In this document: in pieces, positions 1 to 62,932 of the stretch | Numbering within the stretch: position 1 is the stretch's first letter | How the letters are laid out: each line of letters begins with the position of its first letter | From: an uncultured Candidatus Saccharibacteria bacterium | GTDB lineage: Bacteria; Patescibacteriota; Saccharimonadia; Saccharimonadales; Saccharimonadaceae | DNA length: 62,932 nucleotides | Assembly: GCA_946406315.1 (NCBI GenBank) | Contig: CAMJKD010000002.1 | Location: 1 to 62,932, forward strand | Direction: 5' to 3' | The notes under the pieces: model-generated | Told to the model about the DNA's origin: nothing | The model's input: the letters and a program-made list of their open reading frames with translations, nothing else | Database searches by the model: none | Position numbers and translations under genes: made by a program

Positions 1-32
1 GGAGATGACTTGGAGGTTTCATATTGAGGCAT
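1..32 (-). CDS. Possible start of a gene running off the left edge
   Basis: On the minus strand an ATG at 32 opens a frame (MPQYETSKSS) that stays open to the window edge. A TATAAT box with an upstream TG lies at 68-63, and a GGAG ribosome site at 44-41 sits 8 bases before the ATG. Only ten codons are visible, so the product cannot be named. The promoter and ribosome site are the only support. Confidence 0.3.
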   Translation of the reverse strand, partial: MPQYETSKSS

Positions 33-142
33 ATCTATGACTCCATTCAGTTTATGTTAATTATTATATCAAATGAAGAAGCGGAAATGTCTCTTTTTTC
101 GTTGTCGAGGGTTGCACTTGAGGGGTTAACTTAGGTGGCACA

Positions 143-171
143 TTGACTTTTTAGGTGTTTTTTGGTATAAT
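143..171 (+). promoter_or_regulatory. uvrA promoter, leaderless
   Basis: TTGACT at 143-148 and TATAAT at 166-171 are separated by 17 bases. The -10 box ends 6 bases before the uvrA ATG at 178, so transcription should begin at or next to the A of the start codon. No Shine-Dalgarno sequence is present. Confidence 0.85.
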
Positions 172-177
172 TAGAAA

Positions 178-3051
178 ATGGCGAGTGATTCTTTTGATGC
201 ACAAAATATGATTAAAATACGTGGCGCGCGGGCTAATAATCTTAAAAATATTGATATTGATATTCCGCGTGACAAGTTAGTTGTAATTACTGGTCTTTCT
301 GGTTCTGGTAAGTCTTCCCTGGCCTTTGATACGATTTATGCTGAAGGCCAACGTCGTTATGTAGAATCACTCTCGTCTTATGCGCGGATGTTTTTGGGTG
401 TAATGGATAAGCCGGATGTTGATATGATTACCGGTCTTTCGCCGGCAATTTCGATTGATCAAAAATCTACTTCGCGCAACCCGCGTTCAACTGTGGCGAC
501 CGTGACGGAGATTTATGATTATTTGCGTCTTTTATTTGCACGGATTGGTGTGCCGCACTGCCCGGTTTGTCATTCGGAAGTGGCGCGCCGTACGGTGCAA
601 GACATTATTGATCAAGTTATGGCTTGGCCGACGGCGTCAAAATTGATGGTTTTAGCGCCAATTGTGTCGCAGAAAAAAGGCTCTTTTTCACATATTGGCG
701 AACAGTATTTAGCTAAAGGTTTTGCGCGGGCGCGGGTGGATGGCATCATTTATGCCCTTGATGAGTGGCCAGAATTAGACAAGAACTTGCGTCATGATAT
801 CGAGATTATCGTGGATCGTTTTGTAATGGCGCCAGGGTTAGAAAGTCGTGTTTCGCAATCGGTTGAACAAGCGCTCGATTTGGGCGATGGCATCATGCAG
901 ATTCTTTGTATAAAAGATAATTCGACAGCGATTGGGCAGAATAATATCAACACTACTAATGCGGAAATTGTGACCTATTCGCAACGTTACGCTTGCCCGA
1001 ATCATCCAGATGAGCTTATTCCAGAGTTAGAGCCACGTCTATTCTCATTTAACGCTCCGCAGGGTGCTTGTCCAACTTGCACTGGTCTCGGAACGCGGAT
1101 GGAGATTGATCCTTCGCTAGTTTTGAACCCAAATTTAACCATTGCGGAAGGTGGTATTCGTCCGTATAATCGCATCAATCAGGATTCTTGGTGGCTAAAA
1201 CGTTTGTCTGCCGTGGGTGAAAAACATGGTTTTTCGGTGCGAACGCCGATTCGTGAACTTTCGGAAGAAGCAATTCAAAAGATTCTTTATGGTACTGGCG
1301 AAGATCGTTATCATGTACGACTAAGTAATGGTTATGAATATGATGCTGTTTATGAAGGTGTAATTCCGAATTTAGAAAAACGATATAAAGAAACTGAGTC
1401 TGACTTTGTGCGCAAAGACATTGAGCGTTTTATGCGTGAACGTGTTTGTCAAACTTGCCATGGTGCGCGTTTGAAGCCAGTGGTATTGGCGATTACGATT
1501 CATGACTTGAATATTATGGATATGTGTGCAATGGATGTGGAGCAAACTTTAGACGCACTAAACTCTGATTTGGGTTTAACCGAAAATGAAGAAATGATTG
1601 CGCGACCGATTTTGAAAGAAATTAAGGCGCGTGTGGGCTTCATGAAAGACGTTGGCTTGAATTACCTTGAACTTGGTCGTTCGGCGGCGACGCTCTCGGG
1701 CGGCGAGGCGCAGCGCATTCGTTTGGCGACGCAGATTGGTTCTGGTTTGCAAGGGGTCTTATATGTACTCGATGAGCCGTCAATTGGTCTTCACCAGCGA
1801 GACAATAACCGCTTAATTGACACTTTGAAACATTTGCGTGACCTGAAGAATACGGTAATCGTAGTTGAGCACGATACGGACACGATTAAGCAAGCTGACT
1901 ATTTAATCGATATCGGTCCGGGTGCGGGTGTAAACGGCGGTAGAGTAGTTTCTGCTGGTACGCCAGATGAAGTCGCAAAAGATCCGAATTCAATTACTGG
2001 TAAATATTTATGCGGTAAAGTTAAGATTGATACACCGAAAAAGCGTCGCAAAGTCACGAATAAATATTTGGAAGTGATTGGTGCGCACGAGAACAACTTG
2101 AAAAACATTGACGTAAAGTTTCCGTTGGGTGTCTTGACGGTAGTTTCTGGTGTGTCCGGTTCGGGAAAATCGACGCTCGTAAATGAGATTTTAGCGAACG
2201 AATTGTTGGCGCGTTTGAATCGCGCACAAACTGTGCCAGGCGCGCATGAACGGATTGACGGAATTGAACATTTAAATAAAGTTATCGTGATTGACCAGTC
2301 GCCAATTGGCCGTACGCCGCGTTCAAATGCGGCAACTTATACGGGTATTTTTAACTATATTCGTGAATTATTTGCGGAGCAACCGGAAGCGCAGGTGCGG
2401 GGCTATAAGCCGGGGCGTTTCTCTTTCAATGTGAAAGGAGGTCGTTGCGAAAATTGCCAAGGTGACGGTGTGATTAAAATTGAAATGCATTTCTTGCCGG
2501 ACGTGTTTGTGACTTGTGATGTCTGTCATGGTAAGCGTTATAACCGTGAGGCTCTGGGAGTGAAATTTAAGGGCAAGACGATTGCGGATGTACTCGAAAT
2601 GACCGTAGATGAGGCGGTAGAATTCTTTAAGAATTTACCGCTAATTGCTGGAAAATTAAAAACTCTGCAGGAAGTTGGCTTGGGCTATATCCGTCTTGGT
2701 CAGCCGGCAACTACTTTTTCGGGCGGCGAGGCGCAGCGTATTAAACTTGCGACCGAGTTAAGTCGTCGTTCGACGGGTAAGACTTTATATATTTTAGACG
2801 AACCAACTACTGGCTTGCATTCGGATGACGTAAAACGTTTATTGTCAATTTTACAGCGTCTGGTATCGGGTGGAAATTCAATGATTGTGATTGAGCATAA
2901 TTTAGACGTTATTAAAAGCGCGGACTGGATTATTGATATGGGTCCAGAAGGCGGTCAAGGTGGCGGTAAAGTTGTAGCTACTGGTACGCCAGAAGACATT
3001 GCGCGTAATGCGAAATCTGACACTGGAAAGTTTCTTAAAGAAATACTTTAA
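178..3051 (+). CDS. uvrA: Excinuclease ABC subunit A (UvrA)
   Basis: UvrA is the damage-sensing ATPase of nucleotide excision repair; it acts in the cytoplasm with UvrB. The 957-residue length is normal. Two ABC ATPase halves are visible: a first Walker A (GLSGSGKS) near residues 39-46 with signature [12 protein letters not shown] near 505, and a second Walker A (GVSGSGKS) near 657 with signature [12 protein letters not shown] near 847. Zinc-binding cysteine pairs occur near residue 130 (CPVC), near 410 (CQTC) and in the C-terminal half (CENC...CDVC, about 758-788). The start is fixed by the leaderless promoter 6 bases upstream. The gene is monocistronic and its stop abuts the stop of the convergent gene at 3052. 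Confidence 0.97.
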
Positions 3052-4041
3052 TTAGTAAACGCGAGAATCGTATTCCCTAAAGGAATAAAAGATGTAATTT
3101 CCGTTTTCGTTCTTGAAAGACATAACATAATGCGCGTAGTTCTTATAGTTGTCTTTATTGATAGTGAAGAATTCTGGATTCTTTAAATCTTTTGATTTGC
3201 CATCTTTATCGATGCTGTCGAATAGTTCCATTTGCGAGATTGAAGCGTCACCTGTTTTGGCATACACGGTGCCGGCAATATAAACATAAGCGTAGTCTCC
3301 GGTATGCTCCTGATCGTAGAGGTAGTAATAGTAGGTATCCGTGGCGTTGCGACTATTAAAACATGAATTGTCATAAATATATTTATGCGTATTTTGGTCG
3401 AGAATTACGCGCGGGCAATAGTCGCTTTTTACTGTATAATTGTTAGTTTCGCCAAAATATTTTGCATATGTATCCATAATGATTTGATAGTCTTTATTGA
3501 TGATGCCGACATTACTAGCGAATGATTTTAGATCAACTTTACTGCAGTCATTTCGCTTGAAGATATATGAACAAGTGTTTGGATTTAATTGATTGAGTGC
3601 GTCGATGCTAATAGAAGATGAATTATCTATTAATGTAGGAATAATGATTGATAGTTTTTGAGAATTATCCATATCGCCGAAGAGGTTTTCGCCTGGCGTG
3701 GTGGTTGATGTGTATTTTATCTTAATATCGAAAGATTTGCCGATGTTGCTAGTGTCGGTTTGACCGCCCGTGAGGATAAAAGCGGCTTTTTGATATATTT
3801 CATTTTCGGCTGTAGTACCGTCAAGTTTTTCTGATTGCGGTTTTTCGGTTAAATTTGCAGTTTCGTCTTCTTCTGGCTTATCGTAGCCGGTGGTTGGATA
3901 TGGTCGATTATCGCGTGGAATGAATGTAAGCAAGATAGCGCCAAGTGAGGCTACGATTGTAATTGCAATAATGATAATTGCTGCAATATTGAAATTTTTA
4001 TTTTCGGATGTTATTTTCGTGGAAGCATTAGCATCATTCAT
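3052..4041 (-). CDS. Membrane-anchored protein of unknown function, paralogue of 4068-5186
   Basis: A 329-residue protein with a short hydrophilic N-terminus, one transmembrane helix (about residues 19-40) and a large predicted extracytoplasmic domain rich in Tyr, Asn and Asp, so probably a type II surface protein. No family is recognised. Its C-terminal half matches the next gene in pattern: a YYYYLYD stretch, then AYVYIAG and a final NYKNYAHYVMSF segment against [12 protein letters not shown] in the neighbour. Cysteines near residues 157-165, 209 and 227 could form disulfides. TAATAT at 4053-4048, preceded by TG, ends 6 bases before the ATG, so the mRNA is predicted to be leaderless. Probably a local duplication that then diverged. 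Confidence 0.75.
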   Translation of the reverse strand: MNDANASTKITSENKNFNIAAIIIIAITIVASLGAILLTFIPRDNRPYPTTGYDKPEEDETANLTEKPQSEKLDGTTAENEIYQKAAFILTGGQTDTSNIGKSFDIKIKYTSTTTPGENLFGDMDNSQKLSIIIPTLIDNSSSISIDALNQLNPNTCSYIFKRNDCSKVDLKSFASNVGIINKDYQIIMDTYAKYFGETNNYTVKSDYCPRVILDQNTHKYIYDNSCFNSRNATDTYYYYLYDQEHTGDYAYVYIAGTVYAKTGDASISQMELFDSIDKDGKSKDLKNPEFFTINKDNYKNYAHYVMSFKNENGNYIFYSFREYDSRVY

Positions 4042-4067
4042 GTTTAAATATTAGCACAGGGAAGAAG

Positions 4068-5186
4068 CTAGTCTGAAATTTTTTCGATAGTTTTATAGGA
4101 GTAATTTCCGTTGTCTTCGATCTGAAAGACGAGGCGATAATGCGAAAAGTCTTTATAATTGCTGTCGTTGATAAGGTTATTGTCTTTTGCGTTTTTAGAA
4201 TCTAGTTGATTACTGTTGCCGTTACCGTCTAATGAGTAATATAGATTATTGGTGGTACTATTCGTTCCTTTGCTGGTATCTGTTTTAACTACTCCACCAG
4301 CGATATAGACGTATGCTTTGTAGTTTGTTTCTTCATATTTGTATTGATAATAATGAGATGTCAGTGTGCCGGTCGTGCGGCTGGGTGCTGATATATTTCC
4401 GTAATAGGCATCGTTTTTCTCGTTCCAGACAATAGAATATCCATCGCCGGTTACTATTGGCGATAAGTAGCTATTGCTTCCGAATAAATCTTTAAGATCT
4501 TTTTCGACTTCATTTTTGGTTGCGCCGATGAATTTATAGATATAACTGGTTGAAGTATTGAGGTTGGTTACTTCGTTAAAATATGCTACCTCTTCGGGAG
4601 TGATGCCTTCGCCGTCGATATCGTATGCGGAGAGAATAATGACAGCTTTATCGCTATCATTCGAGCCGAGGTTTTCAAAAGTCGTTAGAGGCATTTTTTG
4701 ATTATTCATAGCCATCTGATGGACGAGAGTCTTGGTTGCGCTTTCCTTATTGGCGCCAAGTGAGAGAATGCGATTAGCTTTTATGGTTAGCGCATTGATT
4801 TTATTTTCATCATTAATTTCATTGCCGGTTCCGCCTGCGTTGCCTTGTTGTCTTGAAAATAGATTATTGCTGACCAGTATGATTATTGCTACGCCAGCAA
4901 TAATTGCCACTAGTAGCGCTATTGCTATTATGAGTTTTTTGTGCGTTTTTGGCTTCGGAATGTCTGCCGACATCGGTGTTAGTATTGGGGCGGATGTAGA
5001 TGTTAGCATTGGCGTAGGTGTCGGCGTTGGAGTAGGTGCTGGCGGAGGTGTCAGCGTCGGCGTCGACATTGGCGTCGGGGTCGGTGCTGGAGTTGGAGTT
5101 GGAGTTGGTATTGGAGTTGGAATCGGTGTCGGTGTCGGTGTCGACGTAGGTGTAGGTATATTTTGCGTATTTTGTGTACTATCCAT
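4068..5186 (-). CDS. Pro/Thr-repeat single-pass membrane protein of unknown function
   Basis: A 372-residue protein: residues 10-72 are almost entirely Pro-Thr repeats with some Ile, Ala, Ser and Met; residues 84-106 form one transmembrane helix; the rest is a Ser/Asn/Tyr-rich domain paralogous to the gene at 3052-4041. Such proline-rich tracts usually lie on the cell surface as wall-spanning stalks, but here the tract precedes the helix and would be cytoplasmic if the helix is a type II anchor. No signal peptide precedes it. A TAAAAT box lies about 35 bases upstream, and the leader carries only a weak AAAGA ribosome site. It lies 26 bases upstream of the 4041 gene on the same strand; that gene also has its own -10 box. 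Confidence 0.75.
4975..5159 (-). repeat. In-frame hexanucleotide (Pro-Thr) repeat tract
   Basis: Degenerate 6-base units (CCN ACN on the coding strand) are repeated about 25-30 times, encoding Pro-Thr with occasional Ile, Ala, Ser or Met. Because the unit is a multiple of three, slippage would change the tract length without breaking the frame. Confidence 0.8.
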
Positions 5187-5320
5187 CTTGTCTTTCTTTT
5201 TTGAGTACTTTAATGCTATTTTAGCTTAAATAGTTTGAAATGCCAATTCGATTGAGGGCGGCGGAGACTTATATTTGCGACTTTAGCGCTTAGCATTAAT
5301 GTAATGTTATAATATAGAAT

Positions 5321-5836
5321 ATGGAGCAGCAAAGCCCTACTTCAAACGGAAACGGTTCCGATTCTACAGAGAATTTTGGCTGGAAAGATTACACGGTTAA
5401 TCCAGGTCAATATCATGTGCCGAAAGCTTCTGATATACCAGGAAATGCTGGAGCTTCTTTTGAGGTAGTTGAAGGAGGCGGTAATACTGGCGTACTAGAC
5501 GACTGGCAAGATTATACGACTAAAACTGATCGTGATGACATTATTGTGCCGTTTGATGAAGCAGATGGGAGAGGCTCAATATATACACTAGACGGGAAAT
5601 ATCCGATGATTGGTGTTTCTTCGGAGAATCAAAATAGCGATAGCACAAAGACTGAAAAGTATACGGTAAGGATTAAGAATCCGTCTCTTGCGGAGAGATT
5701 CGGTATTAATGAAGAGATGCTGAAGCAGAAATGTAAACGAATCGGGACTAATGTTTTAGCGGTTGGATTGAAAGCCGTGCCGCCTAATTATGTTGCCGAC
5801 TTGGTAGCGGCCGGCATAGTATCTGAAGCCGCATAG
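5321..5836 (+). CDS. Hypothetical soluble protein
   Basis: A 171-residue hydrophilic protein with no signal peptide, membrane helix or family I recognise. Two short internal repeats are visible near the N-terminus (GWKDYTVNPGQYHVP and DWQDYTTKTDRDDIIVP), each a W-x-DYT motif followed by a Pro-Val or Val-Pro. The C-terminal 60 residues look folded (SLAERFGINEEMLKQKC and following). TATAAT at 5308-5313, preceded by TG, ends 7 bases before the ATG, predicting a leaderless transcript. It stands alone between divergent and tandem neighbours with their own promoters. Confidence 0.7.
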   Translation: MEQQSPTSNGNGSDSTENFGWKDYTVNPGQYHVPKASDIPGNAGASFEVVEGGGNTGVLDDWQDYTTKTDRDDIIVPFDEADGRGSIYTLDGKYPMIGVSSENQNSDSTKTEKYTVRIKNPSLAERFGINEEMLKQKCKRIGTNVLAVGLKAVPPNYVADLVAAGIVSEAA

Positions 5837-5855
5837 GTACAGTTAGCGCTTACGC

Positions 5856-5884
5856 TTGTCATTCCCTGTTATTTAGGGTAAAAT
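5856..5884 (+). promoter_or_regulatory. rplY promoter
   Basis: TTGTCA at 5856-5861 and TAAAAT at 5879-5884, 17 bases apart. Transcription would start near 5891, giving a leader of about 27 bases that includes AGGAAG at 5903-5908, a ribosome site 9 bases before the ATG. This is a leadered gene, unlike many of its neighbours. Confidence 0.75.
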
Positions 5885-5917
5885 ATGCACAAGGATAAAA
5901 ATAGGAAGTAATATTTT

Positions 5918-6595
5918 ATGAGCGAAGATAAGTTGTCTCTCGCAAAGCGCGAGTTGACTGGTAAAAAAGTAAAGAGTTTACGCGAACAAGGTTTGATTCC
6001 GTCTGTAGTTTTTGGCGGCGAGGGAGAGCCAATTCTGACGCAATCCTCTTATAATGATACCGAAAAAGTACTTTTAAATGCCGGCTATCACTCCCCTATC
6101 GATCTCGACATTGATGGCAAGAAGCAAATGGGTTTGGTCAAGGTTGTTCATCTTGATCCAGTAAAGGGTACTATTTTGAACGTTGAATTTCAGGCAATTT
6201 CTGCCAATCAGATCGTAGAAGCTACCACGCCAATTGAGATTGTTAACTTTGAGCAATCTGATGCAAGTAAAGCCCACCTTGCCATTCTTCAAGTTATGGA
6301 AGAGATTGATGTTAAGGCGAAGCCGGCTGATCTCCCAGAGGCTATTACTGTCGACGCTTCTCATCTTGCTACAGTTGAGGATGGTATTATCGTTGCTGAT
6401 CTTAAGCTTCCAAAGGGCGTAGAGCTTGCCGATAAAGAGCTCGATCCTGAGTCTGCTGTTGCTAACGTTTATGATCCTGCCCAAGAGGCTGCCGAGCGTG
6501 AGGCTGAGGCTGAAGCGGACAAAGCCGCCGAAGAAGCGCGTGCCGCTGAGGCAGAAGCTGCTTCGGCCGAAGAGGCTAAGAAAGAAGGAGAGTAA
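5918..6595 (+). CDS. rplY: Large ribosomal subunit protein bL25, long (CTC/TL5) form
   Basis: bL25 binds 5S rRNA in the large ribosomal subunit. The 225 residues show the N-terminal 5S-binding domain (LAKRELTGKKVKSLREQGLI, about 7-26), a second CTC-type beta domain (about 95-185), and a highly charged Ala/Glu/Lys tail (about 190-225), the usual layout of the long bacterial form. A ribosome site AGGAAG precedes the ATG, and a strong terminator follows 10 bases after the stop. It stands as a single-gene unit. The acidic Ala-Glu tail is a common variable extension in this family. Confidence 0.95.
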   Translation: MSEDKLSLAKRELTGKKVKSLREQGLIPSVVFGGEGEPILTQSSYNDTEKVLLNAGYHSPIDLDIDGKKQMGLVKVVHLDPVKGTILNVEFQAISANQIVEATTPIEIVNFEQSDASKAHLAILQVMEEIDVKAKPADLPEAITVDASHLATVEDGIIVADLKLPKGVELADKELDPESAVANVYDPAQEAAEREAEAEADKAAEEARAAEAEAASAEEAKKEGE

Positions 6596-6603
6596 TCCTT
6601 TAA

Positions 6604-6633
6604 CAAAAAATCCCCTTTATGGGGGATTTTTTT
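6604..6633. terminator. Rho-independent terminator, bidirectional
   Basis: AAAAAATCCCC and GGGGGATTTTTTT flank a TTTAT loop. Poly-T on one side and poly-A on the other let it serve both rplY (plus) and the convergent kinase-aldolase gene (minus). Confidence 0.9.
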
Positions 6634-6663
6634 GTAAGAGATTATTTGGTAGTCGATTGGGTT

Positions 6664-8505
6664 CTATTTCTTTTTGAGTGCTTCGCAGTTAGCGACAAGA
6701 CGTTCGTGGAAGCTGGTACGTGCGGCGTCGGCGTTATTATTGTCTCCCTTCCAGGCATGAAGGGCTGGGTCTTGTAGTGCGCGGGCAAATGAGAAGGTGA
6801 CTGGCCACGGGAAAGGTCCATTGTTAATGACGGCTTGGAGATTTTCGGTGGCTTGCGTGACGGTTTGGCCGCCACTTAGGAATACGACACTGGCTAGTTC
6901 GCTTGGAACATGGGCGCGTAGTACGTCGGCGGTAGCTTTGCCGACTTCTTCGGGAGTAGATGGAGTATCGTAGCGCTTGCCGGCAAGGACCATGTTTACT
7001 TTGAGAATACAGCTCGGTAGGCTAACGCCTTTATTTTTTAATTCTTCAAATAATGCGTCGAGGATTTGACCTGTGTATTCAGCGCTTTTTTCAATTGAAT
7101 AGTCGCCATCATAGACGAGTTCTGGCTCAACGATTGGCACGATGCCAGTATTTTGACAATCGAGGGCGTATTGAGCGAGAATTTTGGCATTTTTACGAAT
7201 CGCCATTGGGCTTGGGCTATGGTCGGTAACTTCAAAAGCAGCGCGCCATTTAGCAAAGCGGGCGCCCATGTCGTAGTATTCCGCGAGTCTATTTAATAAT
7301 CCTTCGAGACCTTTGGTGTATTTTTCGTCTGAGCCTTCAATTAGTTCAAGACCCTGATCGACTTTAATGCCTGGGATAATACCTTTATTGGCGAGGTAGC
7401 TAACGAAATCTTGACCATCGTCAGATTGTTGACGGGCGGTTTCGTCGAATAGGATAACGCCGTTTACGTATTTTTCGAGGTCTGGTGTTGTAAAAAATAG
7501 ATTACGATAATCGCGACGGTGTGTTTCGTCATCTGGGATATTCATACTTTCGAATTTTTTATGAATAGAACCGCCAGATTCATCGGCGGCAAGGATGCCA
7601 CGTCCTTCGGCGACTAAACGTTTAGCATTGGATTCAATTTCTAGCATTTTATCTTCCTTTGGATTATGTTTTTCTATACGATAATAATCGTCTGATATTT
7701 CCTCTTCAAGTGTTGATAGGTTTGAGCTGGCGCTCAGAATTGAGTGTTCAACATTGGCGCGAGCTAATAATAGAGCCTCATCTGGATTTTTGCCTAGTAC
7801 TAGTGCGCCAAATACAGAGGCGGCGATGGTGAGATGCGAGCTAAGATGTGTCATGAGGTCTTGACGATCCTCGAGTTGCCAACGGACGCGTTTACCCATG
7901 TATTCGATATAGTGCGGTGCGATAGTGACGAGCTTTTCGATATTCTGGCTTAGTTTAAGGTCGGCAATTACGAGGTCAGCGCGATTGAGAAGGTCGCGCA
8001 TATGGTTAGCATTGGCGTTGCTATATTTGCCAACAAAGAGTGCGAGTTTACTTTGATGGTTCGATTTAAGGTACTCGATAATATCTTCGGCGAGCCTAGG
8101 TGAAATATTAGCACTACGATCAAGATAAATCCAGTCAATATCTTCTTTTGGTGCTTCCCAAGTAGTCGGAGCGTGATTGCTTGGGCTAAGATAGCTGACG
8201 TTGCGGTCTTGGCAAAGAATATAGCGATAAACAGTGTCGGCATCTTTGGCGATAAATTGACCATCTAGAAAAGTGGCAGAAGTGCCGGATATTTCGGCTG
8301 GAAGACCGAAGCGCGTCAACACCTCCAGACTAATGCTGGCGCCGCCAAAGATGGAGACGCGATTGTAGTATTTATGGGTGGAACCGTCAAAAGCAAAATC
8401 TAGCCATTTAATATCGTTCCGATCGGTTTCGAAGTTGTTTTGGCGGTTATCGAGGCGCAGATAGACATCCTTTGTAACGTTGCCAACAATCAAAATGTTG
8501 TTCAT
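6664..8505 (-). CDS. Fusion of a degenerate PfkB-family kinase domain and class I fructose-bisphosphate aldolase
   Basis: Residues 287-613 are a class I (Schiff-base) fructose-1,6-bisphosphate aldolase: GRGILAADESGGSI at 301-314, the lysine of RFAKWRA (K419), the glutamate of VPIVEPE (E460) and the Schiff-base lysine in LKVNMV (K502). Residues 1-270 resemble a PfkB/ribokinase sugar kinase, with the FGGASISLEVLTRFG substrate segment at 53-67, but the DTxGAGD motif that holds the catalytic Asp is not seen; the matching place (about 222-238) reads SSHLTIAASVFGALVLG. The aldolase is therefore probably active and the kinase probably dead or altered. An ordinary aldolase start (M287) exists, but there is no gap or stop between the domains. 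TACAAT at 8517-8512 ends 6 bases before the ATG, so it is predicted leaderless. Confidence 0.9.
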   Translation of the reverse strand: MNNILIVGNVTKDVYLRLDNRQNNFETDRNDIKWLDFAFDGSTHKYYNRVSIFGGASISLEVLTRFGLPAEISGTSATFLDGQFIAKDADTVYRYILCQDRNVSYLSPSNHAPTTWEAPKEDIDWIYLDRSANISPRLAEDIIEYLKSNHQSKLALFVGKYSNANANHMRDLLNRADLVIADLKLSQNIEKLVTIAPHYIEYMGKRVRWQLEDRQDLMTHLSSHLTIAASVFGALVLGKNPDEALLLARANVEHSILSASSNLSTLEEEISDDYYRIEKHNPKEDKMLEIESNAKRLVAEGRGILAADESGGSIHKKFESMNIPDDETHRRDYRNLFFTTPDLEKYVNGVILFDETARQQSDDGQDFVSYLANKGIIPGIKVDQGLELIEGSDEKYTKGLEGLLNRLAEYYDMGARFAKWRAAFEVTDHSPSPMAIRKNAKILAQYALDCQNTGIVPIVEPELVYDGDYSIEKSAEYTGQILDALFEELKNKGVSLPSCILKVNMVLAGKRYDTPSTPEEVGKATADVLRAHVPSELASVVFLSGGQTVTQATENLQAVINNGPFPWPVTFSFARALQDPALHAWKGDNNNADAARTSFHERLVANCEALKKK

Positions 8506-8540
8506 GTCTTTATTGTAGCATAGGTAAATCTGTTACGAAT

Positions 8541-9293
8541 CTAATCGTTTAGCATACGATAGAAACGATTAACCGTATAGTCGATGGCTGGCAGTTCTTT
8601 GTTATGCTGTAGCATATCGTCAATGGCATTGTCGACGTCGTATGGGACGTCAATTTGTTCGTAGTTCATTTTGTCTTTTGTGATAGTAAGAATGCCAGTA
8701 CTGGCAGCTTCGATGCCGATTGGGCAACCGAGACTACCGGGATTAATATAAAGCTTATGGTCGCGCGTCTTGACGATGCAACGGATATGAGTGTGTCCAA
8801 ATAGATAGACATCGGCATTAATGCCGCTGAAGAGTTGTTTACATTGAGTACTATTAGGGCGATAGTAAAATTTGCGATATTTACCGAGTTGATCGATTGG
8901 ATAATGGCTAACGAAAATCTTCTTCCCTTCTATTTCGAGCCATTGTTCGCGTGGGAGTTTTTTGATGTATTCAATAGAATCTGTGCTAACTTGACCATGA
9001 TTCCATTTGAAGAGGTCAATTATTTCGGTGGGTAGTTTGTCGAGTGTTTTGTCGTTATGGTTATAAACTGGCAACTCGTTAATAAGGTAATCCTCATGAT
9101 TGCCGCGTACGTTGCCGAGTATTTGACTTTGGTGTTCTTTCAGAAACTGAATACATTCTTCTGGATGAGCACCAAGGCCAATAATATCACCTAAGCAGAT
9201 GACTTTGTCAATGCCTTGATCGGTAAATTCTTGAAATACGGCGCATAGAGCGTCGATATTGCTATGTAGGTCAGAAATAATCCCAATGCGCAA
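8541..9293 (-). CDS. Calcineurin-like metallophosphoesterase (YfcE/MJ0936-like)
   Basis: A 250-residue metal-dependent phosphoesterase. The family motifs are clear: D-x-H (SDLHSN, residues 7-12), GD-xx-G (LGDIIGLG, about 35-42), GNH-E (VRGNHEDYL), H (VSHYPID) and G-H-T-H (LFGHTHIRC). The substrate is not predictable from sequence; relatives act on cyclic phosphodiesters or nucleoside phosphates. The start codon is TTG at 9293, chosen because an AGGAG site lies 7 bases upstream and a consensus promoter about 30 bases further on. It is a single-gene unit with a leader of about 25 bases. Confidence 0.9.
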   Translation of the reverse strand: MRIGIISDLHSNIDALCAVFQEFTDQGIDKVICLGDIIGLGAHPEECIQFLKEHQSQILGNVRGNHEDYLINELPVYNHNDKTLDKLPTEIIDLFKWNHGQVSTDSIEYIKKLPREQWLEIEGKKIFVSHYPIDQLGKYRKFYYRPNSTQCKQLFSGINADVYLFGHTHIRCIVKTRDHKLYINPGSLGCPIGIEAASTGILTITKDKMNYEQIDVPYDVDNAIDDMLQHNKELPAIDYTVNRFYRMLND

Positions 9294-9322
9294 AACAAAT
9301 CTCCTCTCTTTATAATCTGTAT

Positions 9323-9351
9323 ATTATATCAAATTTTTACATATTTGTCAA
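9323..9351 (-). promoter_or_regulatory. Perfect consensus promoter for the phosphoesterase gene
   Basis: On the minus strand TTGACA (9351-9346) and TATAAT (9328-9323) are separated by exactly 17 bases. Both hexamers match the consensus fully, so this should be a strong constitutive promoter. Confidence 0.9.
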
Positions 9352-9382
9352 GATGTTTATGCTTGTTCTAGTGCTTTGCGAA

Positions 9383-11842
9383 CTATAATTCGCCCCAGTC
9401 ATGCCCAATCGTAACATCGACTGCAAGTTTGACTGGTAATTCTGGCGCAACGCTCTCCATGGTTTCTTTCAGGATTGTTTTAACATCTTCAGCTTGAGCT
9501 TCGGTGCATTCAATAATCATAGAATCGTGAACCTGCAGGATGAGTTTGGCGTCGTTTGGTAGTTCCTTAGCGACGGCCAGCATGGCTTTCTTCATCAAAT
9601 CAGCTTCGGTGCCTTGGATAGGCATATTACCAGCAGCGCGTTCGGCGGCGGCGCGAACGAGACGATTTGGCGCGCCAAGATCTGGAGTTGGGCGGCGGCG
9701 ACCAAACATCGTTTCGACGTAGCCGTGAGTGCGGCCAAATTCGAGGGTATCGTCGAGATATTTGCGCATCGGCGCGCGGAGCTCGAAATAGCGGTCGATG
9801 AATTGTTTGGCTTCGTAAAAAGTCATACCAGCAGCATCGGATAGGCCTTTTGGGCTCATGCCATAGAGTACGCCGAAATTAATCACTTTGGCGGCGCGGC
9901 GCTGATTTTTGGTAACTTCTGTCATTGGAATATGGAAGGCATCGGCAGCGGTTTTAGTGTGGATGTCGAGACCGGCGTTAAAATCGGTGATGAGTTTTTG
10001 GTCGCCAGATAGCGCAGCGGCTAGGCGGAGCTCAAATTGGGCATAATCGGCAGAAACAAAGATTTTCCCTGTTTCAGCTACGAAACAATTGCGGATGCGC
10101 TTACCGTCGTCGCTACGTACTGGTATGTTTTGTAGGTTCGGATTAATACTTGAAAGGCGGCCGGTGGCGGTTACGTCTTGGGTATAAGTAGTATGAATGC
10201 GATGTCTTTCGTCGGCAAGGGTTGGGAGCGGATTGACATAAGTGCTAAGCAACTTCCCTACTTCGCGGTAGCGCTCAATTAGTGGGATGATTTCGTGCTG
10301 GTCGCGGAGTTTATCAAGCTCTTTGGCGCCAGTCGAATAGGCGCGCTGCGTCTTTTTAATGCCCTGTGTTGGTAAGCCGAGGTCTTCAAATAGTACTTGC
10401 GAGAGTTGAATTGGCGAATTGATATTGAAATTTTTGCCAGATATTGTATAAATTATTTGCTCAAGCTCGGATAATTCGGTCGAAAACTCTTTTCTTAGTG
10501 CATCGAAGCGCTCTGGCGCAATGGCGACGCCCGCTTTTTCCATTTGATACAGTACTGGAATGAGCGGCATATCGAATTCGGTGGCGATTTTTTCGAGTGA
10601 CGGCATGGCGGCGAGCTGTTTGCGCTGTTTGACGTAGTCTTCTTTAGGGTCGCCGAGGTCGACGAGGGACATTTGATTAGTTTTGCGCGCGAGTGGATCT
10701 AAGAGGAAATTGACTTGTCCGAGGTCCCAAAATGGGCGTCCTTTGAGGATTTCCGTTGCCAGGTTGGGATTATCGTGCATATCGGCTTTGACGTTATGGG
10801 AAATGTAGAGGTTTTCTGGAACTTCTACTGCAATATCGGCCGGCGGTGGTAAAATATTGGTCGGTATTTGGCCTGGTTTTGGTGTTGTCTTTTTTACAAC
10901 AGGCTGGTTGGTCGGTTTTGGCGCCTCTGTTGTGATTTTTGCAACGTTTTCGAGCTTGGTTTCAGGGAAAATCTTGATAAATTTACGAATAAGAGAGTTA
11001 AATTGGAGCTTTTTGAGCTCGGCGATGACTTTTTCGGGGTTAAAATCGGCTAATTTTGTAGCGGTCGCATCAAATTCAAGTGGTGCATCGAATTGGATTT
11101 GCGCTAGACGCTTGCTAATGAAGGCTAATTCTTTGCCTTCACGGAGCTTATTGCCGATAGCGCCTTGAATCTCGTCAATATGATCATAGAGATTCTCAAG
11201 CGTGCCGTATTCTTGCAGTAATTTAATGGCGCCTTTTTCGCCAACGCCCGGTACGCCTGGAATGTTATCGGACGAGTCGCCTTTAATGGCTTTGAGATCG
11301 AGGAATTGGTCTTTTTTGAGACCGTATTTAGCCTCGACGTCTGGGATGTTAAATTCTACTACATCGGAAAAGCCGCGTTTGAGCTGATACATTTTGATAT
11401 GGTCGTCGACAATCTGGAGCATATCGAGGTCACCAGAGATGATCTCGACGCGTTTATTGGCGACCTGTGCTTTCTTAGCGAGCGTACCAATAATATCATC
11501 AGCCTCATAGTCGTCAAATTCATAAAGTGGGATATGGAAGGCTTCTAGAAGTTCCATTAAATAAGGGATTTGGGCGTAAAAATCTGGCGGTGCGGGTTTA
11601 CGATTAGCTTTATAATCGGCATAAATAGCCCGACGACTGCGAATGTTAGTTTTGGATTTATCCCAGGCTACGGCGATATATTCTGGTTCAAGTTTTTCGA
11701 TAATTTCAATTAGCATCGAAGCAAAGCCGTAGACGCCACCGGTGGGGGTACCGTCTGGGAGCGAAAGATGCCCCATAGCATAGTAGCCTCGATAAAAAAC
11801 ACTTTTGCCGTCGATTATGGTCAGATTTTCGCGTTCATCCAT
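9383..11842 (-). CDS. polA: DNA polymerase I
   Basis: Polymerase I fills gaps and removes primers. The 819-residue protein has an N-terminal 5'-3' exonuclease (DGKSVFYRGYYAM, then EADDIIGTLA and GDSSDNIPGVPGVGEKGA) and a C-terminal polymerase with motif A (VSADYAQFELRLAA), O-helix (RRAAKVINFGVLYG) and motif C (QVHDSMIIE). Between them the 3'-5' exonuclease module is short: a degenerate second motif (SHNVKADMH) and FWDLGQVNFLLDP remain, but the first D-x-E motif is missing, so proofreading is probably lost. The start is set at the ATG at 11842 rather than the upstream ATG at 11890, because TATAAT at 11854-11849 ends 6 bases before it; the longer reading would begin inside the upstream terminator. 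Confidence 0.95.
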   Translation of the reverse strand: MDERENLTIIDGKSVFYRGYYAMGHLSLPDGTPTGGVYGFASMLIEIIEKLEPEYIAVAWDKSKTNIRSRRAIYADYKANRKPAPPDFYAQIPYLMELLEAFHIPLYEFDDYEADDIIGTLAKKAQVANKRVEIISGDLDMLQIVDDHIKMYQLKRGFSDVVEFNIPDVEAKYGLKKDQFLDLKAIKGDSSDNIPGVPGVGEKGAIKLLQEYGTLENLYDHIDEIQGAIGNKLREGKELAFISKRLAQIQFDAPLEFDATATKLADFNPEKVIAELKKLQFNSLIRKFIKIFPETKLENVAKITTEAPKPTNQPVVKKTTPKPGQIPTNILPPPADIAVEVPENLYISHNVKADMHDNPNLATEILKGRPFWDLGQVNFLLDPLARKTNQMSLVDLGDPKEDYVKQRKQLAAMPSLEKIATEFDMPLIPVLYQMEKAGVAIAPERFDALRKEFSTELSELEQIIYTISGKNFNINSPIQLSQVLFEDLGLPTQGIKKTQRAYSTGAKELDKLRDQHEIIPLIERYREVGKLLSTYVNPLPTLADERHRIHTTYTQDVTATGRLSSINPNLQNIPVRSDDGKRIRNCFVAETGKIFVSADYAQFELRLAAALSGDQKLITDFNAGLDIHTKTAADAFHIPMTEVTKNQRRAAKVINFGVLYGMSPKGLSDAAGMTFYEAKQFIDRYFELRAPMRKYLDDTLEFGRTHGYVETMFGRRRPTPDLGAPNRLVRAAAERAAGNMPIQGTEADLMKKAMLAVAKELPNDAKLILQVHDSMIIECTEAQAEDVKTILKETMESVAPELPVKLAVDVTIGHDWGEL

Positions 11843-11870
11843 AGCTATATTATAGCCTATATCTGTTAAT

Positions 11871-11908
11871 AAAAAAGAAAAGGCCGTCACGCTGAGCGTG
11901 GCGGCCTA
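11871..11908 (-). terminator. Rho-independent terminator of the 12265-11939 gene
   Basis: AGGCCG-CACGC and GCGTG-CGGCCT form a near-perfect 12-pair stem with a 3-base loop. Read on the minus strand it is followed by TTTTCTTTTTT. It isolates polA from the gene upstream. Confidence 0.85.
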
Positions 11909-11938
11909 GAAAATGATTTTGGATTATTATGGCTGTGG

Positions 11939-12265
11939 TCAAAAGAATATGTTGCAGGTGGATCGGTAACTCTTGATATACGGTTCACTGGCTCCTCCGG
12001 TGGAGATGACTTCATGCATCTTAGCTGAGAGTTTTTGCATATTACCTCCGTTCTTGATGAACTTGTAAAGATTGGGGTAATTCTCGGAGTAAGCGTCGCA
12101 GGATAAGGTTGCCCGAATGGCAGTTACCGAAATTGCAAGAGCTAATGCCAGGCAGTCGATCTGTTCGGTATCGGGAAGCTCGTTTGCGACGAGCCTCGCT
12201 AACTCATTGAGTGCATCGTTGTCGGTATTGGCGCCCTTGATGAGAATTTCTCTAGTTGCTAGCAT
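11939..12265 (-). CDS. Small hypothetical protein, leadered
   Basis: A 108-residue mostly helical protein of no family I recognise; there is no signal peptide or membrane span. The start is placed at MLATREIL (12265) because a full AAGGAGGT ribosome site lies 7 bases before it; an in-frame ATG 24 bases upstream precedes that site. The stop is TGA, one of few in the window. A leader of about 75 bases with a 5' hairpin (12329-12350) and a terminator after the stop make this a self-contained unit. The strong ribosome site contrasts with the leaderless housekeeping genes around it. Confidence 0.65.
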   Translation of the reverse strand: MLATREILIKGANTDNDALNELARLVANELPDTEQIDCLALALAISVTAIRATLSCDAYSENYPNLYKFIKNGGNMQKLSAKMHEVISTGGASEPYIKSYRSTCNIFF

Positions 12266-12328
12266 TTTTAGGACCTCCTTTTGTGCCAATCTTTTCGAAT
12301 ACCACTATTGATAATCCGAATGTACGAG

Positions 12329-12350
12329 CTTTCACGGTCTGCGTGAAAAG
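12329..12350 (-). promoter_or_regulatory. Hairpin in the 5' leader of the 108-residue gene
   Basis: CTTTCACG and CGTGAAAG pair across a 5-6 base loop, close to the predicted transcript start (a TTAAAAT-type -10 box lies just upstream on the minus strand). It may stabilise the 5' end or be regulatory; no known riboswitch class is recognised. Confidence 0.45.
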
Positions 12351-12368
12351 TATGCTATTATTTTAACA

Positions 12369-13589
12369 TTAAGTAAGAGAATGGTCAAGGTAGCGGGTAG
12401 AACCGAATGGGATTTTGGTTTTAACTTGTTCAGTGCCGTGCGAGGCGGCGGAATGAATTTTGCGTGTGCCAAAACGGTAGTTAATTTCATCGATGGCGGT
12501 GCATATATTTTCTGCTCGTTCGATGCGATCTTGATAAAGGGTCATTTGCGCATCGGTGTGGCGTTGGAGCTTGTAGAGAGTGACGCCAATAATGCGTACG
12601 GGGCTAGGAAGTTGAGTGAAAAGTCGACTAGCATGACGGCAAATATCTTGATCGGTAGCAATAGCGCGTTTGAGGAGGACGGATTTGTGATAGTAAATAT
12701 CGTTGTAGCCATAAGCCCAAACGTAAATGCCACGAGCGTAGAGATGTTTGCTGCGTAGGCGGTAGCCGACATCTTCGGAAAGATGCAGGATGCGAGCTCT
12801 AGTCTCGTCTCTGGTTAAATTTTTACTTTCCATGACATATTGGCGACCAACGGATTTAATATCGCTGGAATAATCGTCGACTTCGATGCCACGGAGACGC
12901 TTATACCATTTAGTGCCGTCAATGCTTTTGCAAACAAGTTTTACGAGTGTTAATTCGTCGGTGTCTAGAAAGTCGAGTGGCGTAAAAATACTAACCGCAT
13001 TAAGACGACGTTCCATACGAGTATTGATGCCAGGTAAATCAGTGAGCTTTAATGTGGCGAAGATGGTGCGTTGGTTTTCTGGTGTAATTTCGTCAAGTCC
13101 ATCGGGTTTATGTAATCCGGCGGCGACTTTAGCGAGGAAACGGTTACTGGCGATGCCGACATTGCAGCGCATATAATCGCCAATTTCCGTGAAGAGGCGT
13201 TGTTTGATTTCGTGTCCAATTTCGACGCGATTACGAATCTTAATATGTGGCGGTGCGGCGGCGAGATTAATGACACCTTCGTCGATAGATTTCATCACTA
13301 CATCGACAGAATAATCCTGCATGATATGTTTGAGTTTTTCGTGTACGAAAATATATTTGCTGGGTTCGGTCTCGGCGAAGATGATGTCTTTACAAATGGC
13401 TTCTGCTTCTTTGCGACGCATACCGACTTTGACGCCTTGAGCTTTAGCTTCGTAGCTAGCTGCAATAATGCAAGCGTTAGGCGTAATGCGATTGGTGATA
13501 GCAACTGGATGTCCGCGTAGCATGGGGCGGGATTGTTGTTCGATGGTGGCAAAGCAAGAGTTGAGATCGATATAGAGAATATTATTCAC
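12369..13589 (-). CDS. Y-family DNA polymerase (DinB/UmuC type)
   Basis: A translesion DNA polymerase of 406 residues. The catalytic palm is visible: D8 in LYIDLNSCFATIE with F13 as likely steric gate, and the S-I-D-E motif at residues 101-104 (MKSIDEGVINL). A helix-hairpin-helix segment follows (LKLTDLPGINTRMERRLNAV, about 197-216), then a little-finger domain. It resembles the UmuC/DinB group, but I cannot say which branch. Its start overlaps by 8 bases the end of the small gene at 13582-13854, so the two are co-transcribed and probably translationally coupled. Confidence 0.92.
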   Translation of the reverse strand: MNNILYIDLNSCFATIEQQSRPMLRGHPVAITNRITPNACIIAASYEAKAQGVKVGMRRKEAEAICKDIIFAETEPSKYIFVHEKLKHIMQDYSVDVVMKSIDEGVINLAAAPPHIKIRNRVEIGHEIKQRLFTEIGDYMRCNVGIASNRFLAKVAAGLHKPDGLDEITPENQRTIFATLKLTDLPGINTRMERRLNAVSIFTPLDFLDTDELTLVKLVCKSIDGTKWYKRLRGIEVDDYSSDIKSVGRQYVMESKNLTRDETRARILHLSEDVGYRLRSKHLYARGIYVWAYGYNDIYYHKSVLLKRAIATDQDICRHASRLFTQLPSPVRIIGVTLYKLQRHTDAQMTLYQDRIERAENICTAIDEINYRFGTRKIHSAASHGTEQVKTKIPFGSTRYLDHSLT

Positions 13590-13854
13590 AGTGATCTCCC
13601 TCGAACTCTAAGTACCAGTTGAGCGAGTCGGCATCGAGTGTAATGCGGTAATCGGTAGCGCCGTCGGTAAGATCAAAGGCATAGATGGTCTTTAAGCCGT
13701 TATATTTGGGGTGAACGAGGCCAACTTTGGTAACTTGCACTTCTCTGCCGTTAGGTAGGCGAAAAGCGATAGGTTGGCAATGGCCTAAAATATGACGGGA
13801 AAAAGTAGCGTCGACGTCAATTGGTTGATGCAAATTGTGAGAAGATTGATCCAT
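13582..13854 (-). CDS. Small protein coupled to the Y-family polymerase
   Basis: A 90-residue protein, Trp/Tyr- and Asp-rich, predicted all-beta (FRLPNGREVQVTKVGLVHPK, then TDYRITLDADSLNWYLEFEG). I do not recognise the family. Its last 8 bases overlap the polymerase start, a tight coupling that suggests an accessory or regulatory role for the polymerase, in the way UmuD or ImuA genes pair with Y-family enzymes; no sequence similarity to those is visible. An AAGGA ribosome site precedes the ATG. A TATAAT box about 110 bases upstream would give a long leader. Confidence 0.7.
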   Translation of the reverse strand: MDQSSHNLHQPIDVDATFSRHILGHCQPIAFRLPNGREVQVTKVGLVHPKYNGLKTIYAFDLTDGATDYRITLDADSLNWYLEFEGDHCE

Positions 13855-13973
13855 AAAAATCCTTTATAAGATTGCGTTTAATAGGTTGTGGGGGGGTGAC
13901 GCAATATTGGCGTCGATTTTTATGAATCTGAATCAGGGGCCGAAGCATGATTCGATTAATTGTATTATAGCAT

Positions 13974-14040
13974 AAAAAAGACCGTAGCGGTCTGCTCGCG
14001 TAAAGGTTGTGTAGTTGCGAGTAGCTTTTACGGTCTTTTT
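13974..14040. terminator. Long hairpin with poly-A/poly-T arms, bidirectional terminator
   Basis: AAAAAAGACCGTA at 13974 pairs with TACGGTCTTTTT ending at 14040; an inner stem forms from CTCGCG and TGCGAG. On the minus strand it lies after the zinc-finger gene at 14063-14263 and before the polymerase leader. Confidence 0.75.
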
Positions 14041-14062
14041 GGCTTGTAGATTGTTTGGTGGA

Positions 14063-14263
14063 TTATGCACGGATGATTATAATTCCCGTGCCGTGACAGA
14101 TTGGACACGCGGTACTGCCGATCAAGGTAGACTTAGTGCTACGTCCAGTACCACCACATTCGCTGCACTTTTTCGTGTACTGATTCGAACCTGCACATAT
14201 GTGCGTGTAGCGCTCGGATTCATCGAACCAGCGACCACAATATGGACAATGGAATTGAGACAT
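14063..14263 (-). CDS. Small DnaJ-type zinc-finger protein
   Basis: A 66-residue protein with eight cysteines in four C-x2-C or C/H pairs: an N-terminal CPYC with a later H-x-C (YTHIC), then CSECGGTG and CPICHGTG. The last two are the CxxCxGxG repeats of DnaJ cysteine-rich domains, here forming a single two-repeat finger. No J-domain is present. It may bind RNA, DNA or protein through zinc. A very strong AGGGGAGGTGA ribosome site precedes the ATG, the leader is about 65 bases, and a terminator follows, so it is a single-gene unit of the leadered class. Confidence 0.75.
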   Translation of the reverse strand: MSQFHCPYCGRWFDESERYTHICAGSNQYTKKCSECGGTGRSTKSTLIGSTACPICHGTGIIIIRA

Positions 14264-14335
14264 ATCTTTTCACCTCCCCTCTGATGAAGATAGTAAAAAC
14301 AAGCCAGTTTATAAGTTACTTCTTTCGACATTTGC

Positions 14336-14364
14336 ATTATACAATATAATGATAATTTTTGCAA
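14336..14364 (-). promoter_or_regulatory. Promoter of the zinc-finger gene
   Basis: TTGCAA (14364-14359) and TATAAT (14341-14336) on the minus strand, spaced by 17 bases. The IS30 element begins only about 27 bases upstream of the -35 box, so its insertion left this promoter intact. Confidence 0.75.
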
Positions 14365-14390
14365 ATATGATCCTACATTCAACCCTCCAG

Positions 14391-15599
14391 TGCACCAAAT
14401 TAGAGAAATAAAAAAGGCATAATTTGTGGCTCATGCTAAAATGAATTTATCACAAAACAAATTAAGCAAGGAGTCAAATTATGCCTCAGCCCAATTATAG
14501 CAGGTTTTCGCACGAGGAACGAATTATCCTAGCGAATAGACTATCAAATGGTGAAAAACCAACTGAAATAGCGACAGTATTAGGACGCCCACGCTGTACT
14601 ATTTATCGCGAAATTGCACGCAATAGTAAACCCAGCAATAATACAAACAAAAGAACTAGAGTAAATAGACCCTCTCTTACTAAATTAGACGCTCGTCACT
14701 TCCGCGGTACTATTAAAGCGGAAGAAATAAAACAAGCAAAAATACGATACGAGAGGCGCAGAAGCGACTTCAAGCGAACTCAAGCTAGATATGAAGTGAA
14801 TTATGCTGAGACACAGGCGAAAAGCCGCTACAGGACACAAACAAAGGTTTTAGATTCATCATTATTTATAGAAACACGAAAATACGTATTACAAAAGCTA
14901 GGCGAACGCTGGTCTCCAGAACAAATTGCTGGGAGATTAAAACTGGACGGTATTTTACCTACTATTTCACATACTACAATATATAACTATATCTACAGCA
15001 TAACAGACAGAGACGAACGTGATAGGCTAATTAAACAACTAAGGAGAAAAGGTAAACCTTATCGTCATGAAAAACAAGTCATCTATAACCAAACTAATCG
15101 CGCAAAACACTCAATTCATGATCGCCCAAATGAAGTGGAAGAACTTAGTCGCTTAGGGGACTTAGAGGGCGATACGATAGTGGGTAATAATCAGAAAGAT
15201 CGTATTCTCACCCATGTTTGTCGTGTTACTGGATTACTAGCAATGGGGAAAGTATTAGATTTCAATGCTAATAGTATCTCGAATCAGACTACGAAAGACA
15301 TCAAAAGGGTCTTTGGCGATATTAAAACTATTACTTACGACAATGGTTTAGAATTTAGTGCTTGGAAATTAACTGAAGCTACAACTAATTCCACTATCTT
15401 CTTTTCTGATCCATATGCTCCTCATCAAAGAGGATGCAATGAAAATACTAATGGGCTGATTCGCGATTACCTACCTAAAGGAACGGATTTTAGAAAATTA
15501 GACGAAACCGATATAATGTTTATAGAGAATTCACTTAACAACCGACCACGAAAACGCCTTGGCTATTTAAGTCCATTGGAAATGTTTGATTTGGTGCGT
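14391..15599 (+). mobile_element. IS30-family insertion sequence
   Basis: A 1.2-kb element with one transposase gene. The ends share an inverted GCACCAAAT (14392-14400) and ATTTGGTGC (15589-15597); the right copy lies inside the last codons of the transposase. No clear target duplication is visible. The element looks complete and its gene intact. Confidence 0.75.
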
Positions 15600-15602
15600 T
15601 AG
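14481..15602 (+). CDS. IS30-family transposase
   Basis: 373 residues. An N-terminal helix-turn-helix (SHEERIILANRLSNGEKPTE, then RPRCTIYREIARN) binds the element ends; the DDE core is seen in LEGDTIVGNN (first Asp), TYDNGLEF (second Asp) and the RGCNENTNGLIRDYLPKGTD segment with the catalytic Glu, all typical of IS30. The gene is full length and in frame, so the element may be active. An AAGGAG ribosome site precedes the ATG, and TAAAAT lies about 40 bases upstream. The C-terminal MFDLVR is encoded by the right inverted repeat. Confidence 0.93.
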   Translation: MPQPNYSRFSHEERIILANRLSNGEKPTEIATVLGRPRCTIYREIARNSKPSNNTNKRTRVNRPSLTKLDARHFRGTIKAEEIKQAKIRYERRRSDFKRTQARYEVNYAETQAKSRYRTQTKVLDSSLFIETRKYVLQKLGERWSPEQIAGRLKLDGILPTISHTTIYNYIYSITDRDERDRLIKQLRRKGKPYRHEKQVIYNQTNRAKHSIHDRPNEVEELSRLGDLEGDTIVGNNQKDRILTHVCRVTGLLAMGKVLDFNANSISNQTTKDIKRVFGDIKTITYDNGLEFSAWKLTEATTNSTIFFSDPYAPHQRGCNENTNGLIRDYLPKGTDFRKLDETDIMFIENSLNNRPRKRLGYLSPLEMFDLVR

Positions 15603-15630
15603 AGAGTTTAACTCAGGGATTTTTGAGCGA

Positions 15631-16677
15631 CTAAGCTTTGCGTTTGGTGGTTGTTTCGGTAATTTTTTTGATGACGAGATAATGGATTGCGGATATGAGA
15701 ATTGAGGTCGCGAAGACGATAATGTATTTTGTGGTTAAATCGAATCTATCGATAGTTTCGACGATGCGAATGATGCCATAATGCCACATGAATAGCGGCA
15801 AACTGATTGCGCCGAGAAAAGTAAAGAAGCGTCCTTTGACTTCGGCGGTATAGCTTAGCCCCGATAAGGTTGCGCATAGCCCGATGAATAATAGTACAAG
15901 CATGAATTCGATTGGCTGAATGTTGAGGATGCCAATTAGTGTAGCGTAGGCATAGCATGTTATCTCTGTAATTGTCACGATTAATCGTACTTTTGAGCTG
16001 CGCTTTTTTGTGCTGTTTGCTAGGGTTGTGATGTAAAAAACGAGGCCGCCTAAAGTCATAGACGTAAAAGCCCGAAAGAGTTGTAAGCTGGCGTCAACAT
16101 CTCCTGCCGTGAAGGTGTAAAGTTCGTTGAGAAAATACCAAAAGAGCGGAATGGACAGAAGTGCTAGTAGATTAAGCCGCTTTGTTTGGGCAATAAAACA
16201 GACAACCGGCATTACAAAAATCATGGTAGAAAGGTACCAAATTGGTCCAATTATGCGGCCATTTGACATGATATGGCGCGGTAGTAATAGTGCCTCGGAA
16301 ATGATGTTTCGGATGTAGTTTAAGATATCTTGAAAAGTGTGATGTTGAAGGCAATATGAACCAAAAATGGCAATAAAACACAGTAATACGATCGGGATAG
16401 TGTATGGTAGTAATTTGAGGAAGCGATTCCAGGTATACTTGAGGGCGTTTTGGGCTTTTTGGTTGATGTCTTGGTCGATGAATTGTGGTTTTTGAAAATG
16501 CTTAAAGATGAAGAAGCCAGTTAGCATAAAGAAAAAGTCGACAAATAGATACAGAAGAAATTTGCGACCGCCAAATAGATTGACGTGGCATAAAATAATC
16601 ATAAGGGCGGCAAAAAAACGCCAAAAATCTACAATATCAATTCTGGGGGATTTAGCTGGTCGTTTTTTCTTTGCCAT
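15631..16677 (-). CDS. Membrane acyltransferase (acyltransferase family 3)
   Basis: A 348-residue multi-pass membrane protein with about ten hydrophobic helices. The N-terminal segment DIVDFWRFFAALMIILCHVN is the family-3 acyltransferase signature with the conserved catalytic His (LCHVN). Members move acetyl or other acyl groups onto cell-surface polysaccharides or peptidoglycan; the acceptor here is unknown. The gene starts 10 bases after the stop of the helicase-nuclease at 16688-19924 and is probably co-transcribed with it, though no functional link is evident. Confidence 0.85.
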   Translation of the reverse strand: MAKKKRPAKSPRIDIVDFWRFFAALMIILCHVNLFGGRKFLLYLFVDFFFMLTGFFIFKHFQKPQFIDQDINQKAQNALKYTWNRFLKLLPYTIPIVLLCFIAIFGSYCLQHHTFQDILNYIRNIISEALLLPRHIMSNGRIIGPIWYLSTMIFVMPVVCFIAQTKRLNLLALLSIPLFWYFLNELYTFTAGDVDASLQLFRAFTSMTLGGLVFYITTLANSTKKRSSKVRLIVTITEITCYAYATLIGILNIQPIEFMLVLLFIGLCATLSGLSYTAEVKGRFFTFLGAISLPLFMWHYGIIRIVETIDRFDLTTKYIIVFATSILISAIHYLVIKKITETTTKRKA

Positions 16678-16687
16678 TTTTTGAGTC

Positions 16688-19600
16688 TCACTTCTCCGCT
16701 ATTAATGTATCATAAAAGGCTTTGGTTGGATTGCTACTGGCGAGTGCGGCGCTAGTGTCTGGCAAGTCGAGTTCTTTAATATGCCTAAAGACAACTTGAA
16801 TCAGATGTTTTATGTCGGCATTTTCTTTGTCGTTAAATTTCAATTCGAGTGATACAATATCGCCTTCATCGTCTGGTGAAATATAGTCAATGCGCCCAGT
16901 TGTGACTTTGTAGTTGCGGAAGTCTTTGGAATTTTCAATGAGGAATTTGTAAAAATAGAGCTGTGTTTTGTAGGCGAAAGTCGAATCGCAGGTGCTCCAT
17001 TTATGTTTGGCGTTGCCGGTCTTGTAGTCGGCAACTGTGATGGTTTTATGGTCGTCGTCAATTTCGACACGGTCAATTTTGCCGGTAAGGATTGCGTCAC
17101 CAAGGGTGATAGTTTCTGTAAAGAAGCTGCGCTCAGATTCAGCGTGGGTATTACGAATTAAGTCGCCGCGTTCGTCGAGGAATTTTGCAAGTTCGGCTTG
17201 GCCACGCTTATGCAAGTCGTCTTTAGTTTTTTCGTCCGCATCAACACTATCGATGCGCTCCTCGAAACGTTTGACCGCTTCCTCGTTGCTGATGTTTTCT
17301 TTGTTAATTTCGTCCATTATTTCATGAATAAGACTACCGTAGATGAGAGCGAAATTATTAGATATATCGCTAGGTTCGCCGATGATATAACTACGTAAGA
17401 AGCTGATTGGACCATCGCCATAGCGTAAGTCGAGGAAAGTATTGAGATGAGTTGGAGAAATGCGATATTTTTCGACGAGTGGGCGCAAAAGATTTTTGCG
17501 CGTTTCGTCATCGGGGATGTAATTATCTAGCCATTTGTCTGGTGCAATGTCTCTTGGTTCTAAATCTTCGTTGTCGCTTGCAATGATTTCGGCATAATCT
17601 TTAGGGGTAACTAGGCTAATTTGGGAATGATTTTCATTTTCGCGGATGTCCAGATATTTGAGCCGGTCGGCAGTATGTCCGGCGAAATCGGAAAGGCTAT
17701 AGGTTAGATAGAGGTGTGATTTGGCACGAGTCATCGCGACGAATAAGACGCGAATTTTTTCATCGGCCGAGTCGCCGGTGTGACGAATATGTTCGAGATT
17801 GCGCGGCAGCGTAATTAAGTCGGTATTCCCTTTTGCTTCGCTCCAGTTTTTATTGTCGGTTGCAATGAGAAAAACATGTTTATATTCAAGTCCTTTGGCG
17901 GAATGGACGGTTTGAAGTTGTACGGCGGTATCAGATTCGTGATACGGTGATTTATTCAGAATGGCCATTTCAGCATTATTGTACGCATCGAGCATTTGGA
18001 TAAATGACGTCAACGATAGCCTATCTTGATTGCGAGTTTTCTTGACGGCTAGCATATCGCGTAGAGTATTGAGATTGCTAAATAACTCATAGTTTTCTAA
18101 TTCGTCGCCAAAGAGCTTTTTGCAAGCTTCGTTGATGATAAATTCGGCGGAATATGTTTCAGTTTTGGCGGCTAGATCGGTGATATATGCGGCGATATTA
18201 TTAAGCTTTTCGTCTTCGCTTTTTAACATATATTCTAAGATGCTCTTTTTGCCATAACGGGCGGTTTGTATCAGATTAATAATAGTGGCTGGTTCTAATT
18301 CCCAGCACGGCATAGACAACAGCTGAAACAAGTAGACGTCGGCGTATTTTGGATTTTGTGCAATAGCGAGTAAAGTGTGACAAAAATTGAGCAGTTCGTT
18401 AATATGGGTGTCTTCGAGGATATTTTCGCGGCGCGTGTATGAAACTTTAATATCCAAGTCGTGCAGGTATGGCAGAATTGAAACTAGGTATTTATGTTTT
18501 GGTGCGATGATGGCGATTTCATTGCCCGGTGTGCCATTATCTAATAATGAACGAATCTGTCTGGCGACATATGAATATTCGGCCTGATAAGCCTTAAATT
18601 CGCGAATTTCGATAGTGGTTTCTTTGGGTGGGTTTTCAGAGCTAATATGTTTATCGATATTGACGTTCGGGGCTTTACAAAACCGATCGAGTGCTTGCTC
18701 GATAATGTTATGTGAGAATTCGAGAATTGGTGCGGATGAACGGTAGTTTTTAGTCAAGAAAATTTGCTTTGGATGATATTTCGCATCAAAATCGAAAAAG
18801 TTTGAGGTGTTGGCGCCCTGAAAGCCGTAAATGGCTTGGTCGTCGTCGCCGACGGCCATAATATTTGGCTTGCCTTCATTGCTCGGATTGTCGGTTAATA
18901 ATGAAACTAACTGCGCTTGCGCGTCATTAGTGTCCTGGAACTCGTCCAATAAAATGTATTGGAAGCGTTCTTGTGCGTTATAGCGTTTCTCGTCGTCATT
19001 TTTAAGCAAGTCAATAGCATTAAGGATCATATCGTCGTAATCGAAGAGGCCAGATGCATTGAGTGTGGCGCTGTATTTTTCCATGATGTTGGCGAGGCTA
19101 AGTAGTTTTTTGTTTGCGATATCATCACCAAAAACGTAGTTATTATTTTTATCTTTCTTAAAGAATTTATCACGCCACTTTCCTGGCAATTTGGTGGATG
19201 GTTTGGCGGAGTTTTCCTCGGCAAGTAGAGCTTTAGCGAGTTGGCGATAATAGATGTTCGCAATTGGCTCGACTTTGCCGACGATATATTCTGGTGCGCT
19301 TGGCGCATTGACGAAGGTTCTAATTGCGTCTAAAATGCGACCGTAAACTTCGGCAGATTTAGGATAGCGTAGGCTGCGTGTAGCTTGAATATCTTCAGAT
19401 ATGGCGGAATAGATTTTGGCGGAGTCGATTTGGTTGCGATTGACGATTTTGCGAATATCCTCTGGGCTAAGGGCGGCGGATTTGAGGTCGGAAATGGCGG
19501 AAATGATTGAGCTAGTATAGAACTCTGGGCGCAAAATATCGGTCGGATCGAGTGATTCTTGAATATCACGAATCATTGTGAAACGTTCTAGCTCGTCAAT

Positions 19601-19924
19601 GGCGGCGGTAAGATCTGGTCGATGTTCCTGAAGAATATACGAGCCGAAAGCATGGTAGGTTTGAATTTGGACTTTATAGGCTTCAGGACCGATGAAATCG
19701 GCGAGACGTTTGCGCATATTACTGGCGCCGGTTTCGGTAAAAGTTAGACAGAGGATGTTTTCTGGTCCAACGTCGGTGTTTTTGAGAATATTTGCGACAC
19801 GTACGGATAATAATTGGGTTTTACCAGTGCCTGGTCCGGCGATTACTAATAAAGGACCGTCAATATAATCGACGGCTGCGCGCTGTTGTTCGTTTAAATT
19901 CTGGTATGCTTGCTCAAATTCCAT
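16688..19924 (-). CDS. UvrD/PcrA-like superfamily I helicase with C-terminal PD-(D/E)xK nuclease
   Basis: 1078 residues. The helicase part starts with the Q motif (LNEQQRAAVDY) and Walker A AGPGTGKT (29-36), followed by LLDEFQDTNDAQ (motif II), GDDDQAIYGFQGA (III), LTKNYRSS (IV), TVHSAKGLEYKHV (V) and VLFVAMTRAKSHLY (VI). The last 200 residues hold a RecB-type nuclease: GKIDRVEIDD with VADYKTGNAK supplies the D...D-x-K catalytic set. The architecture resembles AddA/RecB-like and UvrD-Cas4-type repair proteins, so DNA end processing or recombination is likely. The stop is TGA. TATAAT at 19936-19931 ends 6 bases before the ATG. Confidence 0.93.
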   Translation of the reverse strand: MEFEQAYQNLNEQQRAAVDYIDGPLLVIAGPGTGKTQLLSVRVANILKNTDVGPENILCLTFTETGASNMRKRLADFIGPEAYKVQIQTYHAFGSYILQEHRPDLTAAIDELERFTMIRDIQESLDPTDILRPEFYTSSIISAISDLKSAALSPEDIRKIVNRNQIDSAKIYSAISEDIQATRSLRYPKSAEVYGRILDAIRTFVNAPSAPEYIVGKVEPIANIYYRQLAKALLAEENSAKPSTKLPGKWRDKFFKKDKNNNYVFGDDIANKKLLSLANIMEKYSATLNASGLFDYDDMILNAIDLLKNDDEKRYNAQERFQYILLDEFQDTNDAQAQLVSLLTDNPSNEGKPNIMAVGDDDQAIYGFQGANTSNFFDFDAKYHPKQIFLTKNYRSSAPILEFSHNIIEQALDRFCKAPNVNIDKHISSENPPKETTIEIREFKAYQAEYSYVARQIRSLLDNGTPGNEIAIIAPKHKYLVSILPYLHDLDIKVSYTRRENILEDTHINELLNFCHTLLAIAQNPKYADVYLFQLLSMPCWELEPATIINLIQTARYGKKSILEYMLKSEDEKLNNIAAYITDLAAKTETYSAEFIINEACKKLFGDELENYELFSNLNTLRDMLAVKKTRNQDRLSLTSFIQMLDAYNNAEMAILNKSPYHESDTAVQLQTVHSAKGLEYKHVFLIATDNKNWSEAKGNTDLITLPRNLEHIRHTGDSADEKIRVLFVAMTRAKSHLYLTYSLSDFAGHTADRLKYLDIRENENHSQISLVTPKDYAEIIASDNEDLEPRDIAPDKWLDNYIPDDETRKNLLRPLVEKYRISPTHLNTFLDLRYGDGPISFLRSYIIGEPSDISNNFALIYGSLIHEIMDEINKENISNEEAVKRFEERIDSVDADEKTKDDLHKRGQAELAKFLDERGDLIRNTHAESERSFFTETITLGDAILTGKIDRVEIDDDHKTITVADYKTGNAKHKWSTCDSTFAYKTQLYFYKFLIENSKDFRNYKVTTGRIDYISPDDEGDIVSLELKFNDKENADIKHLIQVVFRHIKELDLPDTSAALASSNPTKAFYDTLIAEK

Positions 19925-19961
19925 ATTATGATTATATCAATAAATATCTTATAATATCGAT
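19925..19961. promoter_or_regulatory. Divergent back-to-back leaderless promoters
   Basis: The 37-base gap between two divergent ATGs holds TATAAT on the minus strand (19936-19931) and TATAAT on the plus strand (19950-19955). Each ends exactly 6 bases from its own start codon. Polymerases at the two sites would cover the same DNA, so initiation should be mutually exclusive. Confidence 0.85.
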
Positions 19962-22181
19962 ATGGCAAGAGGTAGTGCAAAAATATCTAAATTTGATATG
20001 CAAAAAATGAATTTTGACGCTTTTTTACAAGTTTATCGTCAGATTCTTTATCTTGAAATTGAACAGCCGCGCTACTCTTCCTTGCACGATGCTTTTATTC
20101 ACTTTTTTATGTTGAGCGACGGTAAGTTATCTGAATATGAAATAAAATATAGTGACGCCGAGCAAGATTACCGTAGTTTTCTGGCTTTTTTGGATCGATA
20201 TATTGTGGCGGATTTTTATCGTAGTTACCGTTTCCAAACGCCAATGGCGTCGTATCGGATTTTGGTACGTAAAGGAGTTCAATTAGATGCCAATAATGAT
20301 TTGGGTGGTTTTGTGTATCAAAATAATAAAACCAGCCTGCTCATTAGTCCGCGACGCCGAGAGGTTTTCGAGCGCTTACAGTCCGAGATGATGGGTCATA
20401 CAGATGGCACGGCGCAATTAGTTCGAGTGGGTTTATTGTTGAAGAATGAAAAATTTGTCAGTTTACACGAAGAATATTTTGGTAAAATTGGCATTGCTGC
20501 ATTGAAGGACGGTTCGACTATCAAGTGTCGCTATGCGGATAGTATTGCAAATAATAGTGTAGTTACTGATGAAAATATCTTTAAGGAATATCTGGACAGC
20601 GTTAATGCAATTTCGATGTCGGATTTTACCAAGCAAAGTATTATTTCGCAATTAGTCGATGATTTTCGGGAAATTAAGCGGATTTTGCTGGAAAATTATT
20701 GTAATTTTCTTTTTCTCAGTGAAGATGAGATTGATTTAGCTTGTATTATTTTGGCACTTTTTCTACATGCGATGAAATTCAATTTCTCAACTGAGGATTG
20801 GGTGATGGCGGTCAATTATGTGCGATATCTAAATGACGATACATTCTTACGCCTTGATGAGCAAGAAGCCGATTACAAACGTGAGTTGGGTTTTTGCCGG
20901 GCGCGTTATGTATTAGAGAATGTATCGTTGCCAAAGTTGGTGCACTTTTTATATGACTTTTTCGACTATAAGAATTTATCGCAAAATGTCGGGGCTTTCT
21001 ATCCGCGCTTGAAGGCTTTGTTGGGCGAGGATATACGCGATAAGTTTTCTCATCTCGAAACGGTGAATGTAAGTCTAAAAAGTTTTCAAGAAGCTAAGAA
21101 CCCATGTGACTTCTTTAAATATCCACAATTAGTAAACTTTGCAACTTCGGCAGATAAGGAAATTCAAAAGCAAATTATTTCTGGCGAATATGACCATAAT
21201 TTTGCGGCATTTTATTTGTGCAATTATATGCAAGTCGCAGATTATAAAAGTTACGCCGACGTGTTGCCTGCGGTAGTGAGTATTATCAAGAATTTGGAAA
21301 TAAAAGACGAAAATGATTTTAATTTATTCTGGATGGCTTGTGATGTTTTGAATGAATTTTGGAAAGAATTGCCAGATGAAAATGAGGAATTACGGGTTGA
21401 ATTTGAGAAGTTGATTTATTGCATTTTCTGGCCACGAATTGGCGATGTTTGGCCGATTGAACATCGCGCAGAAATCAAGTACGAAAACAAAGCGAAAGAA
21501 AAAGCTTTCAAAGAATCACTGAGCTGGATTTTAACGATTGATAGTAAGTTGCATAGTCCTAAGTTGAAAAAATATTTAAAGAGTCAGGAGGGGCGAGATA
21601 ATTATGACATAAGTGATTATGTTGATAAGCACTTATACTATCGTGCATTCGCAAAGAAAAAGACAAGAACATTTGCTGAATTTATGACTGATCATGCGGA
21701 TGATTTTGATTGGATATATGCGGGCGTATGTTGTGATGATATCGGCGATGAAGATATTATTATTGGTAATATATTCAACTTTAATAGTACAGCCATAACG
21801 CAGTCTGATGCGCGCAAATTTGCTTTAGAAAAATGGTTACTAAGAGAACATAGCGCGGAGCGTTTTGATTCGATTCGAAAGATATTTATTGATGGCTTTG
21901 ATTGTTATCTTTTGTACTGTAGAGAAGTGACTGACAATGAAAATAAAATGGTTGAATATATTTACTGCTCAATTGCGGCGATGTGCGAGTCGGCAACTAA
22001 CGAGGGAGAGGATGAAATAATAAAGGCTTTTGCGAAAAAAGCGATGGCGGAAAACGTAGTTTTAGCAAGTGACTATCGAGAAAAAATTGAGCGCATGATT
22101 GCTGTAGCGAAAGCTAATATTCGTCAGGCGAATTTTCAGTACAAAAATATTAACGCTGCTTTTGTTCGTAAACTGTACTAA
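19962..22181 (+). CDS. Large cytoplasmic protein of unknown function
   Basis: A 739-residue protein, largely alpha-helical, acidic, without signal peptide, membrane span or any recognised catalytic motif. Aromatic residues (Tyr, Phe, Trp) are frequent, and the middle (about 230-420) is built of helices spaced like a helical-repeat scaffold. I do not recognise a family. It is expressed alone from a leaderless promoter (-10 at 19950-19955) and its stop overlaps by four bases the stop of the convergent gpsA. The length and intact frame argue for a functional, lineage-specific gene. Confidence 0.75.
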   Translation: MARGSAKISKFDMQKMNFDAFLQVYRQILYLEIEQPRYSSLHDAFIHFFMLSDGKLSEYEIKYSDAEQDYRSFLAFLDRYIVADFYRSYRFQTPMASYRILVRKGVQLDANNDLGGFVYQNNKTSLLISPRRREVFERLQSEMMGHTDGTAQLVRVGLLLKNEKFVSLHEEYFGKIGIAALKDGSTIKCRYADSIANNSVVTDENIFKEYLDSVNAISMSDFTKQSIISQLVDDFREIKRILLENYCNFLFLSEDEIDLACIILALFLHAMKFNFSTEDWVMAVNYVRYLNDDTFLRLDEQEADYKRELGFCRARYVLENVSLPKLVHFLYDFFDYKNLSQNVGAFYPRLKALLGEDIRDKFSHLETVNVSLKSFQEAKNPCDFFKYPQLVNFATSADKEIQKQIISGEYDHNFAAFYLCNYMQVADYKSYADVLPAVVSIIKNLEIKDENDFNLFWMACDVLNEFWKELPDENEELRVEFEKLIYCIFWPRIGDVWPIEHRAEIKYENKAKEKAFKESLSWILTIDSKLHSPKLKKYLKSQEGRDNYDISDYVDKHLYYRAFAKKKTRTFAEFMTDHADDFDWIYAGVCCDDIGDEDIIIGNIFNFNSTAITQSDARKFALEKWLLREHSAERFDSIRKIFIDGFDCYLLYCREVTDNENKMVEYIYCSIAAMCESATNEGEDEIIKAFAKKAMAENVVLASDYREKIERMIAVAKANIRQANFQYKNINAAFVRKLY

Positions 22182-22960
22182 TCAACTTGTCCAACTAAGT
22201 CATAGATTTCTTCGAGAATCATGTAATTTTGATGCTCAATGTGTTGTAATGCGGATAAGCCCTCGATGGTTTTTAGTTCGTCGATGATTTCTGGCAATTT
22301 CTTACCTTCGAACAGTCTTACGCCGCACATGTAGTTGCGTGAAGTCTCGTTGGTGCAAGTAAGAATTAAATCGCCAATACCGCAAGCTAGCTCAGCCGTA
22401 TGAGGGTCGGCGCCGTGATCTTTGAGGTATTGTTGCATTTCGGCGTGTGCGTGTTGAATAAAGATGGCTGAGTCGTTTTCGGAATTTGAATGGTAGCCGG
22501 CACCGATTGCGTAGATGTTTTTGAGTGAGCCGCATAATAGGATGCCCAATAGATCTTCTTGGAGTTCAATTTGGATTTGTTCATTCTTGAATAAACCCAT
22601 AGCAAATGGGGCGGAAGCTGTAAAAGTAGCTGGTTTGCCCTCGATAATTTCTTGCGCAAAACCTGGGCCAGAGATAGCGCAAAATTGAGTAAAATCTTTA
22701 AAAACGCTCGGATCACTGATGCCTTTTGTAGCGAGTATGGTTGGAAGTTTTTTGAGGTTTTCTGGATAATGGCTGAATAATTCTGGCAGGTTTGCGGACG
22801 GGACGGCAATGACTATTGCGTTTGCTTGATAAGTTGCCTTCTCTAGACTAACGTCAGGATAAAGATATGGGTCGTAAAAATTAACCTCATGGTGATTATC
22901 GTTGAGTACTTTGCCGAGTGCCGTACCGAAAGCGCCAGCGCCTAGAATAGAAATAATCAT
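22178..22960 (-). CDS. gpsA: NAD(P)-dependent glycerol-3-phosphate dehydrogenase, short form
   Basis: GpsA reduces dihydroxyacetone phosphate to sn-glycerol 3-phosphate for phospholipid head groups. The N-terminal Rossmann motif GAGAFGTALG (7-16) is clear, as are IAVPS, the ATKGI segment, SGPGFAQEI and the catalytic lysine region LKNIYAIGAGY. At 260 residues it is about 70 shorter than usual, with loss in the connecting loop and C-terminal helical domain. TAAAAT with an upstream TG (22972-22967) ends 6 bases before the ATG, so it is predicted leaderless. The stop overlaps the convergent gene by four bases. Confidence 0.9.
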   Translation of the reverse strand: MIISILGAGAFGTALGKVLNDNHHEVNFYDPYLYPDVSLEKATYQANAIVIAVPSANLPELFSHYPENLKKLPTILATKGISDPSVFKDFTQFCAISGPGFAQEIIEGKPATFTASAPFAMGLFKNEQIQIELQEDLLGILLCGSLKNIYAIGAGYHSNSENDSAIFIQHAHAEMQQYLKDHGADPHTAELACGIGDLILTCTNETSRNYMCGVRLFEGKKLPEIIDELKTIEGLSALQHIEHQNYMILEEIYDLVGQVD

Positions 22961-23031
22961 AGAGTTATTTTAACACAAAAGTTACAATTAGATGATTATA
23001 TGAAATTGGGAATGATTTTCAATTTTGGGTT

Positions 23032-24186
23032 TTAGGTTTTGTTTAAAATCGTCAGGTTTTCAATATGGGGAGTGCGTGGGAAAAAGTTGTATGGTTGAAT
23101 ATTTTGAAGCGTATAACCGTCAGCGATGATTGGGTGTAGATTTTCGGCTTGTGTGATAGGGTTGCAGCTGAGGTAGATGATTTGCTCTGGCTTAATTTCG
23201 AGTAATTTTTCAATGAGTTTCTTATCGCAGCCGGCGCGTGGCGGGTCGAGGATTACCGTACAGTCTGGTGTTATGTAGTCGGTAACGTCTTCCGCTTTTG
23301 CGAGGATGCATTTAGCATTGGTGCCCGCGGCGTTCTTTTGCATTTCTTTAAATGCGGATTCGTTGATTTCTACTAAAGTTAGGTCTTTGTCGCGCGCGAC
23401 GGAAAGACCAATACTGCCGACGCCGGCATATAAGTCTACGACTTTATTTGTTTGGATATTTTGAGTAATCTGTTTTAATACCATTTCGTAAACTGGAAGG
23501 TTGATTTGGAAGAAGCCATTAGGTGAATAAGTATATTTGTAGCCATTCAAGGTATCTTCTAGCGTTGTCATGGTGGGGTGAGGTTTACGATTTTCGAATA
23601 AGGCCGATGAAACGTTCCCGGCTTGGTTGCAGCGTACAAGTAGCGATTGGTAGGCACGAGCTTCGGCGTGTTTAGCATTAAGGTCGTCGACGATACGGGA
23701 GGCTTCGGCGAATATTTCTGGGCGCTCGATGGAACTTTGCGTGATTGGGTTTTTGCGATGTGTACCGCGTGCATGAAATGCTAAATGAATGCGATCGTCT
23801 TCGTTGCTCCAATAAAGTGCATATTCCATTTTGTTGCGATAATAAAAATCTTTGCCATCCGTAATGGTGGGTTGGACGGTAAAATCTAAATGCATTTGGC
23901 GGAAGCAGTCGGTAACAACTTTGCTTTTTTGAATCAGTTCCTCGTGGTAGTCGATTATTTGCCAAGGACTAGTCGAAAGAAAGCATTCGTCCTTTGGTGC
24001 GATACGATGTGGAGACGTGGTAATTATTTTGGTTGCAATTCCCTCTTCATAATGCGTTTTACTTTTGGTTGTTTCGAATTCGACTTCTTCCCCTGGTAAG
24101 GCGTTCCAGATGAAAGCCTTTTTGCCATTTTCGAGATTGGCAATACCGCGTCCACCGGGAACTAGTTCTTTTATCTTTGCTATCAT
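23032..24186 (-). CDS. RlmD/TrmA-family RNA (uracil-5-)-methyltransferase
   Basis: A 384-residue SAM-dependent methyltransferase that makes 5-methyluridine in rRNA or tRNA. It has an N-terminal TRAM-like domain (VPGGRGIANLENGKKAFI), a central insert, and a Rossmann methyltransferase with VVDLYAGVGSIGLSV (motif I), LDPPRAGCDKKL and the catalytic loop YLSCNPITQAENL. The iron-sulfur cysteines common in RlmD are missing: the region reads DECFLSTSPWQIIDYHEEL with only one Cys. That suggests an RlmCD-like or cluster-free form. TATAAT at 24200-24195 ends 8 bases before the ATG. Confidence 0.9.
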   Translation of the reverse strand: MIAKIKELVPGGRGIANLENGKKAFIWNALPGEEVEFETTKSKTHYEEGIATKIITTSPHRIAPKDECFLSTSPWQIIDYHEELIQKSKVVTDCFRQMHLDFTVQPTITDGKDFYYRNKMEYALYWSNEDDRIHLAFHARGTHRKNPITQSSIERPEIFAEASRIVDDLNAKHAEARAYQSLLVRCNQAGNVSSALFENRKPHPTMTTLEDTLNGYKYTYSPNGFFQINLPVYEMVLKQITQNIQTNKVVDLYAGVGSIGLSVARDKDLTLVEINESAFKEMQKNAAGTNAKCILAKAEDVTDYITPDCTVILDPPRAGCDKKLIEKLLEIKPEQIIYLSCNPITQAENLHPIIADGYTLQNIQPYNFFPRTPHIENLTILNKT

Positions 24187-24218
24187 TGTTATAAATTATA
24201 ACACCAGAGATATAAACA

Positions 24219-24247
24219 TTGACATTTGACGGGTGTATGTGTATAAT
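24219..24247 (+). promoter_or_regulatory. Perfect consensus promoter for the small membrane protein
   Basis: TTGACA at 24219-24224 and TATAAT at 24242-24247 with a 17-base spacer, both matching consensus fully. The transcript would have a leader of about 53 bases ending in an AGGAGGTG ribosome site. Confidence 0.9.
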
Positions 24248-24306
24248 TTGGATTTAGGCTTTAGAGATTTTTATGGGCTTTGTCTAGTTCTTTAGGAGGT
24301 GAGTTT

Positions 24307-24501
24307 TTGTATTCAATTATTATGGCAATAATAGCATTGGCGATTACTGCATTCTTTTTCGAGCTTACGGCTGCATTAATCGTCGGTTGGCTGATGTTTT
24401 GTTTGATTTCGTTTATTTTGAGTATGTTTGGTTTGCAGGCGTATGCGCCCCTTGTGTTTATAATCTATTTACTACTTGGTGGCTGCAGGCGGCGATGGTA
24501 A
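24307..24501 (+). CDS. Small two-helix membrane protein
   Basis: A 64-residue, very hydrophobic protein with two or three transmembrane segments (IIMAIIALAITAFFFEL, then LIVGWLMFCLISFILSMFG and a third short segment) and a basic Arg-rich C-terminus. No family is recognised. The start is TTG at 24307, placed by an AGGAGGTG site 7 bases upstream; an ATG at 24322 is the alternative. A perfect consensus promoter and a strong terminator enclose it, so it should be a highly expressed single-gene unit. Confidence 0.65.
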   Translation: MYSIIMAIIALAITAFFFELTAALIVGWLMFCLISFILSMFGLQAYAPLVFIIYLLLGGCRRRW

Positions 24502-24531
24502 TAATGTAATTATGGAGAGACTCATCAGAAG

Positions 24532-24563
24532 GCCTCGTTCCGTTTGGGACGAGGCGATTTTTT
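24532..24563 (+). terminator. Rho-independent terminator
   Basis: GCCTCGT and ACGAGGC form a stem with a TCCGTTTGGG-type loop, followed by GATTTTTTATT. It ends the small membrane protein transcript. Confidence 0.88.
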
Positions 24564-25869
24564 ATTCGTAACGCAATGCGTCGATTGGATTCTTGCGAGC
24601 TGCACGACGAGCTGGTAGTGTGCCGGCTAAGAATGCGATAATTATGATTAGGATTGTGACTGAAATAATATCTGACATTGTATAAACTACTAGATGGAAA
24701 GTTGGGAAGCTTTCGAGGAAGCCGCCTGGCGCATGAAAAACGGCATTGGCAATATTGCCAATTATAACGGACAATATAATGCCAAATACCGATCCCCAGA
24801 ATCCTAGCATAATAGCTTCAAGACTAAAGCTTAAGAAAACGCGTTTCGAAGACATACCGAGAGCTTTATCGAGGCCAATTTCGCGCGTGCGTTCTTGGAC
24901 GGCCATAAATAGAGTATTAATAATACCAATGGCGGCCGCGAGTAATGCGATGTAGCCGAAGATCCTAAATACGGTGAGGATGATATCGAAGAAAGATTTG
25001 ATTGTGCCAATAATGTCTTCGACAGTCATGGCGGAAAGTCCGATTTCTTCGAGTTTGTCTTTTATTTCGTCGGCGGAATAGTTTTCGTAATCGTAATTAA
25101 CCGCAACGGCGTAGGTTTTATTTTTCATGTCTTCTGGATAGTATTTGATGTTCTCTTGATAAATATCGTCGGCTAGCTTGTTGTTCGTATACTGATAGCC
25201 CATCGAAACGACACTTGGTGCAATTACGCCGACTACTTTTGCTGCAAAGGTTTTTATCTTATGGGTATAATCGTCTTTCACGGCAAGTTGGACTTTTTTG
25301 TCGATAATATTGTCATTATCGTAACCTAGCGCATTAACATATTTTTCTTCCAATAGAATTTGATATTCGTCGGCTTGTAAATTGAGCTGTTTGCCGGTAA
25401 CTAAACTTACTTTAACGTTTCCTGGAGGTAAAGCTTCGGCGGCAATGAGATATTTTTTATCAGTTTCTTCGCTAGTGACATAGGTAATGTCGAGAGTTTG
25501 TTCTTTAGCGAGACTATCGCCGTCGATACCGTCGATTTTTTTGATTTTTTCAATTTGCTCGTTGGTTAGTGGCGACATGCCGGTTTGAATTTTGTCTGGG
25601 TTATACTCGATTGGAGTTTTATTATTGCCCATACCATTTTGCAGGCCATCTAGTGCGTCGAATGAATCATTAGATACGACGGCTAAATAACCTTCGCCGC
25701 CATAGCTGTCGACCTGGCTGTCAATAAAGTCGTTGACGCCGGCCTGAATTGCAGAAGTAGAAATGATAGAAAATGAGCCAATAAAGATTGCTAAAATTGT
25801 CAAGAAACTGCGCAATTTATTACGCAAGAGATTTGCGTTGGCATCGTAAATGACATCTAGCATACGCAT
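24562..25869 (-). CDS. ABC transporter permease, MacB/FtsX type
   Basis: A 435-residue permease: an N-terminal helix (SFLTILAIFIGSFSIISTSA), a large extracytoplasmic MacB-core domain (about 50-280), then three transmembrane helices in the FtsX fold (IILTVFRIFGYIALLAAAIG, FLSFSLEAIMLGFWGSVFGI, IISVTILIIIIAFLAG). The ERTREIGLDKALGMSSKRVF loop that contacts the ATPase is present. Such transporters work by mechanotransmission and export peptides or act on envelope substrates; the substrate is unknown. Its ATG shares one base with the stop of the ATPase gene (TAATG), so the two form one operon. Confidence 0.92.
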   Translation of the reverse strand: MRMLDVIYDANANLLRNKLRSFLTILAIFIGSFSIISTSAIQAGVNDFIDSQVDSYGGEGYLAVVSNDSFDALDGLQNGMGNNKTPIEYNPDKIQTGMSPLTNEQIEKIKKIDGIDGDSLAKEQTLDITYVTSEETDKKYLIAAEALPPGNVKVSLVTGKQLNLQADEYQILLEEKYVNALGYDNDNIIDKKVQLAVKDDYTHKIKTFAAKVVGVIAPSVVSMGYQYTNNKLADDIYQENIKYYPEDMKNKTYAVAVNYDYENYSADEIKDKLEEIGLSAMTVEDIIGTIKSFFDIILTVFRIFGYIALLAAAIGIINTLFMAVQERTREIGLDKALGMSSKRVFLSFSLEAIMLGFWGSVFGIILSVIIGNIANAVFHAPGGFLESFPTFHLVVYTMSDIISVTILIIIIAFLAGTLPARRAARKNPIDALRYE

Positions 25870-26672
25870 TATTCTTCCTCCTCGTCGACATTAATATGAT
25901 GGGTTGGGTGTTGATGATCGAGCATATCGTCCATATCGTTATCTTTGAACTCTTCTTTGTCGTCGTTTTCGGCTTCTAGTGTTTCGTTGGCGCTATCGGC
26001 AACAATACGTCCATCTTTGATGTTGATTTGACGACTACATTTAGCGGCTAATTCATGGTCGTGGGTAACGATTATTAGCGTAATGCCTTTTTCTTGATTG
26101 AGTCTAAATAGCAAATCGATAATCTTTTCGCCTGTAGCAGAGTCGAGGTTGCCGGTCGGTTCGTCGGCGAAGATGATTTTCGGATCATTAACAATGGCAC
26201 GCGCAATGCAAACACGTTGTTTCTGTCCGCCTGATAGATCGTTCGCTTTATTGTTGCGTTTATCGTCAAGGCCAACTGTTTTTAGCGCCGATATGGCGCG
26301 ACGGCGTCGTTCGCGATAACCTACGCCAGCGATTTTAAGTGGCAAAATGACATTGTTTAATACGGTGTCGTTGGAGTTCATGAAGAAGCTCTGAAAAACA
26401 AAGCCGAATTCTTTATTGCGAATTGTATTGAGTTGGCGAGCTTTAAGATTTGCAGTGGGATGGTTATGCAAAGTTATTTCACCACGGCTTGGTTTATCTA
26501 GAAGGGCTAATAGATGCATCAAAGTAGATTTGCCTGAGCCTGATTTACCAATAATTGCAACTGATTCGCCCTGGTGTATATCAATTGCGATTCCGCGAAG
26601 CGCGTCGAACTTACTGTCGCGTTTGCCATAAGTCTTGCGTAGGCCTCGCGTGCTAAGAACTGTTTTACTCAT
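25869..26672 (-). CDS. ABC transporter ATP-binding protein, MacB/LolD type
   Basis: A 267-residue ATPase that powers the permease encoded just downstream. Walker A GKSGSGKST (about 40-48), Q-loop FVFQSFF, signature LSGGQKQRVCIARA, Walker B KIIFADEPTGNLDS and the H-loop VTHDHE are all intact. An acidic C-terminal tail (about 230-267, with His-Asp runs) is longer than in LolD and may be regulatory. TAAAAT with upstream TG at 26684-26679 ends 6 bases before the ATG; leaderless start predicted. Confidence 0.94.
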   Translation of the reverse strand: MSKTVLSTRGLRKTYGKRDSKFDALRGIAIDIHQGESVAIIGKSGSGKSTLMHLLALLDKPSRGEITLHNHPTANLKARQLNTIRNKEFGFVFQSFFMNSNDTVLNNVILPLKIAGVGYRERRRRAISALKTVGLDDKRNNKANDLSGGQKQRVCIARAIVNDPKIIFADEPTGNLDSATGEKIIDLLFRLNQEKGITLIIVTHDHELAAKCSRQINIKDGRIVADSANETLEAENDDKEEFKDNDMDDMLDHQHPTHHINVDEEEE

Positions 26673-26764
26673 GAGTATATTTTAGCATAAACTTGAAAGA
26701 CTATATTTTTCTGTTATAATATGAGAAATTATATTTTCGCACATTTCAAAAAGGAGGTGGGGTG

Positions 26765-27328
26765 ATGGACGCTAATGAACGTCAAAGTTTATTCCAACAA
26801 ATGATTGCGGCAAATGTTCGTCAGTACGAAAATGGCTTAACGGAATTTCCACTTACTGAGATGCGTAATTATTGCGACGTGATCGGTCTTAAGCTGGACG
26901 AAGAATACCTCTTGTCTTTTTCCTTACCGGGAGGACGGGATGGATACTATAACTTTTTTGTTGGTGACAGTACGGATAATATGATGTTGCTGGAATTAAT
27001 CGAGGTCTATTATTGTGACGATGTTGATGGAAAGCTCGAGGTGATAAACGGAGGCACTACGTTGTATGGCGCACTCTACCGCGATTTCTATTCAGGCAAG
27101 GATTTACTGTGTGGCTTAATGTTAATAGATCTATGCGGCAGAGTTTATGTCAAGATGAGGCATGGAGATAATGTTATGGCTATATTCCGTATTACGCCAA
27201 CGGTCGAAGACTTCGGTGTTCAACTGTTCAGGGCGGACGGCGAAAAGGTTTATCGGATTTGGTCCGATGGAGATATCTTGTTTGTTGCGCCGACAATTCT
27301 GATGCTGTTAGACTGTAGACCATCATAA
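26765..27328 (+). CDS. Hypothetical protein, leadered
   Basis: A 187-residue acidic soluble protein with no recognised family; beta-rich after residue 50 (YLLSFSLPGGRDGYYNFFVG, repeated aromatic strands). The ATG at 26765 is chosen over the GTG one codon earlier because AGGAGG (26752-26757) then sits 7 bases away. TATAAT at 26715-26720 with upstream TG gives a leader of about 40 bases. A hairpin terminator follows the stop, so it is a single-gene unit of the leadered class. Confidence 0.65.
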   Translation: MDANERQSLFQQMIAANVRQYENGLTEFPLTEMRNYCDVIGLKLDEEYLLSFSLPGGRDGYYNFFVGDSTDNMMLLELIEVYYCDDVDGKLEVINGGTTLYGALYRDFYSGKDLLCGLMLIDLCGRVYVKMRHGDNVMAIFRITPTVEDFGVQLFRADGEKVYRIWSDGDILFVAPTILMLLDCRPS

Positions 27329-27333
27329 AAAAT

Positions 27334-27362
27334 AGCGGCCCTTTCGGGGGTCGCTTTCCTTT
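27334..27362 (+). terminator. Probable terminator
   Basis: GCGGCCC and GGGGGTCGC pair around TTTC, followed by TTTCCTTTG. The T-run is interrupted, so efficiency may be moderate. Confidence 0.6.
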
Positions 27363-27364
27363 GC

Positions 27365-27393
27365 TCGACAGTTTTATCTTCTTGTGCTAGAAT
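27365..27393 (+). promoter_or_regulatory. tRNA-Gln promoter
   Basis: TCGACA at 27365-27370 and TAGAAT at 27388-27393 with a TG before the -10 box, 17 bases apart. It places the transcript start a few bases before the mature tRNA. Confidence 0.65.
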
Positions 27394-27403
27394 AACTGGA
27401 GAT

Positions 27404-27478
27404 TGGACCGTCGCCAAGCGGTAAGGCACTGGGTTTTGGTCCCAGCATTCGCAGGTTCGAATCCTGCCGGTCCAGCCA
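27404..27478 (+). tRNA. tRNA-Gln (UUG)
   Basis: A full cloverleaf: 7-pair acceptor (TGGACCG with CGGTCCA), anticodon stem CTGGG/CCCAG enclosing TTTTGGT (anticodon TTG), T-arm GCAGG-TTCGAAT-CCTGC, discriminator G and an encoded CCA. It is the last standard gene before an accessory island, and tRNA genes are common integration sites. Confidence 0.97.
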
Positions 27479-27495
27479 AAAGCTGTATAAATCGT

Positions 27496-27563
27496 TTTTA
27501 GCCCCAATTTCCCCCTGTAAGGCGTGGTTAAGTCCCTTACATAAAATTGGGGCTAATTTTTTT
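27496..27563 (+). terminator. Large nested terminator after tRNA-Gln
   Basis: TTAGCCCCAATTT and AAATTGGGGCTAA form a 13-pair stem followed by seven T; an inner GTAAGG/CCTTAC hairpin fills the loop. The 3' arm also overlaps the scrap end of the ndk remnant. Confidence 0.85.
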
Positions 27564-27607
27564 GACGATTTTTCTAAAAAATCGAGCCATGGATACGGCT
27601 TGACCTC

Positions 27608-27722
27608 TATAAATTTGCTCGAAGCGCTGAATGATTTCGCCAATAATGCCACGTTGCGCAGCATCTGGTTTTAATACTACTAGACTTCTTTGAATAAAGT
27701 CTTGCGCTTTTGTATCGTTACT
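27608..27722 (-). pseudogene. ndk: N-terminal fragment of nucleoside diphosphate kinase
   Basis: On the minus strand, overlapping the stop of the 1865-residue gene, an open stretch reads SNDTKAQDFIQR followed by SLVVLKPDAAQRGIIGEII and QRFE. The LVVLKPDAAQRGIIGEI part is the universal N-terminus of nucleoside diphosphate kinase. It lacks a start codon (the giant gene's 3' end is joined at about codon 2), and after QRFEQ the sequence no longer resembles the enzyme; the frame ends within the tRNA terminator. The catalytic His region is gone. This is a two-sided truncation scar marking a rearrangement junction. Confidence 0.8.
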
Positions 27723-30700
27723 CTTGGTTTACTGGGCGTCCAGTCTTTTTTAGGGTTATTAAATAACTGTTTTTAACGACCTTTCCCCCATCCTCATTCT
27801 CGATCGTCCATCTATCATGGACGCCATGGTCGGTCACCGTATAACCTTGCCTCGCAAGCATCTCTCGCATTCTTTTCGAAGAAAAAGCTTTGTAAGAGGT
27901 GTCCTCCAAGGCTTCCATCTCAATTAGGTCAACGCCGTCCGCTTCAGTTCTTTTTAGCAACTCCAAAAGCGTCCCCCAAGCAGCTTTCCCGGAACGATCT
28001 TCTGGTATGATGCCAAAGTCAGATATTTCGACAACTTTACCCTCGTGACTCTCGTTGCTCATAGGCTCCTCAATATAGCTCGCCATACAGTAGCCCACTG
28101 GTTGTTGTTCCCCCTTTACTTGATCGCTGACTATAAAACTAAACTTCTCGCTACCAGGCTCACTAAGCCGTTCTCGTAGATAAGAGCTGTCTCCATATTG
28201 TAGAATGTTATCTTGATATAGTCTCTTTTCTAGATTAGCCACCAATGAGACCTCATCTTCCCCGATTGGGAAAAAGCTAATTCCTTTCATACGCGGAGGG
28301 TTAATAACGATTTCGATGCCGGAGACAGCACGTGAGCCAGGAATACGTTCGTTGCCCTTGTTTAATTCGATATAGTGGTCACCAAAGCCAGACATTGGCA
28401 CTATTACAGTCTTGCCGTCGACATTCCCAAAGCTATCCCCTGAGTCTAATTTCTTAGACAACTCCATAGCATCCACGTTGGCGCTACAACTTAAGATGGA
28501 AGATTCTGGGAGAATGACCGAGATAGGAACCTCTGGGAATTCACTTTTAAGTTCATGAGCTTTCTTCAATATAGTTTCCGTGTGAGCCATCAGGATATCA
28601 CTATTCTTCATGCCGTAGACCAAGTCCATAACAAAACTCAGCCTTTTGTTCTTGCCACCTTCATCCTCCGTTGGTACAAAATATACAATCTCGTCTGCAG
28701 TACTACTGTTGCGGTTGTCGCTTTCGCTCGAATAAAGATAGAATTTATAGCCCTCTCCAAAAGTCAAATTTGTATCGTTATTGATACCCTTAGTTACACA
28801 GCTAAGACACGCTCGCATATTTTCAATAATGGTGGTCATTTCGTTAGTACAAGTAGTAGTAATAGTGGACTGATTGGCTTTATCTGATATAATTTTATCA
28901 ATCTCCTTAATCTTATTGACAGTACTAGGATGAGCCCCGTTTCTTTTTATTACGTTATAACTATCAATAACCCTGCTATATATGCCGTCAAGCTCTGTTA
29001 GTTTTTTGCGAACAGTATTTAGATATTCTTTGAGCACATTCGACTCATCTTCTGTGAGTTCATTGGCTTTTTTTACCATGAGGTTTTCAAGGTCGTCTAT
29101 CTCCGTGCCCAAGGCCGTGACACCCGACTGAGGTTCTGTCGCTTCGCCTAGCTTTTCTAAAATTTGAACTACGTTGTCTGGTGGGTTTAGCATGGTTCGA
29201 AGTTCCTTAATAGAGTCAGCGACGCCATCCTTCTTCATGCTTTCTAGAATATTGAAGGGAATCTGAAGGGTCTTCATGTCGGTTTGAAAGTATTGTTGAA
29301 TATTGTCCTTATTGAACTCTAAACCATTATCTCTAAGAATTTGCCCCACTCTATCATTAATTAATTGTCCTTCATTAGTTAGCGGTATATCTTTACCCAT
29401 CATCCTCTGCTGTATCACGTTAATAACTTTATTGAACTCACTCCGGGATGGCAATTCCCTCAATAGCTCTATTCTCTGCCTGTCGATTCCTTCTGGATAG
29501 AGGTCCGGATCGGTGAGTTCTTCCATATTACCCCTAAGATTCTCCAGCTTTAAATCGACTGTCTGTATGTTACCAGACCTCTTTGAGACTGTTTCGTTTT
29601 GCATAGCACGCCTAAACTCAGCGAGTCTCTTTGGGCTTATTATCCTAGTTCTTTCTAGTGTGATGGGGTTCTTCTTGCGACTTAACTCCAAGGCTTGCTC
29701 GACGTTATAACTGGATGCTATATCTAGGTATTTAGAGGGTGATATAATCTCGCCACTTCGTAGCTTTTCCCAGGCGGTTTTGTCTTTATCGAGCTGCAGC
29801 GCTAAATAAAATCCTAGGATGTCCTTTTTTTGTTGGTTCGGGCGAGCAAGACTACCTAAATAGCGCGTCATGTCACCTATAGCCCGAGCGTCCGCCTTGC
29901 TTAACTCGCCAGGAATTGCCTCTGGACGAATGCTAAATCTCGTTTTGAACAGTTCCGATACTTCGTTGAAGATATTCTCCTTGACTTTCTCGATCCCTTC
30001 TTGTCTCTTTTCCTTTGAGACCTCTTTGCAGTTAAACGGTAGTAACGCAGTATGGAGTTGGTTCTTCAGAACTTTAATGTCGGTTGGGTCATATTTTATA
30101 GTAGTATAACCTACCCCAATGCCATCGCTATGATCCTCATACTTACGTAAGAGCGCTAGTTTGGCACGGTACAGTGGGTAAATCTCGTTGGTGAAAACTT
30201 TAAACTCTTCTTTGGTAATATTGTTGACGAATAGTTTGGCGAACTCTTGAAAAAGTTCTGGGTTAGCATTAATAATCTCAGCAGAGGTAGCGTAGAAATT
30301 AGTCTTTTCTTGATTGTCCCATCGGTATTTCTGCATAGTATCCTCGATTGTGGCAACATTAGCGACCATTCTATCCTTCCAGTTGCTACCACTATCTACA
30401 TTTTGCAAGGAGTCACCAAGTGCGCCAGCGTAATCTAAAAATGCCTCTATTTGAGTAAGGGGACCTGCGCCACCTTTTGAATGCATATAATCAGCCATGC
30501 TTCTCAGTACGGTCGGAAACTGTGTCTTGCCGCTACTCTTGAGGTACTTCCCATACATATTCCTCAACTTGGCTAAACATAGATCCTTTACATGGTTATT
30601 CTCGAATGCCTCCTTAATTAGGAGGTCATCTTCAGATGAGTTGTCCCAATCATTGGCGTCCTTATCAATAAACCTCGTTAGTACTTGTATGATGTTAGAC

Positions 30701-33315
30701 TCATCTATATTTCTTTCATCGCCACCAGCGAACACTCTACCAGCAACCCCATCGAGGAAAGCCATTGTCGCCTCGTCGAAACCCATCGATTTTCTAGTCT
30801 CTTCGTCTTGACCTGTAAGCAATTTGAAGTTCTTAGCCGCAAGACTGTCTTGCCAAAATTCTGGCTTGGGGCCATCGGGCGTAAAATACTGATTGATAGT
30901 CTCGCGAACTTTGTTATGTGTTTTTGCCTCCTCCAGAATCGTTGAGTCTTTTATTGTTCTATAGTAATCAATAAAAACGTTGATTGTTTCATCGAAACCC
31001 ATTATGGCCGCTCTTGCTCCGCTATTCTGTTTTGCTAACAGTGAAAAATCACCCGCATCCAATGATGCTTGCCAGAATTCAGCAGTGGGCATACCGGTAT
31101 TTTTATCAAAGAGGGAGGTGATATTTTTAAACCGATCTGATACTATCAAGCTAGACTTTTTGCTAAGATAATTGAAGACGCTATCCAGGATTGCATCGGA
31201 AGCCTCATCGAGGCCCATTTGTCTTCTTTCCTCTTTACTGACTTCAGATATGTCCAGGATAAAATTATTAAAGCTCTTATCTTTTCCATGAGAACAATTA
31301 TCGATGAATGCAGCTAGAAGATTTGCAGATACATTGTCGAGACCCATTTTGCTCCTGGTCTCCTCATCCTGCTTTATGAGAAAAGATATGTCGCCGCTAT
31401 CGAATGAGGTCTGCCAGAATTCTGGTTTTGGGCCATAAGTATTGAAGTACTTGGAAATTATTTCTTGCCTCTCTTCTGGAGTATGTGCTTCTTTGACAAT
31501 TTTGGAACTAGATATATTGTTGTATGCTTTCAGAAAAGCATTTGTTGTTTTATCGAAGCCGGTCTCATTTTTGTCTTGGTTCGCCAAAAAGGCATAATCT
31601 CCTTTTTGTAGTGCAAAATGATAAAACTCTGGTTTAAGGTTGCCTGAGCCGTCGAAGAACTGCCAGTATGATAACTGGTCATCTGGATTATATAGAAGCT
31701 CTATCATCGCCTTACTGCCTTGGCTTGCAAGTTTATCCACTGAACCTCTCATCCTACAAAATAATTCGATTCTCTCCTTTTCGTGGTCACTAAATGGGAA
31801 TAGATCAGAATGAACGAGACCATTCGCCGCGGCGACGTTGGCATACCAAAGATCATTTGGTTCGCCTTGTTCATCGAAATATCCATCATACTGTTTTCTG
31901 CCATAACATAGTTCTATTCTTTCTTTTTCGGTGAAGCTCTTTTCGGAAGCTCTTTTTATCGCATCATTCATCTCGATAGCCTTAGGATACTTATCAAACT
32001 CTCCTCGCTCCCTCATATCGTCTAGTATGCTGCGATCTTGTACGAGCATTAGGAATGGAGCTGGGGGGGATTCTGAAGCTAAGGACTCGTGTTGTATATT
32101 CCATTCTGAAGCTAAGGACTTGTGTTGTATATTCCGTTCTATTTCTTGCATAATTGTTTCTTGAGTAGCCGGGTTTCTCAAAGCCTCTCGGAATTTTGGA
32201 TTTTGGTATGTTTTTAGAGTGTCTGTTTTATCATGGTCATCCATATGAATCCTGGCAAATAATCGCATGACTGGCGGCTCAGAAAAATCTAGTTTTTCTT
32301 GTTGCTCCAGTGGATTGCCCTTAATGAGGATTTTGAGTTTATTCTCCCCTGACCCTACAAAAACATTATTCCAGTACTCCACATCAGGGTTCTCGCTTTT
32401 GGGCGTAATACCCGACTCCGAGGCGATGGTCATAATATCAAAACTACCCTCCATGGCCTGATTAGGCTTCAAGAGAATATCATTGATAACCTCACTATAT
32501 TCGCTACCACCGAATAGATGATTCTGGATTAAGAATTCTGTTCCCGCAACAGCTCTTTCCCTACCTTGTTTATCGTAAGAAGGGACTCGCCAACAATCGT
32601 TGCCTTCAAACATACAAACATCATATTGTTTGAGAAGTTTCAGATCCGACATCGTTCCCTCGTTAAACGGCTCGTTTGCATAAATACTGTTTATTCCCGA
32701 TACTAGATCGCCCCTGTATCTATGGCTTTCTATGAAATCGTGCTGGAACTTTTCTTTACCTTCTTCGGTCTGGGACATTACTTGGTAAATCTCAGAAAGT
32801 TTACCGTTACCTATACGCTCAAAGGATAACACCATGCCTTTATAGAAGTCCTTGTTTTCAAGTACTATCGACATAGGCATGTCGTATTTTTTGGCAAACT
32901 TCCATGCATCTCCATAGTATGGGGTAGAATCTCTACGAAGCCCCCTTGGACCATGGTTAGATTGGGAGGCCTTGCACAGCTCTTCGGCAAATCTACGAGA
33001 CCATAGGCCTTCGCTTTTTTTCTTGAACTCTTCTATTAGTTGTCGTTGTTGCTCTGATGGCTCTGGCTCATAAGTACCGAATCCGGGCTCGCCTATTATG
33101 TCATCTTTGTTGTTGACGAAAAAATCTAAGGCTTCTTTACGACGCGCATTTAGTGTCGGCTGTCGCAATTGTTCAAACGCTTTATCCCTCACTGCCCCCG
33201 CAAAGGCAGTCGCTTTGCCGCCAAGCTGACCCATTTTACCAGCCAAACTGGCAACAGAGTCCCATGGGCTGCTTTTTGGCTGATTTGGGTTGACCTTCTC
33301 ATTTCTGCTAGGCAT
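27718..33315 (-). CDS. Giant 1865-residue repeat protein with C-terminal GNAT-like domain
   Basis: A very large, hydrophilic protein with no signal peptide or transmembrane helix. Residues about 560-860 hold at least four copies of a repeat whose core reads KPEFWQ-S-DxGDFxLLxxQDEETRxxMGFDEA-AFLD (cores near 561, 630, 744 and 816). Residues 395-415 carry a short tandem repeat (IQHKSLASEW, IQHESLASE). The middle is helical. The last 180 residues look like a GNAT N-acetyltransferase (VVEISDFGIIPEDRSGKAAW, then a TEADGVDLIEMEALEDTSY strand). TACAAT at 33327-33322 ends 6 bases before the ATG. It sits between an ndk fragment and a broken recombinase, so it was probably acquired; an effector or host-interaction role is only a guess. 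Confidence 0.8.
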   Translation of the reverse strand: MPSRNEKVNPNQPKSSPWDSVASLAGKMGQLGGKATAFAGAVRDKAFEQLRQPTLNARRKEALDFFVNNKDDIIGEPGFGTYEPEPSEQQRQLIEEFKKKSEGLWSRRFAEELCKASQSNHGPRGLRRDSTPYYGDAWKFAKKYDMPMSIVLENKDFYKGMVLSFERIGNGKLSEIYQVMSQTEEGKEKFQHDFIESHRYRGDLVSGINSIYANEPFNEGTMSDLKLLKQYDVCMFEGNDCWRVPSYDKQGRERAVAGTEFLIQNHLFGGSEYSEVINDILLKPNQAMEGSFDIMTIASESGITPKSENPDVEYWNNVFVGSGENKLKILIKGNPLEQQEKLDFSEPPVMRLFARIHMDDHDKTDTLKTYQNPKFREALRNPATQETIMQEIERNIQHKSLASEWNIQHESLASESPPAPFLMLVQDRSILDDMRERGEFDKYPKAIEMNDAIKRASEKSFTEKERIELCYGRKQYDGYFDEQGEPNDLWYANVAAANGLVHSDLFPFSDHEKERIELFCRMRGSVDKLASQGSKAMIELLYNPDDQLSYWQFFDGSGNLKPEFYHFALQKGDYAFLANQDKNETGFDKTTNAFLKAYNNISSSKIVKEAHTPEERQEIISKYFNTYGPKPEFWQTSFDSGDISFLIKQDEETRSKMGLDNVSANLLAAFIDNCSHGKDKSFNNFILDISEVSKEERRQMGLDEASDAILDSVFNYLSKKSSLIVSDRFKNITSLFDKNTGMPTAEFWQASLDAGDFSLLAKQNSGARAAIMGFDETINVFIDYYRTIKDSTILEEAKTHNKVRETINQYFTPDGPKPEFWQDSLAAKNFKLLTGQDEETRKSMGFDEATMAFLDGVAGRVFAGGDERNIDESNIIQVLTRFIDKDANDWDNSSEDDLLIKEAFENNHVKDLCLAKLRNMYGKYLKSSGKTQFPTVLRSMADYMHSKGGAGPLTQIEAFLDYAGALGDSLQNVDSGSNWKDRMVANVATIEDTMQKYRWDNQEKTNFYATSAEIINANPELFQEFAKLFVNNITKEEFKVFTNEIYPLYRAKLALLRKYEDHSDGIGVGYTTIKYDPTDIKVLKNQLHTALLPFNCKEVSKEKRQEGIEKVKENIFNEVSELFKTRFSIRPEAIPGELSKADARAIGDMTRYLGSLARPNQQKKDILGFYLALQLDKDKTAWEKLRSGEIISPSKYLDIASSYNVEQALELSRKKNPITLERTRIISPKRLAEFRRAMQNETVSKRSGNIQTVDLKLENLRGNMEELTDPDLYPEGIDRQRIELLRELPSRSEFNKVINVIQQRMMGKDIPLTNEGQLINDRVGQILRDNGLEFNKDNIQQYFQTDMKTLQIPFNILESMKKDGVADSIKELRTMLNPPDNVVQILEKLGEATEPQSGVTALGTEIDDLENLMVKKANELTEDESNVLKEYLNTVRKKLTELDGIYSRVIDSYNVIKRNGAHPSTVNKIKEIDKIISDKANQSTITTTCTNEMTTIIENMRACLSCVTKGINNDTNLTFGEGYKFYLYSSESDNRNSSTADEIVYFVPTEDEGGKNKRLSFVMDLVYGMKNSDILMAHTETILKKAHELKSEFPEVPISVILPESSILSCSANVDAMELSKKLDSGDSFGNVDGKTVIVPMSGFGDHYIELNKGNERIPGSRAVSGIEIVINPPRMKGISFFPIGEDEVSLVANLEKRLYQDNILQYGDSSYLRERLSEPGSEKFSFIVSDQVKGEQQPVGYCMASYIEEPMSNESHEGKVVEISDFGIIPEDRSGKAAWGTLLELLKRTEADGVDLIEMEALEDTSYKAFSSKRMREMLARQGYTVTDHGVHDRWTIENEDGGKVVKNSYLITLKKTGRPVNQE

Positions 33316-33349
33316 AACCTTATTGTATCATTTTTGCTATAGTATAGAT
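33316..33349. promoter_or_regulatory. Divergent leaderless promoters, giant gene and broken recombinase
   Basis: TACAAT on the minus strand (33327-33322) and TATAGT on the plus strand (33338-33343), both with an upstream TG. Each ends 6 bases before its own ATG (33315 and 33350). Confidence 0.75.
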
Positions 33350-33682
33350 ATGGATATCTATGAGCTAATCAATGACTTCATAGGGTATCTTGAGGTGGGG
33401 GCGGGGCGGAGCAAAAGGACGGTTAAAAATTATCGGCTGTATCTAGAGAGATGATGAGGTGGAGGATATGCTTGACCAGATAGATACGTCTACTGAATCG
33501 GGTTTGCGCGATAGGGCAATTATTGAGTTACTATATTCGGTGGCAGATAGAGTGCAGGATTATTTAGATGTGCGCACTGATTCCTTGCCGGCTTTGTTCT
33601 TGAACAATTCGAGAAACCTGCAAGTAGCGGATACTTCGGGAAATTATCGGAGGATAACGGCGCGCTCGGTAGCGTATTGGTA
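33350..33682 (+). pseudogene. Degenerate tyrosine recombinase (Xer/integrase)
   Basis: The first 34 codons read as the N-terminal core-binding domain of an Xer-type recombinase (INDFIGYLEV, then GRSKRTVKNYRLYLER) and then hit TGA TGA. In another frame from 33459 the catalytic-domain start follows (VEDMLDQIDTSTESGLRDRA, IIELLYS), then jumps directly to a later stretch (VQDYLDVRTDSLPALFLNN and ITARSVAYW). The conserved catalytic Arg, the H-x-x-R box and the nucleophile Tyr are missing. So there is a frameshift or stop, an internal deletion and a 3' truncation. It still has a leaderless-type promoter (TATAGT, 6 bases before ATG). It may be the integrase relic of the adjacent island. Confidence 0.8.
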
Positions 33683-33683
33683 G

Positions 33684-33759
33684 CTAGCTCGATAAACGTT
33701 CTGTCGCAAAGCTCTATTTTGCCATCAACCTCGCGTAACTCACGTTCCGTATTCATCAT
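33684..33759 (-). pseudogene. N-terminal gene scrap
   Basis: An ATG at 33759 opens MMNTERELREVDGKIELCDR and then a TFIELA segment, which looks like genuine coding sequence. It then runs antisense into the 3' end of the recombinase remnant and loses sense. No family is recognised. It joins that remnant in inverted orientation. Confidence 0.35.
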
Positions 33760-33859
33760 AGTAAAATAATTATCCCCCTCTTGATGCCCCCCCTAATATT
33801 TAAGTGCTAAAACGGCAAACGACGCAAACGGCGATCCTCGTAGTTTTTAGTCTTACGAG

Positions 33860-33985
33860 TTAGTCTTCTGGGTTGTAATCCTCTAGTCGTTGACGGATGT
33901 CTTCCTTGTAGATTGTTAAAGCCTGCTTAATTTGCCCCAGCCAAACATAAGCATGATAAAAGCCCTCAAGGGTCCTTGTTTTTAT
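33860..33985 (-). pseudogene. C-terminal gene scrap
   Basis: A frame without start codon ends in TAA at 33860 and reads TRTLEGFYHAYVWLGQIKQA, LTIYKEDIRQRLEDYNPED. The amphipathic, unbiased composition suggests the true C-terminus of a lost protein. The family is not recognised. A second frame just downstream (ending YEDRRLRRLPF) may be another scrap. The stretch 33683-34112 otherwise holds no gene. Confidence 0.4.
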
Positions 33986-34112
33986 TCAGTAACCCTTTTG
34001 CTTGTCGAGAAATTCGCCATCTTTATAGCATCACTTGCAATAATCCTAATTTTGTTTCTCCCTTCTTCCTATCGAGGTTTCTCTGTGGCTGAAAATGGTT
34101 TATACTTTTACT

Positions 34113-34211
34113 ATGGAACAGGACGAGAGTGAAGAGGAAAAAGTCATTCAAGAGCTCGAAGAAAGTCGCGACGAAGAGGATTCAGAGGAGCTCTTGGCTT
34201 GTGGTGAATAA
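34113..34211 (+). CDS. Tiny acidic protein upstream of pgeF
   Basis: A 32-residue ORF (MEQDESEEEKVIQELEESRD and a short tail) that is almost half Glu/Asp. TATACT at 34101-34106 ends exactly 6 bases before its ATG, the spacing seen at many other starts in the window, and its stop overlaps the next ATG by one base (TAATG). These two facts are the evidence for translation. It may be a leader peptide that couples translation into the PgeF gene, or a small acidic protein in its own right. Confidence 0.55.
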   Translation: MEQDESEEEKVIQELEESRDEEDSEELLACGE

Positions 34212-34981
34212 TGTTGGATAACGACCACGTAAAACATATTGTCGGCAAAGAAGCTGAGTACTTGGCTTTTCGTGAGTTGGAAAAATATCCGGAGTTAGGC
34301 GTAGCTTTTGCGATTAAAGGCGTAAAAGGTTATCATTACGAACCAACTTCGGGCGAGGCGAATTATGCCGGTATTGCGAATGAGATAGGTGTTAAGCGAG
34401 AAAGTATTGTAATTCCTTTTCAGGAACATACAGCAACGGTGGCGGTATATGACGATGCCGTACATGAGTTTAAAGCTACAGATGGTTTAGTGACGGCAAA
34501 GCGTGGCGTTACTTTGTGTACGAAGGTTGCGGACTGTATTTCCCTGCTGATTTATGATCCAGTTCATCATGCGATTGGCAACATTCATTCTGGTTGGCGC
34601 GGCACGCTGCAGAAAATTGCCTTAAACGGTGTGCGGAAAATGGTGGAAGAGTTTAATTCGAAGCCGGCGGATTTAATTTGCGTAATATGTCCAAGCATTC
34701 GTCAGGATCACTTTGAAGTTGATCGGGATGTTTATGAGGAGTTTCGGCAAACTTTTCCGCAAATAATAGAAGAGATTACGATTCAGCATGGCGATAAATA
34801 CAATATTGACACAGTACGCTGTAATGCTTGGATGCTGGAAAAAGCGGGTGTGAATACTGAAAATATTATCGATTGTGGTCTTTGCACGGTCTGTCACGCA
34901 GACTTAATTAATTCGTATCGTGGAAATATAGATAGTCAAAAACAGTGGCGCAACTTGGCGCTAATTTGGCTAAAAGATTAA
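34211..34981 (+). CDS. pgeF: PgeF/YfiH-family protein (polyphenol oxidase, laccase domain)
   Basis: A 256-residue member of the YfiH family, whose members act on adenosine as purine nucleosidase-type enzymes and, in bacteria with peptidoglycan synthesis, help edit wrongly loaded UDP-MurNAc. The family metal site is visible: the C in VADCISLLIYD, the H in NIHSGWRGT (the HSGWRG motif), and the later ICPSI and DCGLCTVCHADLINSYRG segments. The start overlaps the stop of a tiny ORF by one base. The stop overlaps the convergent MerR gene by four bases. Confidence 0.88.
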   Translation: MLDNDHVKHIVGKEAEYLAFRELEKYPELGVAFAIKGVKGYHYEPTSGEANYAGIANEIGVKRESIVIPFQEHTATVAVYDDAVHEFKATDGLVTAKRGVTLCTKVADCISLLIYDPVHHAIGNIHSGWRGTLQKIALNGVRKMVEEFNSKPADLICVICPSIRQDHFEVDRDVYEEFRQTFPQIIEEITIQHGDKYNIDTVRCNAWMLEKAGVNTENIIDCGLCTVCHADLINSYRGNIDSQKQWRNLALIWLKD

Positions 34982-35400
34982 AACATACACATATCGGATT
35001 CGAGAAGCACTTCGGCGGCGCCGTCAATGTCTTGCTCAAGTATGCGGTCGTAGTATTGTTGGCGATAGCTAATAAAATCTAAACTAGATTGAAGATCGTA
35101 GATTTCTGCTTCGAGCTCTTGGGCTTTAGCGGCAAGCATAGCTTTGCGTTCTGGAATGGTCTTACTACCCTGTGCAAAGAGTGTGGCATATTTGGCGATT
35201 TCGGCGTTATTCATTCGGCAGTGTTTAAGGCTATTTAAAACTTTAATCCATTGCAGGTCATATTCATCGAAGCGAGGTTTTGCGGTGCCAGGCTGGATAC
35301 CCGGAATTAAGTTGTGCTCGCAAAAAGAATGCAGGATTTCTGCACTCAAATTTGTTTTACGTCCGGCTTCTTCGAGGCTGTAAATTTTCTGTTCGAGCAT
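34978..35400 (-). CDS. MerR-family transcriptional regulator
   Basis: A 140-residue regulator: N-terminal winged helix (YSLEEAGRKTNLSAEILHSF, then FDEYDLQWIKVLNSLKHCRM) and a C-terminal coiled-coil dimerisation helix (AMLAAKAQELEAEIYDLQSS). The C-terminus (LLESDMCMF) has one Cys. MerR proteins of this branch often control redox or stress genes; it is divergent from the cyclophilin-like and flavodoxin genes, which makes those its likely targets. The intergenic stretch 35401-35445 holds AT-rich overlapping promoter-like boxes. Confidence 0.85.
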   Translation of the reverse strand: MLEQKIYSLEEAGRKTNLSAEILHSFCEHNLIPGIQPGTAKPRFDEYDLQWIKVLNSLKHCRMNNAEIAKYATLFAQGSKTIPERKAMLAAKAQELEAEIYDLQSSLDFISYRQQYYDRILEQDIDGAAEVLLESDMCMF

Positions 35401-35445
35401 ATCTGTTGTACAATATATAATATAGCAAAGCGAGACAAAACGCTA

Positions 35446-35964
35446 ATGGAAAGTAACGATAAAAAGAAAATTATCATCATATTTACGGTGATGATTGCTG
35501 TAATGGTGGGGGTGTCGATTTTTATGCGCACAGGCTTTCAGGCGACGCATAAAGATAAAGTCGAGTCGCATGAACAACCGACTAGCCAGAAAGATACGAA
35601 GGAGGATTCAGCTTTGATTAAAGAAATATCTGTCAGAATTGGCAATAGCACACTAGCGATGATTGTCGATGAGGGTGATGCTGGTCAGGAATTTGCTAAA
35701 TCTACGCCATTTACCCTTGAAATGACGAAACTGAACGATAATGAAATTTATTATGAGGGTAATGAAACATTGCCAACTAACGCATATAAGCCGAAAAATA
35801 TCGATGCGGGCGACGTAATGTTATACGGCGATAGAACAATCGTAATATTTTACGATTCGTTTGAGACAGAATATGAATATACGCGTCTTGGCAGAATTCG
35901 CGATGGCTATTTATTAAAAGATATTATCGGTAACGGTAATACTACGGTAGATTTTGTAAAATAG
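35446..35964 (+). CDS. Membrane-anchored cyclophilin-like protein
   Basis: 172 residues from the ATG at 35446 (the frame is open further upstream but overlaps the MerR gene). A short basic N-terminus and one hydrophobic helix (IIIIFTVMIAVMVGVSIFM, about 9-27) anchor it; the rest matches the cyclophilin-like fold family (ISVRIGNSTLAMIVDEGDAG, PFTLEMTKLNDNEIYY, then GDVMLYGDRTIVIFYDSF). These domains often occur beside, or fused with, flavodoxin domains, as here. It is probably not a prolyl isomerase in the strict sense. The flavodoxin gene follows after 8 bases. Confidence 0.82.
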   Translation: MESNDKKKIIIIFTVMIAVMVGVSIFMRTGFQATHKDKVESHEQPTSQKDTKEDSALIKEISVRIGNSTLAMIVDEGDAGQEFAKSTPFTLEMTKLNDNEIYYEGNETLPTNAYKPKNIDAGDVMLYGDRTIVIFYDSFETEYEYTRLGRIRDGYLLKDIIGNGNTTVDFVK

Positions 35965-35972
35965 GAGAAAAT

Positions 35973-36506
35973 ATGAGTAAAGTATTAGTATGTTTCTTTT
36001 CGGCCGGTGGCGAAGATTTGAGCGCTGGTCAGTCAAATGAAGTTGGCAATACAGCTATGATGGCGAAGGCGATTGTGAATAAATTGAAAGAAGATGGTCA
36101 CGATGTGACAAGTTTTCGGATTCAGCCAAAAGAACCATATCCAGACAGCTACGATCAAAAGTTAGCCAAAGCAACCGAAGAGCGTGCCATGCAAGAGCGC
36201 CCAGAATATGATGGCGATGTGGCGGATTTTGATGATTACGATACGGTATTCATCGGTTTTCCAATTTGGTGTAGCGATATGCCGATGATTATATATAGCT
36301 TCCTAGAAAAGCATGTATTTACTGGAAAGATTGTAGTTCCGTTCTGTACGCATGGAGGTTCAGGTGAAGTTGATACTTTTCGTACGGTTGCCGAAAAAGC
36401 CGTTGGCTCTGCGCCGGAACAAGGCTTGGCGATACCTGGAGATTTAGCGCGCCAGGCAGGTGGCGATAAGCAGGTATCCTACTGGATTGATCAGCTGACG
36501 ATTTAA
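35973..36506 (+). CDS. Flavodoxin-like protein
   Basis: A 177-residue FMN-binding flavodoxin (family 4 type). The first beta strand and phosphate loop (LVCFFSAGGEDLSAGQSNEV), the FIGFPIWCSDMP loop that stacks on the flavin and the FCTHGGSGEVDT loop are clear. It probably carries electrons for a reductase that is not in the window. An AGGAG site precedes the ATG. It lies between the cyclophilin-like and phosphodiesterase genes in one operon. Confidence 0.9.
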   Translation: MSKVLVCFFSAGGEDLSAGQSNEVGNTAMMAKAIVNKLKEDGHDVTSFRIQPKEPYPDSYDQKLAKATEERAMQERPEYDGDVADFDDYDTVFIGFPIWCSDMPMIIYSFLEKHVFTGKIVVPFCTHGGSGEVDTFRTVAEKAVGSAPEQGLAIPGDLARQAGGDKQVSYWIDQLTI

Positions 36507-37232
36507 ATGGTAAAGAAGCAGTTAGATTTTCTGTCTTCAGCATTAATTGCACATCGAGGTTTGCATGGTGGTGGAATACCGGAGAACTCTCTGGCGGCTT
36601 TCGGCGCTGCAGTGCGTGGCGGTTATATTATTGAGCTGGATGTGTATGTGTTGGCGGATGGTAATGTTGCAGTATTTCATGACGACAACTTAATGCGTAT
36701 GTGTGAGGCTAATGTCGCAATTAAAGATTTAACGGCGAGAAAATTGTGTAAATATGTCTTAGGTGGCACCGATGAGCATATTCCGCTTTTGGAGGACGTA
36801 TTGGAATTAATCGACGGCGCAGTGCCAATTATTATTGAGTTAAAATACGATGCGTCCATCGGTTTGTTAGAGAAAGCTCTACTTCCCCTTTTAGAAAAAT
36901 ATACTGGGGAGTATGCACTAAAGAGTTTTGATCCGAGAATAGTACGAAACTTGCGAAGAATGTGTCACTCGGTCCCAGTTGGACAATTATACTCAAATGA
37001 AATGTTCGCAAAAGTTTCGGGCCTTAAGAGATGGCTTTTTATGCGAATCGTCAATTGGTCTATGCGCCGTAGTGATTTTATATCTGTGGATCAAAATGAT
37101 TTAAATGAGCCGATTATTAATACATTACGGGCTTTCGGTAAGCCAATATTAACTTGGACTATAACGAGTGCCGACGAGCGCTTAGCGGCAGCAAAAATGG
37201 CCGATAATTGTATTTGCGAAAAGATATTGTAG
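36507..37232 (+). CDS. Glycerophosphodiester phosphodiesterase
   Basis: A 241-residue TIM-barrel enzyme that cleaves glycerophosphodiesters to glycerol 3-phosphate and an alcohol. Family residues: H-R-G (IAHRGLHGG), E-N-S (IPENSLAAF), E-x-D (IELDVYVLADG), F-H-D (VFHDDNLMR), E-x-K (IIELKYDA). It begins immediately after the flavodoxin stop (TAAATG) and is the last gene of that operon. It could recycle lipid head groups taken from the host cell, feeding the same pool as GpsA. Confidence 0.9.
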   Translation: MVKKQLDFLSSALIAHRGLHGGGIPENSLAAFGAAVRGGYIIELDVYVLADGNVAVFHDDNLMRMCEANVAIKDLTARKLCKYVLGGTDEHIPLLEDVLELIDGAVPIIIELKYDASIGLLEKALLPLLEKYTGEYALKSFDPRIVRNLRRMCHSVPVGQLYSNEMFAKVSGLKRWLFMRIVNWSMRRSDFISVDQNDLNEPIINTLRAFGKPILTWTITSADERLAAAKMADNCICEKIL

Positions 37233-37249
37233 TAGTCGTTAGATTTAAA

Positions 37250-37277
37250 AAATATCTCCCCGAAGGGAGATATTTTT
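37250..37277. terminator. Bidirectional terminator
   Basis: AAAATATCTCCC and GGGAGATATTTTT pair around CGAA. It serves the phosphodiesterase operon and the convergent 1124-residue membrane protein gene. Confidence 0.88.
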
Positions 37278-40200
37278 CTATGTTGCATTTCTGCCAGATC
37301 CTTCGCCATGGTTGTGCGGAGGGTTCGGGTTGTGCGGAGGATTAGGGTTGTGTGGAGGATTAGGGTTACTTCTGCCACTACCGCTGCCACTGCCACTACC
37401 GCTGCCTGTACCACTACCACTACCATTGTCGGCACCACTGTCATTGCCAGTATCGCTATCATTGGCATTGACTTTTGTTTGCATTCTAGCGCCTGTTTTT
37501 TCTAGTTTATCAATCTGATCTTGTTTCTTATTAATGTTGTCATTATCAAGAATACGTTGTGCGCGGTCTTGACGAACCCAGCCGCCATCGACTGTTCGCT
37601 CGAGACTGTCGCCACTCTGCTGCATGAGGCGTTCATCGTCATCGAGTTGCTTAGTAGCTACGAATTGCGCATTAGACACGCCTTCGCCGCGACCGTTTGT
37701 ATTAGTCTCATCTAGCCATTCCTTGAAGGACTTATTGGTGTACCCTGCCTGTGTATCTCTTAGGTACTGAGCCATATATGCATCTTTGTTGCCCATACTA
37801 TTTGCGATATCGGTATTTGTAGCGTATTTGGCAAAGAGCTTCTTTCCGGCGTCGGATACATTGTTGCCGTTTTTACCACTCATAAGATTGATTAAGCGCT
37901 TATTGCCATCACCGCCCGACTGCGAGAGTTTTGTCATAAGTGCCTTTACGCGCGTCTCGTTTTTTGGCGATAGGGAATCTTGTGCTAAATATTCGGCAAG
38001 CTCGCTTTCCATAACGTCGACGTTATAGTTCTTGGTATCTCCGGCCATGCTCGCGATTTCATCATTAACTTCTTGCTGGTCAGCCTTTGCGGTAATACCT
38101 GCGCTTGCAGCAGCTACGCCTGCGGCCGTAAGCATACGACGATTCGTATTGTCGGCGCTAACATAGCCAAGGGCCTTTCGGCGTGCTTCGGCTAGATTTG
38201 CGCGTCCACCTGCGAAACGCGGAAGTATATTTTGTAATTTACCGCGAGCAGTGAGCTTGCCTTCAGAGTCGATGCCAGCGCGCCACCTTTCGTTACGCTG
38301 ATTAATAGTGCGTTGAATCCCGCTATTTTTAATGCGATTAGACGCGCCTTCTCCGAGGTATTTTGTCGCTCCCTTCTGACCGTTTTGCAAAACGTTAGCT
38401 ATACCACTGAGGGCGCCCATACTTTTTCTAATAACGCTTGGTATGAAGAAGATTGGTGCGATTGCGACGACGGCGGCGGAAAGGAGTAGACCTAGACTCG
38501 TAATTGTAGTGCTTCCGCTAGCTACAAGAAGTATCTTAGATACTAGATCGCCTCCGAAGACTAGTGCTGATGCGATTGGATAGGCGATTAGCATACCTTT
38601 GAATGCTTGGCTCCATTTATCGAATATCTTTTTTGTATTAGGTAACATATAAGCTGCGAAGGCCATCGGTGACACTACGACGAGGATAACGGCTACCGCT
38701 TGACGGAGTGCAAGCAGAGCGAAGAGGAAGAACATACCAATTACAACTGAGATAACGGCAAGAAGTACGGGTATGAAGAAGGCTGGGCCAGCTGCCAGGA
38801 AGATGCCGAGTCCAAGAAGACCGACAATGCGCACGATAACCAATACGATAGTGCCGTTGCCATTATCATTTCCGATTGTAGCAAATTGGCCTTCTACGGG
38901 GTTTTGTACTTGGTCTGGGTAAAGATTAACAGATACTCCGGTGAGTTTATTGTTTATTTCACCGGAAAATTGCTGAAACATGGAAGCAATTGCGCGCCCT
39001 AGAATATTAGATATATCTACTGCTAGCTGACAAATAATATATGACATATTGATTAAGACGGCACCAATAATCAATTTTGGCAAAATCTTTTTAATACCAT
39101 AATTATCGATACCAACACCAGTGAGCTGCGAGAAGATGACGACAAGGAATAGTATCACAAAAGCTAAGTTTGCGAATCCTTGGAATAGGCTCCAAATTTG
39201 ATGAATGGCTTGGCCGCCAGTTTCGCTAGTATCGAATAATACTGCATCGATGCTTAAATATGGTTGAATCCAATCCGTGTAAACATTCTGAATCATATCT
39301 GTTGATTGATCGATTATTGGACAAACGATCCAGCCAAGTGCGCCACCTTTAGTATGGCAATCTGGGTCACGCTCAGCGTCTGCGGATGTGTTATCTCCGT
39401 CGGTGGTGTCTGAAAAAGCGTTTACTTCAAGGATATCGTCCTCACTCATTTCTGCAACTAATTGTTCAAGAGTTAAGTCTTGATGCCACCATAAATCGGC
39501 TGTTAGGCCGTGAACTTTATCTTCGTCTTTACCTTCATTATGTTTCGTAGCGCGAACGTAACATTTTTTGCTTGATACGTTTGCGGCATATACATCGGTG
39601 CTTAAAATACCATCGTACTCTGAGTCACCCTCGCATATAACTGTAGCGCCGTACCAATTTTTTAAATAATGTTTGTATAGCGTAGACTTTTCTTCTTGGG
39701 TAAATTGTAGGTGACTATAGTCGGGGAAATTGGAGTAGTTTTTAAGGGTAGTACTGTATGCTTTCGCCATATTGGAGATATTCCATTGACCAACTGAAGC
39801 GTTGTCTATTTTTTCTGCGCCTTTGGTAATATTATTATCAGGATTGTATGCAAATAGCGTATATTCGGTATATATAGTGCCATTACTGCCAGACATGTCG
39901 TCTTCTCTTTCAGTGTATTGTGCTTTTTCGCCATTTGCTATTGCTTTGTAGACTTCTCCTACATGGCTCTCGAACGAATTTCCGTCTACTAGTTTTATTT
40001 TTTTACCGTTTTTGCCGTCGTTTACTTCTAATGATCTGCCTTTATCTTTTGCAAAGAAATTTGGGCCTGCAGTATTGAAAAGCTCAGAGTTGACGGTAAT
40101 TTTGCTATTGCTTGTTATGTTTTCGGATGAATCGAGATTTTCGACACAATATTGATCGCTAGATATGTCCTGTGGTTCAGACCACTCGTCTGCGCCCCAG

Positions 40201-40652
40201 CCGGCAGTGTGTTTTTTTCTTACTTTATATACAAAAGCAGCACATAGTCCGGATGAATCTTGTGATTCGTATCCTACCGTAGGCAGGAAGTTGATCATTT
40301 CTTGTTGAGTTAGCGTCGATTTTTTGCTAATTATGCCGGTAAATTTGTCTTGATCCCCAGCTTCAAGATCAAAGCAGTTCATGGTATTATTTTTAACAGT
40401 ATGATGGTAGTTATTTGGTAGAACTACTTTTCCAACTTTTCTTTTGTATACTTTGTCAATTTCTTGCCTTTTGTCTTTTACGTCAGAAATAGTCGGGTTT
40501 ACTTGGCTATCATTAATGTAGCATTCATATAGCTCGGTAAATTCTGCTTTTTCTAGAATGCTATCAGCATGTATTTGAGTCGGGGTAAGAACGACTATCA
40601 TGGTGGAAACGAGTACTGCGGTTATTGGTAATAAATAGATTTTTCTTTTCAT
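37278..40652 (-). CDS. Large TrbL/VirB6-like polytopic membrane protein with signal peptide
   Basis: A 1124-residue protein. A signal peptide (about 1-30, ending IHADS) is followed by a Cys-containing extracytoplasmic domain (to about 470), then a cluster of about six to seven transmembrane helices (480-740, beginning with LFQGFANLAFVILFLVVIF) that resembles VirB6/TrbL subunits of type IV secretion systems, then a long cytoplasmic Ala/Asp-rich domain and a C-terminal Gly-Ser and Pro-His-Asn repeat tail. CPR genomes often encode such proteins as parts of reduced type IV-like machines. No VirB4 or VirD4 ATPase is in the window. It lies 3 bases downstream of the 40656 gene, in one operon. Confidence 0.75.
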   Translation of the reverse strand: MKRKIYLLPITAVLVSTMIVVLTPTQIHADSILEKAEFTELYECYINDSQVNPTISDVKDKRQEIDKVYKRKVGKVVLPNNYHHTVKNNTMNCFDLEAGDQDKFTGIISKKSTLTQQEMINFLPTVGYESQDSSGLCAAFVYKVRKKHTAGWGADEWSEPQDISSDQYCVENLDSSENITSNSKITVNSELFNTAGPNFFAKDKGRSLEVNDGKNGKKIKLVDGNSFESHVGEVYKAIANGEKAQYTEREDDMSGSNGTIYTEYTLFAYNPDNNITKGAEKIDNASVGQWNISNMAKAYSTTLKNYSNFPDYSHLQFTQEEKSTLYKHYLKNWYGATVICEGDSEYDGILSTDVYAANVSSKKCYVRATKHNEGKDEDKVHGLTADLWWHQDLTLEQLVAEMSEDDILEVNAFSDTTDGDNTSADAERDPDCHTKGGALGWIVCPIIDQSTDMIQNVYTDWIQPYLSIDAVLFDTSETGGQAIHQIWSLFQGFANLAFVILFLVVIFSQLTGVGIDNYGIKKILPKLIIGAVLINMSYIICQLAVDISNILGRAIASMFQQFSGEINNKLTGVSVNLYPDQVQNPVEGQFATIGNDNGNGTIVLVIVRIVGLLGLGIFLAAGPAFFIPVLLAVISVVIGMFFLFALLALRQAVAVILVVVSPMAFAAYMLPNTKKIFDKWSQAFKGMLIAYPIASALVFGGDLVSKILLVASGSTTITSLGLLLSAAVVAIAPIFFIPSVIRKSMGALSGIANVLQNGQKGATKYLGEGASNRIKNSGIQRTINQRNERWRAGIDSEGKLTARGKLQNILPRFAGGRANLAEARRKALGYVSADNTNRRMLTAAGVAAASAGITAKADQQEVNDEIASMAGDTKNYNVDVMESELAEYLAQDSLSPKNETRVKALMTKLSQSGGDGNKRLINLMSGKNGNNVSDAGKKLFAKYATNTDIANSMGNKDAYMAQYLRDTQAGYTNKSFKEWLDETNTNGRGEGVSNAQFVATKQLDDDERLMQQSGDSLERTVDGGWVRQDRAQRILDNDNINKKQDQIDKLEKTGARMQTKVNANDSDTGNDSGADNGSGSGTGSGSGSGSGSGRSNPNPPHNPNPPHNPNPPHNHGEGSGRNAT
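37300..37445 (-). repeat. Gly-Ser and Pro-Pro-His-Asn-Pro-Asn repeat tail
   Basis: The C-terminal coding region holds about ten GS dipeptides and then three copies of a 15-18 base unit encoding NPNPPH. In-frame repeats like these are prone to length change. Confidence 0.75.
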
Positions 40653-40655
40653 ATT

Positions 40656-41930
40656 CTATTTTCCTTCTAATGTCTGTTTAATATCCCAACATCTAGTAGC
40701 TAATTGTTTGTAATTTTTATTCGCGAGAGATATTGCGGTTTTATCTAGATTTCTTGCAATATGCGTAATTGGCTCACCGTCTTTCGTGTCAATTGTCGTT
40801 TCGCTGACGCAGGAAGAGATTAGTTCGCCGCTTTTAACGCAACCGTTGGCGTTGTATTTGGTAATCATTTTTAACGAGGTTTGGATGCTATCTTTTTTTA
40901 TATCATATAATGCAGATATGTAATTGTTATTGCTTTTTTTATTAAGTAATTCTTGTGTCTTTGCTTTTGCTGAATCAATGCCGTTCGTTACATATAAGTC
41001 CATGATAACTTTGTTAGACCAGAGCATATCTCTTGGATCTTCTTTAAAAAATTCTAGTAGCCGAGAGTAATCTGTTATTTGATCTTTAGCGTAGTTGTTG
41101 CCTATTTTTTCATTGTCTTTAAGGAATTTTTCTTGAAATTTGGCATATGCTGTAGACAATTCTTCTAAATAAGCTTTATCATAGGAGTCGGTATCGTTGT
41201 AGTCTGAATCGATGACGACTTTTGACATGAAGGCATACTCTTTTTTGGAATCATAGCTATCCTCGAATGGTTCACTTGATGTATTATCGTTGAGTAGTTT
41301 GTTTGCGTATTGATAGAATAGTTCTTTTGCGCTAATATTAGCCAGTTTATCGTCTGGACTCTGCGGTGTTTTGTTTATCATTAAAGTTGCAGTTATTGCT
41401 ACCCCAACTAATACTAAACACCCAATAATTGCACCAATAATCAAGCCTTTTTTGCTTTTCTTCGGTTGTTCGATTGGTGTATTGGCGATAATTGCGTCGT
41501 TGAAGAATTGAGGAATGTTAGGGTCGGTAGTGTTTGCGCTTGATTGGAAATGATTTCTACTACTAAATGGACTGTTAGCAATATGGTGGTTATCGGGATT
41601 GTTTGAAGTGACCGTGTTGGATGTGTCTTTTTGCGTATTGGCAGCTTCGGCGGCTCGCTCTTCTGGGCTGGCGAAGATGTCTACTGGTTCGGTGTCTATT
41701 GTTGTGGTCGTTGGTGCTTCGATTGGGCTATCGTGCGAGATAGCGATATTATTGACAGTTGGTGCTTCGATTGGGCTATCGTGCGAGATAGCGGTATCGT
41801 TGGCAGCCGAAGCATCTGCGGATGATTTTTCTACTCCCTCTTGACCGCTAGAAAAAACTGGCTTTGCGGTTGGTGTCTGCCCTTCTTGAGGCGCATTGTG
41901 GGAAAATCCTAAACTCCCATCTTCGTTCAT
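40656..41930 (-). CDS. Single-pass membrane protein with low-complexity N-terminus
   Basis: A 424-residue protein: a Pro/Ala/Thr/Ser-rich disordered N-terminus (about 1-160) with a duplicated AISHDSPIEAPT unit (48-59 and 64-75), one transmembrane helix (about 165-188, GLIIGAIIGCLVLVGVAITA), and an alpha-helical extracytoplasmic domain. The layout is the same as in the 4068-5186 protein (disordered inside, one helix, globular outside) though the outer domains differ. It is the first gene of an operon with the TrbL/VirB6-like protein, so it may be a partner of that machine. TAAAAT with an upstream TG at 41943-41938 ends 7 bases before the ATG. Confidence 0.7.
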   Translation of the reverse strand: MNEDGSLGFSHNAPQEGQTPTAKPVFSSGQEGVEKSSADASAANDTAISHDSPIEAPTVNNIAISHDSPIEAPTTTTIDTEPVDIFASPEERAAEAANTQKDTSNTVTSNNPDNHHIANSPFSSRNHFQSSANTTDPNIPQFFNDAIIANTPIEQPKKSKKGLIIGAIIGCLVLVGVAITATLMINKTPQSPDDKLANISAKELFYQYANKLLNDNTSSEPFEDSYDSKKEYAFMSKVVIDSDYNDTDSYDKAYLEELSTAYAKFQEKFLKDNEKIGNNYAKDQITDYSRLLEFFKEDPRDMLWSNKVIMDLYVTNGIDSAKAKTQELLNKKSNNNYISALYDIKKDSIQTSLKMITKYNANGCVKSGELISSCVSETTIDTKDGEPITHIARNLDKTAISLANKNYKQLATRCWDIKQTLEGK

Positions 41931-41975
41931 GTATATTATTTTAGCATAAGCTAAATGTGAAATACAATTGAAAAA

Positions 41976-42566
41976 TTAACGATTTTTACGAATTGTTAGT
42001 AAACCGCAAATGTCGGCAAAACTAAAGATGATTAACATGACGCCGAGAATCTGTAGGAAGATATCTGGGATTAAGATTTTGCCAAAAATACAAAGTACAC
42101 CACAAGCTAAACTGACTGCGGATAAGATGAGTGGCATTTTGGCGGCCTCTTTGTTAATTTTGCGCAACTTGAGGGAATCTTGTAGTTTTACCATGCTTTC
42201 GAAAATAATGAAGATACCTACGATGAAGGAGATAATTTCCTTGATAAAGTTAGTCTGCATAATAAGAAAACCGCCAGCGATAACCATGGCAATACCGGCG
42301 ATTAGTTTGGCGATGTCGGCTGATTTTTTGTCGGAGCGGAAATATGCAATAAAATTATAGGCGGCATAGAGAATAAAAATACTGCCGATAACGATAGAGA
42401 TGCCATTTACGACTTTGTCGGCCCAGATTAGCAAAGTGATGCCTAATACGAGCATAATGACATCAATGAGAGACAAAGCTAAGAAGGCTTTATTATTTTT
42501 CTCGTCCTTATTGTTGGCGTTAATTACTTGGCCTTCTATAATGTCCGTATTTGTATTTTCTGCCAT
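41976..42566 (-). CDS. DUF308 (HdeD-like) membrane protein
   Basis: A 196-residue protein with six transmembrane helices arranged as three pairs, the mark of the DUF308/HdeD family (LALSLIDVIMLVLGITLLIW, then VIGSIFILYAAYNFIAYF and an internal repeat). HdeD is tied to acid stress in enterobacteria, but for this lineage no function is known. Upstream boxes are weak. It stands as a single gene. Confidence 0.8.
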   Translation of the reverse strand: MAENTNTDIIEGQVINANNKDEKNNKAFLALSLIDVIMLVLGITLLIWADKVVNGISIVIGSIFILYAAYNFIAYFRSDKKSADIAKLIAGIAMVIAGGFLIMQTNFIKEIISFIVGIFIIFESMVKLQDSLKLRKINKEAAKMPLILSAVSLACGVLCIFGKILIPDIFLQILGVMLIIFSFADICGLLTIRKNR

Positions 42567-42713
42567 ACTGATTTTTAAGTTTAAAATTAACCTATGTTAT
42601 TTAATATTCGTTATTTTACTAAAGTTTTTGGTGTTTTTATTATATCATGTTGTAAGTATAGGGCGGAATATTCTATTCTAGAGTTTTTAATGAAATGTAT
42701 TATGTGATATAAT

Positions 42714-42768
42714 GGGACTATATTCGAGGTTACTCGCGTCCCCCTCTCCGGAGGGGCATATTTTTTAT
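42714..42768 (+). ncRNA. Putative short structured RNA of about 50 bases
   Basis: TATAAT with an upstream TG (42708-42713) is followed by two hairpins, CGAG-GTTA-CTCG (42725-42736) and CCCCTC-TCCG-GAGGGG (42741-42756), then CATATTTTTTATTT. That is a promoter followed at once by a terminator, with no ORF. It could be a small RNA or an attenuator remnant. The nearby genes are on the minus strand, and the hairpin has no T-run in their direction. Confidence 0.45.
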
Positions 42769-42802
42769 TTAAATAATTTGCGAAAATTTTGTTGTGAACA
42801 GC

Positions 42803-43738
42803 TTAAAGTAGGTCTTTTTTCTTTAATACGATTGCGGTTATGATTGAGACGATAATAGAAATAATTAAGATAATTAGCGCCGCTGCTGGATCGGTGCCGA
42901 TTACGCCAAATTGCACATTCATACCGAGGAAGGACGAAATCATGGTAGGAATTGAAAGTACAATCGTGACTCCGGCTAAGAATTTCATGATGTTGTTTTG
43001 ATTATTACTAACAATTGTGGCATAGGTTTCAGTCATTGATTGGATTATTTCGCGATAAATGCCTGCCATGTCGATGGCTTGATTGTTTTCAATGATGGCA
43101 TCCTCGAGCATATCGAGGTCGCCCTCGTAGAGCGGCAACACGACGCCTTTATTTACACGTTCGAGCACGAGCGTGTTTTCCTTTAATGATGTAGTGAAAT
43201 ATACGAGTGTTTTTTCGGTTATAAGTAGGTCGACGAGATCCTCGTTTTTGGTGGCTTTTTGCAGAGCGTCTTCCCTGTCTTCGATTTTGTGGTAGATATT
43301 TTCTAGGACTCGGAGGTATTCGGCGGCGGAAGCATTCATGATTTGAATGAGAAAACGAGTTTTCTTGGCGGTGCGGAAATCGCGTACGAGGTTTTTGCGG
43401 AAGTTGCGCAAGATAGCGGTTCGGCGTGGCGAGACGGTAATAACATAATTGTTGTTCGTTACGATGATACCGATTGGATAAGTAACATAGTCAGCATCAT
43501 CATCGACGGCCGGAACGTCAATGACGATAAGTGTAGCTGTTTTGGACGTTTCGACGCGTGGCAATTCGTCGTCATCGCGCATTTTGGTTAGTAAATCAGC
43601 ATCGATCTTGGTAATATTTAGGACTTCGGTAATTTCTTCGTCGGTTGGTGCGACCATGTCAATCCAGCAGTCGACTTCTGGTTTTTCGAGTTTTACGATT
43701 TCTTTGGTCTGTTGGTCTGTCTTATAAAATCGCAACAT
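42803..43738 (-). CDS. CorA-family magnesium transporter
   Basis: A 311-residue divalent-cation channel. A soluble N-terminal alpha/beta domain and long stalk helices are followed by two C-terminal transmembrane helices, with the selectivity motif G-M-N in SFLGMNVQFG between them. The C-terminus is basic (LKKKDLL). It starts 6 bases after the stop of the DUF362 gene, so the two are co-transcribed. Confidence 0.93.
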   Translation of the reverse strand: MLRFYKTDQQTKEIVKLEKPEVDCWIDMVAPTDEEITEVLNITKIDADLLTKMRDDDELPRVETSKTATLIVIDVPAVDDDADYVTYPIGIIVTNNNYVITVSPRRTAILRNFRKNLVRDFRTAKKTRFLIQIMNASAAEYLRVLENIYHKIEDREDALQKATKNEDLVDLLITEKTLVYFTTSLKENTLVLERVNKGVVLPLYEGDLDMLEDAIIENNQAIDMAGIYREIIQSMTETYATIVSNNQNNIMKFLAGVTIVLSIPTMISSFLGMNVQFGVIGTDPAAALIILIISIIVSIITAIVLKKKDLL

Positions 43739-43744
43739 AGGTTT

Positions 43745-44641
43745 CTATTCCTCGTCAATATTTATTAATTCATATTCTCGCGTACCGAGGCCAAGGCTTT
43801 CGGCGTATGGTAGGATTTCGCGTCCCTCTTGGCGGTCAATGCGTGCTTGCAATTCTTTGGCGCCAGGATCGTCACTATTCCAGACCATATCAATAAACGC
43901 TTGGTCGTTGGCGACTGGGTCGAGGCTAGCAACAATGCCGAGGTCGGTCATGACTGGATCGCCCTGATTTGCGTCGCAGTCACAATCAACCGAGAGAGCG
44001 TTCATAACGGTAATATAAACAATTTGCTTATTGTTGTCCTTGATATAATCCGCAACAGCAGTAGCGGCTTCGGCCATTGATTCAATGAAATCGATTTGCT
44101 GATATTTAGTCATCCAGCAGAGTCTTGGGCTTTTAGTTTTGCCGCATGAGTGAATGTAGGCTTTACCATTGCGCGAGGCGATGCCGATGGATTGGTTTTT
44201 GAGATTGGCACCAAAACCACCCATGGCGTGGCCTTTACCATGCGCGAGGTTGATGATGGAGTCGTAGTTAGCGAAATTTTTGCCAACGAGATCGAATTTT
44301 AGGTGCTTGCCATTTTTGACTGGGATTTCGAGTTCGCCGTCGGCGTCCATAATGTCGACGTCGGCAAAATTTGTAAAACCATGATTGGCGGCGACTTTGA
44401 GATGCTCTTCTGCGTTGTTGCGTGCACCTGGATAAGCGGTATTACACTCAATGATAGTGCCGTTAAGTTTTTTAACAAACGGTCCAATCAAATTGGCCTT
44501 TAGGTAACCTTTTGAGCCCGCTTCGCCGGTAGAAACTTTGACGCCTATTTTACCATTGAGGGTCACGCCGAGTGCGTCGTAGACTTTTTGCAATGATTCT
44601 GGGGTAATAGTTTTAGTAAAGTAGACTTTAGCTTTATTCAT
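43745..44641 (-). CDS. DUF362-domain protein
   Basis: A 298-residue protein of the DUF362 family: conserved starts (KVYFTKTITPES), GIKVSTGE-like VKVSTGEAGSKGYLKA, then INLAHGKGHAMGGFGANLKN and SCGKTKSPRLCW. Many DUF362 proteins carry ferredoxin-like iron-sulfur motifs; here the C-D-C-D segment (SVDCDCDANQGDP) and the SCG/LCW cysteines are the only candidates and no standard 4Fe-4S motif is present. TAAAAT with an upstream TG at 44653-44648 ends 6 bases before the ATG. Confidence 0.82.
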   Translation of the reverse strand: MNKAKVYFTKTITPESLQKVYDALGVTLNGKIGVKVSTGEAGSKGYLKANLIGPFVKKLNGTIIECNTAYPGARNNAEEHLKVAANHGFTNFADVDIMDADGELEIPVKNGKHLKFDLVGKNFANYDSIINLAHGKGHAMGGFGANLKNQSIGIASRNGKAYIHSCGKTKSPRLCWMTKYQQIDFIESMAEAATAVADYIKDNNKQIVYITVMNALSVDCDCDANQGDPVMTDLGIVASLDPVANDQAFIDMVWNSDDPGAKELQARIDRQEGREILPYAESLGLGTREYELINIDEE

Positions 44642-44681
44642 AAGACTATTTTAGCATGTTTAAGGTGATACAATGATAGAT
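44642..44681. promoter_or_regulatory. Divergent leaderless promoters, DUF362 and hemolysin III genes
   Basis: TAAAAT on the minus strand (44653-44648) ends 6 bases before the ATG at 44641; TACAAT on the plus strand (44669-44674) ends 7 bases before the ATG at 44682. Both have an upstream TG. Confidence 0.75.
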
Positions 44682-45359
44682 ATGAAAAAACGCACGAAGT
44701 TGGCCGATCGTAAACTTCCCGATTATACTAAGGGTGAAGAAATCTTCAATATGGTAACGCATATTGTTGGCGGTGCGTTTGGGATTGTGCTACTGATTTT
44801 ATGCATTATCCGTGGAGCAACGCATACCGGAGTGGCTGGAGTGCTAACTGGTATTGTGTTTGGACTTTGTATGATTATTCTTTATACGATGTCGGCCATT
44901 TACCATGGATTGTCGCCGAGGGTAAAAGGCAAGAAAGTTATGCAGATTTTGGACCACTGCTCGGTGTTTTTATTAATTGCAGGAACTTATACGCCAATCA
45001 CAATTTGTGCGTTGGCGAAGTCCGATCCGGTGTTAGCGTGGGTGATTTTTGGCGTAGTATGGGGCGTGTCGGTAATAGGCATAGTACTTAATTCTATTGA
45101 TGTAAACAAATATATGCCGTTCTCAATGGTATGTTATATTGCGCTAGGTTGGTGTATTATCTTGTCTTTACCGCAAATGATGTCAATTTTGCCAATGATG
45201 GCAATTGCACTACTCTTTTGCGGTGGAGTAGCCTATACGGCTGGTGCGGTAATGTTTGGACTGGGCATAAAGAAGCGTTACATGCATTCGGTATTTCATA
45301 TTATGGTAGTGATTGGCAGTGTATTTCACGGTTTGATGATCTTAATATACGTGTTGTAA
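44682..45359 (+). CDS. Hemolysin III-family (PAQR) membrane protein
   Basis: A seven-helix membrane protein of 225 residues from the ATG at 44682. PAQR-type motifs: EEIFNMVTHIVGGAFG near the N-terminus, MSAIYHGLSP with its conserved His, LDHCSVFLLIAGTYTPIT, and HSVFHIMVVIGSVFHG near the end; the conserved Ser/His/Asp set suggests a zinc-dependent hydrolase. I start at 44682 rather than the in-frame ATG at 44673 because the latter lies inside the -10 box. The hemolysin name is historical; a ceramidase-like activity is proposed for relatives. Confidence 0.9.
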   Translation: MKKRTKLADRKLPDYTKGEEIFNMVTHIVGGAFGIVLLILCIIRGATHTGVAGVLTGIVFGLCMIILYTMSAIYHGLSPRVKGKKVMQILDHCSVFLLIAGTYTPITICALAKSDPVLAWVIFGVVWGVSVIGIVLNSIDVNKYMPFSMVCYIALGWCIILSLPQMMSILPMMAIALLFCGGVAYTAGAVMFGLGIKKRYMHSVFHIMVVIGSVFHGLMILIYVL

Positions 45360-45434
45360 AATATAGGCAGCTCCAAATCTGACTGGGGTAGAACTTTTGG
45401 ATTTCTATATTACTCGGAAAAGGGGGTAACGGTC

Positions 45435-46211
45435 ATGAAACAGAAGAGAATCGAGCACCTAATTAACCAGAGTGGGGTGCTAGGCTTCGACTTTGAGAAT
45501 GCTCAGCTTTGCGTAAGCTGGGATGTGACGCCTGGTGCTGGCAAGATGCTGGCGCGTCGTACGGCGGAGGATAGCTATAATGCGGTCGACAAGCTTTACG
45601 TAGCAATTCCTTACGCGGACCTGGGGGCAATCGACGATTTGTATGACGATATTGTGATTGATTTTGTGGAGACGAACCTGAGCGAACTGCGCAGAGGTAC
45701 GGCTGTTAAGATGAGCTTGTTTGATGACATTGCTTCGCCGCATGACGAGGGGCTATTGGAAATGCTGTCGTTCTTTGGTAGGACGTACGGCGAATTCGTG
45801 TGCGATGTTTTCTACTGGTTCAGCGTGGCGGAAGAGGTGGATTACATGATTGAGGCGGCAGAGCCGGTGTTTGAACCTTATAATAGCGCCGAGGATCATC
45901 TGGTACGCAAAGTACTAGACCATCTGGGTGAGCATTGGCTCTATGTGAGCTATGACGCAAGCGGTGCGGGTGCGTATTGGATTTTCGCCAAGGCCAACGG
46001 TCAAATTTGGTTCTCTACTCAGGATGTTGATTGTTTTGACTTCGGCTATTATATGACGGAGCCGATTTACGGTCATGTAGATGCGGCGAATGAAGACGCA
46101 ATGTCTGCCCTGCGCGATGCTGTGCTGACGGATTTTATGCATGACGAATGGGAGCTGGAAGAATCTGAGGGTGCATTGGCACTGCTGGGGATCGATAAGA
46201 ATGATTTGTAA
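45435..46211 (+). CDS. Hypothetical acidic protein, leadered
   Basis: A 258-residue soluble acidic protein (rich in Asp, Glu, Tyr, Trp) of no recognised family. It has no signal peptide. Codon and sequence style differ from neighbours: more G- and C-ending codons, as in the other leadered genes at 26765 and 11939. A GGGGG ribosome site precedes the ATG, TATATT lies about 30 bases further up, and a strong terminator follows. It is a self-contained unit. It might be phage- or plasmid-derived, but nothing in it shows that. Confidence 0.65.
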   Translation: MKQKRIEHLINQSGVLGFDFENAQLCVSWDVTPGAGKMLARRTAEDSYNAVDKLYVAIPYADLGAIDDLYDDIVIDFVETNLSELRRGTAVKMSLFDDIASPHDEGLLEMLSFFGRTYGEFVCDVFYWFSVAEEVDYMIEAAEPVFEPYNSAEDHLVRKVLDHLGEHWLYVSYDASGAGAYWIFAKANGQIWFSTQDVDCFDFGYYMTEPIYGHVDAANEDAMSALRDAVLTDFMHDEWELEESEGALALLGIDKNDL

Positions 46212-46240
46212 TGGCTTGAGTAGTAAGAAAGATACCGAGA

Positions 46241-46271
46241 CCCGGTACTCTTTGGAGTATCGGGCTATTTT
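46241..46271 (+). terminator. Rho-independent terminator
   Basis: CCCGGTACTC and GAGTATCGGG pair around TTTG, with one wobble, followed by CTATTTTTATT. Confidence 0.85.
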
Positions 46272-46338
46272 TATTAGCTAAATGAGTCGCTTATGCAAAA
46301 TAGTTGCATTTTTAGCTAACCTGTGATATTATGATTTC

Positions 46339-46372
46339 GGGATAAGCGCCCCCCCGCTTATCCCTTTATTGT
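46339..46372 (+). ncRNA. Leader hairpin or short RNA upstream of tRNA-Ala
   Basis: TTGCAT (46304-46309) and TATTAT (46327-46332) with an upstream TG, 17 bases apart, form a good promoter. Its start falls at GGGATAAGC (46339-46347), which pairs perfectly with GCTTATCCC (46356-46364) around a run of C. A T-rich stretch (TTTATTGTTATTTT) follows. It is either the 5' leader of tRNA-Ala or a prematurely ended short transcript. The promoter context TGTGATATTAT resembles the one at 42704. Confidence 0.45.
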
Positions 46373-46395
46373 TATTTTGAGGGGGTTAACAGTAT

Positions 46396-46472
46396 GGGGT
46401 ATTAGCTCAGTTGGCTAGAGCGCCTGCTTTGCAAGCAGGAGGTCAAGAGTTCGAGTCTCTTATACTCCACCA
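46396..46472 (+). tRNA. tRNA-Ala (UGC)
   Basis: Full cloverleaf: acceptor GGGGTAT with ATACTCC including the G3-U70 wobble that marks alanine tRNAs, anticodon stem CCTGC/GCAGG enclosing TTTGCAA (anticodon TGC), T-arm with TTCGAGT, discriminator A and encoded CCA. Confidence 0.97.
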
Positions 46473-46521
46473 AGCTTTAGCGTTTTAAAGCATTAAAGTA
46501 AAATCGTATCTGGAAGATGTA

Positions 46522-46543
46522 CCGTTTGGGTGCATTTTTTTGA
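46522..46543 (+). terminator. Hairpin at the left edge of cassette copy 1
   Basis: TGTACC and GGGTGCA pair around GTTT (one mismatch against the perfect copy-2 stem), followed by seven T. It insulates the nuclease promoter from read-through of tRNA-Ala. Confidence 0.7.
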
Positions 46544-46570
46544 ATTGCTCAGCGATAGTATAATAAGATT

Positions 46571-46972
46571 ATGAATAAAACTAAAATCGGTAAAATAATT
46601 ATTGAGCCAGGAGTTAAAAATGTTTTGCCGTGGGAGATGCATAGTGCGCTTGCCCTAAAAGAGGCGGGCTATACTGTTAAATTTATTCCAAAACACGACT
46701 CGGCGCGTACTGCCGATGCTTTTCTTGATGATACTCAATTTGAGTTTAAATCTCCGGAAGGTTCAAACATTAAGAGCATAGAAAACAATTTGCAAAAAGC
46801 TTTGAGATACCAGTCGAAGAATATAGTGATTGATTCATGTCGCGTTAAAAATCTACAAGACAGAAGTATTCAGAATTATCTGATAGCTAGACTTAAGCGC
46901 AAGAAAGGTATTAAGAGGCTTATATTTGTTACTCGAAATGGTAAGGTGATTGACATAAACGATTATATTTGA
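46571..46972 (+). CDS. CdiA-C-like tRNA-nuclease domain protein, copy 1
   Basis: A 133-residue, strongly basic single-domain protein. The layout fits the PD-(D/E)xK-type nuclease domain found at the C-terminus of some contact-dependent inhibition (CdiA) toxins and in mobile-element proteins: E22 in WEMHSALALKEAGY, D49 in RTADAFLDD, the E58-F-K60 pair in FEFKSPEGSNIKSIENN and a C-terminal LIFVTRNGKVIDI strand. The assignment to that family is from memory of the pattern. No secretion signal, no longer toxin body and no adjacent immunity gene are visible. TATAAT at 46559-46564 ends 6 bases before the ATG. The stop is TGA followed at once by TAG. Confidence 0.75.
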   Translation: MNKTKIGKIIIEPGVKNVLPWEMHSALALKEAGYTVKFIPKHDSARTADAFLDDTQFEFKSPEGSNIKSIENNLQKALRYQSKNIVIDSCRVKNLQDRSIQNYLIARLKRKKGIKRLIFVTRNGKVIDINDYI

Positions 46973-46987
46973 TAGTTTATAGTCATA

Positions 46988-47036
46988 GAAGTCTTCCGAG
47001 GGCTCACCTAGAGCCTCGCCCGAGGGCTTCCTTTTT
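46988..47036 (+). terminator. Terminator at the right edge of cassette copy 1
   Basis: A GAAG...CCGAGGGCTC stretch pairs with GAGCCTCG/CCCGAGGGCTTC, followed by CTTTTT. The same structure closes copy 2 at 50672-50720. Confidence 0.75.
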
Positions 47037-47045
47037 GTTACTTGA

Positions 47046-47276
47046 AACCCCCGGCTAGGCCGGGGGTTCAGTTAAGTTATGCATTTAAGTCTCTGTCATG
47101 ACTGGCTAAAATTAGAATTGAACTGTCATTTGTAATACTAACTTTAACTTAAGGAAAAATCATGCCAGAGACAAATACATTATCTCATACAACATGGAAC
47201 TGCAAGTATCATGTAGTATTTGCGCCAAAATATAGACGTAAAGTATTCTATGCTCAGAAAAGATTAGAAATAGGGG
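47046..47276 (+). mobile_element. Truncated IS200/IS605 element
   Basis: A perfect AACCCCCGGC-TAG-GCCGGGGGTT hairpin (47046-47068), like the left-end hairpin recognised by Y1 transposases, is followed by the start of a TnpA gene at 47162 (AAGGA ribosome site; HTTWNCKYHVVFAPKYRRKV). After about 38 codons the sequence runs into the IS1595 element. The HUH motif and the catalytic Tyr are missing, and no continuation is found on the far side, so this is a remnant. Confidence 0.8.
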
Positions 47277-48181
47277 TTTACTTAACTAATTTGGAACAAG
47301 CCCTAAATTTTAAGTAGTTATCTACAGTATAAAATATTTCAGGATTATTGTACCTATTCTCCCATTCTCGAAGAATTAAATTTAAATCACTCAACTTAAA
47401 TGTTAAATCTCTATAGATATGCCTAAGAGCTCGTTTAATGACGCTCCAAAGATTCTCAATGTGATTGGTTGGTCCAAAGATATATCTATCATGATCGCAT
47501 CTCTCGTGGTCATAACCGTAAAGCGAGACTGTATTATATGAAGCTAAGCCGTCAGTTCTAATTAGGCTACCTCGCTTTATGTAGGTGTTTACGAAATCTT
47601 CTACAGCTTCAGAATCTCTAGCACCAACCATTTCTAGTACAATTTGTTTTGAGCCTGGATTAATAGCGCCTGCTACTAATTTTTGGCTACCATATTTAAG
47701 TCTCCCAAAGAAGCTACCGTCTATCTCTACAATATCTTCTAGAACCGTTTTAGAACGTTCCAGTGACGCCCTAAAACGCCTGAACCATCTTTCTATTGTT
47801 GGATAGGATAATTCGATCATCTTCGAGATTTCGCCTATGCCGAATTTATTCTGCCAAGCCCAAATGAGCATATATATCTTACGATACGAAAGATTGCTAC
47901 CCTTAAATATAGTCTCGCTTTTAACAGACATTTTCTTCTTGCAGTGTGGACAATATTCGTAATTCTTTCTGAATTTAATATCTTTAAAGCCACAACGATA
48001 GCAGCTAATCTCGCCCCAAATACTACGATAAAAATTACGATGACAATGGTACTCGTTTGGTAAATCTGCTAAACTCTTCATTAGGAACATTCCTTTCTAT
48101 TAGTTGTTATTGCTAACTACTATTTTACGGGAATGTTCCTTTTTTGTTTCTGGTTCTTTCTAGATTTGTTAACTAAGCTCT
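47273..48181 (-). mobile_element. IS1595-family insertion sequence
   Basis: About 909 bases with a single transposase gene. Imperfect inverted ends are seen: GTTTACTTAACTAATTTGGA from 47276 on the left, against GCTTAGTTAACAAATCTAGA read inward from about 48179 on the right (about 15 of 20 match). No 8-base target duplication is visible, and the left end lies inside the IS200 remnant. Confidence 0.7.
47278..48081 (-). CDS. IS1595-family (ISXO2-like) transposase
   Basis: 267 residues from the ATG at 48081; an in-frame ATG three codons upstream lies too close to the AAAGGA ribosome site. An N-terminal zinc ribbon (CYRCGF...CPHCKK) is followed by an ISXO2-like DDE domain: EIDGSFFG (first Asp), RTDGLASYN (second Asp) and TNHIENLWSVIKR (Asn/Glu catalytic region). 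The frame is intact, so the element may be active. Confidence 0.92.
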   Translation of the reverse strand: MKSLADLPNEYHCHRNFYRSIWGEISCYRCGFKDIKFRKNYEYCPHCKKKMSVKSETIFKGSNLSYRKIYMLIWAWQNKFGIGEISKMIELSYPTIERWFRRFRASLERSKTVLEDIVEIDGSFFGRLKYGSQKLVAGAINPGSKQIVLEMVGARDSEAVEDFVNTYIKRGSLIRTDGLASYNTVSLYGYDHERCDHDRYIFGPTNHIENLWSVIKRALRHIYRDLTFKLSDLNLILREWENRYNNPEIFYTVDNYLKFRACSKLVK

Positions 48182-48443
48182 AAAAGACAATGAATGATGA
48201 CAACTTTTATATAATCTGCTATAATCTAATTAATGCAGTGACTGGTAAGTAGTGGTTTACCCCTGCGGCATAGCGATGCGAGTCCTATGTAGGTCGCGGC
48301 GCCAAAAATATCTTCTTTGCGAGGATTTTTTGTTGTTTATTTAAGTCGGTTGAAGAAGCCGGCTTTTTCTTTTGTTGAGGTGTTGTAGCGGTTTTGATTA
48401 TCGTGCCAATCTTCTTCAATAACCATGATGTTATAATTATCCC
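48182..48443. other. Intergenic stretch without a gene
   Basis: Between the IS1595 element and the 48444 gene. It holds a tRNA-like but non-canonical stretch (48236-48305: a GGTAA/TTACC stem, a CATAG/CTATG stem and a GGCGCCA end) that does not fold into a proper cloverleaf, and a T-rich hairpin region near 48306-48335. The promoter of the next gene occupies 48432-48437. Confidence 0.4.
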
Positions 48444-48965
48444 ATGGAACCATTACTAACCACAAAAGAGGCGAAAACACTTCAGATGACTGAAACAAAT
48501 CTTGCAACTATTACTAAAAAGGTCAATCGCGTTATTTATGCGGAATGGGCTTTTCCTGGAGCTATGGGATGTGCTGGTACGACACGCGTTTACATAATGG
48601 ATGGTGAGGATTTAATCCAATACGAAACCGGAATGGGTAAATTATATGATAAGATATACGATCTCATAAATGACAGATCAGATAAAAAATACACAAAAGA
48701 GACGGTTTTTGGCTCACTTTCCAGTTCGAAGGATTCTTTGAAAGTCAAGAAGGATTTACCTCAATACTTCAAATCGGCCTATGGAGGATTCGGCAATCTT
48801 GCATGGAAAAATAAAGGAGTTAAATTCAGTTGGGACGATAAGAACAATAGCTTTATCTTTTTCGATATAAATAATGGGAGATATTATCGCGTTAGATGCT
48901 CAATAATGGGCGTATATCGTCATCTTAGAAGTCAATTTGCTTCAAGTTGTTCGCATGTTCTATAG
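48444..48965 (+). CDS. Hypothetical protein next to an ADP-ribosylglycohydrolase
   Basis: A 173-residue soluble protein. The N-terminal 55 residues (VNRVIYAEWAFPGAMGCAGT, TRVYIMDGEDLIQYET) look like a beta-rich domain; no family is recognised. It has no membrane span. TATAAT with upstream TG at 48432-48437 ends 6 bases before the ATG. Its stop overlaps the convergent glycohydrolase gene by six bases. It might be related to the ADP-ribosylation system next door, but no transferase motif is visible. Confidence 0.65.
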   Translation: MEPLLTTKEAKTLQMTETNLATITKKVNRVIYAEWAFPGAMGCAGTTRVYIMDGEDLIQYETGMGKLYDKIYDLINDRSDKKYTKETVFGSLSSSKDSLKVKKDLPQYFKSAYGGFGNLAWKNKGVKFSWDDKNNSFIFFDINNGRYYRVRCSIMGVYRHLRSQFASSCSHVL

Positions 48966-49985
48966 CGCCATAAAGTGACTATCATCCTCAAACCTTGTAC
49001 GAATAATTGGGCATTCATCCATGTTAAGCAACCTGTCTGCAATGTCTACTAGTTCGTTTGAAAGATGCACTCCATCACGCCATTCTTCCGGGATTGCTTC
49101 ATATCCATATAGCGCGCCAGCAAGTTGACCATAGCACGCTGCGTTTGTGTCTGTATCTCCGCCAAGGCGAATTACTGCCAGCATGCCATCTTTGAAATTG
49201 TTGTGGTTCCGAATTCCCCATAAAGCAATGGTCAATGCGTCTACTATATATCCACCATGATCCTTTAAGGATTCTCCGCTCCTATCATTAGAACGCTGAG
49301 TTGATTCGAGTAGTCTCTCGACATATTCGTTTCTGTCCTCAGGATAGAGATTGGGAACATATCTGAGAATATGCTCATCAACAAATCCATAATGAAGAGC
49401 ATAGTCTAATGCGCCTGCAAATACGGTAGTCGCCGCAATGGCTATATATGAATCATGAGTTTCTCGACAAGATAACTGAGCCAAATGAATGAGATGATCC
49501 ACGGACTGTGGCTTTCCACCATCTTTCTTCGTAGATGCTATAACGATTGGAGCTAACCGCATAATCGGGCCGTTGCCGGCGCGATTTGTTTTTCTTGTAT
49601 CTTTGGGGATTGTTTTATGCCTACCATACATTAAGAGAGATAAGGAAGTTTGCTGACCGATGCCTACAGAGTGGTCTACGGACGATCGATAGCCATACAG
49701 GAACCATTTTGTGAATTTGTCCATCATGTCATAAGAGTCGTAACCGCCTTTTTCGAGAAGGCTATCGGCTATACAGAGAGCCATAGACGTATCATCCGTC
49801 CATGCGCCCTTAGGCAATTTGAAATTTTTCGTTTGAGCATGGAAATGTGATATTTTGTCTCCAAGTTCGACTATATCTTTACTTTTATATCCGAATTCAT
49901 ATGGAGCGCCAAGAGCATCGCCGATGGCTAGCCCGGCAAGCATGCCGCGTGCTTTATCTTGATAGTCAGATGCCTTCTTTGCCAT
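48960..49985 (-). CDS. ADP-ribosylglycohydrolase (DraG/ARH family)
   Basis: A 341-residue hydrolase that removes ADP-ribose from proteins or other acceptors. The two-metal site motifs are present: ALGAPYEFGYKS near the start with GAWTDDTSMAL (T-D-D), and IRLGGDTDTNAACYGQLAGA near the end (GGDTDTNA). The start is moved from 50024 to the ATG at 49985 (MAKKASDYQDKARGM), because TATAAT with upstream TG at 49998-49993 ends 7 bases before it. No ADP-ribosyltransferase is seen nearby. Mobile-element scraps on both sides suggest an accessory gene. Confidence 0.92.
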   Translation of the reverse strand: MAKKASDYQDKARGMLAGLAIGDALGAPYEFGYKSKDIVELGDKISHFHAQTKNFKLPKGAWTDDTSMALCIADSLLEKGGYDSYDMMDKFTKWFLYGYRSSVDHSVGIGQQTSLSLLMYGRHKTIPKDTRKTNRAGNGPIMRLAPIVIASTKKDGGKPQSVDHLIHLAQLSCRETHDSYIAIAATTVFAGALDYALHYGFVDEHILRYVPNLYPEDRNEYVERLLESTQRSNDRSGESLKDHGGYIVDALTIALWGIRNHNNFKDGMLAVIRLGGDTDTNAACYGQLAGALYGYEAIPEEWRDGVHLSNELVDIADRLLNMDECPIIRTRFEDDSHFMAL

Positions 49986-50002
49986 TACGATAATTATAGC
50001 AT

Positions 50003-50182
50003 TTACTTTTTGGGATACTTTCAACTCTTACGGATATAGACATTATTGTCGTGAAGGATAGGTCTGACAGTATCCGCACTCACTCCAAGCGCTTCCCCGA
50101 TCTCCTGGGATTTATACCATTCTGGGTACATCTGCATGATCATCTCAGCGAGGACTTTCTTCTTGGCGTATTGATTCGTGAC
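50003..50182 (-). pseudogene. Helix-turn-helix gene remnant, cut by cassette copy 2
   Basis: A frame without start reads NQYAKKKVLAEMIMQMYPEW, then SQEIGEALGVSADTVRPILH and NVYIRK, a classic helix-turn-helix of the kind found in phage or homing-endonuclease proteins. The upstream end stops exactly where the cassette begins (50183/50184). The downstream end has TGA where the sister fragment at 50719-50772 has TGG (Trp), followed by YPKK and TAA. Confidence 0.7.
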
Positions 50183-50183
50183 T

Positions 50184-50720
50184 TAAAATCGTATCTGGAA
50201 GATGCACCGTTTGGGTGCATTTTTTGAATTGCTCAGCGATAGTATAATAAGATTATGAATAAAACTAAAATCGGTAAAATAATTATTGAGCCAGGAGTTA
50301 AAAATGTTTTGCCGTGGGAGATGCATAGTGCGCTTGCCCTAAAAGAGGCGGGCTATACTGTTAAATTTATTCCAAAACACGACTCGGCGCGTACTGCCGA
50401 TGCTTTTCTTGATGATACTCAATTTGAGTTTAAATCTCCGGAAGGTTCAAACATTAAGAGCATAGAAAACAATTTGCAAAAAGCTTTGAGATACCAGTCG
50501 AAGAATATAGTGATTGATTCATGTCGCGTTAAAAATCTACAAGACAGAAGTATTCAGAATTATCTGATAGCCAGACTTAAGCGCAAGAAAGGTATTAAGA
50601 GGCTTATATTTATTACTCGAAATGGTAAGGTAATTGACATAAACGATTTTATTTGATAGTCTATAAGTATAGAAGTCTTCCGAGGGCTCACTTAGAGCCT
50701 CGCCCGAGGGCTTCCTTTTT
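50184..50720 (+). repeat. Duplicated nuclease cassette, copy 2
   Basis: 537 bases, near-identical to 46499-47036. Its left hairpin (TGCACC-GTTT-GGGTGCA plus six T) is perfect. It lies between two fragments of a helix-turn-helix coding sequence, which suggests that the cassette moved into, or recombined within, that gene. Confidence 0.92.
50255..50656 (+). CDS. CdiA-C-like tRNA-nuclease domain protein, copy 2
   Basis: 133 residues, identical to the copy at 46571 except Val to Ile near residue 119 (LIFITRNG) and Tyr to Phe near the end. All putative catalytic residues (E22, D49, E58, K60) are kept, and most other base changes are silent or outside the gene, so both copies appear to be under selection or the duplication is recent. 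TATAAT (50243-50248) ends 6 bases before the ATG. Terminator hairpins stand on both sides. Confidence 0.75.
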   Translation: MNKTKIGKIIIEPGVKNVLPWEMHSALALKEAGYTVKFIPKHDSARTADAFLDDTQFEFKSPEGSNIKSIENNLQKALRYQSKNIVIDSCRVKNLQDRSIQNYLIARLKRKKGIKRLIFITRNGKVIDINDFI

Positions 50721-50772
50721 ATTTCTTCGGATATTCCCAGTTCTTGCGGATATAAATGTCTGTTCGCGCTTA
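50719..50772 (-). pseudogene. Second helix-turn-helix gene tail
   Basis: A short frame ends RTDIYIRKNWEYPKK then TAA, whose TAA overlaps the last bases of cassette copy 2. It matches the end of the remnant at 50003 (VYIRKS, stop, KYPKK). Only about 17 codons are similar, so it is a scrap. Confidence 0.45.
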
Positions 50773-50830
50773 TATGGGCGACTACGGCTTTGAGCATTGA
50801 GCAACGATTTTTATGCGGTTGATTTTATGG

Positions 50831-51799
50831 TTACGCTGTAAGGATGTATGTATAATAGGCGGCGAAAATCATGACCATCATTATGCCTTCGACGCGGGTG
50901 AGGCGTTTACTACTGCGGCTACATAAGTAGTACATGATGGCAGCAAGTAGCACTACGATAGTGTCGACGATGTTGAAAGCGGCGGAGGTGAAGCCGCCAA
51001 AGATGAGAGTTGGCAATCCGAGCACAATACAAATGTTGAAGATATTTGTGCCGATAATATTCCCTACCGCAAGGTCGTGCTCGCCTTTTTTGGAAGCGCT
51101 GACGGTCATGACGAGTTCCGGCAATGATGTGCCGATTACGATAATCGTCATAGCGATAATTTTTTGGCTTATATGTAACTCTTCGGCAAGGTGGACGGCA
51201 TTATCTACGGCAATATCGCTGGCGAGCGCAATGAGAGCTAATGTGATTAGGATATATAATATTGAGCGACCCAATGTATATTTAGCGTGTCGACGTCGTT
51301 GCCGTTTGCGTCGCTTGTGATTTTTGTTGAAATGTACGGTTATGAATAGATATAGTAAGAAAAAGGCGAAAAGAACCAAAAGAACAAAAGCGTCGAATTG
51401 CGAGAGACCGTTTTGAGCGGCACCGAAGACGGTATCGTTCAAGGCGACAAAGAATGCTAGTGTGATGGCGATAAGGATTGGTAGCTCGTTTTTAACCGTC
51501 TGTTCTTTAACGGCGATTGGTGCCACGATGGAGGCGATGCCGACGACGAGCAAGATATTTACGACGCAGGAGCCAATAACGTTAGCGAGCGTCATGTCGT
51601 AGTTGCCGGTTGACATTGATTTGAATGAAATTGCAAGCTCGGGTGCACAAGTGCCGAAGGCGGCGATTGTTAGTGCGATGATCATTTTCGGCACGCGTAG
51701 GCGTGTGGCGAGCGAACTGGCGGCATCGACAAAAACGTCACTAGATTTAACGAGGGTGATTAACGCGATTAAGAGCAAGATAATATGTTGGATAATCAT
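50831..51799 (-). CDS. Sodium/calcium exchanger family protein (CaCA, YrbG-like)
   Basis: A 322-residue antiporter with about ten helices in two inverted halves. Each half carries the alpha-repeat: AFGTCAPELAISFKSMSTGN with ANVIGSCVVNILLVVG, and VIGTSLPELVMTVSASKKGE with GNIIGTNIFNICIVLG. The two acidic residues (PEL) that bind the cation are intact. A basic cytoplasmic loop (KRRKRQRRRH) links the halves. CAAAAT ends 6 bases before the ATG, a weak -10 box in the leaderless position. Confidence 0.92.
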   Translation of the reverse strand: MIIQHIILLLIALITLVKSSDVFVDAASSLATRLRVPKMIIALTIAAFGTCAPELAISFKSMSTGNYDMTLANVIGSCVVNILLVVGIASIVAPIAVKEQTVKNELPILIAITLAFFVALNDTVFGAAQNGLSQFDAFVLLVLFAFFLLYLFITVHFNKNHKRRKRQRRRHAKYTLGRSILYILITLALIALASDIAVDNAVHLAEELHISQKIIAMTIIVIGTSLPELVMTVSASKKGEHDLAVGNIIGTNIFNICIVLGLPTLIFGGFTSAAFNIVDTIVVLLAAIMYYLCSRSSKRLTRVEGIMMVMIFAAYYTYILTA

Positions 51800-51870
51800 G
51801 TGTTTATTTTGCTAATGCTATTTATAGATTATCATAAATATTCTTAAAAAATGAGATGTATAATAAAAAT

Positions 51871-53139
51871 ATGAGAGGTTCAAGGAAGAATTTTGGGAGT
51901 ATATTACTTCTGATTGGTTTGGGTGTAGGTGTAGCGGTTGGTACTTGTTTTTTATTTTTCCAATTTAATAAAACGGAAAACGGCGAGAAAGAAGATGTTA
52001 GCACAAAAAAGATTGAATCGAACGCAGAGTCGGAGTCGAATCCAATTGCTACTAGTGCGAAAATGAAGATAATGTATGCCGGTACGACTTTCTGGGGTCG
52101 TCGTACGAACCAGCTCGCGCGCGCATCGGATTTGGGTGTAAAGTACCCATTTTCAAAGCTCGATACTATGCATCGCGAAACATATGATGCTTGGATTGGC
52201 GGTTTGGAGTGTCCGCTAGTGCAGAAAGAAGGTAATGAGCATAATTATGCAGAAGAAAATTCAATTTTTAAATTTAACTGTGACCCAGATTATCTTGCGG
52301 AGGCAAAGAAATATTTTACTGCTTTTCTATTGGGGAATAATCATACGGATAATCAAGGTGGCGGTGAAGGTTTAACTGAGACACGTAAGCATCTTGACGA
52401 GGCGGGAATTCAATATTTTGGCACGCCAAAATATACTGGAACGGTCGATAGTGAATTAGCGCGTGACACAAAAGAAGCTACCAACTGTGGAATTGTAGTT
52501 TTGCCAATCAATGTAACTTATGATAATGGAAAAACCAATAAAATACAGATGCCTTTTGGTTTCTGTAGTGCGCATGGCGTTTTCGGTGTTCCGGGGCAAG
52601 ATTACATTGATAATATGAAGATTTATGCGACTTATATACCAACTATTGCGATGCCGCATATGGGTGCAGAATATCAGCCGTCGCACGATCAGCTGCGTCA
52701 AAATTTGTATCGTCAAATGATTGATTCAGGTGTTGATGCGGTGATTGCTGATCATCCGCATTGGATTCAGGATACTGAGGCATATAAAGATAAATTGATT
52801 GTTTATTCGATGGGCAACTTTATGTTTGATCAATATGACGGCATGGAGAATTCACGTTCGGCGGCGATTGAGGCGAATGCGGAAGTTGCCGTGAAGGATG
52901 TAGATTTTGATAAATGGGATAAGTTAGGTAAAGATTGCCTGAAAGATAAAAAGAGTTGTTTTGAAAAAATCCAGAATGCTAAATTGCCGAAAATATCAAC
53001 TACATGGAAATATGATTTTCATGCCACAACTTCGGTTAGCGATTGTATTACGCGCCTATCGAGTCAATCCGAGCAAGATTCGGTCGCGCAACGTTTGCGT
53101 TGGTCGGCGATTCCGACGACGATGAAAGTTAATAAATAA
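51871..53139 (+). CDS. CapA-family (poly-gamma-glutamate/capsule) metallophosphoesterase, membrane-anchored
   Basis: 422 residues from the ATG at 51871. One N-terminal helix (ILLLIGLGVGVAVGTCFLFF) anchors a CapA domain: AGTTFWGRRTNQLARASDLG, then GGLECPLV, LLGNNHTDNQGG, MPHMGAEYQP and VIADHPHWIQ with YSMGNFMFDQ. The D in the usual GD motif is replaced at the first site by AGTTFWGR, so metal binding may differ. CapA-type proteins take part in capsule or surface-polymer export. TATAAT (51859-51864) ends 6 bases before this ATG, which overrules the ATG at 51856. Confidence 0.88.
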   Translation: MRGSRKNFGSILLLIGLGVGVAVGTCFLFFQFNKTENGEKEDVSTKKIESNAESESNPIATSAKMKIMYAGTTFWGRRTNQLARASDLGVKYPFSKLDTMHRETYDAWIGGLECPLVQKEGNEHNYAEENSIFKFNCDPDYLAEAKKYFTAFLLGNNHTDNQGGGEGLTETRKHLDEAGIQYFGTPKYTGTVDSELARDTKEATNCGIVVLPINVTYDNGKTNKIQMPFGFCSAHGVFGVPGQDYIDNMKIYATYIPTIAMPHMGAEYQPSHDQLRQNLYRQMIDSGVDAVIADHPHWIQDTEAYKDKLIVYSMGNFMFDQYDGMENSRSAAIEANAEVAVKDVDFDKWDKLGKDCLKDKKSCFEKIQNAKLPKISTTWKYDFHATTSVSDCITRLSSQSEQDSVAQRLRWSAIPTTMKVNK

Positions 53140-53142
53140 TAA

Positions 53143-53859
53143 TTATCGCGGTCGTGATGCGGCGCTTGCGTGAGCTTTTTCTTCGATTTCGTCGTCAAGT
53201 TTTTTCAGCATAACGCCAGTAGCGCTTTTGCGTTCAAGGGCTTTCTCGATAAAGAAATCCGTAAGCTTTGGATTCTTCGGCAGGATTGGTCCATGCAGAT
53301 AAGTACCGATGCAGTTTTTATAACGGCAGCCTTCGGTTTTATCCTCGCCGTTGTTGCCGGCGCCGAGAATGACTTCGCCGAATGGATTAACGTTTGGTCC
53401 GATGGAAGTCAGGCCGGAATGGTTTTCGTAGCCAACCACTTCGCCAAATCCGTAACTATTAATTACAATATTGCCAATTAAGCGTTCTGGTCCAGCGTTA
53501 GTGATAACGTCAAGAATGCTAGTGCCCATGATTTTTTTACCATCGGATGTTTGGAAATATTTACCAAATAGTTGATATAGACCGCAAATGACTAAGCATG
53601 GTACGCCATCTTCAATCATGTCTTTGAGTTTTGGTGCAATTTCTTGCAGATCGTCTTCGATAATGCCCTGCCCCGAGTCTTGTCCGCCACCACCGAAGAT
53701 AATATCGATATCTTTTGGTATTTTATTATCAGGCTCATGTTCAATTACTTCAACATCAATATTGCGCCATTCGCAACGACGCTTAATGGCGAGGACATTG
53801 CCGTGATCGCCATAAAGGTTCATTTCTTTTGGATAGAGATGTAATATTTTGATTTTCAT
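53143..53859 (-). CDS. gatD: Lipid II isoglutaminyl synthase, glutaminase subunit GatD
   Basis: A 238-residue class I glutamine amidotransferase that supplies ammonia to MurT. The nucleophile is C92 in VICGLYQLFGK, the histidine lies in GTYLHGPILPKNP, and FGGGGQDSGQ and NHSGLTSIGP match CobB/CobQ-like amidotransferases. Together with MurT it amidates the second-residue glutamate of the lipid II stem peptide, as in Gram-positive bacteria. Its ATG overlaps the murT stop (ATGA). Confidence 0.93.
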   Translation of the reverse strand: MKIKILHLYPKEMNLYGDHGNVLAIKRRCEWRNIDVEVIEHEPDNKIPKDIDIIFGGGGQDSGQGIIEDDLQEIAPKLKDMIEDGVPCLVICGLYQLFGKYFQTSDGKKIMGTSILDVITNAGPERLIGNIVINSYGFGEVVGYENHSGLTSIGPNVNPFGEVILGAGNNGEDKTEGCRYKNCIGTYLHGPILPKNPKLTDFFIEKALERKSATGVMLKKLDDEIEEKAHASAASRPR

Positions 53860-55091
53860 AGAATGCTCTTTCCTGAAATTATTTTGCGTATTTCTAGCAT
53901 GGCGGTGTAGGTTGCAAAAATACGTTTATGTTTGCTCTTGCCGTTAGTAAATTTTTGAACTGCAGCTTCGAGATTTTCGATGATTTCGGCGGCCTGGATA
54001 TTGTCGTATTTGAGTCGCAGGGCCATGTCGTAGGCACGAATACCGGAAATCATTTTGACATTTTTAAGTTTTGAAAAATCAACATTCCAAAGCCAAGAAA
54101 TGTCGCGCCCATCGGCAATTCTATCGTTAATTGCAATCATATAATCGCAATTATTGTCGGCAAAAGATGCGATACTAAGTTGAAATGCGGACGGATTTTT
54201 GACGAGTAGTAACTCCACTTCCGCGTCATTAATCGTAAAGCTCTCACCGCGCCCAAAAGCGGATTCTATATTAACAATGTCGTCGAAGAATTTTTGTACT
54301 TTAACGTCCGGCATAACGCAATGACATAGTGCAATCGCGCCAGCGACATTATAGGCGTTATACATACCTTTTAGCTTCAAACTGACGGTGTAATCTTTTT
54401 TATTGACAGTATAAGTAGCACGGTTGGCGTGTAAATCGGTGAATATGACTTTAGCGGCACGGTCGGAACTTTTTGTTTGTTTTTTACTAACTAAATCGTC
54501 ATCGGATGGGAATTTTTGAATTAATTTGTCGGATAATCCGAAGTATTCAGTATGATTGGCGGTAATTTTTCCGACGCGTGGATCTTCGCGGTTGAGAACG
54601 GCGGTCTTTTTGGTGGCAGTGGCGACTTTTTGTAATAAGTCTGCGGTATGGTCAATTTCGCCAAAACGGTCTAATTGATCGCGTTGCACATTCAACAATA
54701 GTGCGTAATCGACTGGTGCGACTTCTGTAAATTTAACAGCGTGCGCTTCGTCTAGTTCTAGCACAGCAATGTCGTAATCGAATTCGCCGTTGAGATTAAT
54801 GTCTTCCAAAATTGCAGATATGACACCGCGGACGAAATTGCTGCCAGTATTATTTGTAAAGACTTTTAGTCCTTGTTTTTCGAGTAGTTCGCTCACGATT
54901 TTAGTAGTAGTGGTTTTACCGTTTGTGCCAGATATTACCACGATGCCATGTGGCAATTTGGACAGAATTTTATTGATGAATTTTGGATTGATGCGTTCAA
55001 CTACTAATCCTGGTAAAGCGGACCCACTGCCGCCGCGAAGATGGGTAATTTTTTGAACTCCTTTACCGATAAAAATACTTAGTTTTTCCAT
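53856..55091 (-). CDS. murT: Lipid II isoglutaminyl synthase, Mur-ligase subunit MurT
   Basis: A 411-residue Mur-ligase-like enzyme. The P-loop SGTNGKTTTTK (54-64), LDEAHAVKF and LLNVQRDQLDRFGEID, then KGMYNAYNVAGAIA and the C-terminal DUF1727 domain (DGRDISWLWNVDFSKL) identify it. The zinc ribbon with four cysteines found in many MurT proteins is absent: the matching region (about 190-230) has no Cys at all. The stop is TGA, overlapping the gatD ATG. The start overlaps the 3' end of the permease gene by 13 bases, so MurT is translated as part of one operon with an ABC exporter. Confidence 0.92.
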   Translation of the reverse strand: MEKLSIFIGKGVQKITHLRGGSGSALPGLVVERINPKFINKILSKLPHGIVVISGTNGKTTTTKIVSELLEKQGLKVFTNNTGSNFVRGVISAILEDINLNGEFDYDIAVLELDEAHAVKFTEVAPVDYALLLNVQRDQLDRFGEIDHTADLLQKVATATKKTAVLNREDPRVGKITANHTEYFGLSDKLIQKFPSDDDLVSKKQTKSSDRAAKVIFTDLHANRATYTVNKKDYTVSLKLKGMYNAYNVAGAIALCHCVMPDVKVQKFFDDIVNIESAFGRGESFTINDAEVELLLVKNPSAFQLSIASFADNNCDYMIAINDRIADGRDISWLWNVDFSKLKNVKMISGIRAYDMALRLKYDNIQAAEIIENLEAAVQKFTNGKSKHKRIFATYTAMLEIRKIISGKSIL

Positions 55092-56335
55092 GTTTTACGC
55101 GGACTCCCTAATATTTTTTTAAAGTCGACTTTTGTGCCAGATGCAATTGCATTGCGACAAAAGATATAGGTTGCAAGGCGAGAAAAGAGGAAGCCGAATA
55201 TTAAGATGTCGGCAAATCCGAGTAGTAATTCCCAAGTTGGTAAAGTATTAAATACGCCACGCAGCATGATTGCGAGTGGCGCACTTGGTGGGAAGTAAGT
55301 GAGGAAATAAGTGAATGGCTGAACGTCGTGGCTAGCGAAGGTGCTAATGAAGAAGATGGGCAAAATTGTGAGAATAATGATGACTGACATGAAAGAGTTG
55401 GCGTCTTTGGCGCTAGACGTGACGGTGCCGATAACGACACAAAGTGAAGTAAAGAGGAAATACGAGGCTAATAATAAGGCGAGATATTCCGTAATGAGGA
55501 TTGGGTTGAAGTCGATAGTAATGCCGAATGGAATGGCGTCGTATTGTTTAGCGACTAAATAGCCGATAACGAGCGGAATAATTAGGACAGAAAGTTGGAT
55601 GATACCCAAAATCATCAAGGAAATGATTTTGCCAACGATTAAGTTGATTGGCTTAATGCTAGTTAGTAATAATTCGCTGATGCGGTTTTCTTTTTCTTCG
55701 ACCATGGCGGCTGTAAGACGATTACCGAGAACGATGATTAAGATATAGAAAAGTGCAAGTCCGATGGCTGGAATAATGAGGTTTGAAACTGCCTCGGCCA
55801 TATCTACTTTATGATTATCTTGGGCGTCATAAGTAGTAGTTTGATATTTGACGGCACCCGTAATGATTGCGATATTAACTTCAGAAACTTCCGATAATGC
55901 CGTGGCGGAGAGTAGGCTGCGGATTGGATTGGCGTAATCGTCGAATATGCTGGCGGAATCTGGCTTAACATAGACCTCGACTGTATGGGTATTTTTGAAA
56001 TCTTTTGGCAAATAATAGAAGACATCGAGTTTGCCGTCCTGGACGTCCTTGATGCCGATTTCTTTATTCTTGTATTCTTTGAGTGTTTGTTCTTGTTCTT
56101 TTTTGTTGATGACGGTTTTTATCGCGAGATATTCAGCCTCATCGTAAACGCCGAGCGACATATTAGACGTGTCGACGCCGGCCTCGAGTGCTTCCTCGGC
56201 GTTATAGCCAGATATGGCTGCGATGAAGATGTAGAAACCAAGTAGAATTGGTACGAGGATGGCGGCAAGCCAGAATGATGGCTTCTTGAGACTGCGGACA
56301 ACTTCAAAACGAATAACTTGTCGGGTTTTACTCAT
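55079..56335 (-). CDS. ABC-2 type permease (NatB-like)
   Basis: 418 residues from the ATG at 56335 (MSKTRQVIRFEVVRSLKKPS); the 37 codons upstream overlap the ATPase gene, and an AAGGAG site supports the later start. One N-terminal helix, a large extracytoplasmic domain (about 45-200) and five to six C-terminal helices (FYILIIVLGNRLTAAMVEEK with the ENRISELLLTSIKP coupling segment) make it a NatB/YhaP-type exporter permease. The substrate may be sodium, a peptide or an antimicrobial. Confidence 0.9.
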   Translation of the reverse strand: MSKTRQVIRFEVVRSLKKPSFWLAAILVPILLGFYIFIAAISGYNAEEALEAGVDTSNMSLGVYDEAEYLAIKTVINKKEQEQTLKEYKNKEIGIKDVQDGKLDVFYYLPKDFKNTHTVEVYVKPDSASIFDDYANPIRSLLSATALSEVSEVNIAIITGAVKYQTTTYDAQDNHKVDMAEAVSNLIIPAIGLALFYILIIVLGNRLTAAMVEEKENRISELLLTSIKPINLIVGKIISLMILGIIQLSVLIIPLVIGYLVAKQYDAIPFGITIDFNPILITEYLALLLASYFLFTSLCVVIGTVTSSAKDANSFMSVIIILTILPIFFISTFASHDVQPFTYFLTYFPPSAPLAIMLRGVFNTLPTWELLLGFADILIFGFLFSRLATYIFCRNAIASGTKVDFKKILGSPRKTWKN

Positions 56336-57071
56336 GATGCACTCCTTCCTCCTCGCCGTAAATATCGATGAAAATTTGGTCAAGCGAGCTGCGATGAAAC
56401 TTGTTGCGAACCTCATTGATTGTGCCACTGGCGCGTGCGACGCCATTTTTCAGAAGCAAAATATGGTCGCAGAGTTTTTCGACCTCGTCCATATAGTGGG
56501 TAATTAAGATAATGGTGCTGCCCTTTTGATGTAATTCTTCGATAATTTCCATGAGTAGGCGGCGGTTGACTGGATCGAAGCCTTTGGTGGGTTCGTCCAA
56601 AATTAGTAAATCTGGTTCATTCATGACGGTGATGCCAAGTTGAACTTTTTGCTGCATACCTTGTGATAATTTTTCAACTTTTGTCTTGGCGAAATCTTCG
56701 AGGCCGACGCGTTTAAGGTAATTCATAGACCACTCGCGTGGCTGCTTAAGGCCTTTTAGGCGGCCAAAGTATACCATCGTATCGATGACGTTTTCTTTTT
56801 TATACAGGCCACGTTCTTCTGGGAGATATCCGATTTTAATTTTGCCATTCGGGTCGAATTTTTTGCCATCAATTAGGAGTTCGCCGGAATCGGGCTGATA
56901 AAGTCCTAGTAGGGTGCGGATAGTAGTAGTTTTACCGCAGCCGTTGCTGCCGAGAAGTCCGAAAGTTTCGCCTTTTTTGACGCTAAATGACAAGTTTTTG
57001 ATGACGATTTTGCCGCCAAAAGAGATTCCGAATTTCTTTACCTCAATGATATTATTTGCGGACTGATTCAT
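56328..57071 (-). CDS. ABC transporter ATP-binding protein (NatA-like)
   Basis: A 247-residue ATPase: Walker A GSNGCGKTTT, signature LSQGMQQKVQLG, Walker B LLILDEPTKGFDPV, and H-loop ITHYMDE. The C-terminal extension is the NatA-type regulatory tail. TACAAT with upstream TG lies 9 bases before the ATG, so the transcript would have at most two or three leader bases. First gene of the natA-natB-murT-gatD operon. Confidence 0.92.
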   Translation of the reverse strand: MNQSANNIIEVKKFGISFGGKIVIKNLSFSVKKGETFGLLGSNGCGKTTTIRTLLGLYQPDSGELLIDGKKFDPNGKIKIGYLPEERGLYKKENVIDTMVYFGRLKGLKQPREWSMNYLKRVGLEDFAKTKVEKLSQGMQQKVQLGITVMNEPDLLILDEPTKGFDPVNRRLLMEIIEELHQKGSTIILITHYMDEVEKLCDHILLLKNGVARASGTINEVRNKFHRSSLDQIFIDIYGEEEGVHHE

Positions 57072-57142
57072 GCTGAGGTAATTGTATCATTTTTATTGTA
57101 CTCATGCTTTAAAATGCGGGGTTATTTTGGGATATTAGAGGT

Positions 57143-58669
57143 ATGAAAAAAGTGATAAAAATAATGATTAGTGTGATGGTTTTAAGTACGATATTTGCTT
57201 TGTCGTCGTTTGGCGGCAAAGTGTCGGCGGCGAGCTGTCGTGATATTGAATTTATTTATGCGCGCGGCTCTGGCGCGGCGCGGAATGGTTCTGCCGAATG
57301 AAGGCAGTTTAATTCTGCGATGGCAAAGATTGCGAGGCGGCGGGGTTATAGCTATCGTGTAACAGATTTAAGCTACCCCGCTATTGCTGTATCGAATCCG
57401 GCTAATGCGCTTGGTGCAAAGATTAGCGGTGGTTTAGCCTATGCCTTTGGTAGGAGCGTAGATAGTGGTGTTACGAATTTGAAGAATTACTATCAATCGG
57501 TGGTAAGATCTTGTCCCAATACACTTTGGGTGCTTGGCGGCTATTCACAAGGTGCGTTGGTGGTAGAGCGAGCAGTTAAGGTTTTTAAGGCTGCAAAAGT
57601 AGTGTATGTGGGATTATTTGGCGATCCATGGACTTATTTGCCTGAGGGAAAAGGTTTGAATCCGAAGGCTTGTCGAGGACGCGATTTATCAGCTTATCGT
57701 GTCTATGCGCCAGATTGTAAGACTTATTCGGGTTCGTTGGGTATGCAAAATCCTTATGTGCCGAGTGGCTTAAATGGCAAATATGGTCTTTGGTGCAACC
57801 GGCGGGATTATGTTTGCGGTAGTACGCGGTTATTATTTAATAATAGCGGTCATTTAAAGTATGCCGAGTATAATGATTTTGTTTGGATGGCGGAAAAAGT
57901 TGAGAAAAAACTACCTTCTAGAACTCGTTTAGCTACTTTAGCAAATAAAACCGATGAAGAAGGCGATGATGATTTAGATGAAGTTGAAGATTTAATTGAG
58001 GCGCATTTGTCGTCAGATGAATATTTGGTTAGTTCGTCCGGCACTGTTACTTTGGACGCATCGAATAGTTTTAGCCTTGGGCATGAGATTGTGGATTATC
58101 AGTGGAGCGTTAAGGGCGAAGATTTTTGGTCTAGCGGAACAGAGTCGAGTATTCAGCGCGATGTTTTCTTTCCGCGACAATATACGGTACGGTTGAGAAT
58201 TGTAGATGATGCGGGGCGAACGGCGGAAGCTAGTGCGAAAATTGTAGTATATGAGGGTGAGCCGCAGAGTAATGTTATTGCGGCGCCAAATAATGCGACA
58301 GCCGAATATAAAAACGGCGAGATAAACGTACAATGAACCGAAAAGAACCATTATCGGGCGGAATATATCTTATTTAGGATTAATGATGTAGATTTAGGTT
58401 ATCTGCCCGTAAGTGAATATACTGGCACTATTGATGATATCGAAGATATTGATAATACAGTCTTAAAAGTTGCGTGGCTCGATAAGAATTTTGAGGTAGG
58501 TGAGTGGGCGGAAGTTGAAATAACTCGACCAGAGCCGCAAGAGGTAAATATTGAGCCAGTTCAAACTGGACTAGCGCAGCCTTCCATCTCTCTTTTCGCT
58601 TCTCTTTTGGGCGCATTGGGCATTGTTGCGGTGGTGATAATTATAGGTAAAAAATATCTGCCACGGTAA
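57143..58669 (+). pseudogene. Cutinase-family surface esterase interrupted by two in-frame UGA codons
   Basis: A single frame of 509 codons from ATG 57143 to TAA 58669 with TGA at codon 53 (57299-57301) and codon 398 (58334-58336). Signal peptide (1-33), cutinase domain starting CRDIEFIYARGSGAARNGSA, nucleophile S135 in GGYSQGALVV, an Asp-containing NRRDYVCGS and His in NNSGHLKYAE, then a PKD-like domain (about 290-375), an FN3-like segment (YILFRINDVDLGYLPVS) and a C-terminal transmembrane anchor (LLGALGIVAVVIII). Both UGA codons sit where Trp is natural (GSAE-x-RQFN and INVQ-x-TEKN), each one base from TGG, and TGG is used elsewhere in the gene. Either recently decayed or translated by UGA read-through. 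Confidence 0.85.
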
Positions 58670-58684
58670 AGTGGCAGATATTTT
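58651..58684 (+). terminator. Terminator overlapping the cutinase stop
   Basis: AAAATATCTGCCAC and GTGGCAGATATTTT form a 14-pair perfect stem around GGTAAA, in which the stop codon lies. Palindromic with A/T ends, it could end transcription in both directions. Confidence 0.85.
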
Positions 58685-58702
58685 GATTGAGGAGCCAACG
58701 CC

Positions 58703-58963
58703 CTAGCACTCAATCAGCGTCCAGGCTAAGGATGCGCTGTCGAATTCCAGTTGGCAGGACATTTTGCCTGCAACACATTGAAAGATGTGCTTGGCGTGGT
58801 TGCCAACGAATTTGATGCGTTCGCTGAGGGTGTCGGTAATTTCTACCTCACTCTCTCCTCGGCGGCGGAAGTATAAAGGTTGACATGGGATTTGGCTGTA
58901 GTTGAACAGCGCCATGACCTCTACTTTCTCGCCTTTTTGAACGGTTTTGTTAATGTTTTGCAT
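58703..58963 (-). CDS. Small hypothetical protein with long leader
   Basis: An 86-residue protein, predicted beta-rich (KVEVMALFNYSQIPCQPLYF, then AGKMSCQLEFDSASLAWTLI) with three cysteines. The family is not recognised. A TAAGGAGT ribosome site lies 8 bases before the ATG. The gene is preceded by about 200-390 bases of non-coding sequence with candidate promoters, so a long untranslated leader is likely. It belongs to the leadered class of small genes in this window. Confidence 0.65.
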   Translation of the reverse strand: MQNINKTVQKGEKVEVMALFNYSQIPCQPLYFRRRGESEVEITDTLSERIKFVGNHAKHIFQCVAGKMSCQLEFDSASLAWTLIEC

Positions 58964-59362
58964 AAATTACTCCTTAAATTGTTAGATTTTTGGAGTCATT
59001 TATGTGAGCCATGTTATTTCGGCTCGGTGCCGCCCGTACAATGACAGAATACGAACGACTGCGTATACTCCGACAATCAGTGACCGAAGTTTGATGTCGT
59101 ACTTATATTATATGTTTCTAAAAGTGCTTACGGTAGTCTTGAAATTGCCGATTTTCTCTAGCATGATAGCGTGGAAAATGTCAAATCGCTTGTGGACAAA
59201 AAATATCACCTTGTGGAAAAGTGTGATAATAATGGGGCAAAAATTGTCTAAAAACGGAAATACATCGCTTGGTAGCGATGTATCTGCGTATTGGTCAACC
59301 TAATAATAGTAGTATAGCATACTATTGCAAAAAAGTCAATGATATTTTGTAAAAGCTGTTTT
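58964..59362. other. 399-base intergenic region with leader and DnaA-box-like sites
   Basis: No ORF is supported. On the minus strand it holds TTGACA (59184-59179) with a downstream TAGAGA-type box and a later TATAAT near 59110, plausible promoters of the 86-residue gene. TGTGGACAA (59191-59199) and TGTGGAAAA (59212-59220) each differ by one base from the DnaA-box complement TGTGGATAA; a perfect copy (59379-59387) lies just inside the TrmB gene. A perfect TACATCGC/GCGATGTA hairpin occupies 59261-59282. No dnaA or dnaN is near, so an origin is not claimed. Confidence 0.45.
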
Positions 59363-60157
59363 TTATAAATTCTCTTCTTGTGGATAAGTGAGGCGGTAGT
59401 AATCGCGTAACATGGTGATGATTTGGCGCATCGCTTCGGCAATGGCGGGACTAGATATTACGGTTGCCATTTCGGTTTCGCCGAAAGCGATCATGGCGAC
59501 CTTGTTGCCATAAACGTCGATTTCGACTTTGCCAGTGTAGGCGTCAGTGGGCATAAAAATGCGGTTGAATTTCATGGCTTTATCCGTGCCGTCTTTGGCA
59601 TATCGGCGCGCTTCGGGATAGTCTGGCGTTAGGGCGTATGTAGTGATGCCATTTTCGGAACGCTGTTCACGGAAGCGTTTCAAAAAACCCTCTTCGGCGT
59701 TGCCGAGAGCTTTATCGAAATCCGTGCGTAAGAGGTAAATATCATCTTTGGTATGAAGCATATCGTTATACACTTCACGTATGCCGTCCATGCCTTCAAT
59801 AGTATGTGCGCCAGGCATCTCGCTATTGGCGTAAAAGAGTTGCATCATAGAATCGATATTTTGTTTAACATAAACTTCATTGCGTTGAATGATGCGGCGA
59901 CGGTTTTCGGCGAGCGACTGGAGCGCGCTAGGATTAAGGGCGCGATAGGTAGTTTTGCGACTATCGGTTTTTTCGGCGAGGCTTAATTCGACGAGGCGTT
60001 TAGCGATGCTGTAGCAATTTTCGCGCGATTCGCCAGAGAATTCTGCCATTTGGGCTGGCGTAAGCTCATCTTCTTTAATAAGAGCAATATATACTTTAGC
60101 CTGGCTAGCAGTGAGTCCGGCTTTTTGGGCGATAATCTGGAGTTCTTCGGTATCCAT
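59363..60157 (-). CDS. TrmB-family transcriptional regulator
   Basis: A 264-residue regulator of the TrmB (sugar-sensing) family: N-terminal winged helix (AGLTASQAKVYIALIKEDEL, then ESRENCYSIAKRLVELSLAE) and a C-terminal ligand-binding domain with a TrmB-type phospholipase D-like fold (EGMDGIREVYNDMLHTKDDI). TrmB proteins respond to sugars. It is the last gene of a nucleotide-metabolism operon (tdk-tmk-ung-HD-trmB), 8 bases after the HD gene, and so may sense a metabolite of that pathway or simply be co-transcribed. Confidence 0.85.
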   Translation of the reverse strand: MDTEELQIIAQKAGLTASQAKVYIALIKEDELTPAQMAEFSGESRENCYSIAKRLVELSLAEKTDSRKTTYRALNPSALQSLAENRRRIIQRNEVYVKQNIDSMMQLFYANSEMPGAHTIEGMDGIREVYNDMLHTKDDIYLLRTDFDKALGNAEEGFLKRFREQRSENGITTYALTPDYPEARRYAKDGTDKAMKFNRIFMPTDAYTGKVEIDVYGNKVAMIAFGETEMATVISSPAIAEAMRQIITMLRDYYRLTYPQEENL

Positions 60158-60165
60158 GCTTATGT

Positions 60166-61191
60166 TTATTGTACATCAGCCGCCTTGATTTGGCTAAGAT
60201 AGATATATTTATCCATATCGTAAGACAAGTTTTTTTCGATGGCTTTGGCGGCGGTTTTGCATTGTTTGGAAATGCGTTCGCCTTGCCAGAGTGGGTCGAT
60301 ATAGCGAATTTTGGTTGGGCGATGGACATAATAGAGATCTTTTGGTGCAGTTTTTGAGCTTTGTACTTCGGTAGCATTGCACCAGTTATGGAATGCGGTG
60401 TTATATTGTGAGTTATTGATTAGGTCAATGATTTCCGATTCGGTTTTTTCGTATAGGTCGGCTACGCAAATATCGCCACGTTGCGAGAGAGATCTAAGAA
60501 TATCTGCAATGAATTGCATGGAATATACCTCTCGGTCTCCGCGATAAAGGGTTGATAACTTGCTCGCTATTACTGCGAATTCGCGAGCATTCTTTTTGGT
60601 CTTGAATCCAAGCTCAACAACTCCGGTGGGGTTTTGCTGAACTTCTATGTCCCGGTAGATACTCGAGATTTGATTTAATGTAGCCATCGGATAAGTAAAT
60701 AGTGCGTTGTATAGAGTGTATTCAAGGCGATCAGCGGATAGTTGTGGTGTGTCGTTATCGGCAATTGGGTAGCGATGGTAGTTGTCGATGTCTGAGATTT
60801 TTATTTTATCTCGTTTTAGTAATGCGACAATTTCGGGTGATTCTGCGATAAACCTTGAAGTATGTTCCTCGGTACTTTCTTGGGTTATGTAGTCGCCATT
60901 CATGAAATCTACACAGTGTTTGAAGGCGGGTGTGGCGATGTCGTGAAAAAGACCAGCTAAAGTTTGTCGGCGGTCGTGCGTAAAATGCCAAACAATGGCG
61001 GCGACGGTCTTGGAGTGCTCTAGTACGGAGTAGAAGAATCTTGGATTGAACATATTGCTATAGACAATGCCGCAAGTTGTACTAATGTTGGCTAGTTTTT
61101 GCATGCGCGGAGTAGTAGCGTATTCGTCTAGCCAGTCTGGGTAGTCTGGAGCGATAACATGAAAGAATGCTTTAGTGTCGGGTTTTTCCAT
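60166..61191 (-). CDS. HD-domain phosphohydrolase
   Basis: A 341-residue metal-dependent phosphohydrolase. The HD motif is seen in LEHSKTVAAIVWHFTHDRRQ and GLFHDIATPAFKHC; a further His/Asp set lies in STEEHTSRFIAES and LSADRLEYT. It resembles dNTP triphosphohydrolase-like or (p)ppGpp-type HD enzymes, and the neighbours (thymidine kinase, thymidylate kinase, uracil glycosylase) make nucleotide hydrolysis the natural guess. It starts 4 bases after the ung stop. Confidence 0.82.
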   Translation of the reverse strand: MEKPDTKAFFHVIAPDYPDWLDEYATTPRMQKLANISTTCGIVYSNMFNPRFFYSVLEHSKTVAAIVWHFTHDRRQTLAGLFHDIATPAFKHCVDFMNGDYITQESTEEHTSRFIAESPEIVALLKRDKIKISDIDNYHRYPIADNDTPQLSADRLEYTLYNALFTYPMATLNQISSIYRDIEVQQNPTGVVELGFKTKKNAREFAVIASKLSTLYRGDREVYSMQFIADILRSLSQRGDICVADLYEKTESEIIDLINNSQYNTAFHNWCNATEVQSSKTAPKDLYYVHRPTKIRYIDPLWQGERISKQCKTAAKAIEKNLSYDMDKYIYLSQIKAADVQ

Positions 61192-61195
61192 AATA

Positions 61196-61843
61196 TTACC
61201 ATTCTATAGGAGTTAGATTCCAACTTTCAAGCTTAGCATTACATTTGCTAAACGGCTTTGAGCCGAAGAAGCCGTTATGCGCGGAAAGTGGCGAAGGGTG
61301 GGCGGATTCGATAATAAAATGTTTTGACTGGTCGATCATGGTTTTTTTGCTGCGCGCATCTCTACCCCAAAGGATAAAAACAAGATGCGGACGATTTTCA
61401 TTGAGGTATTCAATAATATGTTCGGTGAAAATTTCCCAGCCTTTGCCGCGATGACTGCCTGCCATATGCGCCTCGACGGTGAGTGTGTTATTTAGTAACA
61501 TGACACCTTGTTTAGCCCAGCGCGTAAGGTCGCCAGAATCGGGGATAGGTATACCGATGTCGTCGTGGATTTCTTTGAAAATATTGCGTAATGAAGGCGG
61601 AAATTGAACGCCTTTATGGACGGAAAAAGCGAGACCGTTTGCTTGGCGTGGACCGTGATAAGGATCTTGGCCAATAATAACGACTTTAATGTTGCTCAAG
61701 TCGGTAGCAAAGGCTGAAAAAACCTGTTGCTTAGGTGGATAGATAGTTTTAGTTTCGTAGGCTTCATGTAAAAACTTGGAAAGCTCCTTAAAATATGGTT
61801 GGTCAAATTCAGATTGTAGAATGGGTTTCCAAGACTCGTGCAT
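61196..61843 (-). CDS. ung: Uracil-DNA glycosylase
   Basis: A 215-residue family-1 enzyme that removes uracil from DNA. Catalytic Asp in IGQDPYHGPRQANGLAFSV and the C-terminal HPSPLSAHNGFFGSKPFS loop with the catalytic His are intact. The start is set at 61843, where ATG shares its first base with the tmk stop (TAATG); the ORF can be extended four codons upstream but only into tmk. Grouping with tmk, tdk and an HD hydrolase suits a role in keeping dUTP and uracil out of DNA. Confidence 0.95.
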   Translation of the reverse strand: MHESWKPILQSEFDQPYFKELSKFLHEAYETKTIYPPKQQVFSAFATDLSNIKVVIIGQDPYHGPRQANGLAFSVHKGVQFPPSLRNIFKEIHDDIGIPIPDSGDLTRWAKQGVMLLNNTLTVEAHMAGSHRGKGWEIFTEHIIEYLNENRPHLVFILWGRDARSKKTMIDQSKHFIIESAHPSPLSAHNGFFGSKPFSKCNAKLESWNLTPIEW

Positions 61844-62457
61844 TAGATACTCCAAAACTTCTTTAAACGTTCAAAGACTTCGTCTGGGGTGCCGGAGGTA
61901 TCTAGGGTTGGGATACTAAATTCTTTGGCGACCTTGAGGTAGGCATTGTTGAGTTTTTTGCCATATTTCGCGTCTTGTGATTTGAAAAATTCTTTCGCGC
62001 GTTTCCCTTGCGAGATAAGACGTTTTTGACGCTCCTTGTCGGATAAAGTTAAAATTACAATTTTGTCTGGTTTGAAGTAGGTCTCTGGCATAATCATCTT
62101 GTGTAAGCGCGTGATTAAACTACGGCTAACGCCGGTGCCATAACCTTCGTAGATATAGGTCGAAAGCCAATAACGCGTAACGATGGCGATGTCGTTATTT
62201 TTTATAGCTGGTTCGGCGTATTTTTTGAATTGTTCGTAGCGATTTACGAGATAGAGCAATACACGGGTGCGCTTATCGATATCGTTGACGGTGCCATAAT
62301 TGAGTTGAGCAATTTGACGGACGAAATCGTTTTCTGAAGCAGTGCCAGATTCGGCGTAATGTACGACTTTTTTGCCTTGGTTTTTGAAATGTTCGACTAA
62401 TTTAGCGGCCTGAGTGTCTTTGCCGGTAGCATCTTGACCTTCGATAACAATAAACAT
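61843..62457 (-). CDS. tmk: Thymidylate kinase
   Basis: A 204-residue kinase that phosphorylates dTMP to dTDP. The P-loop reads EGQDATGKDTQ instead of the usual DGxGKTT-type sequence, with an Asp after the lysine, and the family segment VTRYWLSTYIYEGYGTGVSR and the lid region follow. The odd P-loop may mark a divergent subfamily; the enzyme could act on related nucleotides. One-base overlaps (TAATG) join it to tdk upstream and ung downstream. Confidence 0.9.
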   Translation of the reverse strand: MFIVIEGQDATGKDTQAAKLVEHFKNQGKKVVHYAESGTASENDFVRQIAQLNYGTVNDIDKRTRVLLYLVNRYEQFKKYAEPAIKNNDIAIVTRYWLSTYIYEGYGTGVSRSLITRLHKMIMPETYFKPDKIVILTLSDKERQKRLISQGKRAKEFFKSQDAKYGKKLNNAYLKVAKEFSIPTLDTSGTPDEVFERLKKFWSI

Positions 62458-62932
62458 TAGTCTGTCTCCTTATATTTAAAATAACAATGTGCACAGATGG
62501 CACGATATTCAATTTTACTTGTGCCATCAATTAAGACGTCAGGACCGTCGGTAACTAGTTTACCGTTGAGCCAACGTGTATTTAGAGTTGCCTTGCGACC
62601 GCAATCGCAGATGGTTTTGAGTTCTTCGATTTTATGGGCGAGCTGCAATAAGCGCGTAGCGCCTTCGAATCCGCCATCTTTAAGGCGAAAATTCAGCCGT
62701 AAACCATAGCAGATAACAGTAATGTCGAGTTTAATTACGACTTCGAGTAGTTGATCTACTTGGGCGGATGTTAAGAATTGTGCTTCATCGACTAGTATGC
62801 AATTAACGTTGGCGAAATCTTTTTTAATGCGATTATATAAATTCATGCGATGACTAAAACAAAAATTTGTATCGCGTTCGGGGCCGATGCGGGATAAAAG
62901 TTTGGTGCCGTTTTTAGTATCAGTTGCAGGTT
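62457..62932 (-). CDS. tdk: Thymidine kinase, 5' end beyond the window
   Basis: The C-terminal ~158 residues of a type II thymidine kinase; the frame stays open to the window edge, where it reads PATDTKNGTKLLSRIG and then RDTNFCFSHRMNLY. Walker B-like DEAQF, the lasso region (ITVICYGLRLNFRLK) and the zinc-binding CDCGRKATLNTRW with a later CAHC are typical. The P-loop lies outside the window. It salvages host thymidine and feeds tmk, with which it overlaps by one base. Confidence 0.93.
   Translation of the reverse strand, partial: PATDTKNGTKLLSRIGPERDTNFCFSHRMNLYNRIKKDFANVNCILVDEAQFLTSAQVDQLLEVVIKLDITVICYGLRLNFRLKDGGFEGATRLLQLAHKIEELKTICDCGRKATLNTRWLNGKLVTDGPDVLIDGTSKIEYRAICAHCYFKYKETD

Follow-up and report, generated by a model that had tools for sequence, protein, structure and literature searches.

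About one sixth of the genes of this Saccharibacterium are very likely leaderless: extended -10 promoters are predicted to place the A of the AUG at transcript position +1 in these genes, and many others would be translated from a normal Shine-Dalgarno (SD) sequence. Saccharibacteria are tiny symbiotic bacteria of the Patescibacteria (CPR), a huge phylum that has been little studied. The reduced genome considered here (1.07 Mb, 99.5% complete, 26 contigs) includes the window, i.e., the whole stretch of 62,932 nucleotides that was analysed (bases 1-62932 of contig 2), with a GC content of 40-45%. The 3′ end of its 16S rRNA, GGATTACCTCCTTT, carries an intact anti-SD.

An earlier note on the window had listed 20 start codons at which a TATAAT-like box, often preceded by TG, ends 6 or 7 bases before the ATG, with no SD sequence. 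When re-measured, the spacing was found at all 20 starts, with a gap of 6 bases at 16 of them and of 7 bases at four (5321, 41930, 44682 and 49985). The hexamer matches TATAAT at six of six positions in 10 sites, at five in nine, and at four in one (4041, TAATAT). A TGn extension precedes the box at 14 of the 20, often though not always, as in an extended -10 promoter. The absence of SD held at 19 sites, which lack a strong match, and failed at 44682, where an SD-like stretch forms a duplex of -7.7 kcal/mol; this stretch could serve the ATG at 44673, and 44682 is doubtful as a leaderless start. The ORFs from 33350 and 34113 were not called as genes by our hexamer-based caller. Additionally, 46571 and 50255 count as one case because both sit in an exact 300-nt duplication. 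Without the three doubtful sites (44682, 34113 and 33350) and one duplicate copy, 16 listed cases remain (Table 1).

Table 1. Candidate leaderless start sites in the window, with the three bases before the -10 box, the box and its gap to the ATG.
ATG	Coordinates	Strand	Promoter	Gap	Gene or product	Remark
178	166..180	+	TGG-TATAAT	6	uvrA	score 8.9; UvrA domains
4041	4039..4053	-	TGC-TAATAT	6		score 5.0; 4/6 matches only
5321	5308..5323	+	TGT-TATAAT	7		score 7.8
8505	8503..8517	-	TGC-TACAAT	6	class-I aldolase domain protein	congener also gap 6
11842	11840..11854	-	GGC-TATAAT	6	polA	not GTG 11890; congener start equivalent
19924	19922..19936	-	TGA-TATAAT	6	UvrD-like helicase with PD-(D/E)XK nuclease domain	congener gap 6
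19962	19950..19964	+	TCT-TATAAT	6		37 bp to divergent start 19924
22960	22958..22972	-	TGT-TAAAAT	6	glycerol-3-phosphate dehydrogenase	gap 6 in 5/6 loci
26672	26670..26684	-	TGC-TAAAAT	6	ABC transporter ATPase	congener gap 7
33315	33313..33327	-	TGA-TACAAT	6	1865-aa protein	no Pfam match
33350	33338..33352	+	TGC-TATAGT	6	34-codon ORF	doubtful gene
34113	34101..34115	+	GTT-TATACT	6	32-codon ORF	weak, score 2.0
41930	41928..41943	-	TGC-TAAAAT	7		score 8.0
44641	44639..44653	-	TGC-TAAAAT	6	DUF362
44682	44669..44684	+	TGA-TACAAT	7	HlyIII family	SD-like stretch present, doubtful
46571	46559..46573	+	TAG-TATAAT	6	matches CdiA C-terminal domain (CdiA_C)	copy of 50255 site
48444	48432..48446	+	TGT-TATAAT	6		score 7.8
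49985	49983..49998	-	TGC-TATAAT	7	ADP-ribosylglycohydrolase	longest ORF starts TTG 50024
50255	50243..50257	+	TAG-TATAAT	6		duplicate of 46571
51871	51859..51873	+	ATG-TATAAT	6	CapA-like	longest-ORF ATG 51856 directly 5′ of box

Several features of these loci are recorded alongside. The duplication (46536-46835 and 50220-50519) carries a leaderless-type promoter and the start of two ORFs. Three divergent pairs, 19924/19962, 33315/33350 and 44641/44682, lie about 34-40 bp apart, with a -10 box of its own on each side at gap 6-7; the 33350 and 44682 sides are the doubtful ones. The 1865-aa protein with a leaderless-type start spans 27718-33315. Positions 33350-33683 hold what we take to be tyrosine recombinase-like pieces in two frames with stops between them, probably a decayed gene that retained a leaderless-type promoter; the 34-aa piece at 33350 gave no Pfam match. 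For the gene at 19962, a single named relative turned up, in a rumen Candidatus Saccharibacteria (52% identity).

Based on our own hexamer-based gene caller, 430 genes (86% coding) were predicted in 463 kb, i.e., 43% of the genome, using the longest-ORF start, a rule that is blind to promoters. A box was defined as at least five of six matches to TATAAT with A2 and T6 fixed, and the gap as the number of bases between the box end and the ATG. For the 42 ATG longest-ORF starts of the window, gap 6 holds 12 boxes and gap 7 holds 2, and no other gap between 0 and 45 holds more than 2. Across the 463 kb, the 323 ATG starts showed 49 and 14 boxes at gaps 6 and 7, respectively, against a mean of 4.76 and a maximum of 10 at the other gaps; the peak at 6-7 bases, whose lack the earlier note had named as refuting its reading, is strong. 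A first, stricter caller that found only 281 genes (67% coding), and which was replaced, shows the same peak (37 at gap 6 and 11 at gap 7 of 228 starts). In the whole genome, the exact pattern TATAAT-N6-ATG occurs 81 times, compared with 26 for N9 and 15 for N12. Furthermore, among 339 in-frame ATGs that come second, no more than 40 codons from a start that is not leaderless-type, 14 have a box at gap 6 and 6 at gap 7, versus about 1.6 per other gap. From the starts and second ATGs together, the leaderless-type share is estimated at about 72 of 424 genes, or 17%, after background subtraction. The description of these starts as widespread is supported by this estimate of about a sixth of genes, but SD-led genes coexist with them and are more numerous.

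The sequence logo of the 49 gap-6 cases has T in 82% at -3 and G in 61% at -2 of the box, which corresponds to the TG extension, and the hexamer itself is composed of T 98%, A 100%, T 59%, A 96%, A 88% and T 100%. No column further upstream exceeds 0.35 bit; thus, there is no clear -35. The base before the ATG is T in 67% and C in 22% of these cases. With a score of at least 4 required, a pyrimidine occupies -1 in 90% of 60 genes, compared with 50% of 141 SD-led ATG genes (Fisher p 2e-8). A pyrimidine at -1 followed by a purine at +1 is the usual transcription initiator, so this base marks the A of the ATG as +1 independently of the spacing. The start codon found at the leaderless spacing is ATG in 60 cases and GTG in one (60/61), whereas ATG accounts for 320 of 424 starts overall, and 107 non-ATG starts showed no excess.

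The genes were also split by SD, as had been proposed. After dropping starts closer than 60 bases to a stretch end or lacking an upstream neighbour, 424 of the 430 genes were kept for counts by context. An SD match (-4.5 or lower) is present in 5 of 60 leaderless-type genes, as opposed to 209 among the 364 remaining genes, and the figure for 846 random coding sites is 25%; pairing to the anti-SD upstream of the start is missing in the other 55 of the 60. The gap peak, the initiator base, the SD depletion and the exclusive use of ATG agree, and as read from the DNA they favour the proposal that these mRNAs would begin at the AUG. By gene context, leaderless-type starts represent 23 of 126 divergent genes, 11 of 77 co-directional genes at more than 100 bp, 12 of 62 at 31-100 bp and 14 of 159 at 30 bp or less. 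The promoter-proximal enrichment is modest (46/265 versus 14/159 lying no more than 30 bp behind a co-directional gene, Fisher p 0.015), and for the latter 14 of the 60 genes, a leadered read-through mRNA could also exist.

The peak is repeated in related genomes. In two congeners, G321 and G244, boxes at gaps 6 and 7 amount to 36 + 11 of 316 and 46 + 16 of 300 starts. In eleven other genomes of the family, 54 + 18 of the 386 ATG starts had such a box, with a mean of 4.62 at each remaining gap, and three genomes of the order gave 5 + 3 of 66 against 0.68; in two genomes of the class, of three fetched, none of 16 starts showed it, a small sample. Stretches shorter than 9 kb (G009, G260, G049 and G114, two of the 13 family genomes included) were skipped in these counts.

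The extent of conservation was evaluated with ortholog pairs summed over three species pairs, which overlap and are not independent. Among 56 pairs with a leaderless-type member, the partner keeps the type in 27, becomes SD-led in 2 and is neither in 27, while a leaderless-type partner was found for 5 of 69 SD members and 21 of 99 members of neither type. In the 27 kept pairs, the gap is identical in 20, although the sequence flanking the box upstream shares only 32% identity; hexamer identity between orthologs is inflated because the pairs were picked by motif score. Nine of the 61 genomes of the class have the glycerol-3-phosphate dehydrogenase gene, and gap 6 is present in 5 of 6 loci, our genome included (two with TAAACT, read by eye); the other three of the nine are distant matches (22-33% identity) that were left out of the gap reading. 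The clearest case against strict conservation of gap 6 is uvrA, whose gap-6 box is found only in our genome and in none of 29 relatives' loci. A gap of 8-9 in 17 of these 29 implies leaders of 2-3 bases, and in 11 the probable start has no box at any gap from 6 to 10. In the uvrA upstream regions L095-L108, most members of the family retain the -10 box with 8-9 bases between it and the ATG.

Beyond the family, exact TATAAT-N6-ATG matches were compared with TATAAT-N12-ATG matches of the same genomes as the control; gap 9 was dropped as the main control of this phylum-wide scan because it is itself raised in other members of the phylum. Over 286 Patescibacteria genomes, 7387 matches were found at gap 6 and 2808 at gap 12, with gap 6 exceeding gap 12 in 263 genomes, equal to it in 8 and below it in 15. 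The counts are 723 versus 140 in 15 genomes of the organism's own family and 6450 versus 2585 in 261 genomes outside the class. Families with at least 15 matches number 117; the excess is significant at 0.001 for 52 of them taken singly and absent from 6. In 14 genomes outside the class, a pyrimidine precedes the ATG in 124 of 150 gap-6 matches and in 52 of 117 gap-12 matches, among the matches listed; the other spacer positions of these 150 listed gap-6 matches have no bias. The same DNA signature appears to recur across much of the phylum, and the signs are good though incomplete.

The alternative that survives best is that, at many of these genes, transcription begins 1-4 bases before the AUG and that the ribosome tolerates these few bases. 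It finds support in the uvrA loci (gap 8-10 in 18 of 30) and in orthologs that drop the leaderless type, in which the box often lies at gap 8-11, for a leader of about 2-5 bases. Outside the class, 19 genomes with 218 ATG starts gave 13, 7, 12 and 12 boxes at gaps 6-9 against a mean of 2.98, from 20 stretches fetched (15 chosen because their pattern counts were high and 5 because they were low), one of which was too short; leaders of 0-3 bases fit this broader peak better than strict leaderlessness. Nevertheless, we consider this alternative unlikely: boxes concentrate sharply at gap 6 and have become few by gap 8 in our genome (49, 14 and 6 boxes at gaps 6, 7 and 8) and in both congeners (36, 11 and 7; 46, 16 and 1), and the preference for a pyrimidine in gap-6 cases is confined to the position immediately before the A.

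It has also to be considered whether the ATG next to the promoter is the true start, or whether ordinary leadered mRNAs are translated from a downstream start led by an SD. Between codons 5 and 40, 20 of 58 testable leaderless-type genes do contain an in-frame start with an SD before it, but the rate is similar for other start types (40/166 and 48/143), so a few starts could be wrong. The peak persists when coding-score starts replace the longest ORF (46 + 16 of 322 at gaps 6 and 7), and starts lying further in would leave the near-exclusive ATG at this spacing unexplained. In polA, the congener ORF opens three codons before the equivalent ATG, with no earlier start codon, and in the CapA-like gene at 51871 the congener start agrees within one codon. 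The proposal that the spacing decides between start codons is backed for polA by one congener, a second relative being uninformative, and for the CapA-like gene within one codon; 49985 has no relative in the compared DNA. Spurious start codons are not favoured, considering the downstream SD starts and the congener starts, and we regard this explanation as very improbable.

That AT-rich upstream DNA merely makes TATAAT-like words common near ATGs, with a background of about 4.8 boxes per gap, is rejected as scarcely credible, given that 200 dinucleotide shuffles of the upstream regions yielded 7.6 ± 2.7 boxes for gaps 6 and 7 together (maximum 15) against 63 observed, that 2318 internal ATGs of the same genome had no excess at gap 6, that the other gaps never exceed 10, and that 200 kb of E. 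coli, analysed with the same caller and with T1 also fixed, had none of 117 ATG starts at gaps 6-7. In this E. coli sequence, the exact pattern has one match at gap 6, the same as at several other gaps. At internal ATGs with a score of 4, gap 7, like gap 4, reaches about twice the mean (10 versus 5.15), a codon-phase effect; thus, gap 6 is the stronger evidence and the small peak at gap 7 the weaker. A Deinococcus plasmid taken as a positive control proved too small to be informative: its 50 kb with 25 ATG starts gave 1 box at gap 6 and 1 at gap 7, with a mean of 0.28 elsewhere.

Under the leaderless reading, a TGnTATAAT extended -10 promoter with no clear -35 would be positioned to make the A of the AUG transcript position +1. 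We infer this position from standard -10 geometry and the pyrimidine-A initiator. The mRNA would be leaderless and devoid of an SD, and initiation would depend on the 5′-terminal AUG. Entry would probably be by intact 70S ribosomes or assisted by IF2, the routes of known leaderless mRNAs, while many other genes would use a normal SD with the intact anti-SD tail. All 21 genomes searched encode a short S1-like protein, with a length of about 355 aa in ours and every match scoring under the rpsA cut-off, and 18 of them, ours among them, encode IF3; for these two factors, no machinery change and nothing explaining leaderless initiation was found.

Leaderless bacterial genes are an already known kind. 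Zheng et al. (2011) took a Pribnow-like TANNNT box some 10-12 bp ahead of the start codon to denote a leaderless gene, and such TA-led genes average 19% in Actinobacteria and 39% in Deinococcus-Thermus (PMC3160421). The localized -10 box peak about 12 bp upstream of the start is shared with those genes; unlike the TANNNT box, the element described here comprises the complete extended -10 (TGnTATAAT), and the genome that carries it is reduced. The term TM7 is absent from that paper's text (PMC3160421). In Mycobacterium, many mRNAs begin at the start codon (Cortes 2013, PMC3898074; Shell 2015, PMC4633059), and leaderless genes stand beside a large leadered class, as in our genome; unlike in Mycobacterium, where 5′ ends were mapped, leaderless genes are predicted here from DNA. 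GeneMarkS-2 defines leaderless classes (Lomsadze 2018, as reported in the StartLink paper, PMC9581028), and the species assigned to them may include a Saccharibacterium.

For Saccharibacteria or CPR, no description of leaderless genes was found in the literature searched, which agrees with the earlier statement that none was known for this lineage; several of the result lists were capped, and absence is unproven. The mentions met in the papers examined were in reference lists, a remark on the SD of the host and a remark on YchF, a protein retained by CPR and linked elsewhere to leaderless translation (PMC12641178). A term search of a Patescibacteria review returned neither promoter, transcription start nor Shine (PMC11665869). 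Published Saccharibacteria cassettes used the tuf and rpsJ promoters from TM7x (PMC10633639). By eye, both genes look SD-led on contig 3 of our genome and contig 5 of G321, and neither turned up in the sample of G244; leaderless translation would therefore go unnoticed in cassettes that use their upstream regions.

Very probably, the finding is real and the leaderless reading right, and a known kind of gene start is extended to a lineage for which no description was found. The chances seem to us evenly divided on a wider proposal, in which a start codon at transcript +1, or within about 3 bases of it, set by the -10 promoter would be phylum-wide and perhaps ancestral, would partly replace the SD at promoter-proximal genes and would let divergent genes share an intergenic region as short as 30-40 bp. 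Patescibacteria account for a large part of bacterial diversity, and their genetics has hardly been explored. If at least a sixth of their genes lack leaders, starts assigned by SD-weighted gene finders could be corrected in thousands of genomes. Likewise, the position of a promoter could be deduced from the gene start, and a leader and an SD may both be dispensable in cassettes for reporters or expression. It would also become testable whether the altered ribosomes of Patescibacteria favour 5′-terminal AUGs and whether leaderless initiation existed early in bacteria.

What the first reader, a model, noticed from the sequence alone, without database searches (positions are those of the whole stretch)
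57143..58669. Cutinase-like esterase with two UGA codons at Trp positions in an otherwise intact 509-codon frame
The frame continues unbroken through both UGAs to a proper C-terminal membrane anchor. Both stops are a single base from TGG, and Trp fits the context at both. The catalytic Ser, Asp and His, the signal peptide and the PKD domain are kept. Two independent nonsense changes of the same kind, with no frameshift, are either very recent decay or a sign that UGA is sometimes read as Trp here. Elsewhere UGA is clearly a stop (murT, helicase-nuclease), so full reassignment is excluded.
Basis: partly seen in the sequence, partly recalled or inferred. Interest (0 to 1): 0.62.

Follow-up and report, generated by a model that had tools for sequence, protein, structure and literature searches.

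The report
UGA-gated competence genes in rumen Saccharibacteria
In a group of tiny rumen bacteria, the genes for taking up DNA and several surface proteins keep a UGA 'stop' codon inside their coding frame, apparently on purpose, so these proteins can be made only when the cell fails to stop at UGA: a regulatory lock that has not been described before.

Summary
In detail: the 509-codon cutinase frame at 57143-58669 has UGA at codons 53 and 398. It is neither decay nor sequencing error. Codon 53 is UGA in 14 of 30 aligned same-genus homologues (other 16: Trp 8, Phe 6, Tyr 1, Leu 1), in independently assembled rumen Saccharibacteria MAGs, and sequence downstream is under purifying selection. UGA remains a stop in ~12% of genes; RF2 and tRNA-Trp(CCA) are ordinary and no UCA tRNA was found.

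The cutinase belongs to a set. In this genus comEC (18/18 read), comFC (35/38), dprA (20/41) and comM (15/36), plus a pilin-sortase cluster, carry in-frame UGA, with no TAA/TAG inside comFC, comM or dprA; listed comFC and comM of other genera have none. UGA positions turn over in variable 5' regions where UGG never occurs. Most have a -43 CTTATGCTT promoter element. dprA in the window's genome instead shifts +1 at CUU-UGA, the prfB/RF2 sensor site.

Best explanation: slow UGA termination (RF2 limitation) licenses translation of the competence/surface regulon. UGA recoding is near certain; the regulatory gate is likely; its trigger is inferred.

The parts
57143..58669 (+). cutinase-like, secreted, C-terminally anchored protein (508 codons plus TAA) with two in-frame UGA codons
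57299..57301 (+). UGA codon 53, conserved as UGA in 14 of 30 homologues, otherwise Trp/aromatic
58334..58336 (+). UGA codon 398, at a column that is Trp (UGG) in 22 of 30 homologues
57101..57110 (+). CTCATGCTTT promoter-like element, 42 nt before the ATG, shared with comEC, dprA, comM and others
57131..57136 (+). GATATT, -10-like hexamer 6 nt before the ATG, suggesting a leaderless mRNA
   Evidence: sequence; inferred
57545..57547 (+). codon of the predicted nucleophile Ser135 in GYSQG
   Evidence: assignment from cutinase family knowledge
58556..58570 (+). PVQTG, sorting-signal-like motif followed by membrane helix and basic tail (P, V, T, G invariant in 10 homologues)
   Evidence: sorting function inferred

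Best explanation
In this Saccharibacteria genus the DNA-uptake genes (comEC, comFC, dprA, comM) and a set of surface and other genes (cutinase, pilin-sortase cluster, LTD protein, DUF3800, a UvrD-like helicase) are kept behind an in-frame UGA, usually early. When UGA termination is fast, ribosomes stop and no product is made. When it is slow, most simply because RF2 is limiting or termination is perturbed, ordinary tRNA-Trp(CCA) reads the UGA as Trp in most of these genes, and in dprA of the window's species the ribosome slips +1 at CUU-UGA as it does in prfB. A shared promoter element provides the transcriptional part, so expression needs both locks open. SHOWN by sequence: in-frame UGA in these genes, selection on the downstream protein (cutinase, comFC), turnover of UGA position, Trp at the conserved UGA columns, ordinary RF2 and tRNA-Trp, UGA still used as a stop, the shared element, the CUU-UGA shift in dprA. 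INFERRED: that the UGAs are decoded in vivo, that decoding is conditional, that RF2 limitation is the trigger, and that full-length products are made in a competence/attachment state.
For: UGA in comFC in 35 of 38 listed genus homologues, none in the listed rows of other genera. comEC 18/18 with UGA at codons 3-41. dprA, predicted before searching: 20/41, no TAA/TAG. comM 15/36, none listed in other genera. Position turnover on a tree, and at five variable comFC columns UGA 23 times, UGG never, so UGA itself is kept. At conserved columns the residue is Trp: comFC W213 23 UGG/6 UGA, cutinase columns. Downstream dN/dS low. Internal UGA avoids +4U relative to terminal UGA (9/107 vs 19/53, p=4e-5). 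Common element 41-44 nt before ATG. dprA +1 shift at GGG-UGU-CUU-UGA is the only convincing coding +1 shift found in 1.25 Mb; G031 dprA is split at the same place with the same +1 offset. UGA is a normal terminator elsewhere with RF2 intact.
Against: No transcript, protein or ribosome-profiling data. No conserved stimulatory RNA structure at the comFC UGA. Genes with up to 5 UGAs would be nearly silent unless decoding in the 'on' state is efficient. The promoter element also precedes topA, radA, tig and ftsK, which lack UGA, so it is not exclusive to gated genes. Counts are not corrected for phylogeny. G006, G026 and G014 lack UGA in comFC, so the gate is dispensable. The G031 shift site was not read. 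RF2 as trigger rests mainly on one dprA site.
Confidence: 0.62

Rival explanations
1. Constitutive ambiguous decoding: UGA is read at some low fixed rate as Trp in all genes of this genus, an early stage of UGA reassignment; weakly expressed genes simply tolerate it.
For: UGA at Trp columns, dual use of UGA as stop and sense, probably weakly expressed gene classes, TGA only 12% of stops.
Against: Trp is UGG in about 1400 aligned G000 positions with only about ten in-frame UGAs, concentrated in the com/surface set. At variable comFC columns UGA occurs 23 times and UGG never, and UGA is at comEC codon 3-41 in all 18 read; neutral tolerance predicts neither. It does not explain the CUU-UGA shift in dprA.
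Confidence: 0.2
2. Fixed attenuator: readthrough is constant and low, and the UGAs are kept only to hold com and surface proteins at very low or noisy levels, with no sensing.
For: Same sequence facts as the best explanation; no regulator identified.
Against: UGA number per gene varies from 1 to 5 between species, which would change output by orders of magnitude if readthrough were always low; the RF2-type shift site in dprA suggests sensing.
Confidence: 0.14
3. Pseudogenes in decay.
For: Two nonsense codons in the window gene.
Against: Conserved UGAs, almost no TAA/TAG, low dN/dS downstream, many species and genes.
Confidence: 0.01
4. A dedicated decoder (undetected UCA tRNA, tRNA-Sec, or mRNA A-to-I editing of UGA to UGI) makes the codon sense in these mRNAs.
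For: Would allow efficient decoding of several UGAs per gene.
Against: 44 tRNAs found in a 99.5% complete genome, none UCA, and no tRNA-Sec reported in 852 kb; tRNA-Trp(CCA) identical across 29 genomes; conserved UGA columns are Trp/aromatic, not Cys; editing would also permit UAG, which is not used.
Confidence: 0.03

Closest known systems
Bacterial RF2 (prfB) programmed +1 frameshift at CUU-UGA
   Same: UGA termination rate is the sensor; dprA in the window's genome has the same CUU-UGA site with a GGG three nt upstream.
   Different: It sits in a competence gene; prfB of this genus has no frameshift; most other genes use in-frame readthrough. PMC5009743 states that no known organism has replaced RF2 or antizyme frameshifting by regulatory in-frame stop-codon redefinition.
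Leaky UGA readthrough by normal tRNA-Trp (e.g. the phage Q-beta A1 protein; from general knowledge)
   Same: UGA read as Trp by ordinary tRNA-Trp(CCA) with RF2 present; +4A common, +4U avoided.
   Different: Here the upstream product is useless, the UGA is early, and many chromosomal genes of one function share it.
UGA-to-Trp reassigned codes (table 4: Mycoplasma, Hodgkinia, Zinderia)
   Same: UGA read as Trp.
   Different: RF2 kept, tRNA-Trp CCA with a 5-bp anticodon stem, no UCA tRNA, UGA still a stop; the Codetta screen (PMC8629427) does not mention Saccharibacteria and states it cannot detect ambiguous or context-dependent stops.
Engineered suppressor-tRNA leak dampener in E. coli (PMC7969014)
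   Same: A suppressor-dependent second lock that removes leaky expression (abstract).
   Different: Synthetic, uses a suppressor tRNA; here natural and apparently without one.

Membership tests
Cutinase (PF01083) | Profile match over curated cut-off and nucleophile motif GYSQG | tested here: met
   68 vs 25.9 bits; GYSQG
Cutinase (PF01083) | Esterase activity | not testable with these tools
   needs an assay
UGA=Trp genetic code (table 4) | tRNA-Trp(UCA) or 4-bp-stem tRNA-Trp(CCA) | tested here: not met
   single 5-bp-stem CCA tRNA-Trp
UGA=Trp genetic code (table 4) | Loss of RF2 or of UGA as terminator | tested here: not met
   prfB profile over its cut-off in 42 of 45 genomes, SPF and GGQ intact in the 30 read; 42 of 346 terminal stops are TGA
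Selenoprotein decoding | tRNA-Sec present | tested here: not met
   ARAGORN on 852 kb of the genome reports none; selA, selB and SECIS not searched
Programmed stop-codon readthrough | Conserved in-frame stop with protein-level selection downstream | tested here: met
Programmed stop-codon readthrough | Readthrough product observed | not testable with these tools
   needs proteomics or ribosome profiling
RF2-type +1 frameshift cassette (dprA) | CUU-UGA slip site with the protein continuing in +1 | tested here: met
   conserved split in G031
RF2-type +1 frameshift cassette (dprA) | SD-like stimulator 3 nt upstream | tested here: inconclusive
   GGG-UGU-CUU-UGA: spacing right, SD match weak
Natural competence (com) system | ComEC, ComFC, DprA present | tested here: met
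   role in Saccharibacteria transformation from PMC10633639

The most novel reading that the evidence does not exclude
A bacterial regulon, natural competence plus surface display, is switched at the level of the genetic code: early UGA codons, maintained by selection for being UGA and turning over in position, make the genes translatable only when UGA termination fails (by Trp insertion, or by a +1 shift in dprA), so competence directly reports RF2/termination status.
Probability: 0.55. Interest if true: 0.95.

Novelty: new variant of a known kind. Interest (0 to 1): 0.88.

Why it matters
It would be the first natural case known to me of a chromosomal regulon gated by a stop codon, and it ties DNA uptake to translation-termination status in an epibiont. 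It offers an intermediate for UGA reassignment that genome-wide code screens cannot see, and it means standard gene callers truncate or miss comEC, comFC, dprA, comM and surface proteins in a whole genus, so these bacteria could wrongly be called non-competent. It makes a long-discussed possibility, regulatory in-frame redefinition of UGA by RF2 shortage (PMC5009743), directly testable.

Tried and rejected
Decay, sequencing error, full reassignment, selenocysteine, suppressor tRNA: see rivals. A cis-acting RNA structure at the comFC UGA: none found around the UGA (the script stopped with an error after three of five windows). A codon-model scan for more UGA genes gave several gene-end or shadow-frame false positives that I discarded. 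An all-frames protein comparison was swamped by shadow frames until overlaps were filtered (then 32 and 45). AlphaFold model of the cutinase is poor (mean pLDDT 57.5) and is not used. Fisher and binomial values ignore phylogeny and used provisional counts (comFC 36/39, comM 17); the report uses the recounts 35/38 and 15/36.

Full report
Observation. The frame at 57143-58669 (+) reads 508 codons plus TAA and is broken only by TGA at codons 53 and 398. It is a secreted cutinase-like protein (PF01083, 68 bits) with a PVxTG-like motif, membrane helix and basic tail. Of the window's genes only this one carries in-frame TGA.

Relatives. The window lies in a 1.07-Mb, 99.5%-complete genome (G000). 39 of 45 same-genus genomes have a homologue; 17 have TGA inside it, one TAG, none TAA. 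In the alignment of 30, the codon-53 column is UGA in 14 and Trp in 8, Phe 6, Tyr 1, Leu 1; further UGAs fall on Trp columns (331: W18/UGA4; 408: W22/UGA1, in the numbering of the alignment). Named records carrying the closest homologues are Candidatus Saccharibacteria MAGs, several from rumen, from separate assembly projects, so a shared sequencing error is excluded. dN/dS after the UGA is about 0.07-0.1 between close pairs. In other genera of the family no stop is listed in any homologue.

Not a changed code. G000 has 44 tRNAs with one tRNA-Trp, anticodon CCA, 5-bp anticodon stem; the same 76-nt tRNA is identical in 29 genomes. RF2 is found across the genus (over the profile's cut-off in 42 of 45 genomes), and SPF and GGQ are intact in the 30 read. 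UGA ends 42 of 346 genes of G000.

Other genes. Comparing 852 kb of G000 with G035 and G017 left few real in-frame UGAs, and they cluster by function: ComFC (two), cutinase (two), a DUF7601 pilin (one) next to a sortase (two), a UvrD-like helicase, a DUF3800 protein, a GT2; ComM has one in G017. An LTD surface protein has UGA at codon 9, less certain because a downstream start is possible. Family searches over the genus: ComFC 35 of 38 listed copies with 1-3 TGA; ComM 15 of 36; pilus sortase in four. Listed ComFC and ComM of other genera have none (lists truncated). ComEC was flagged, and reading 18 ORFs shows every one with UGA between codons 3 and 41 (PF03772 confirmed for two). I then predicted DprA, the third core component of the Saccharibacteria com system (PMC10633639); 20 of 41 genomes carry TGA, none TAA/TAG.

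UGA is kept as UGA. In ComFC the 5' UGA sits at different columns in different clades (58, 59, 67, 69, 74, 87, 112, 152), mostly where homologues have K, N, E or R; over columns 58, 59, 67, 69 and 74 there are 23 UGA and no UGG. Genome-wide the ratio is the opposite (about ten UGA to 1400 UGG). Neutral tolerance of UGA as Trp does not predict this; selection for having a stop that must be overcome does. At conserved columns Trp is clearly the residue. Internal UGAs are followed by A in 63 of 107 and by U in 9, against 19 of 53 for terminal UGA, the direction expected for leaky sites, since +4U reduces readthrough in bacteria (PMC5289835 abstract). The sites are not independent.

Promoter. comEC in nearly all 18 species, cutinase, comM and G000 dprA have CT(T/C)(A/G)(T/C)GCTT 41-44 nt before the ATG and in most a TATAAT-like hexamer about 6 nt before it, implying leaderless mRNA. 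comFC and the pilin carry the element further upstream. At this spacing G000 has 10 hits against about 1-5 at other spacings; they include topA, radA and tig, which lack UGA, so the element marks a wider class.

dprA. In G000 dprA is split by a +1 shift at CAU-CGU-GGG-UGU-CUU-UGA, continuing as DAGGVTVAILG, which matches G035. CUU-UGA is the prfB sensor site. A scan of 1.25 Mb for +1 shifts at any stop found this as the only convincing coding case. G031 dprA is split at the same profile position with the same +1 offset, so it is unlikely to be an assembly error. Readthrough and this frameshift respond to one variable: how long a ribosome waits at UGA. That is why I favour RF2 limitation as the trigger.

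What is not known. No expression data; the trigger, the efficiency and the physiological state are inferred. Counts are not phylogenetically corrected. The most economical alternative is constant low-level ambiguity; it explains Trp at UGA but not the concentration, turnover or dprA shift. Literature searches found no description in Saccharibacteria, but only open-licence papers were searched.

Noticed in passing
G000:C6:73122-73193 (L095:323-395): tRNA-like gene with an 8-nt anticodon loop (CUGGAAAU, read as 'ggaa') and a mismatched top stem pair; possible frameshift-type or unusual Ser tRNA.
   Followed up: partly
window 58877-59158: Region upstream of a small minus-strand ORF, about 87% identical to G017 in an arbitrary frame with shared stops; looks like a conserved non-coding stretch, no Rfam match.
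   Followed up: partly
G000:C1:42403-42666: Strongly conserved non-coding DNA just upstream of comM, shared with G017.
   Followed up: no
comFC codons 1-40 and 5' UTR (L285-L314): Synonymous sites in the first 40 codons of comFC evolve several times more slowly than downstream, as if an RNA element or promoter overlapped them.
   Followed up: partly
G000:C1:160328, C7:27632, C3:9057, C7:33354: topA, radA, tig and ftsK-like genes carry the same CTTATGCTT promoter element as the com genes.
   Followed up: partly
L011 (G021 cutinase): In-frame TAG in the cutinase of a species without UGA there; the only non-UGA stop among the genus homologues.
   Followed up: no
G039:C16 and C21: Two near-identical tRNA-Trp genes in one genome; the other genomes show one.
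   Followed up: no
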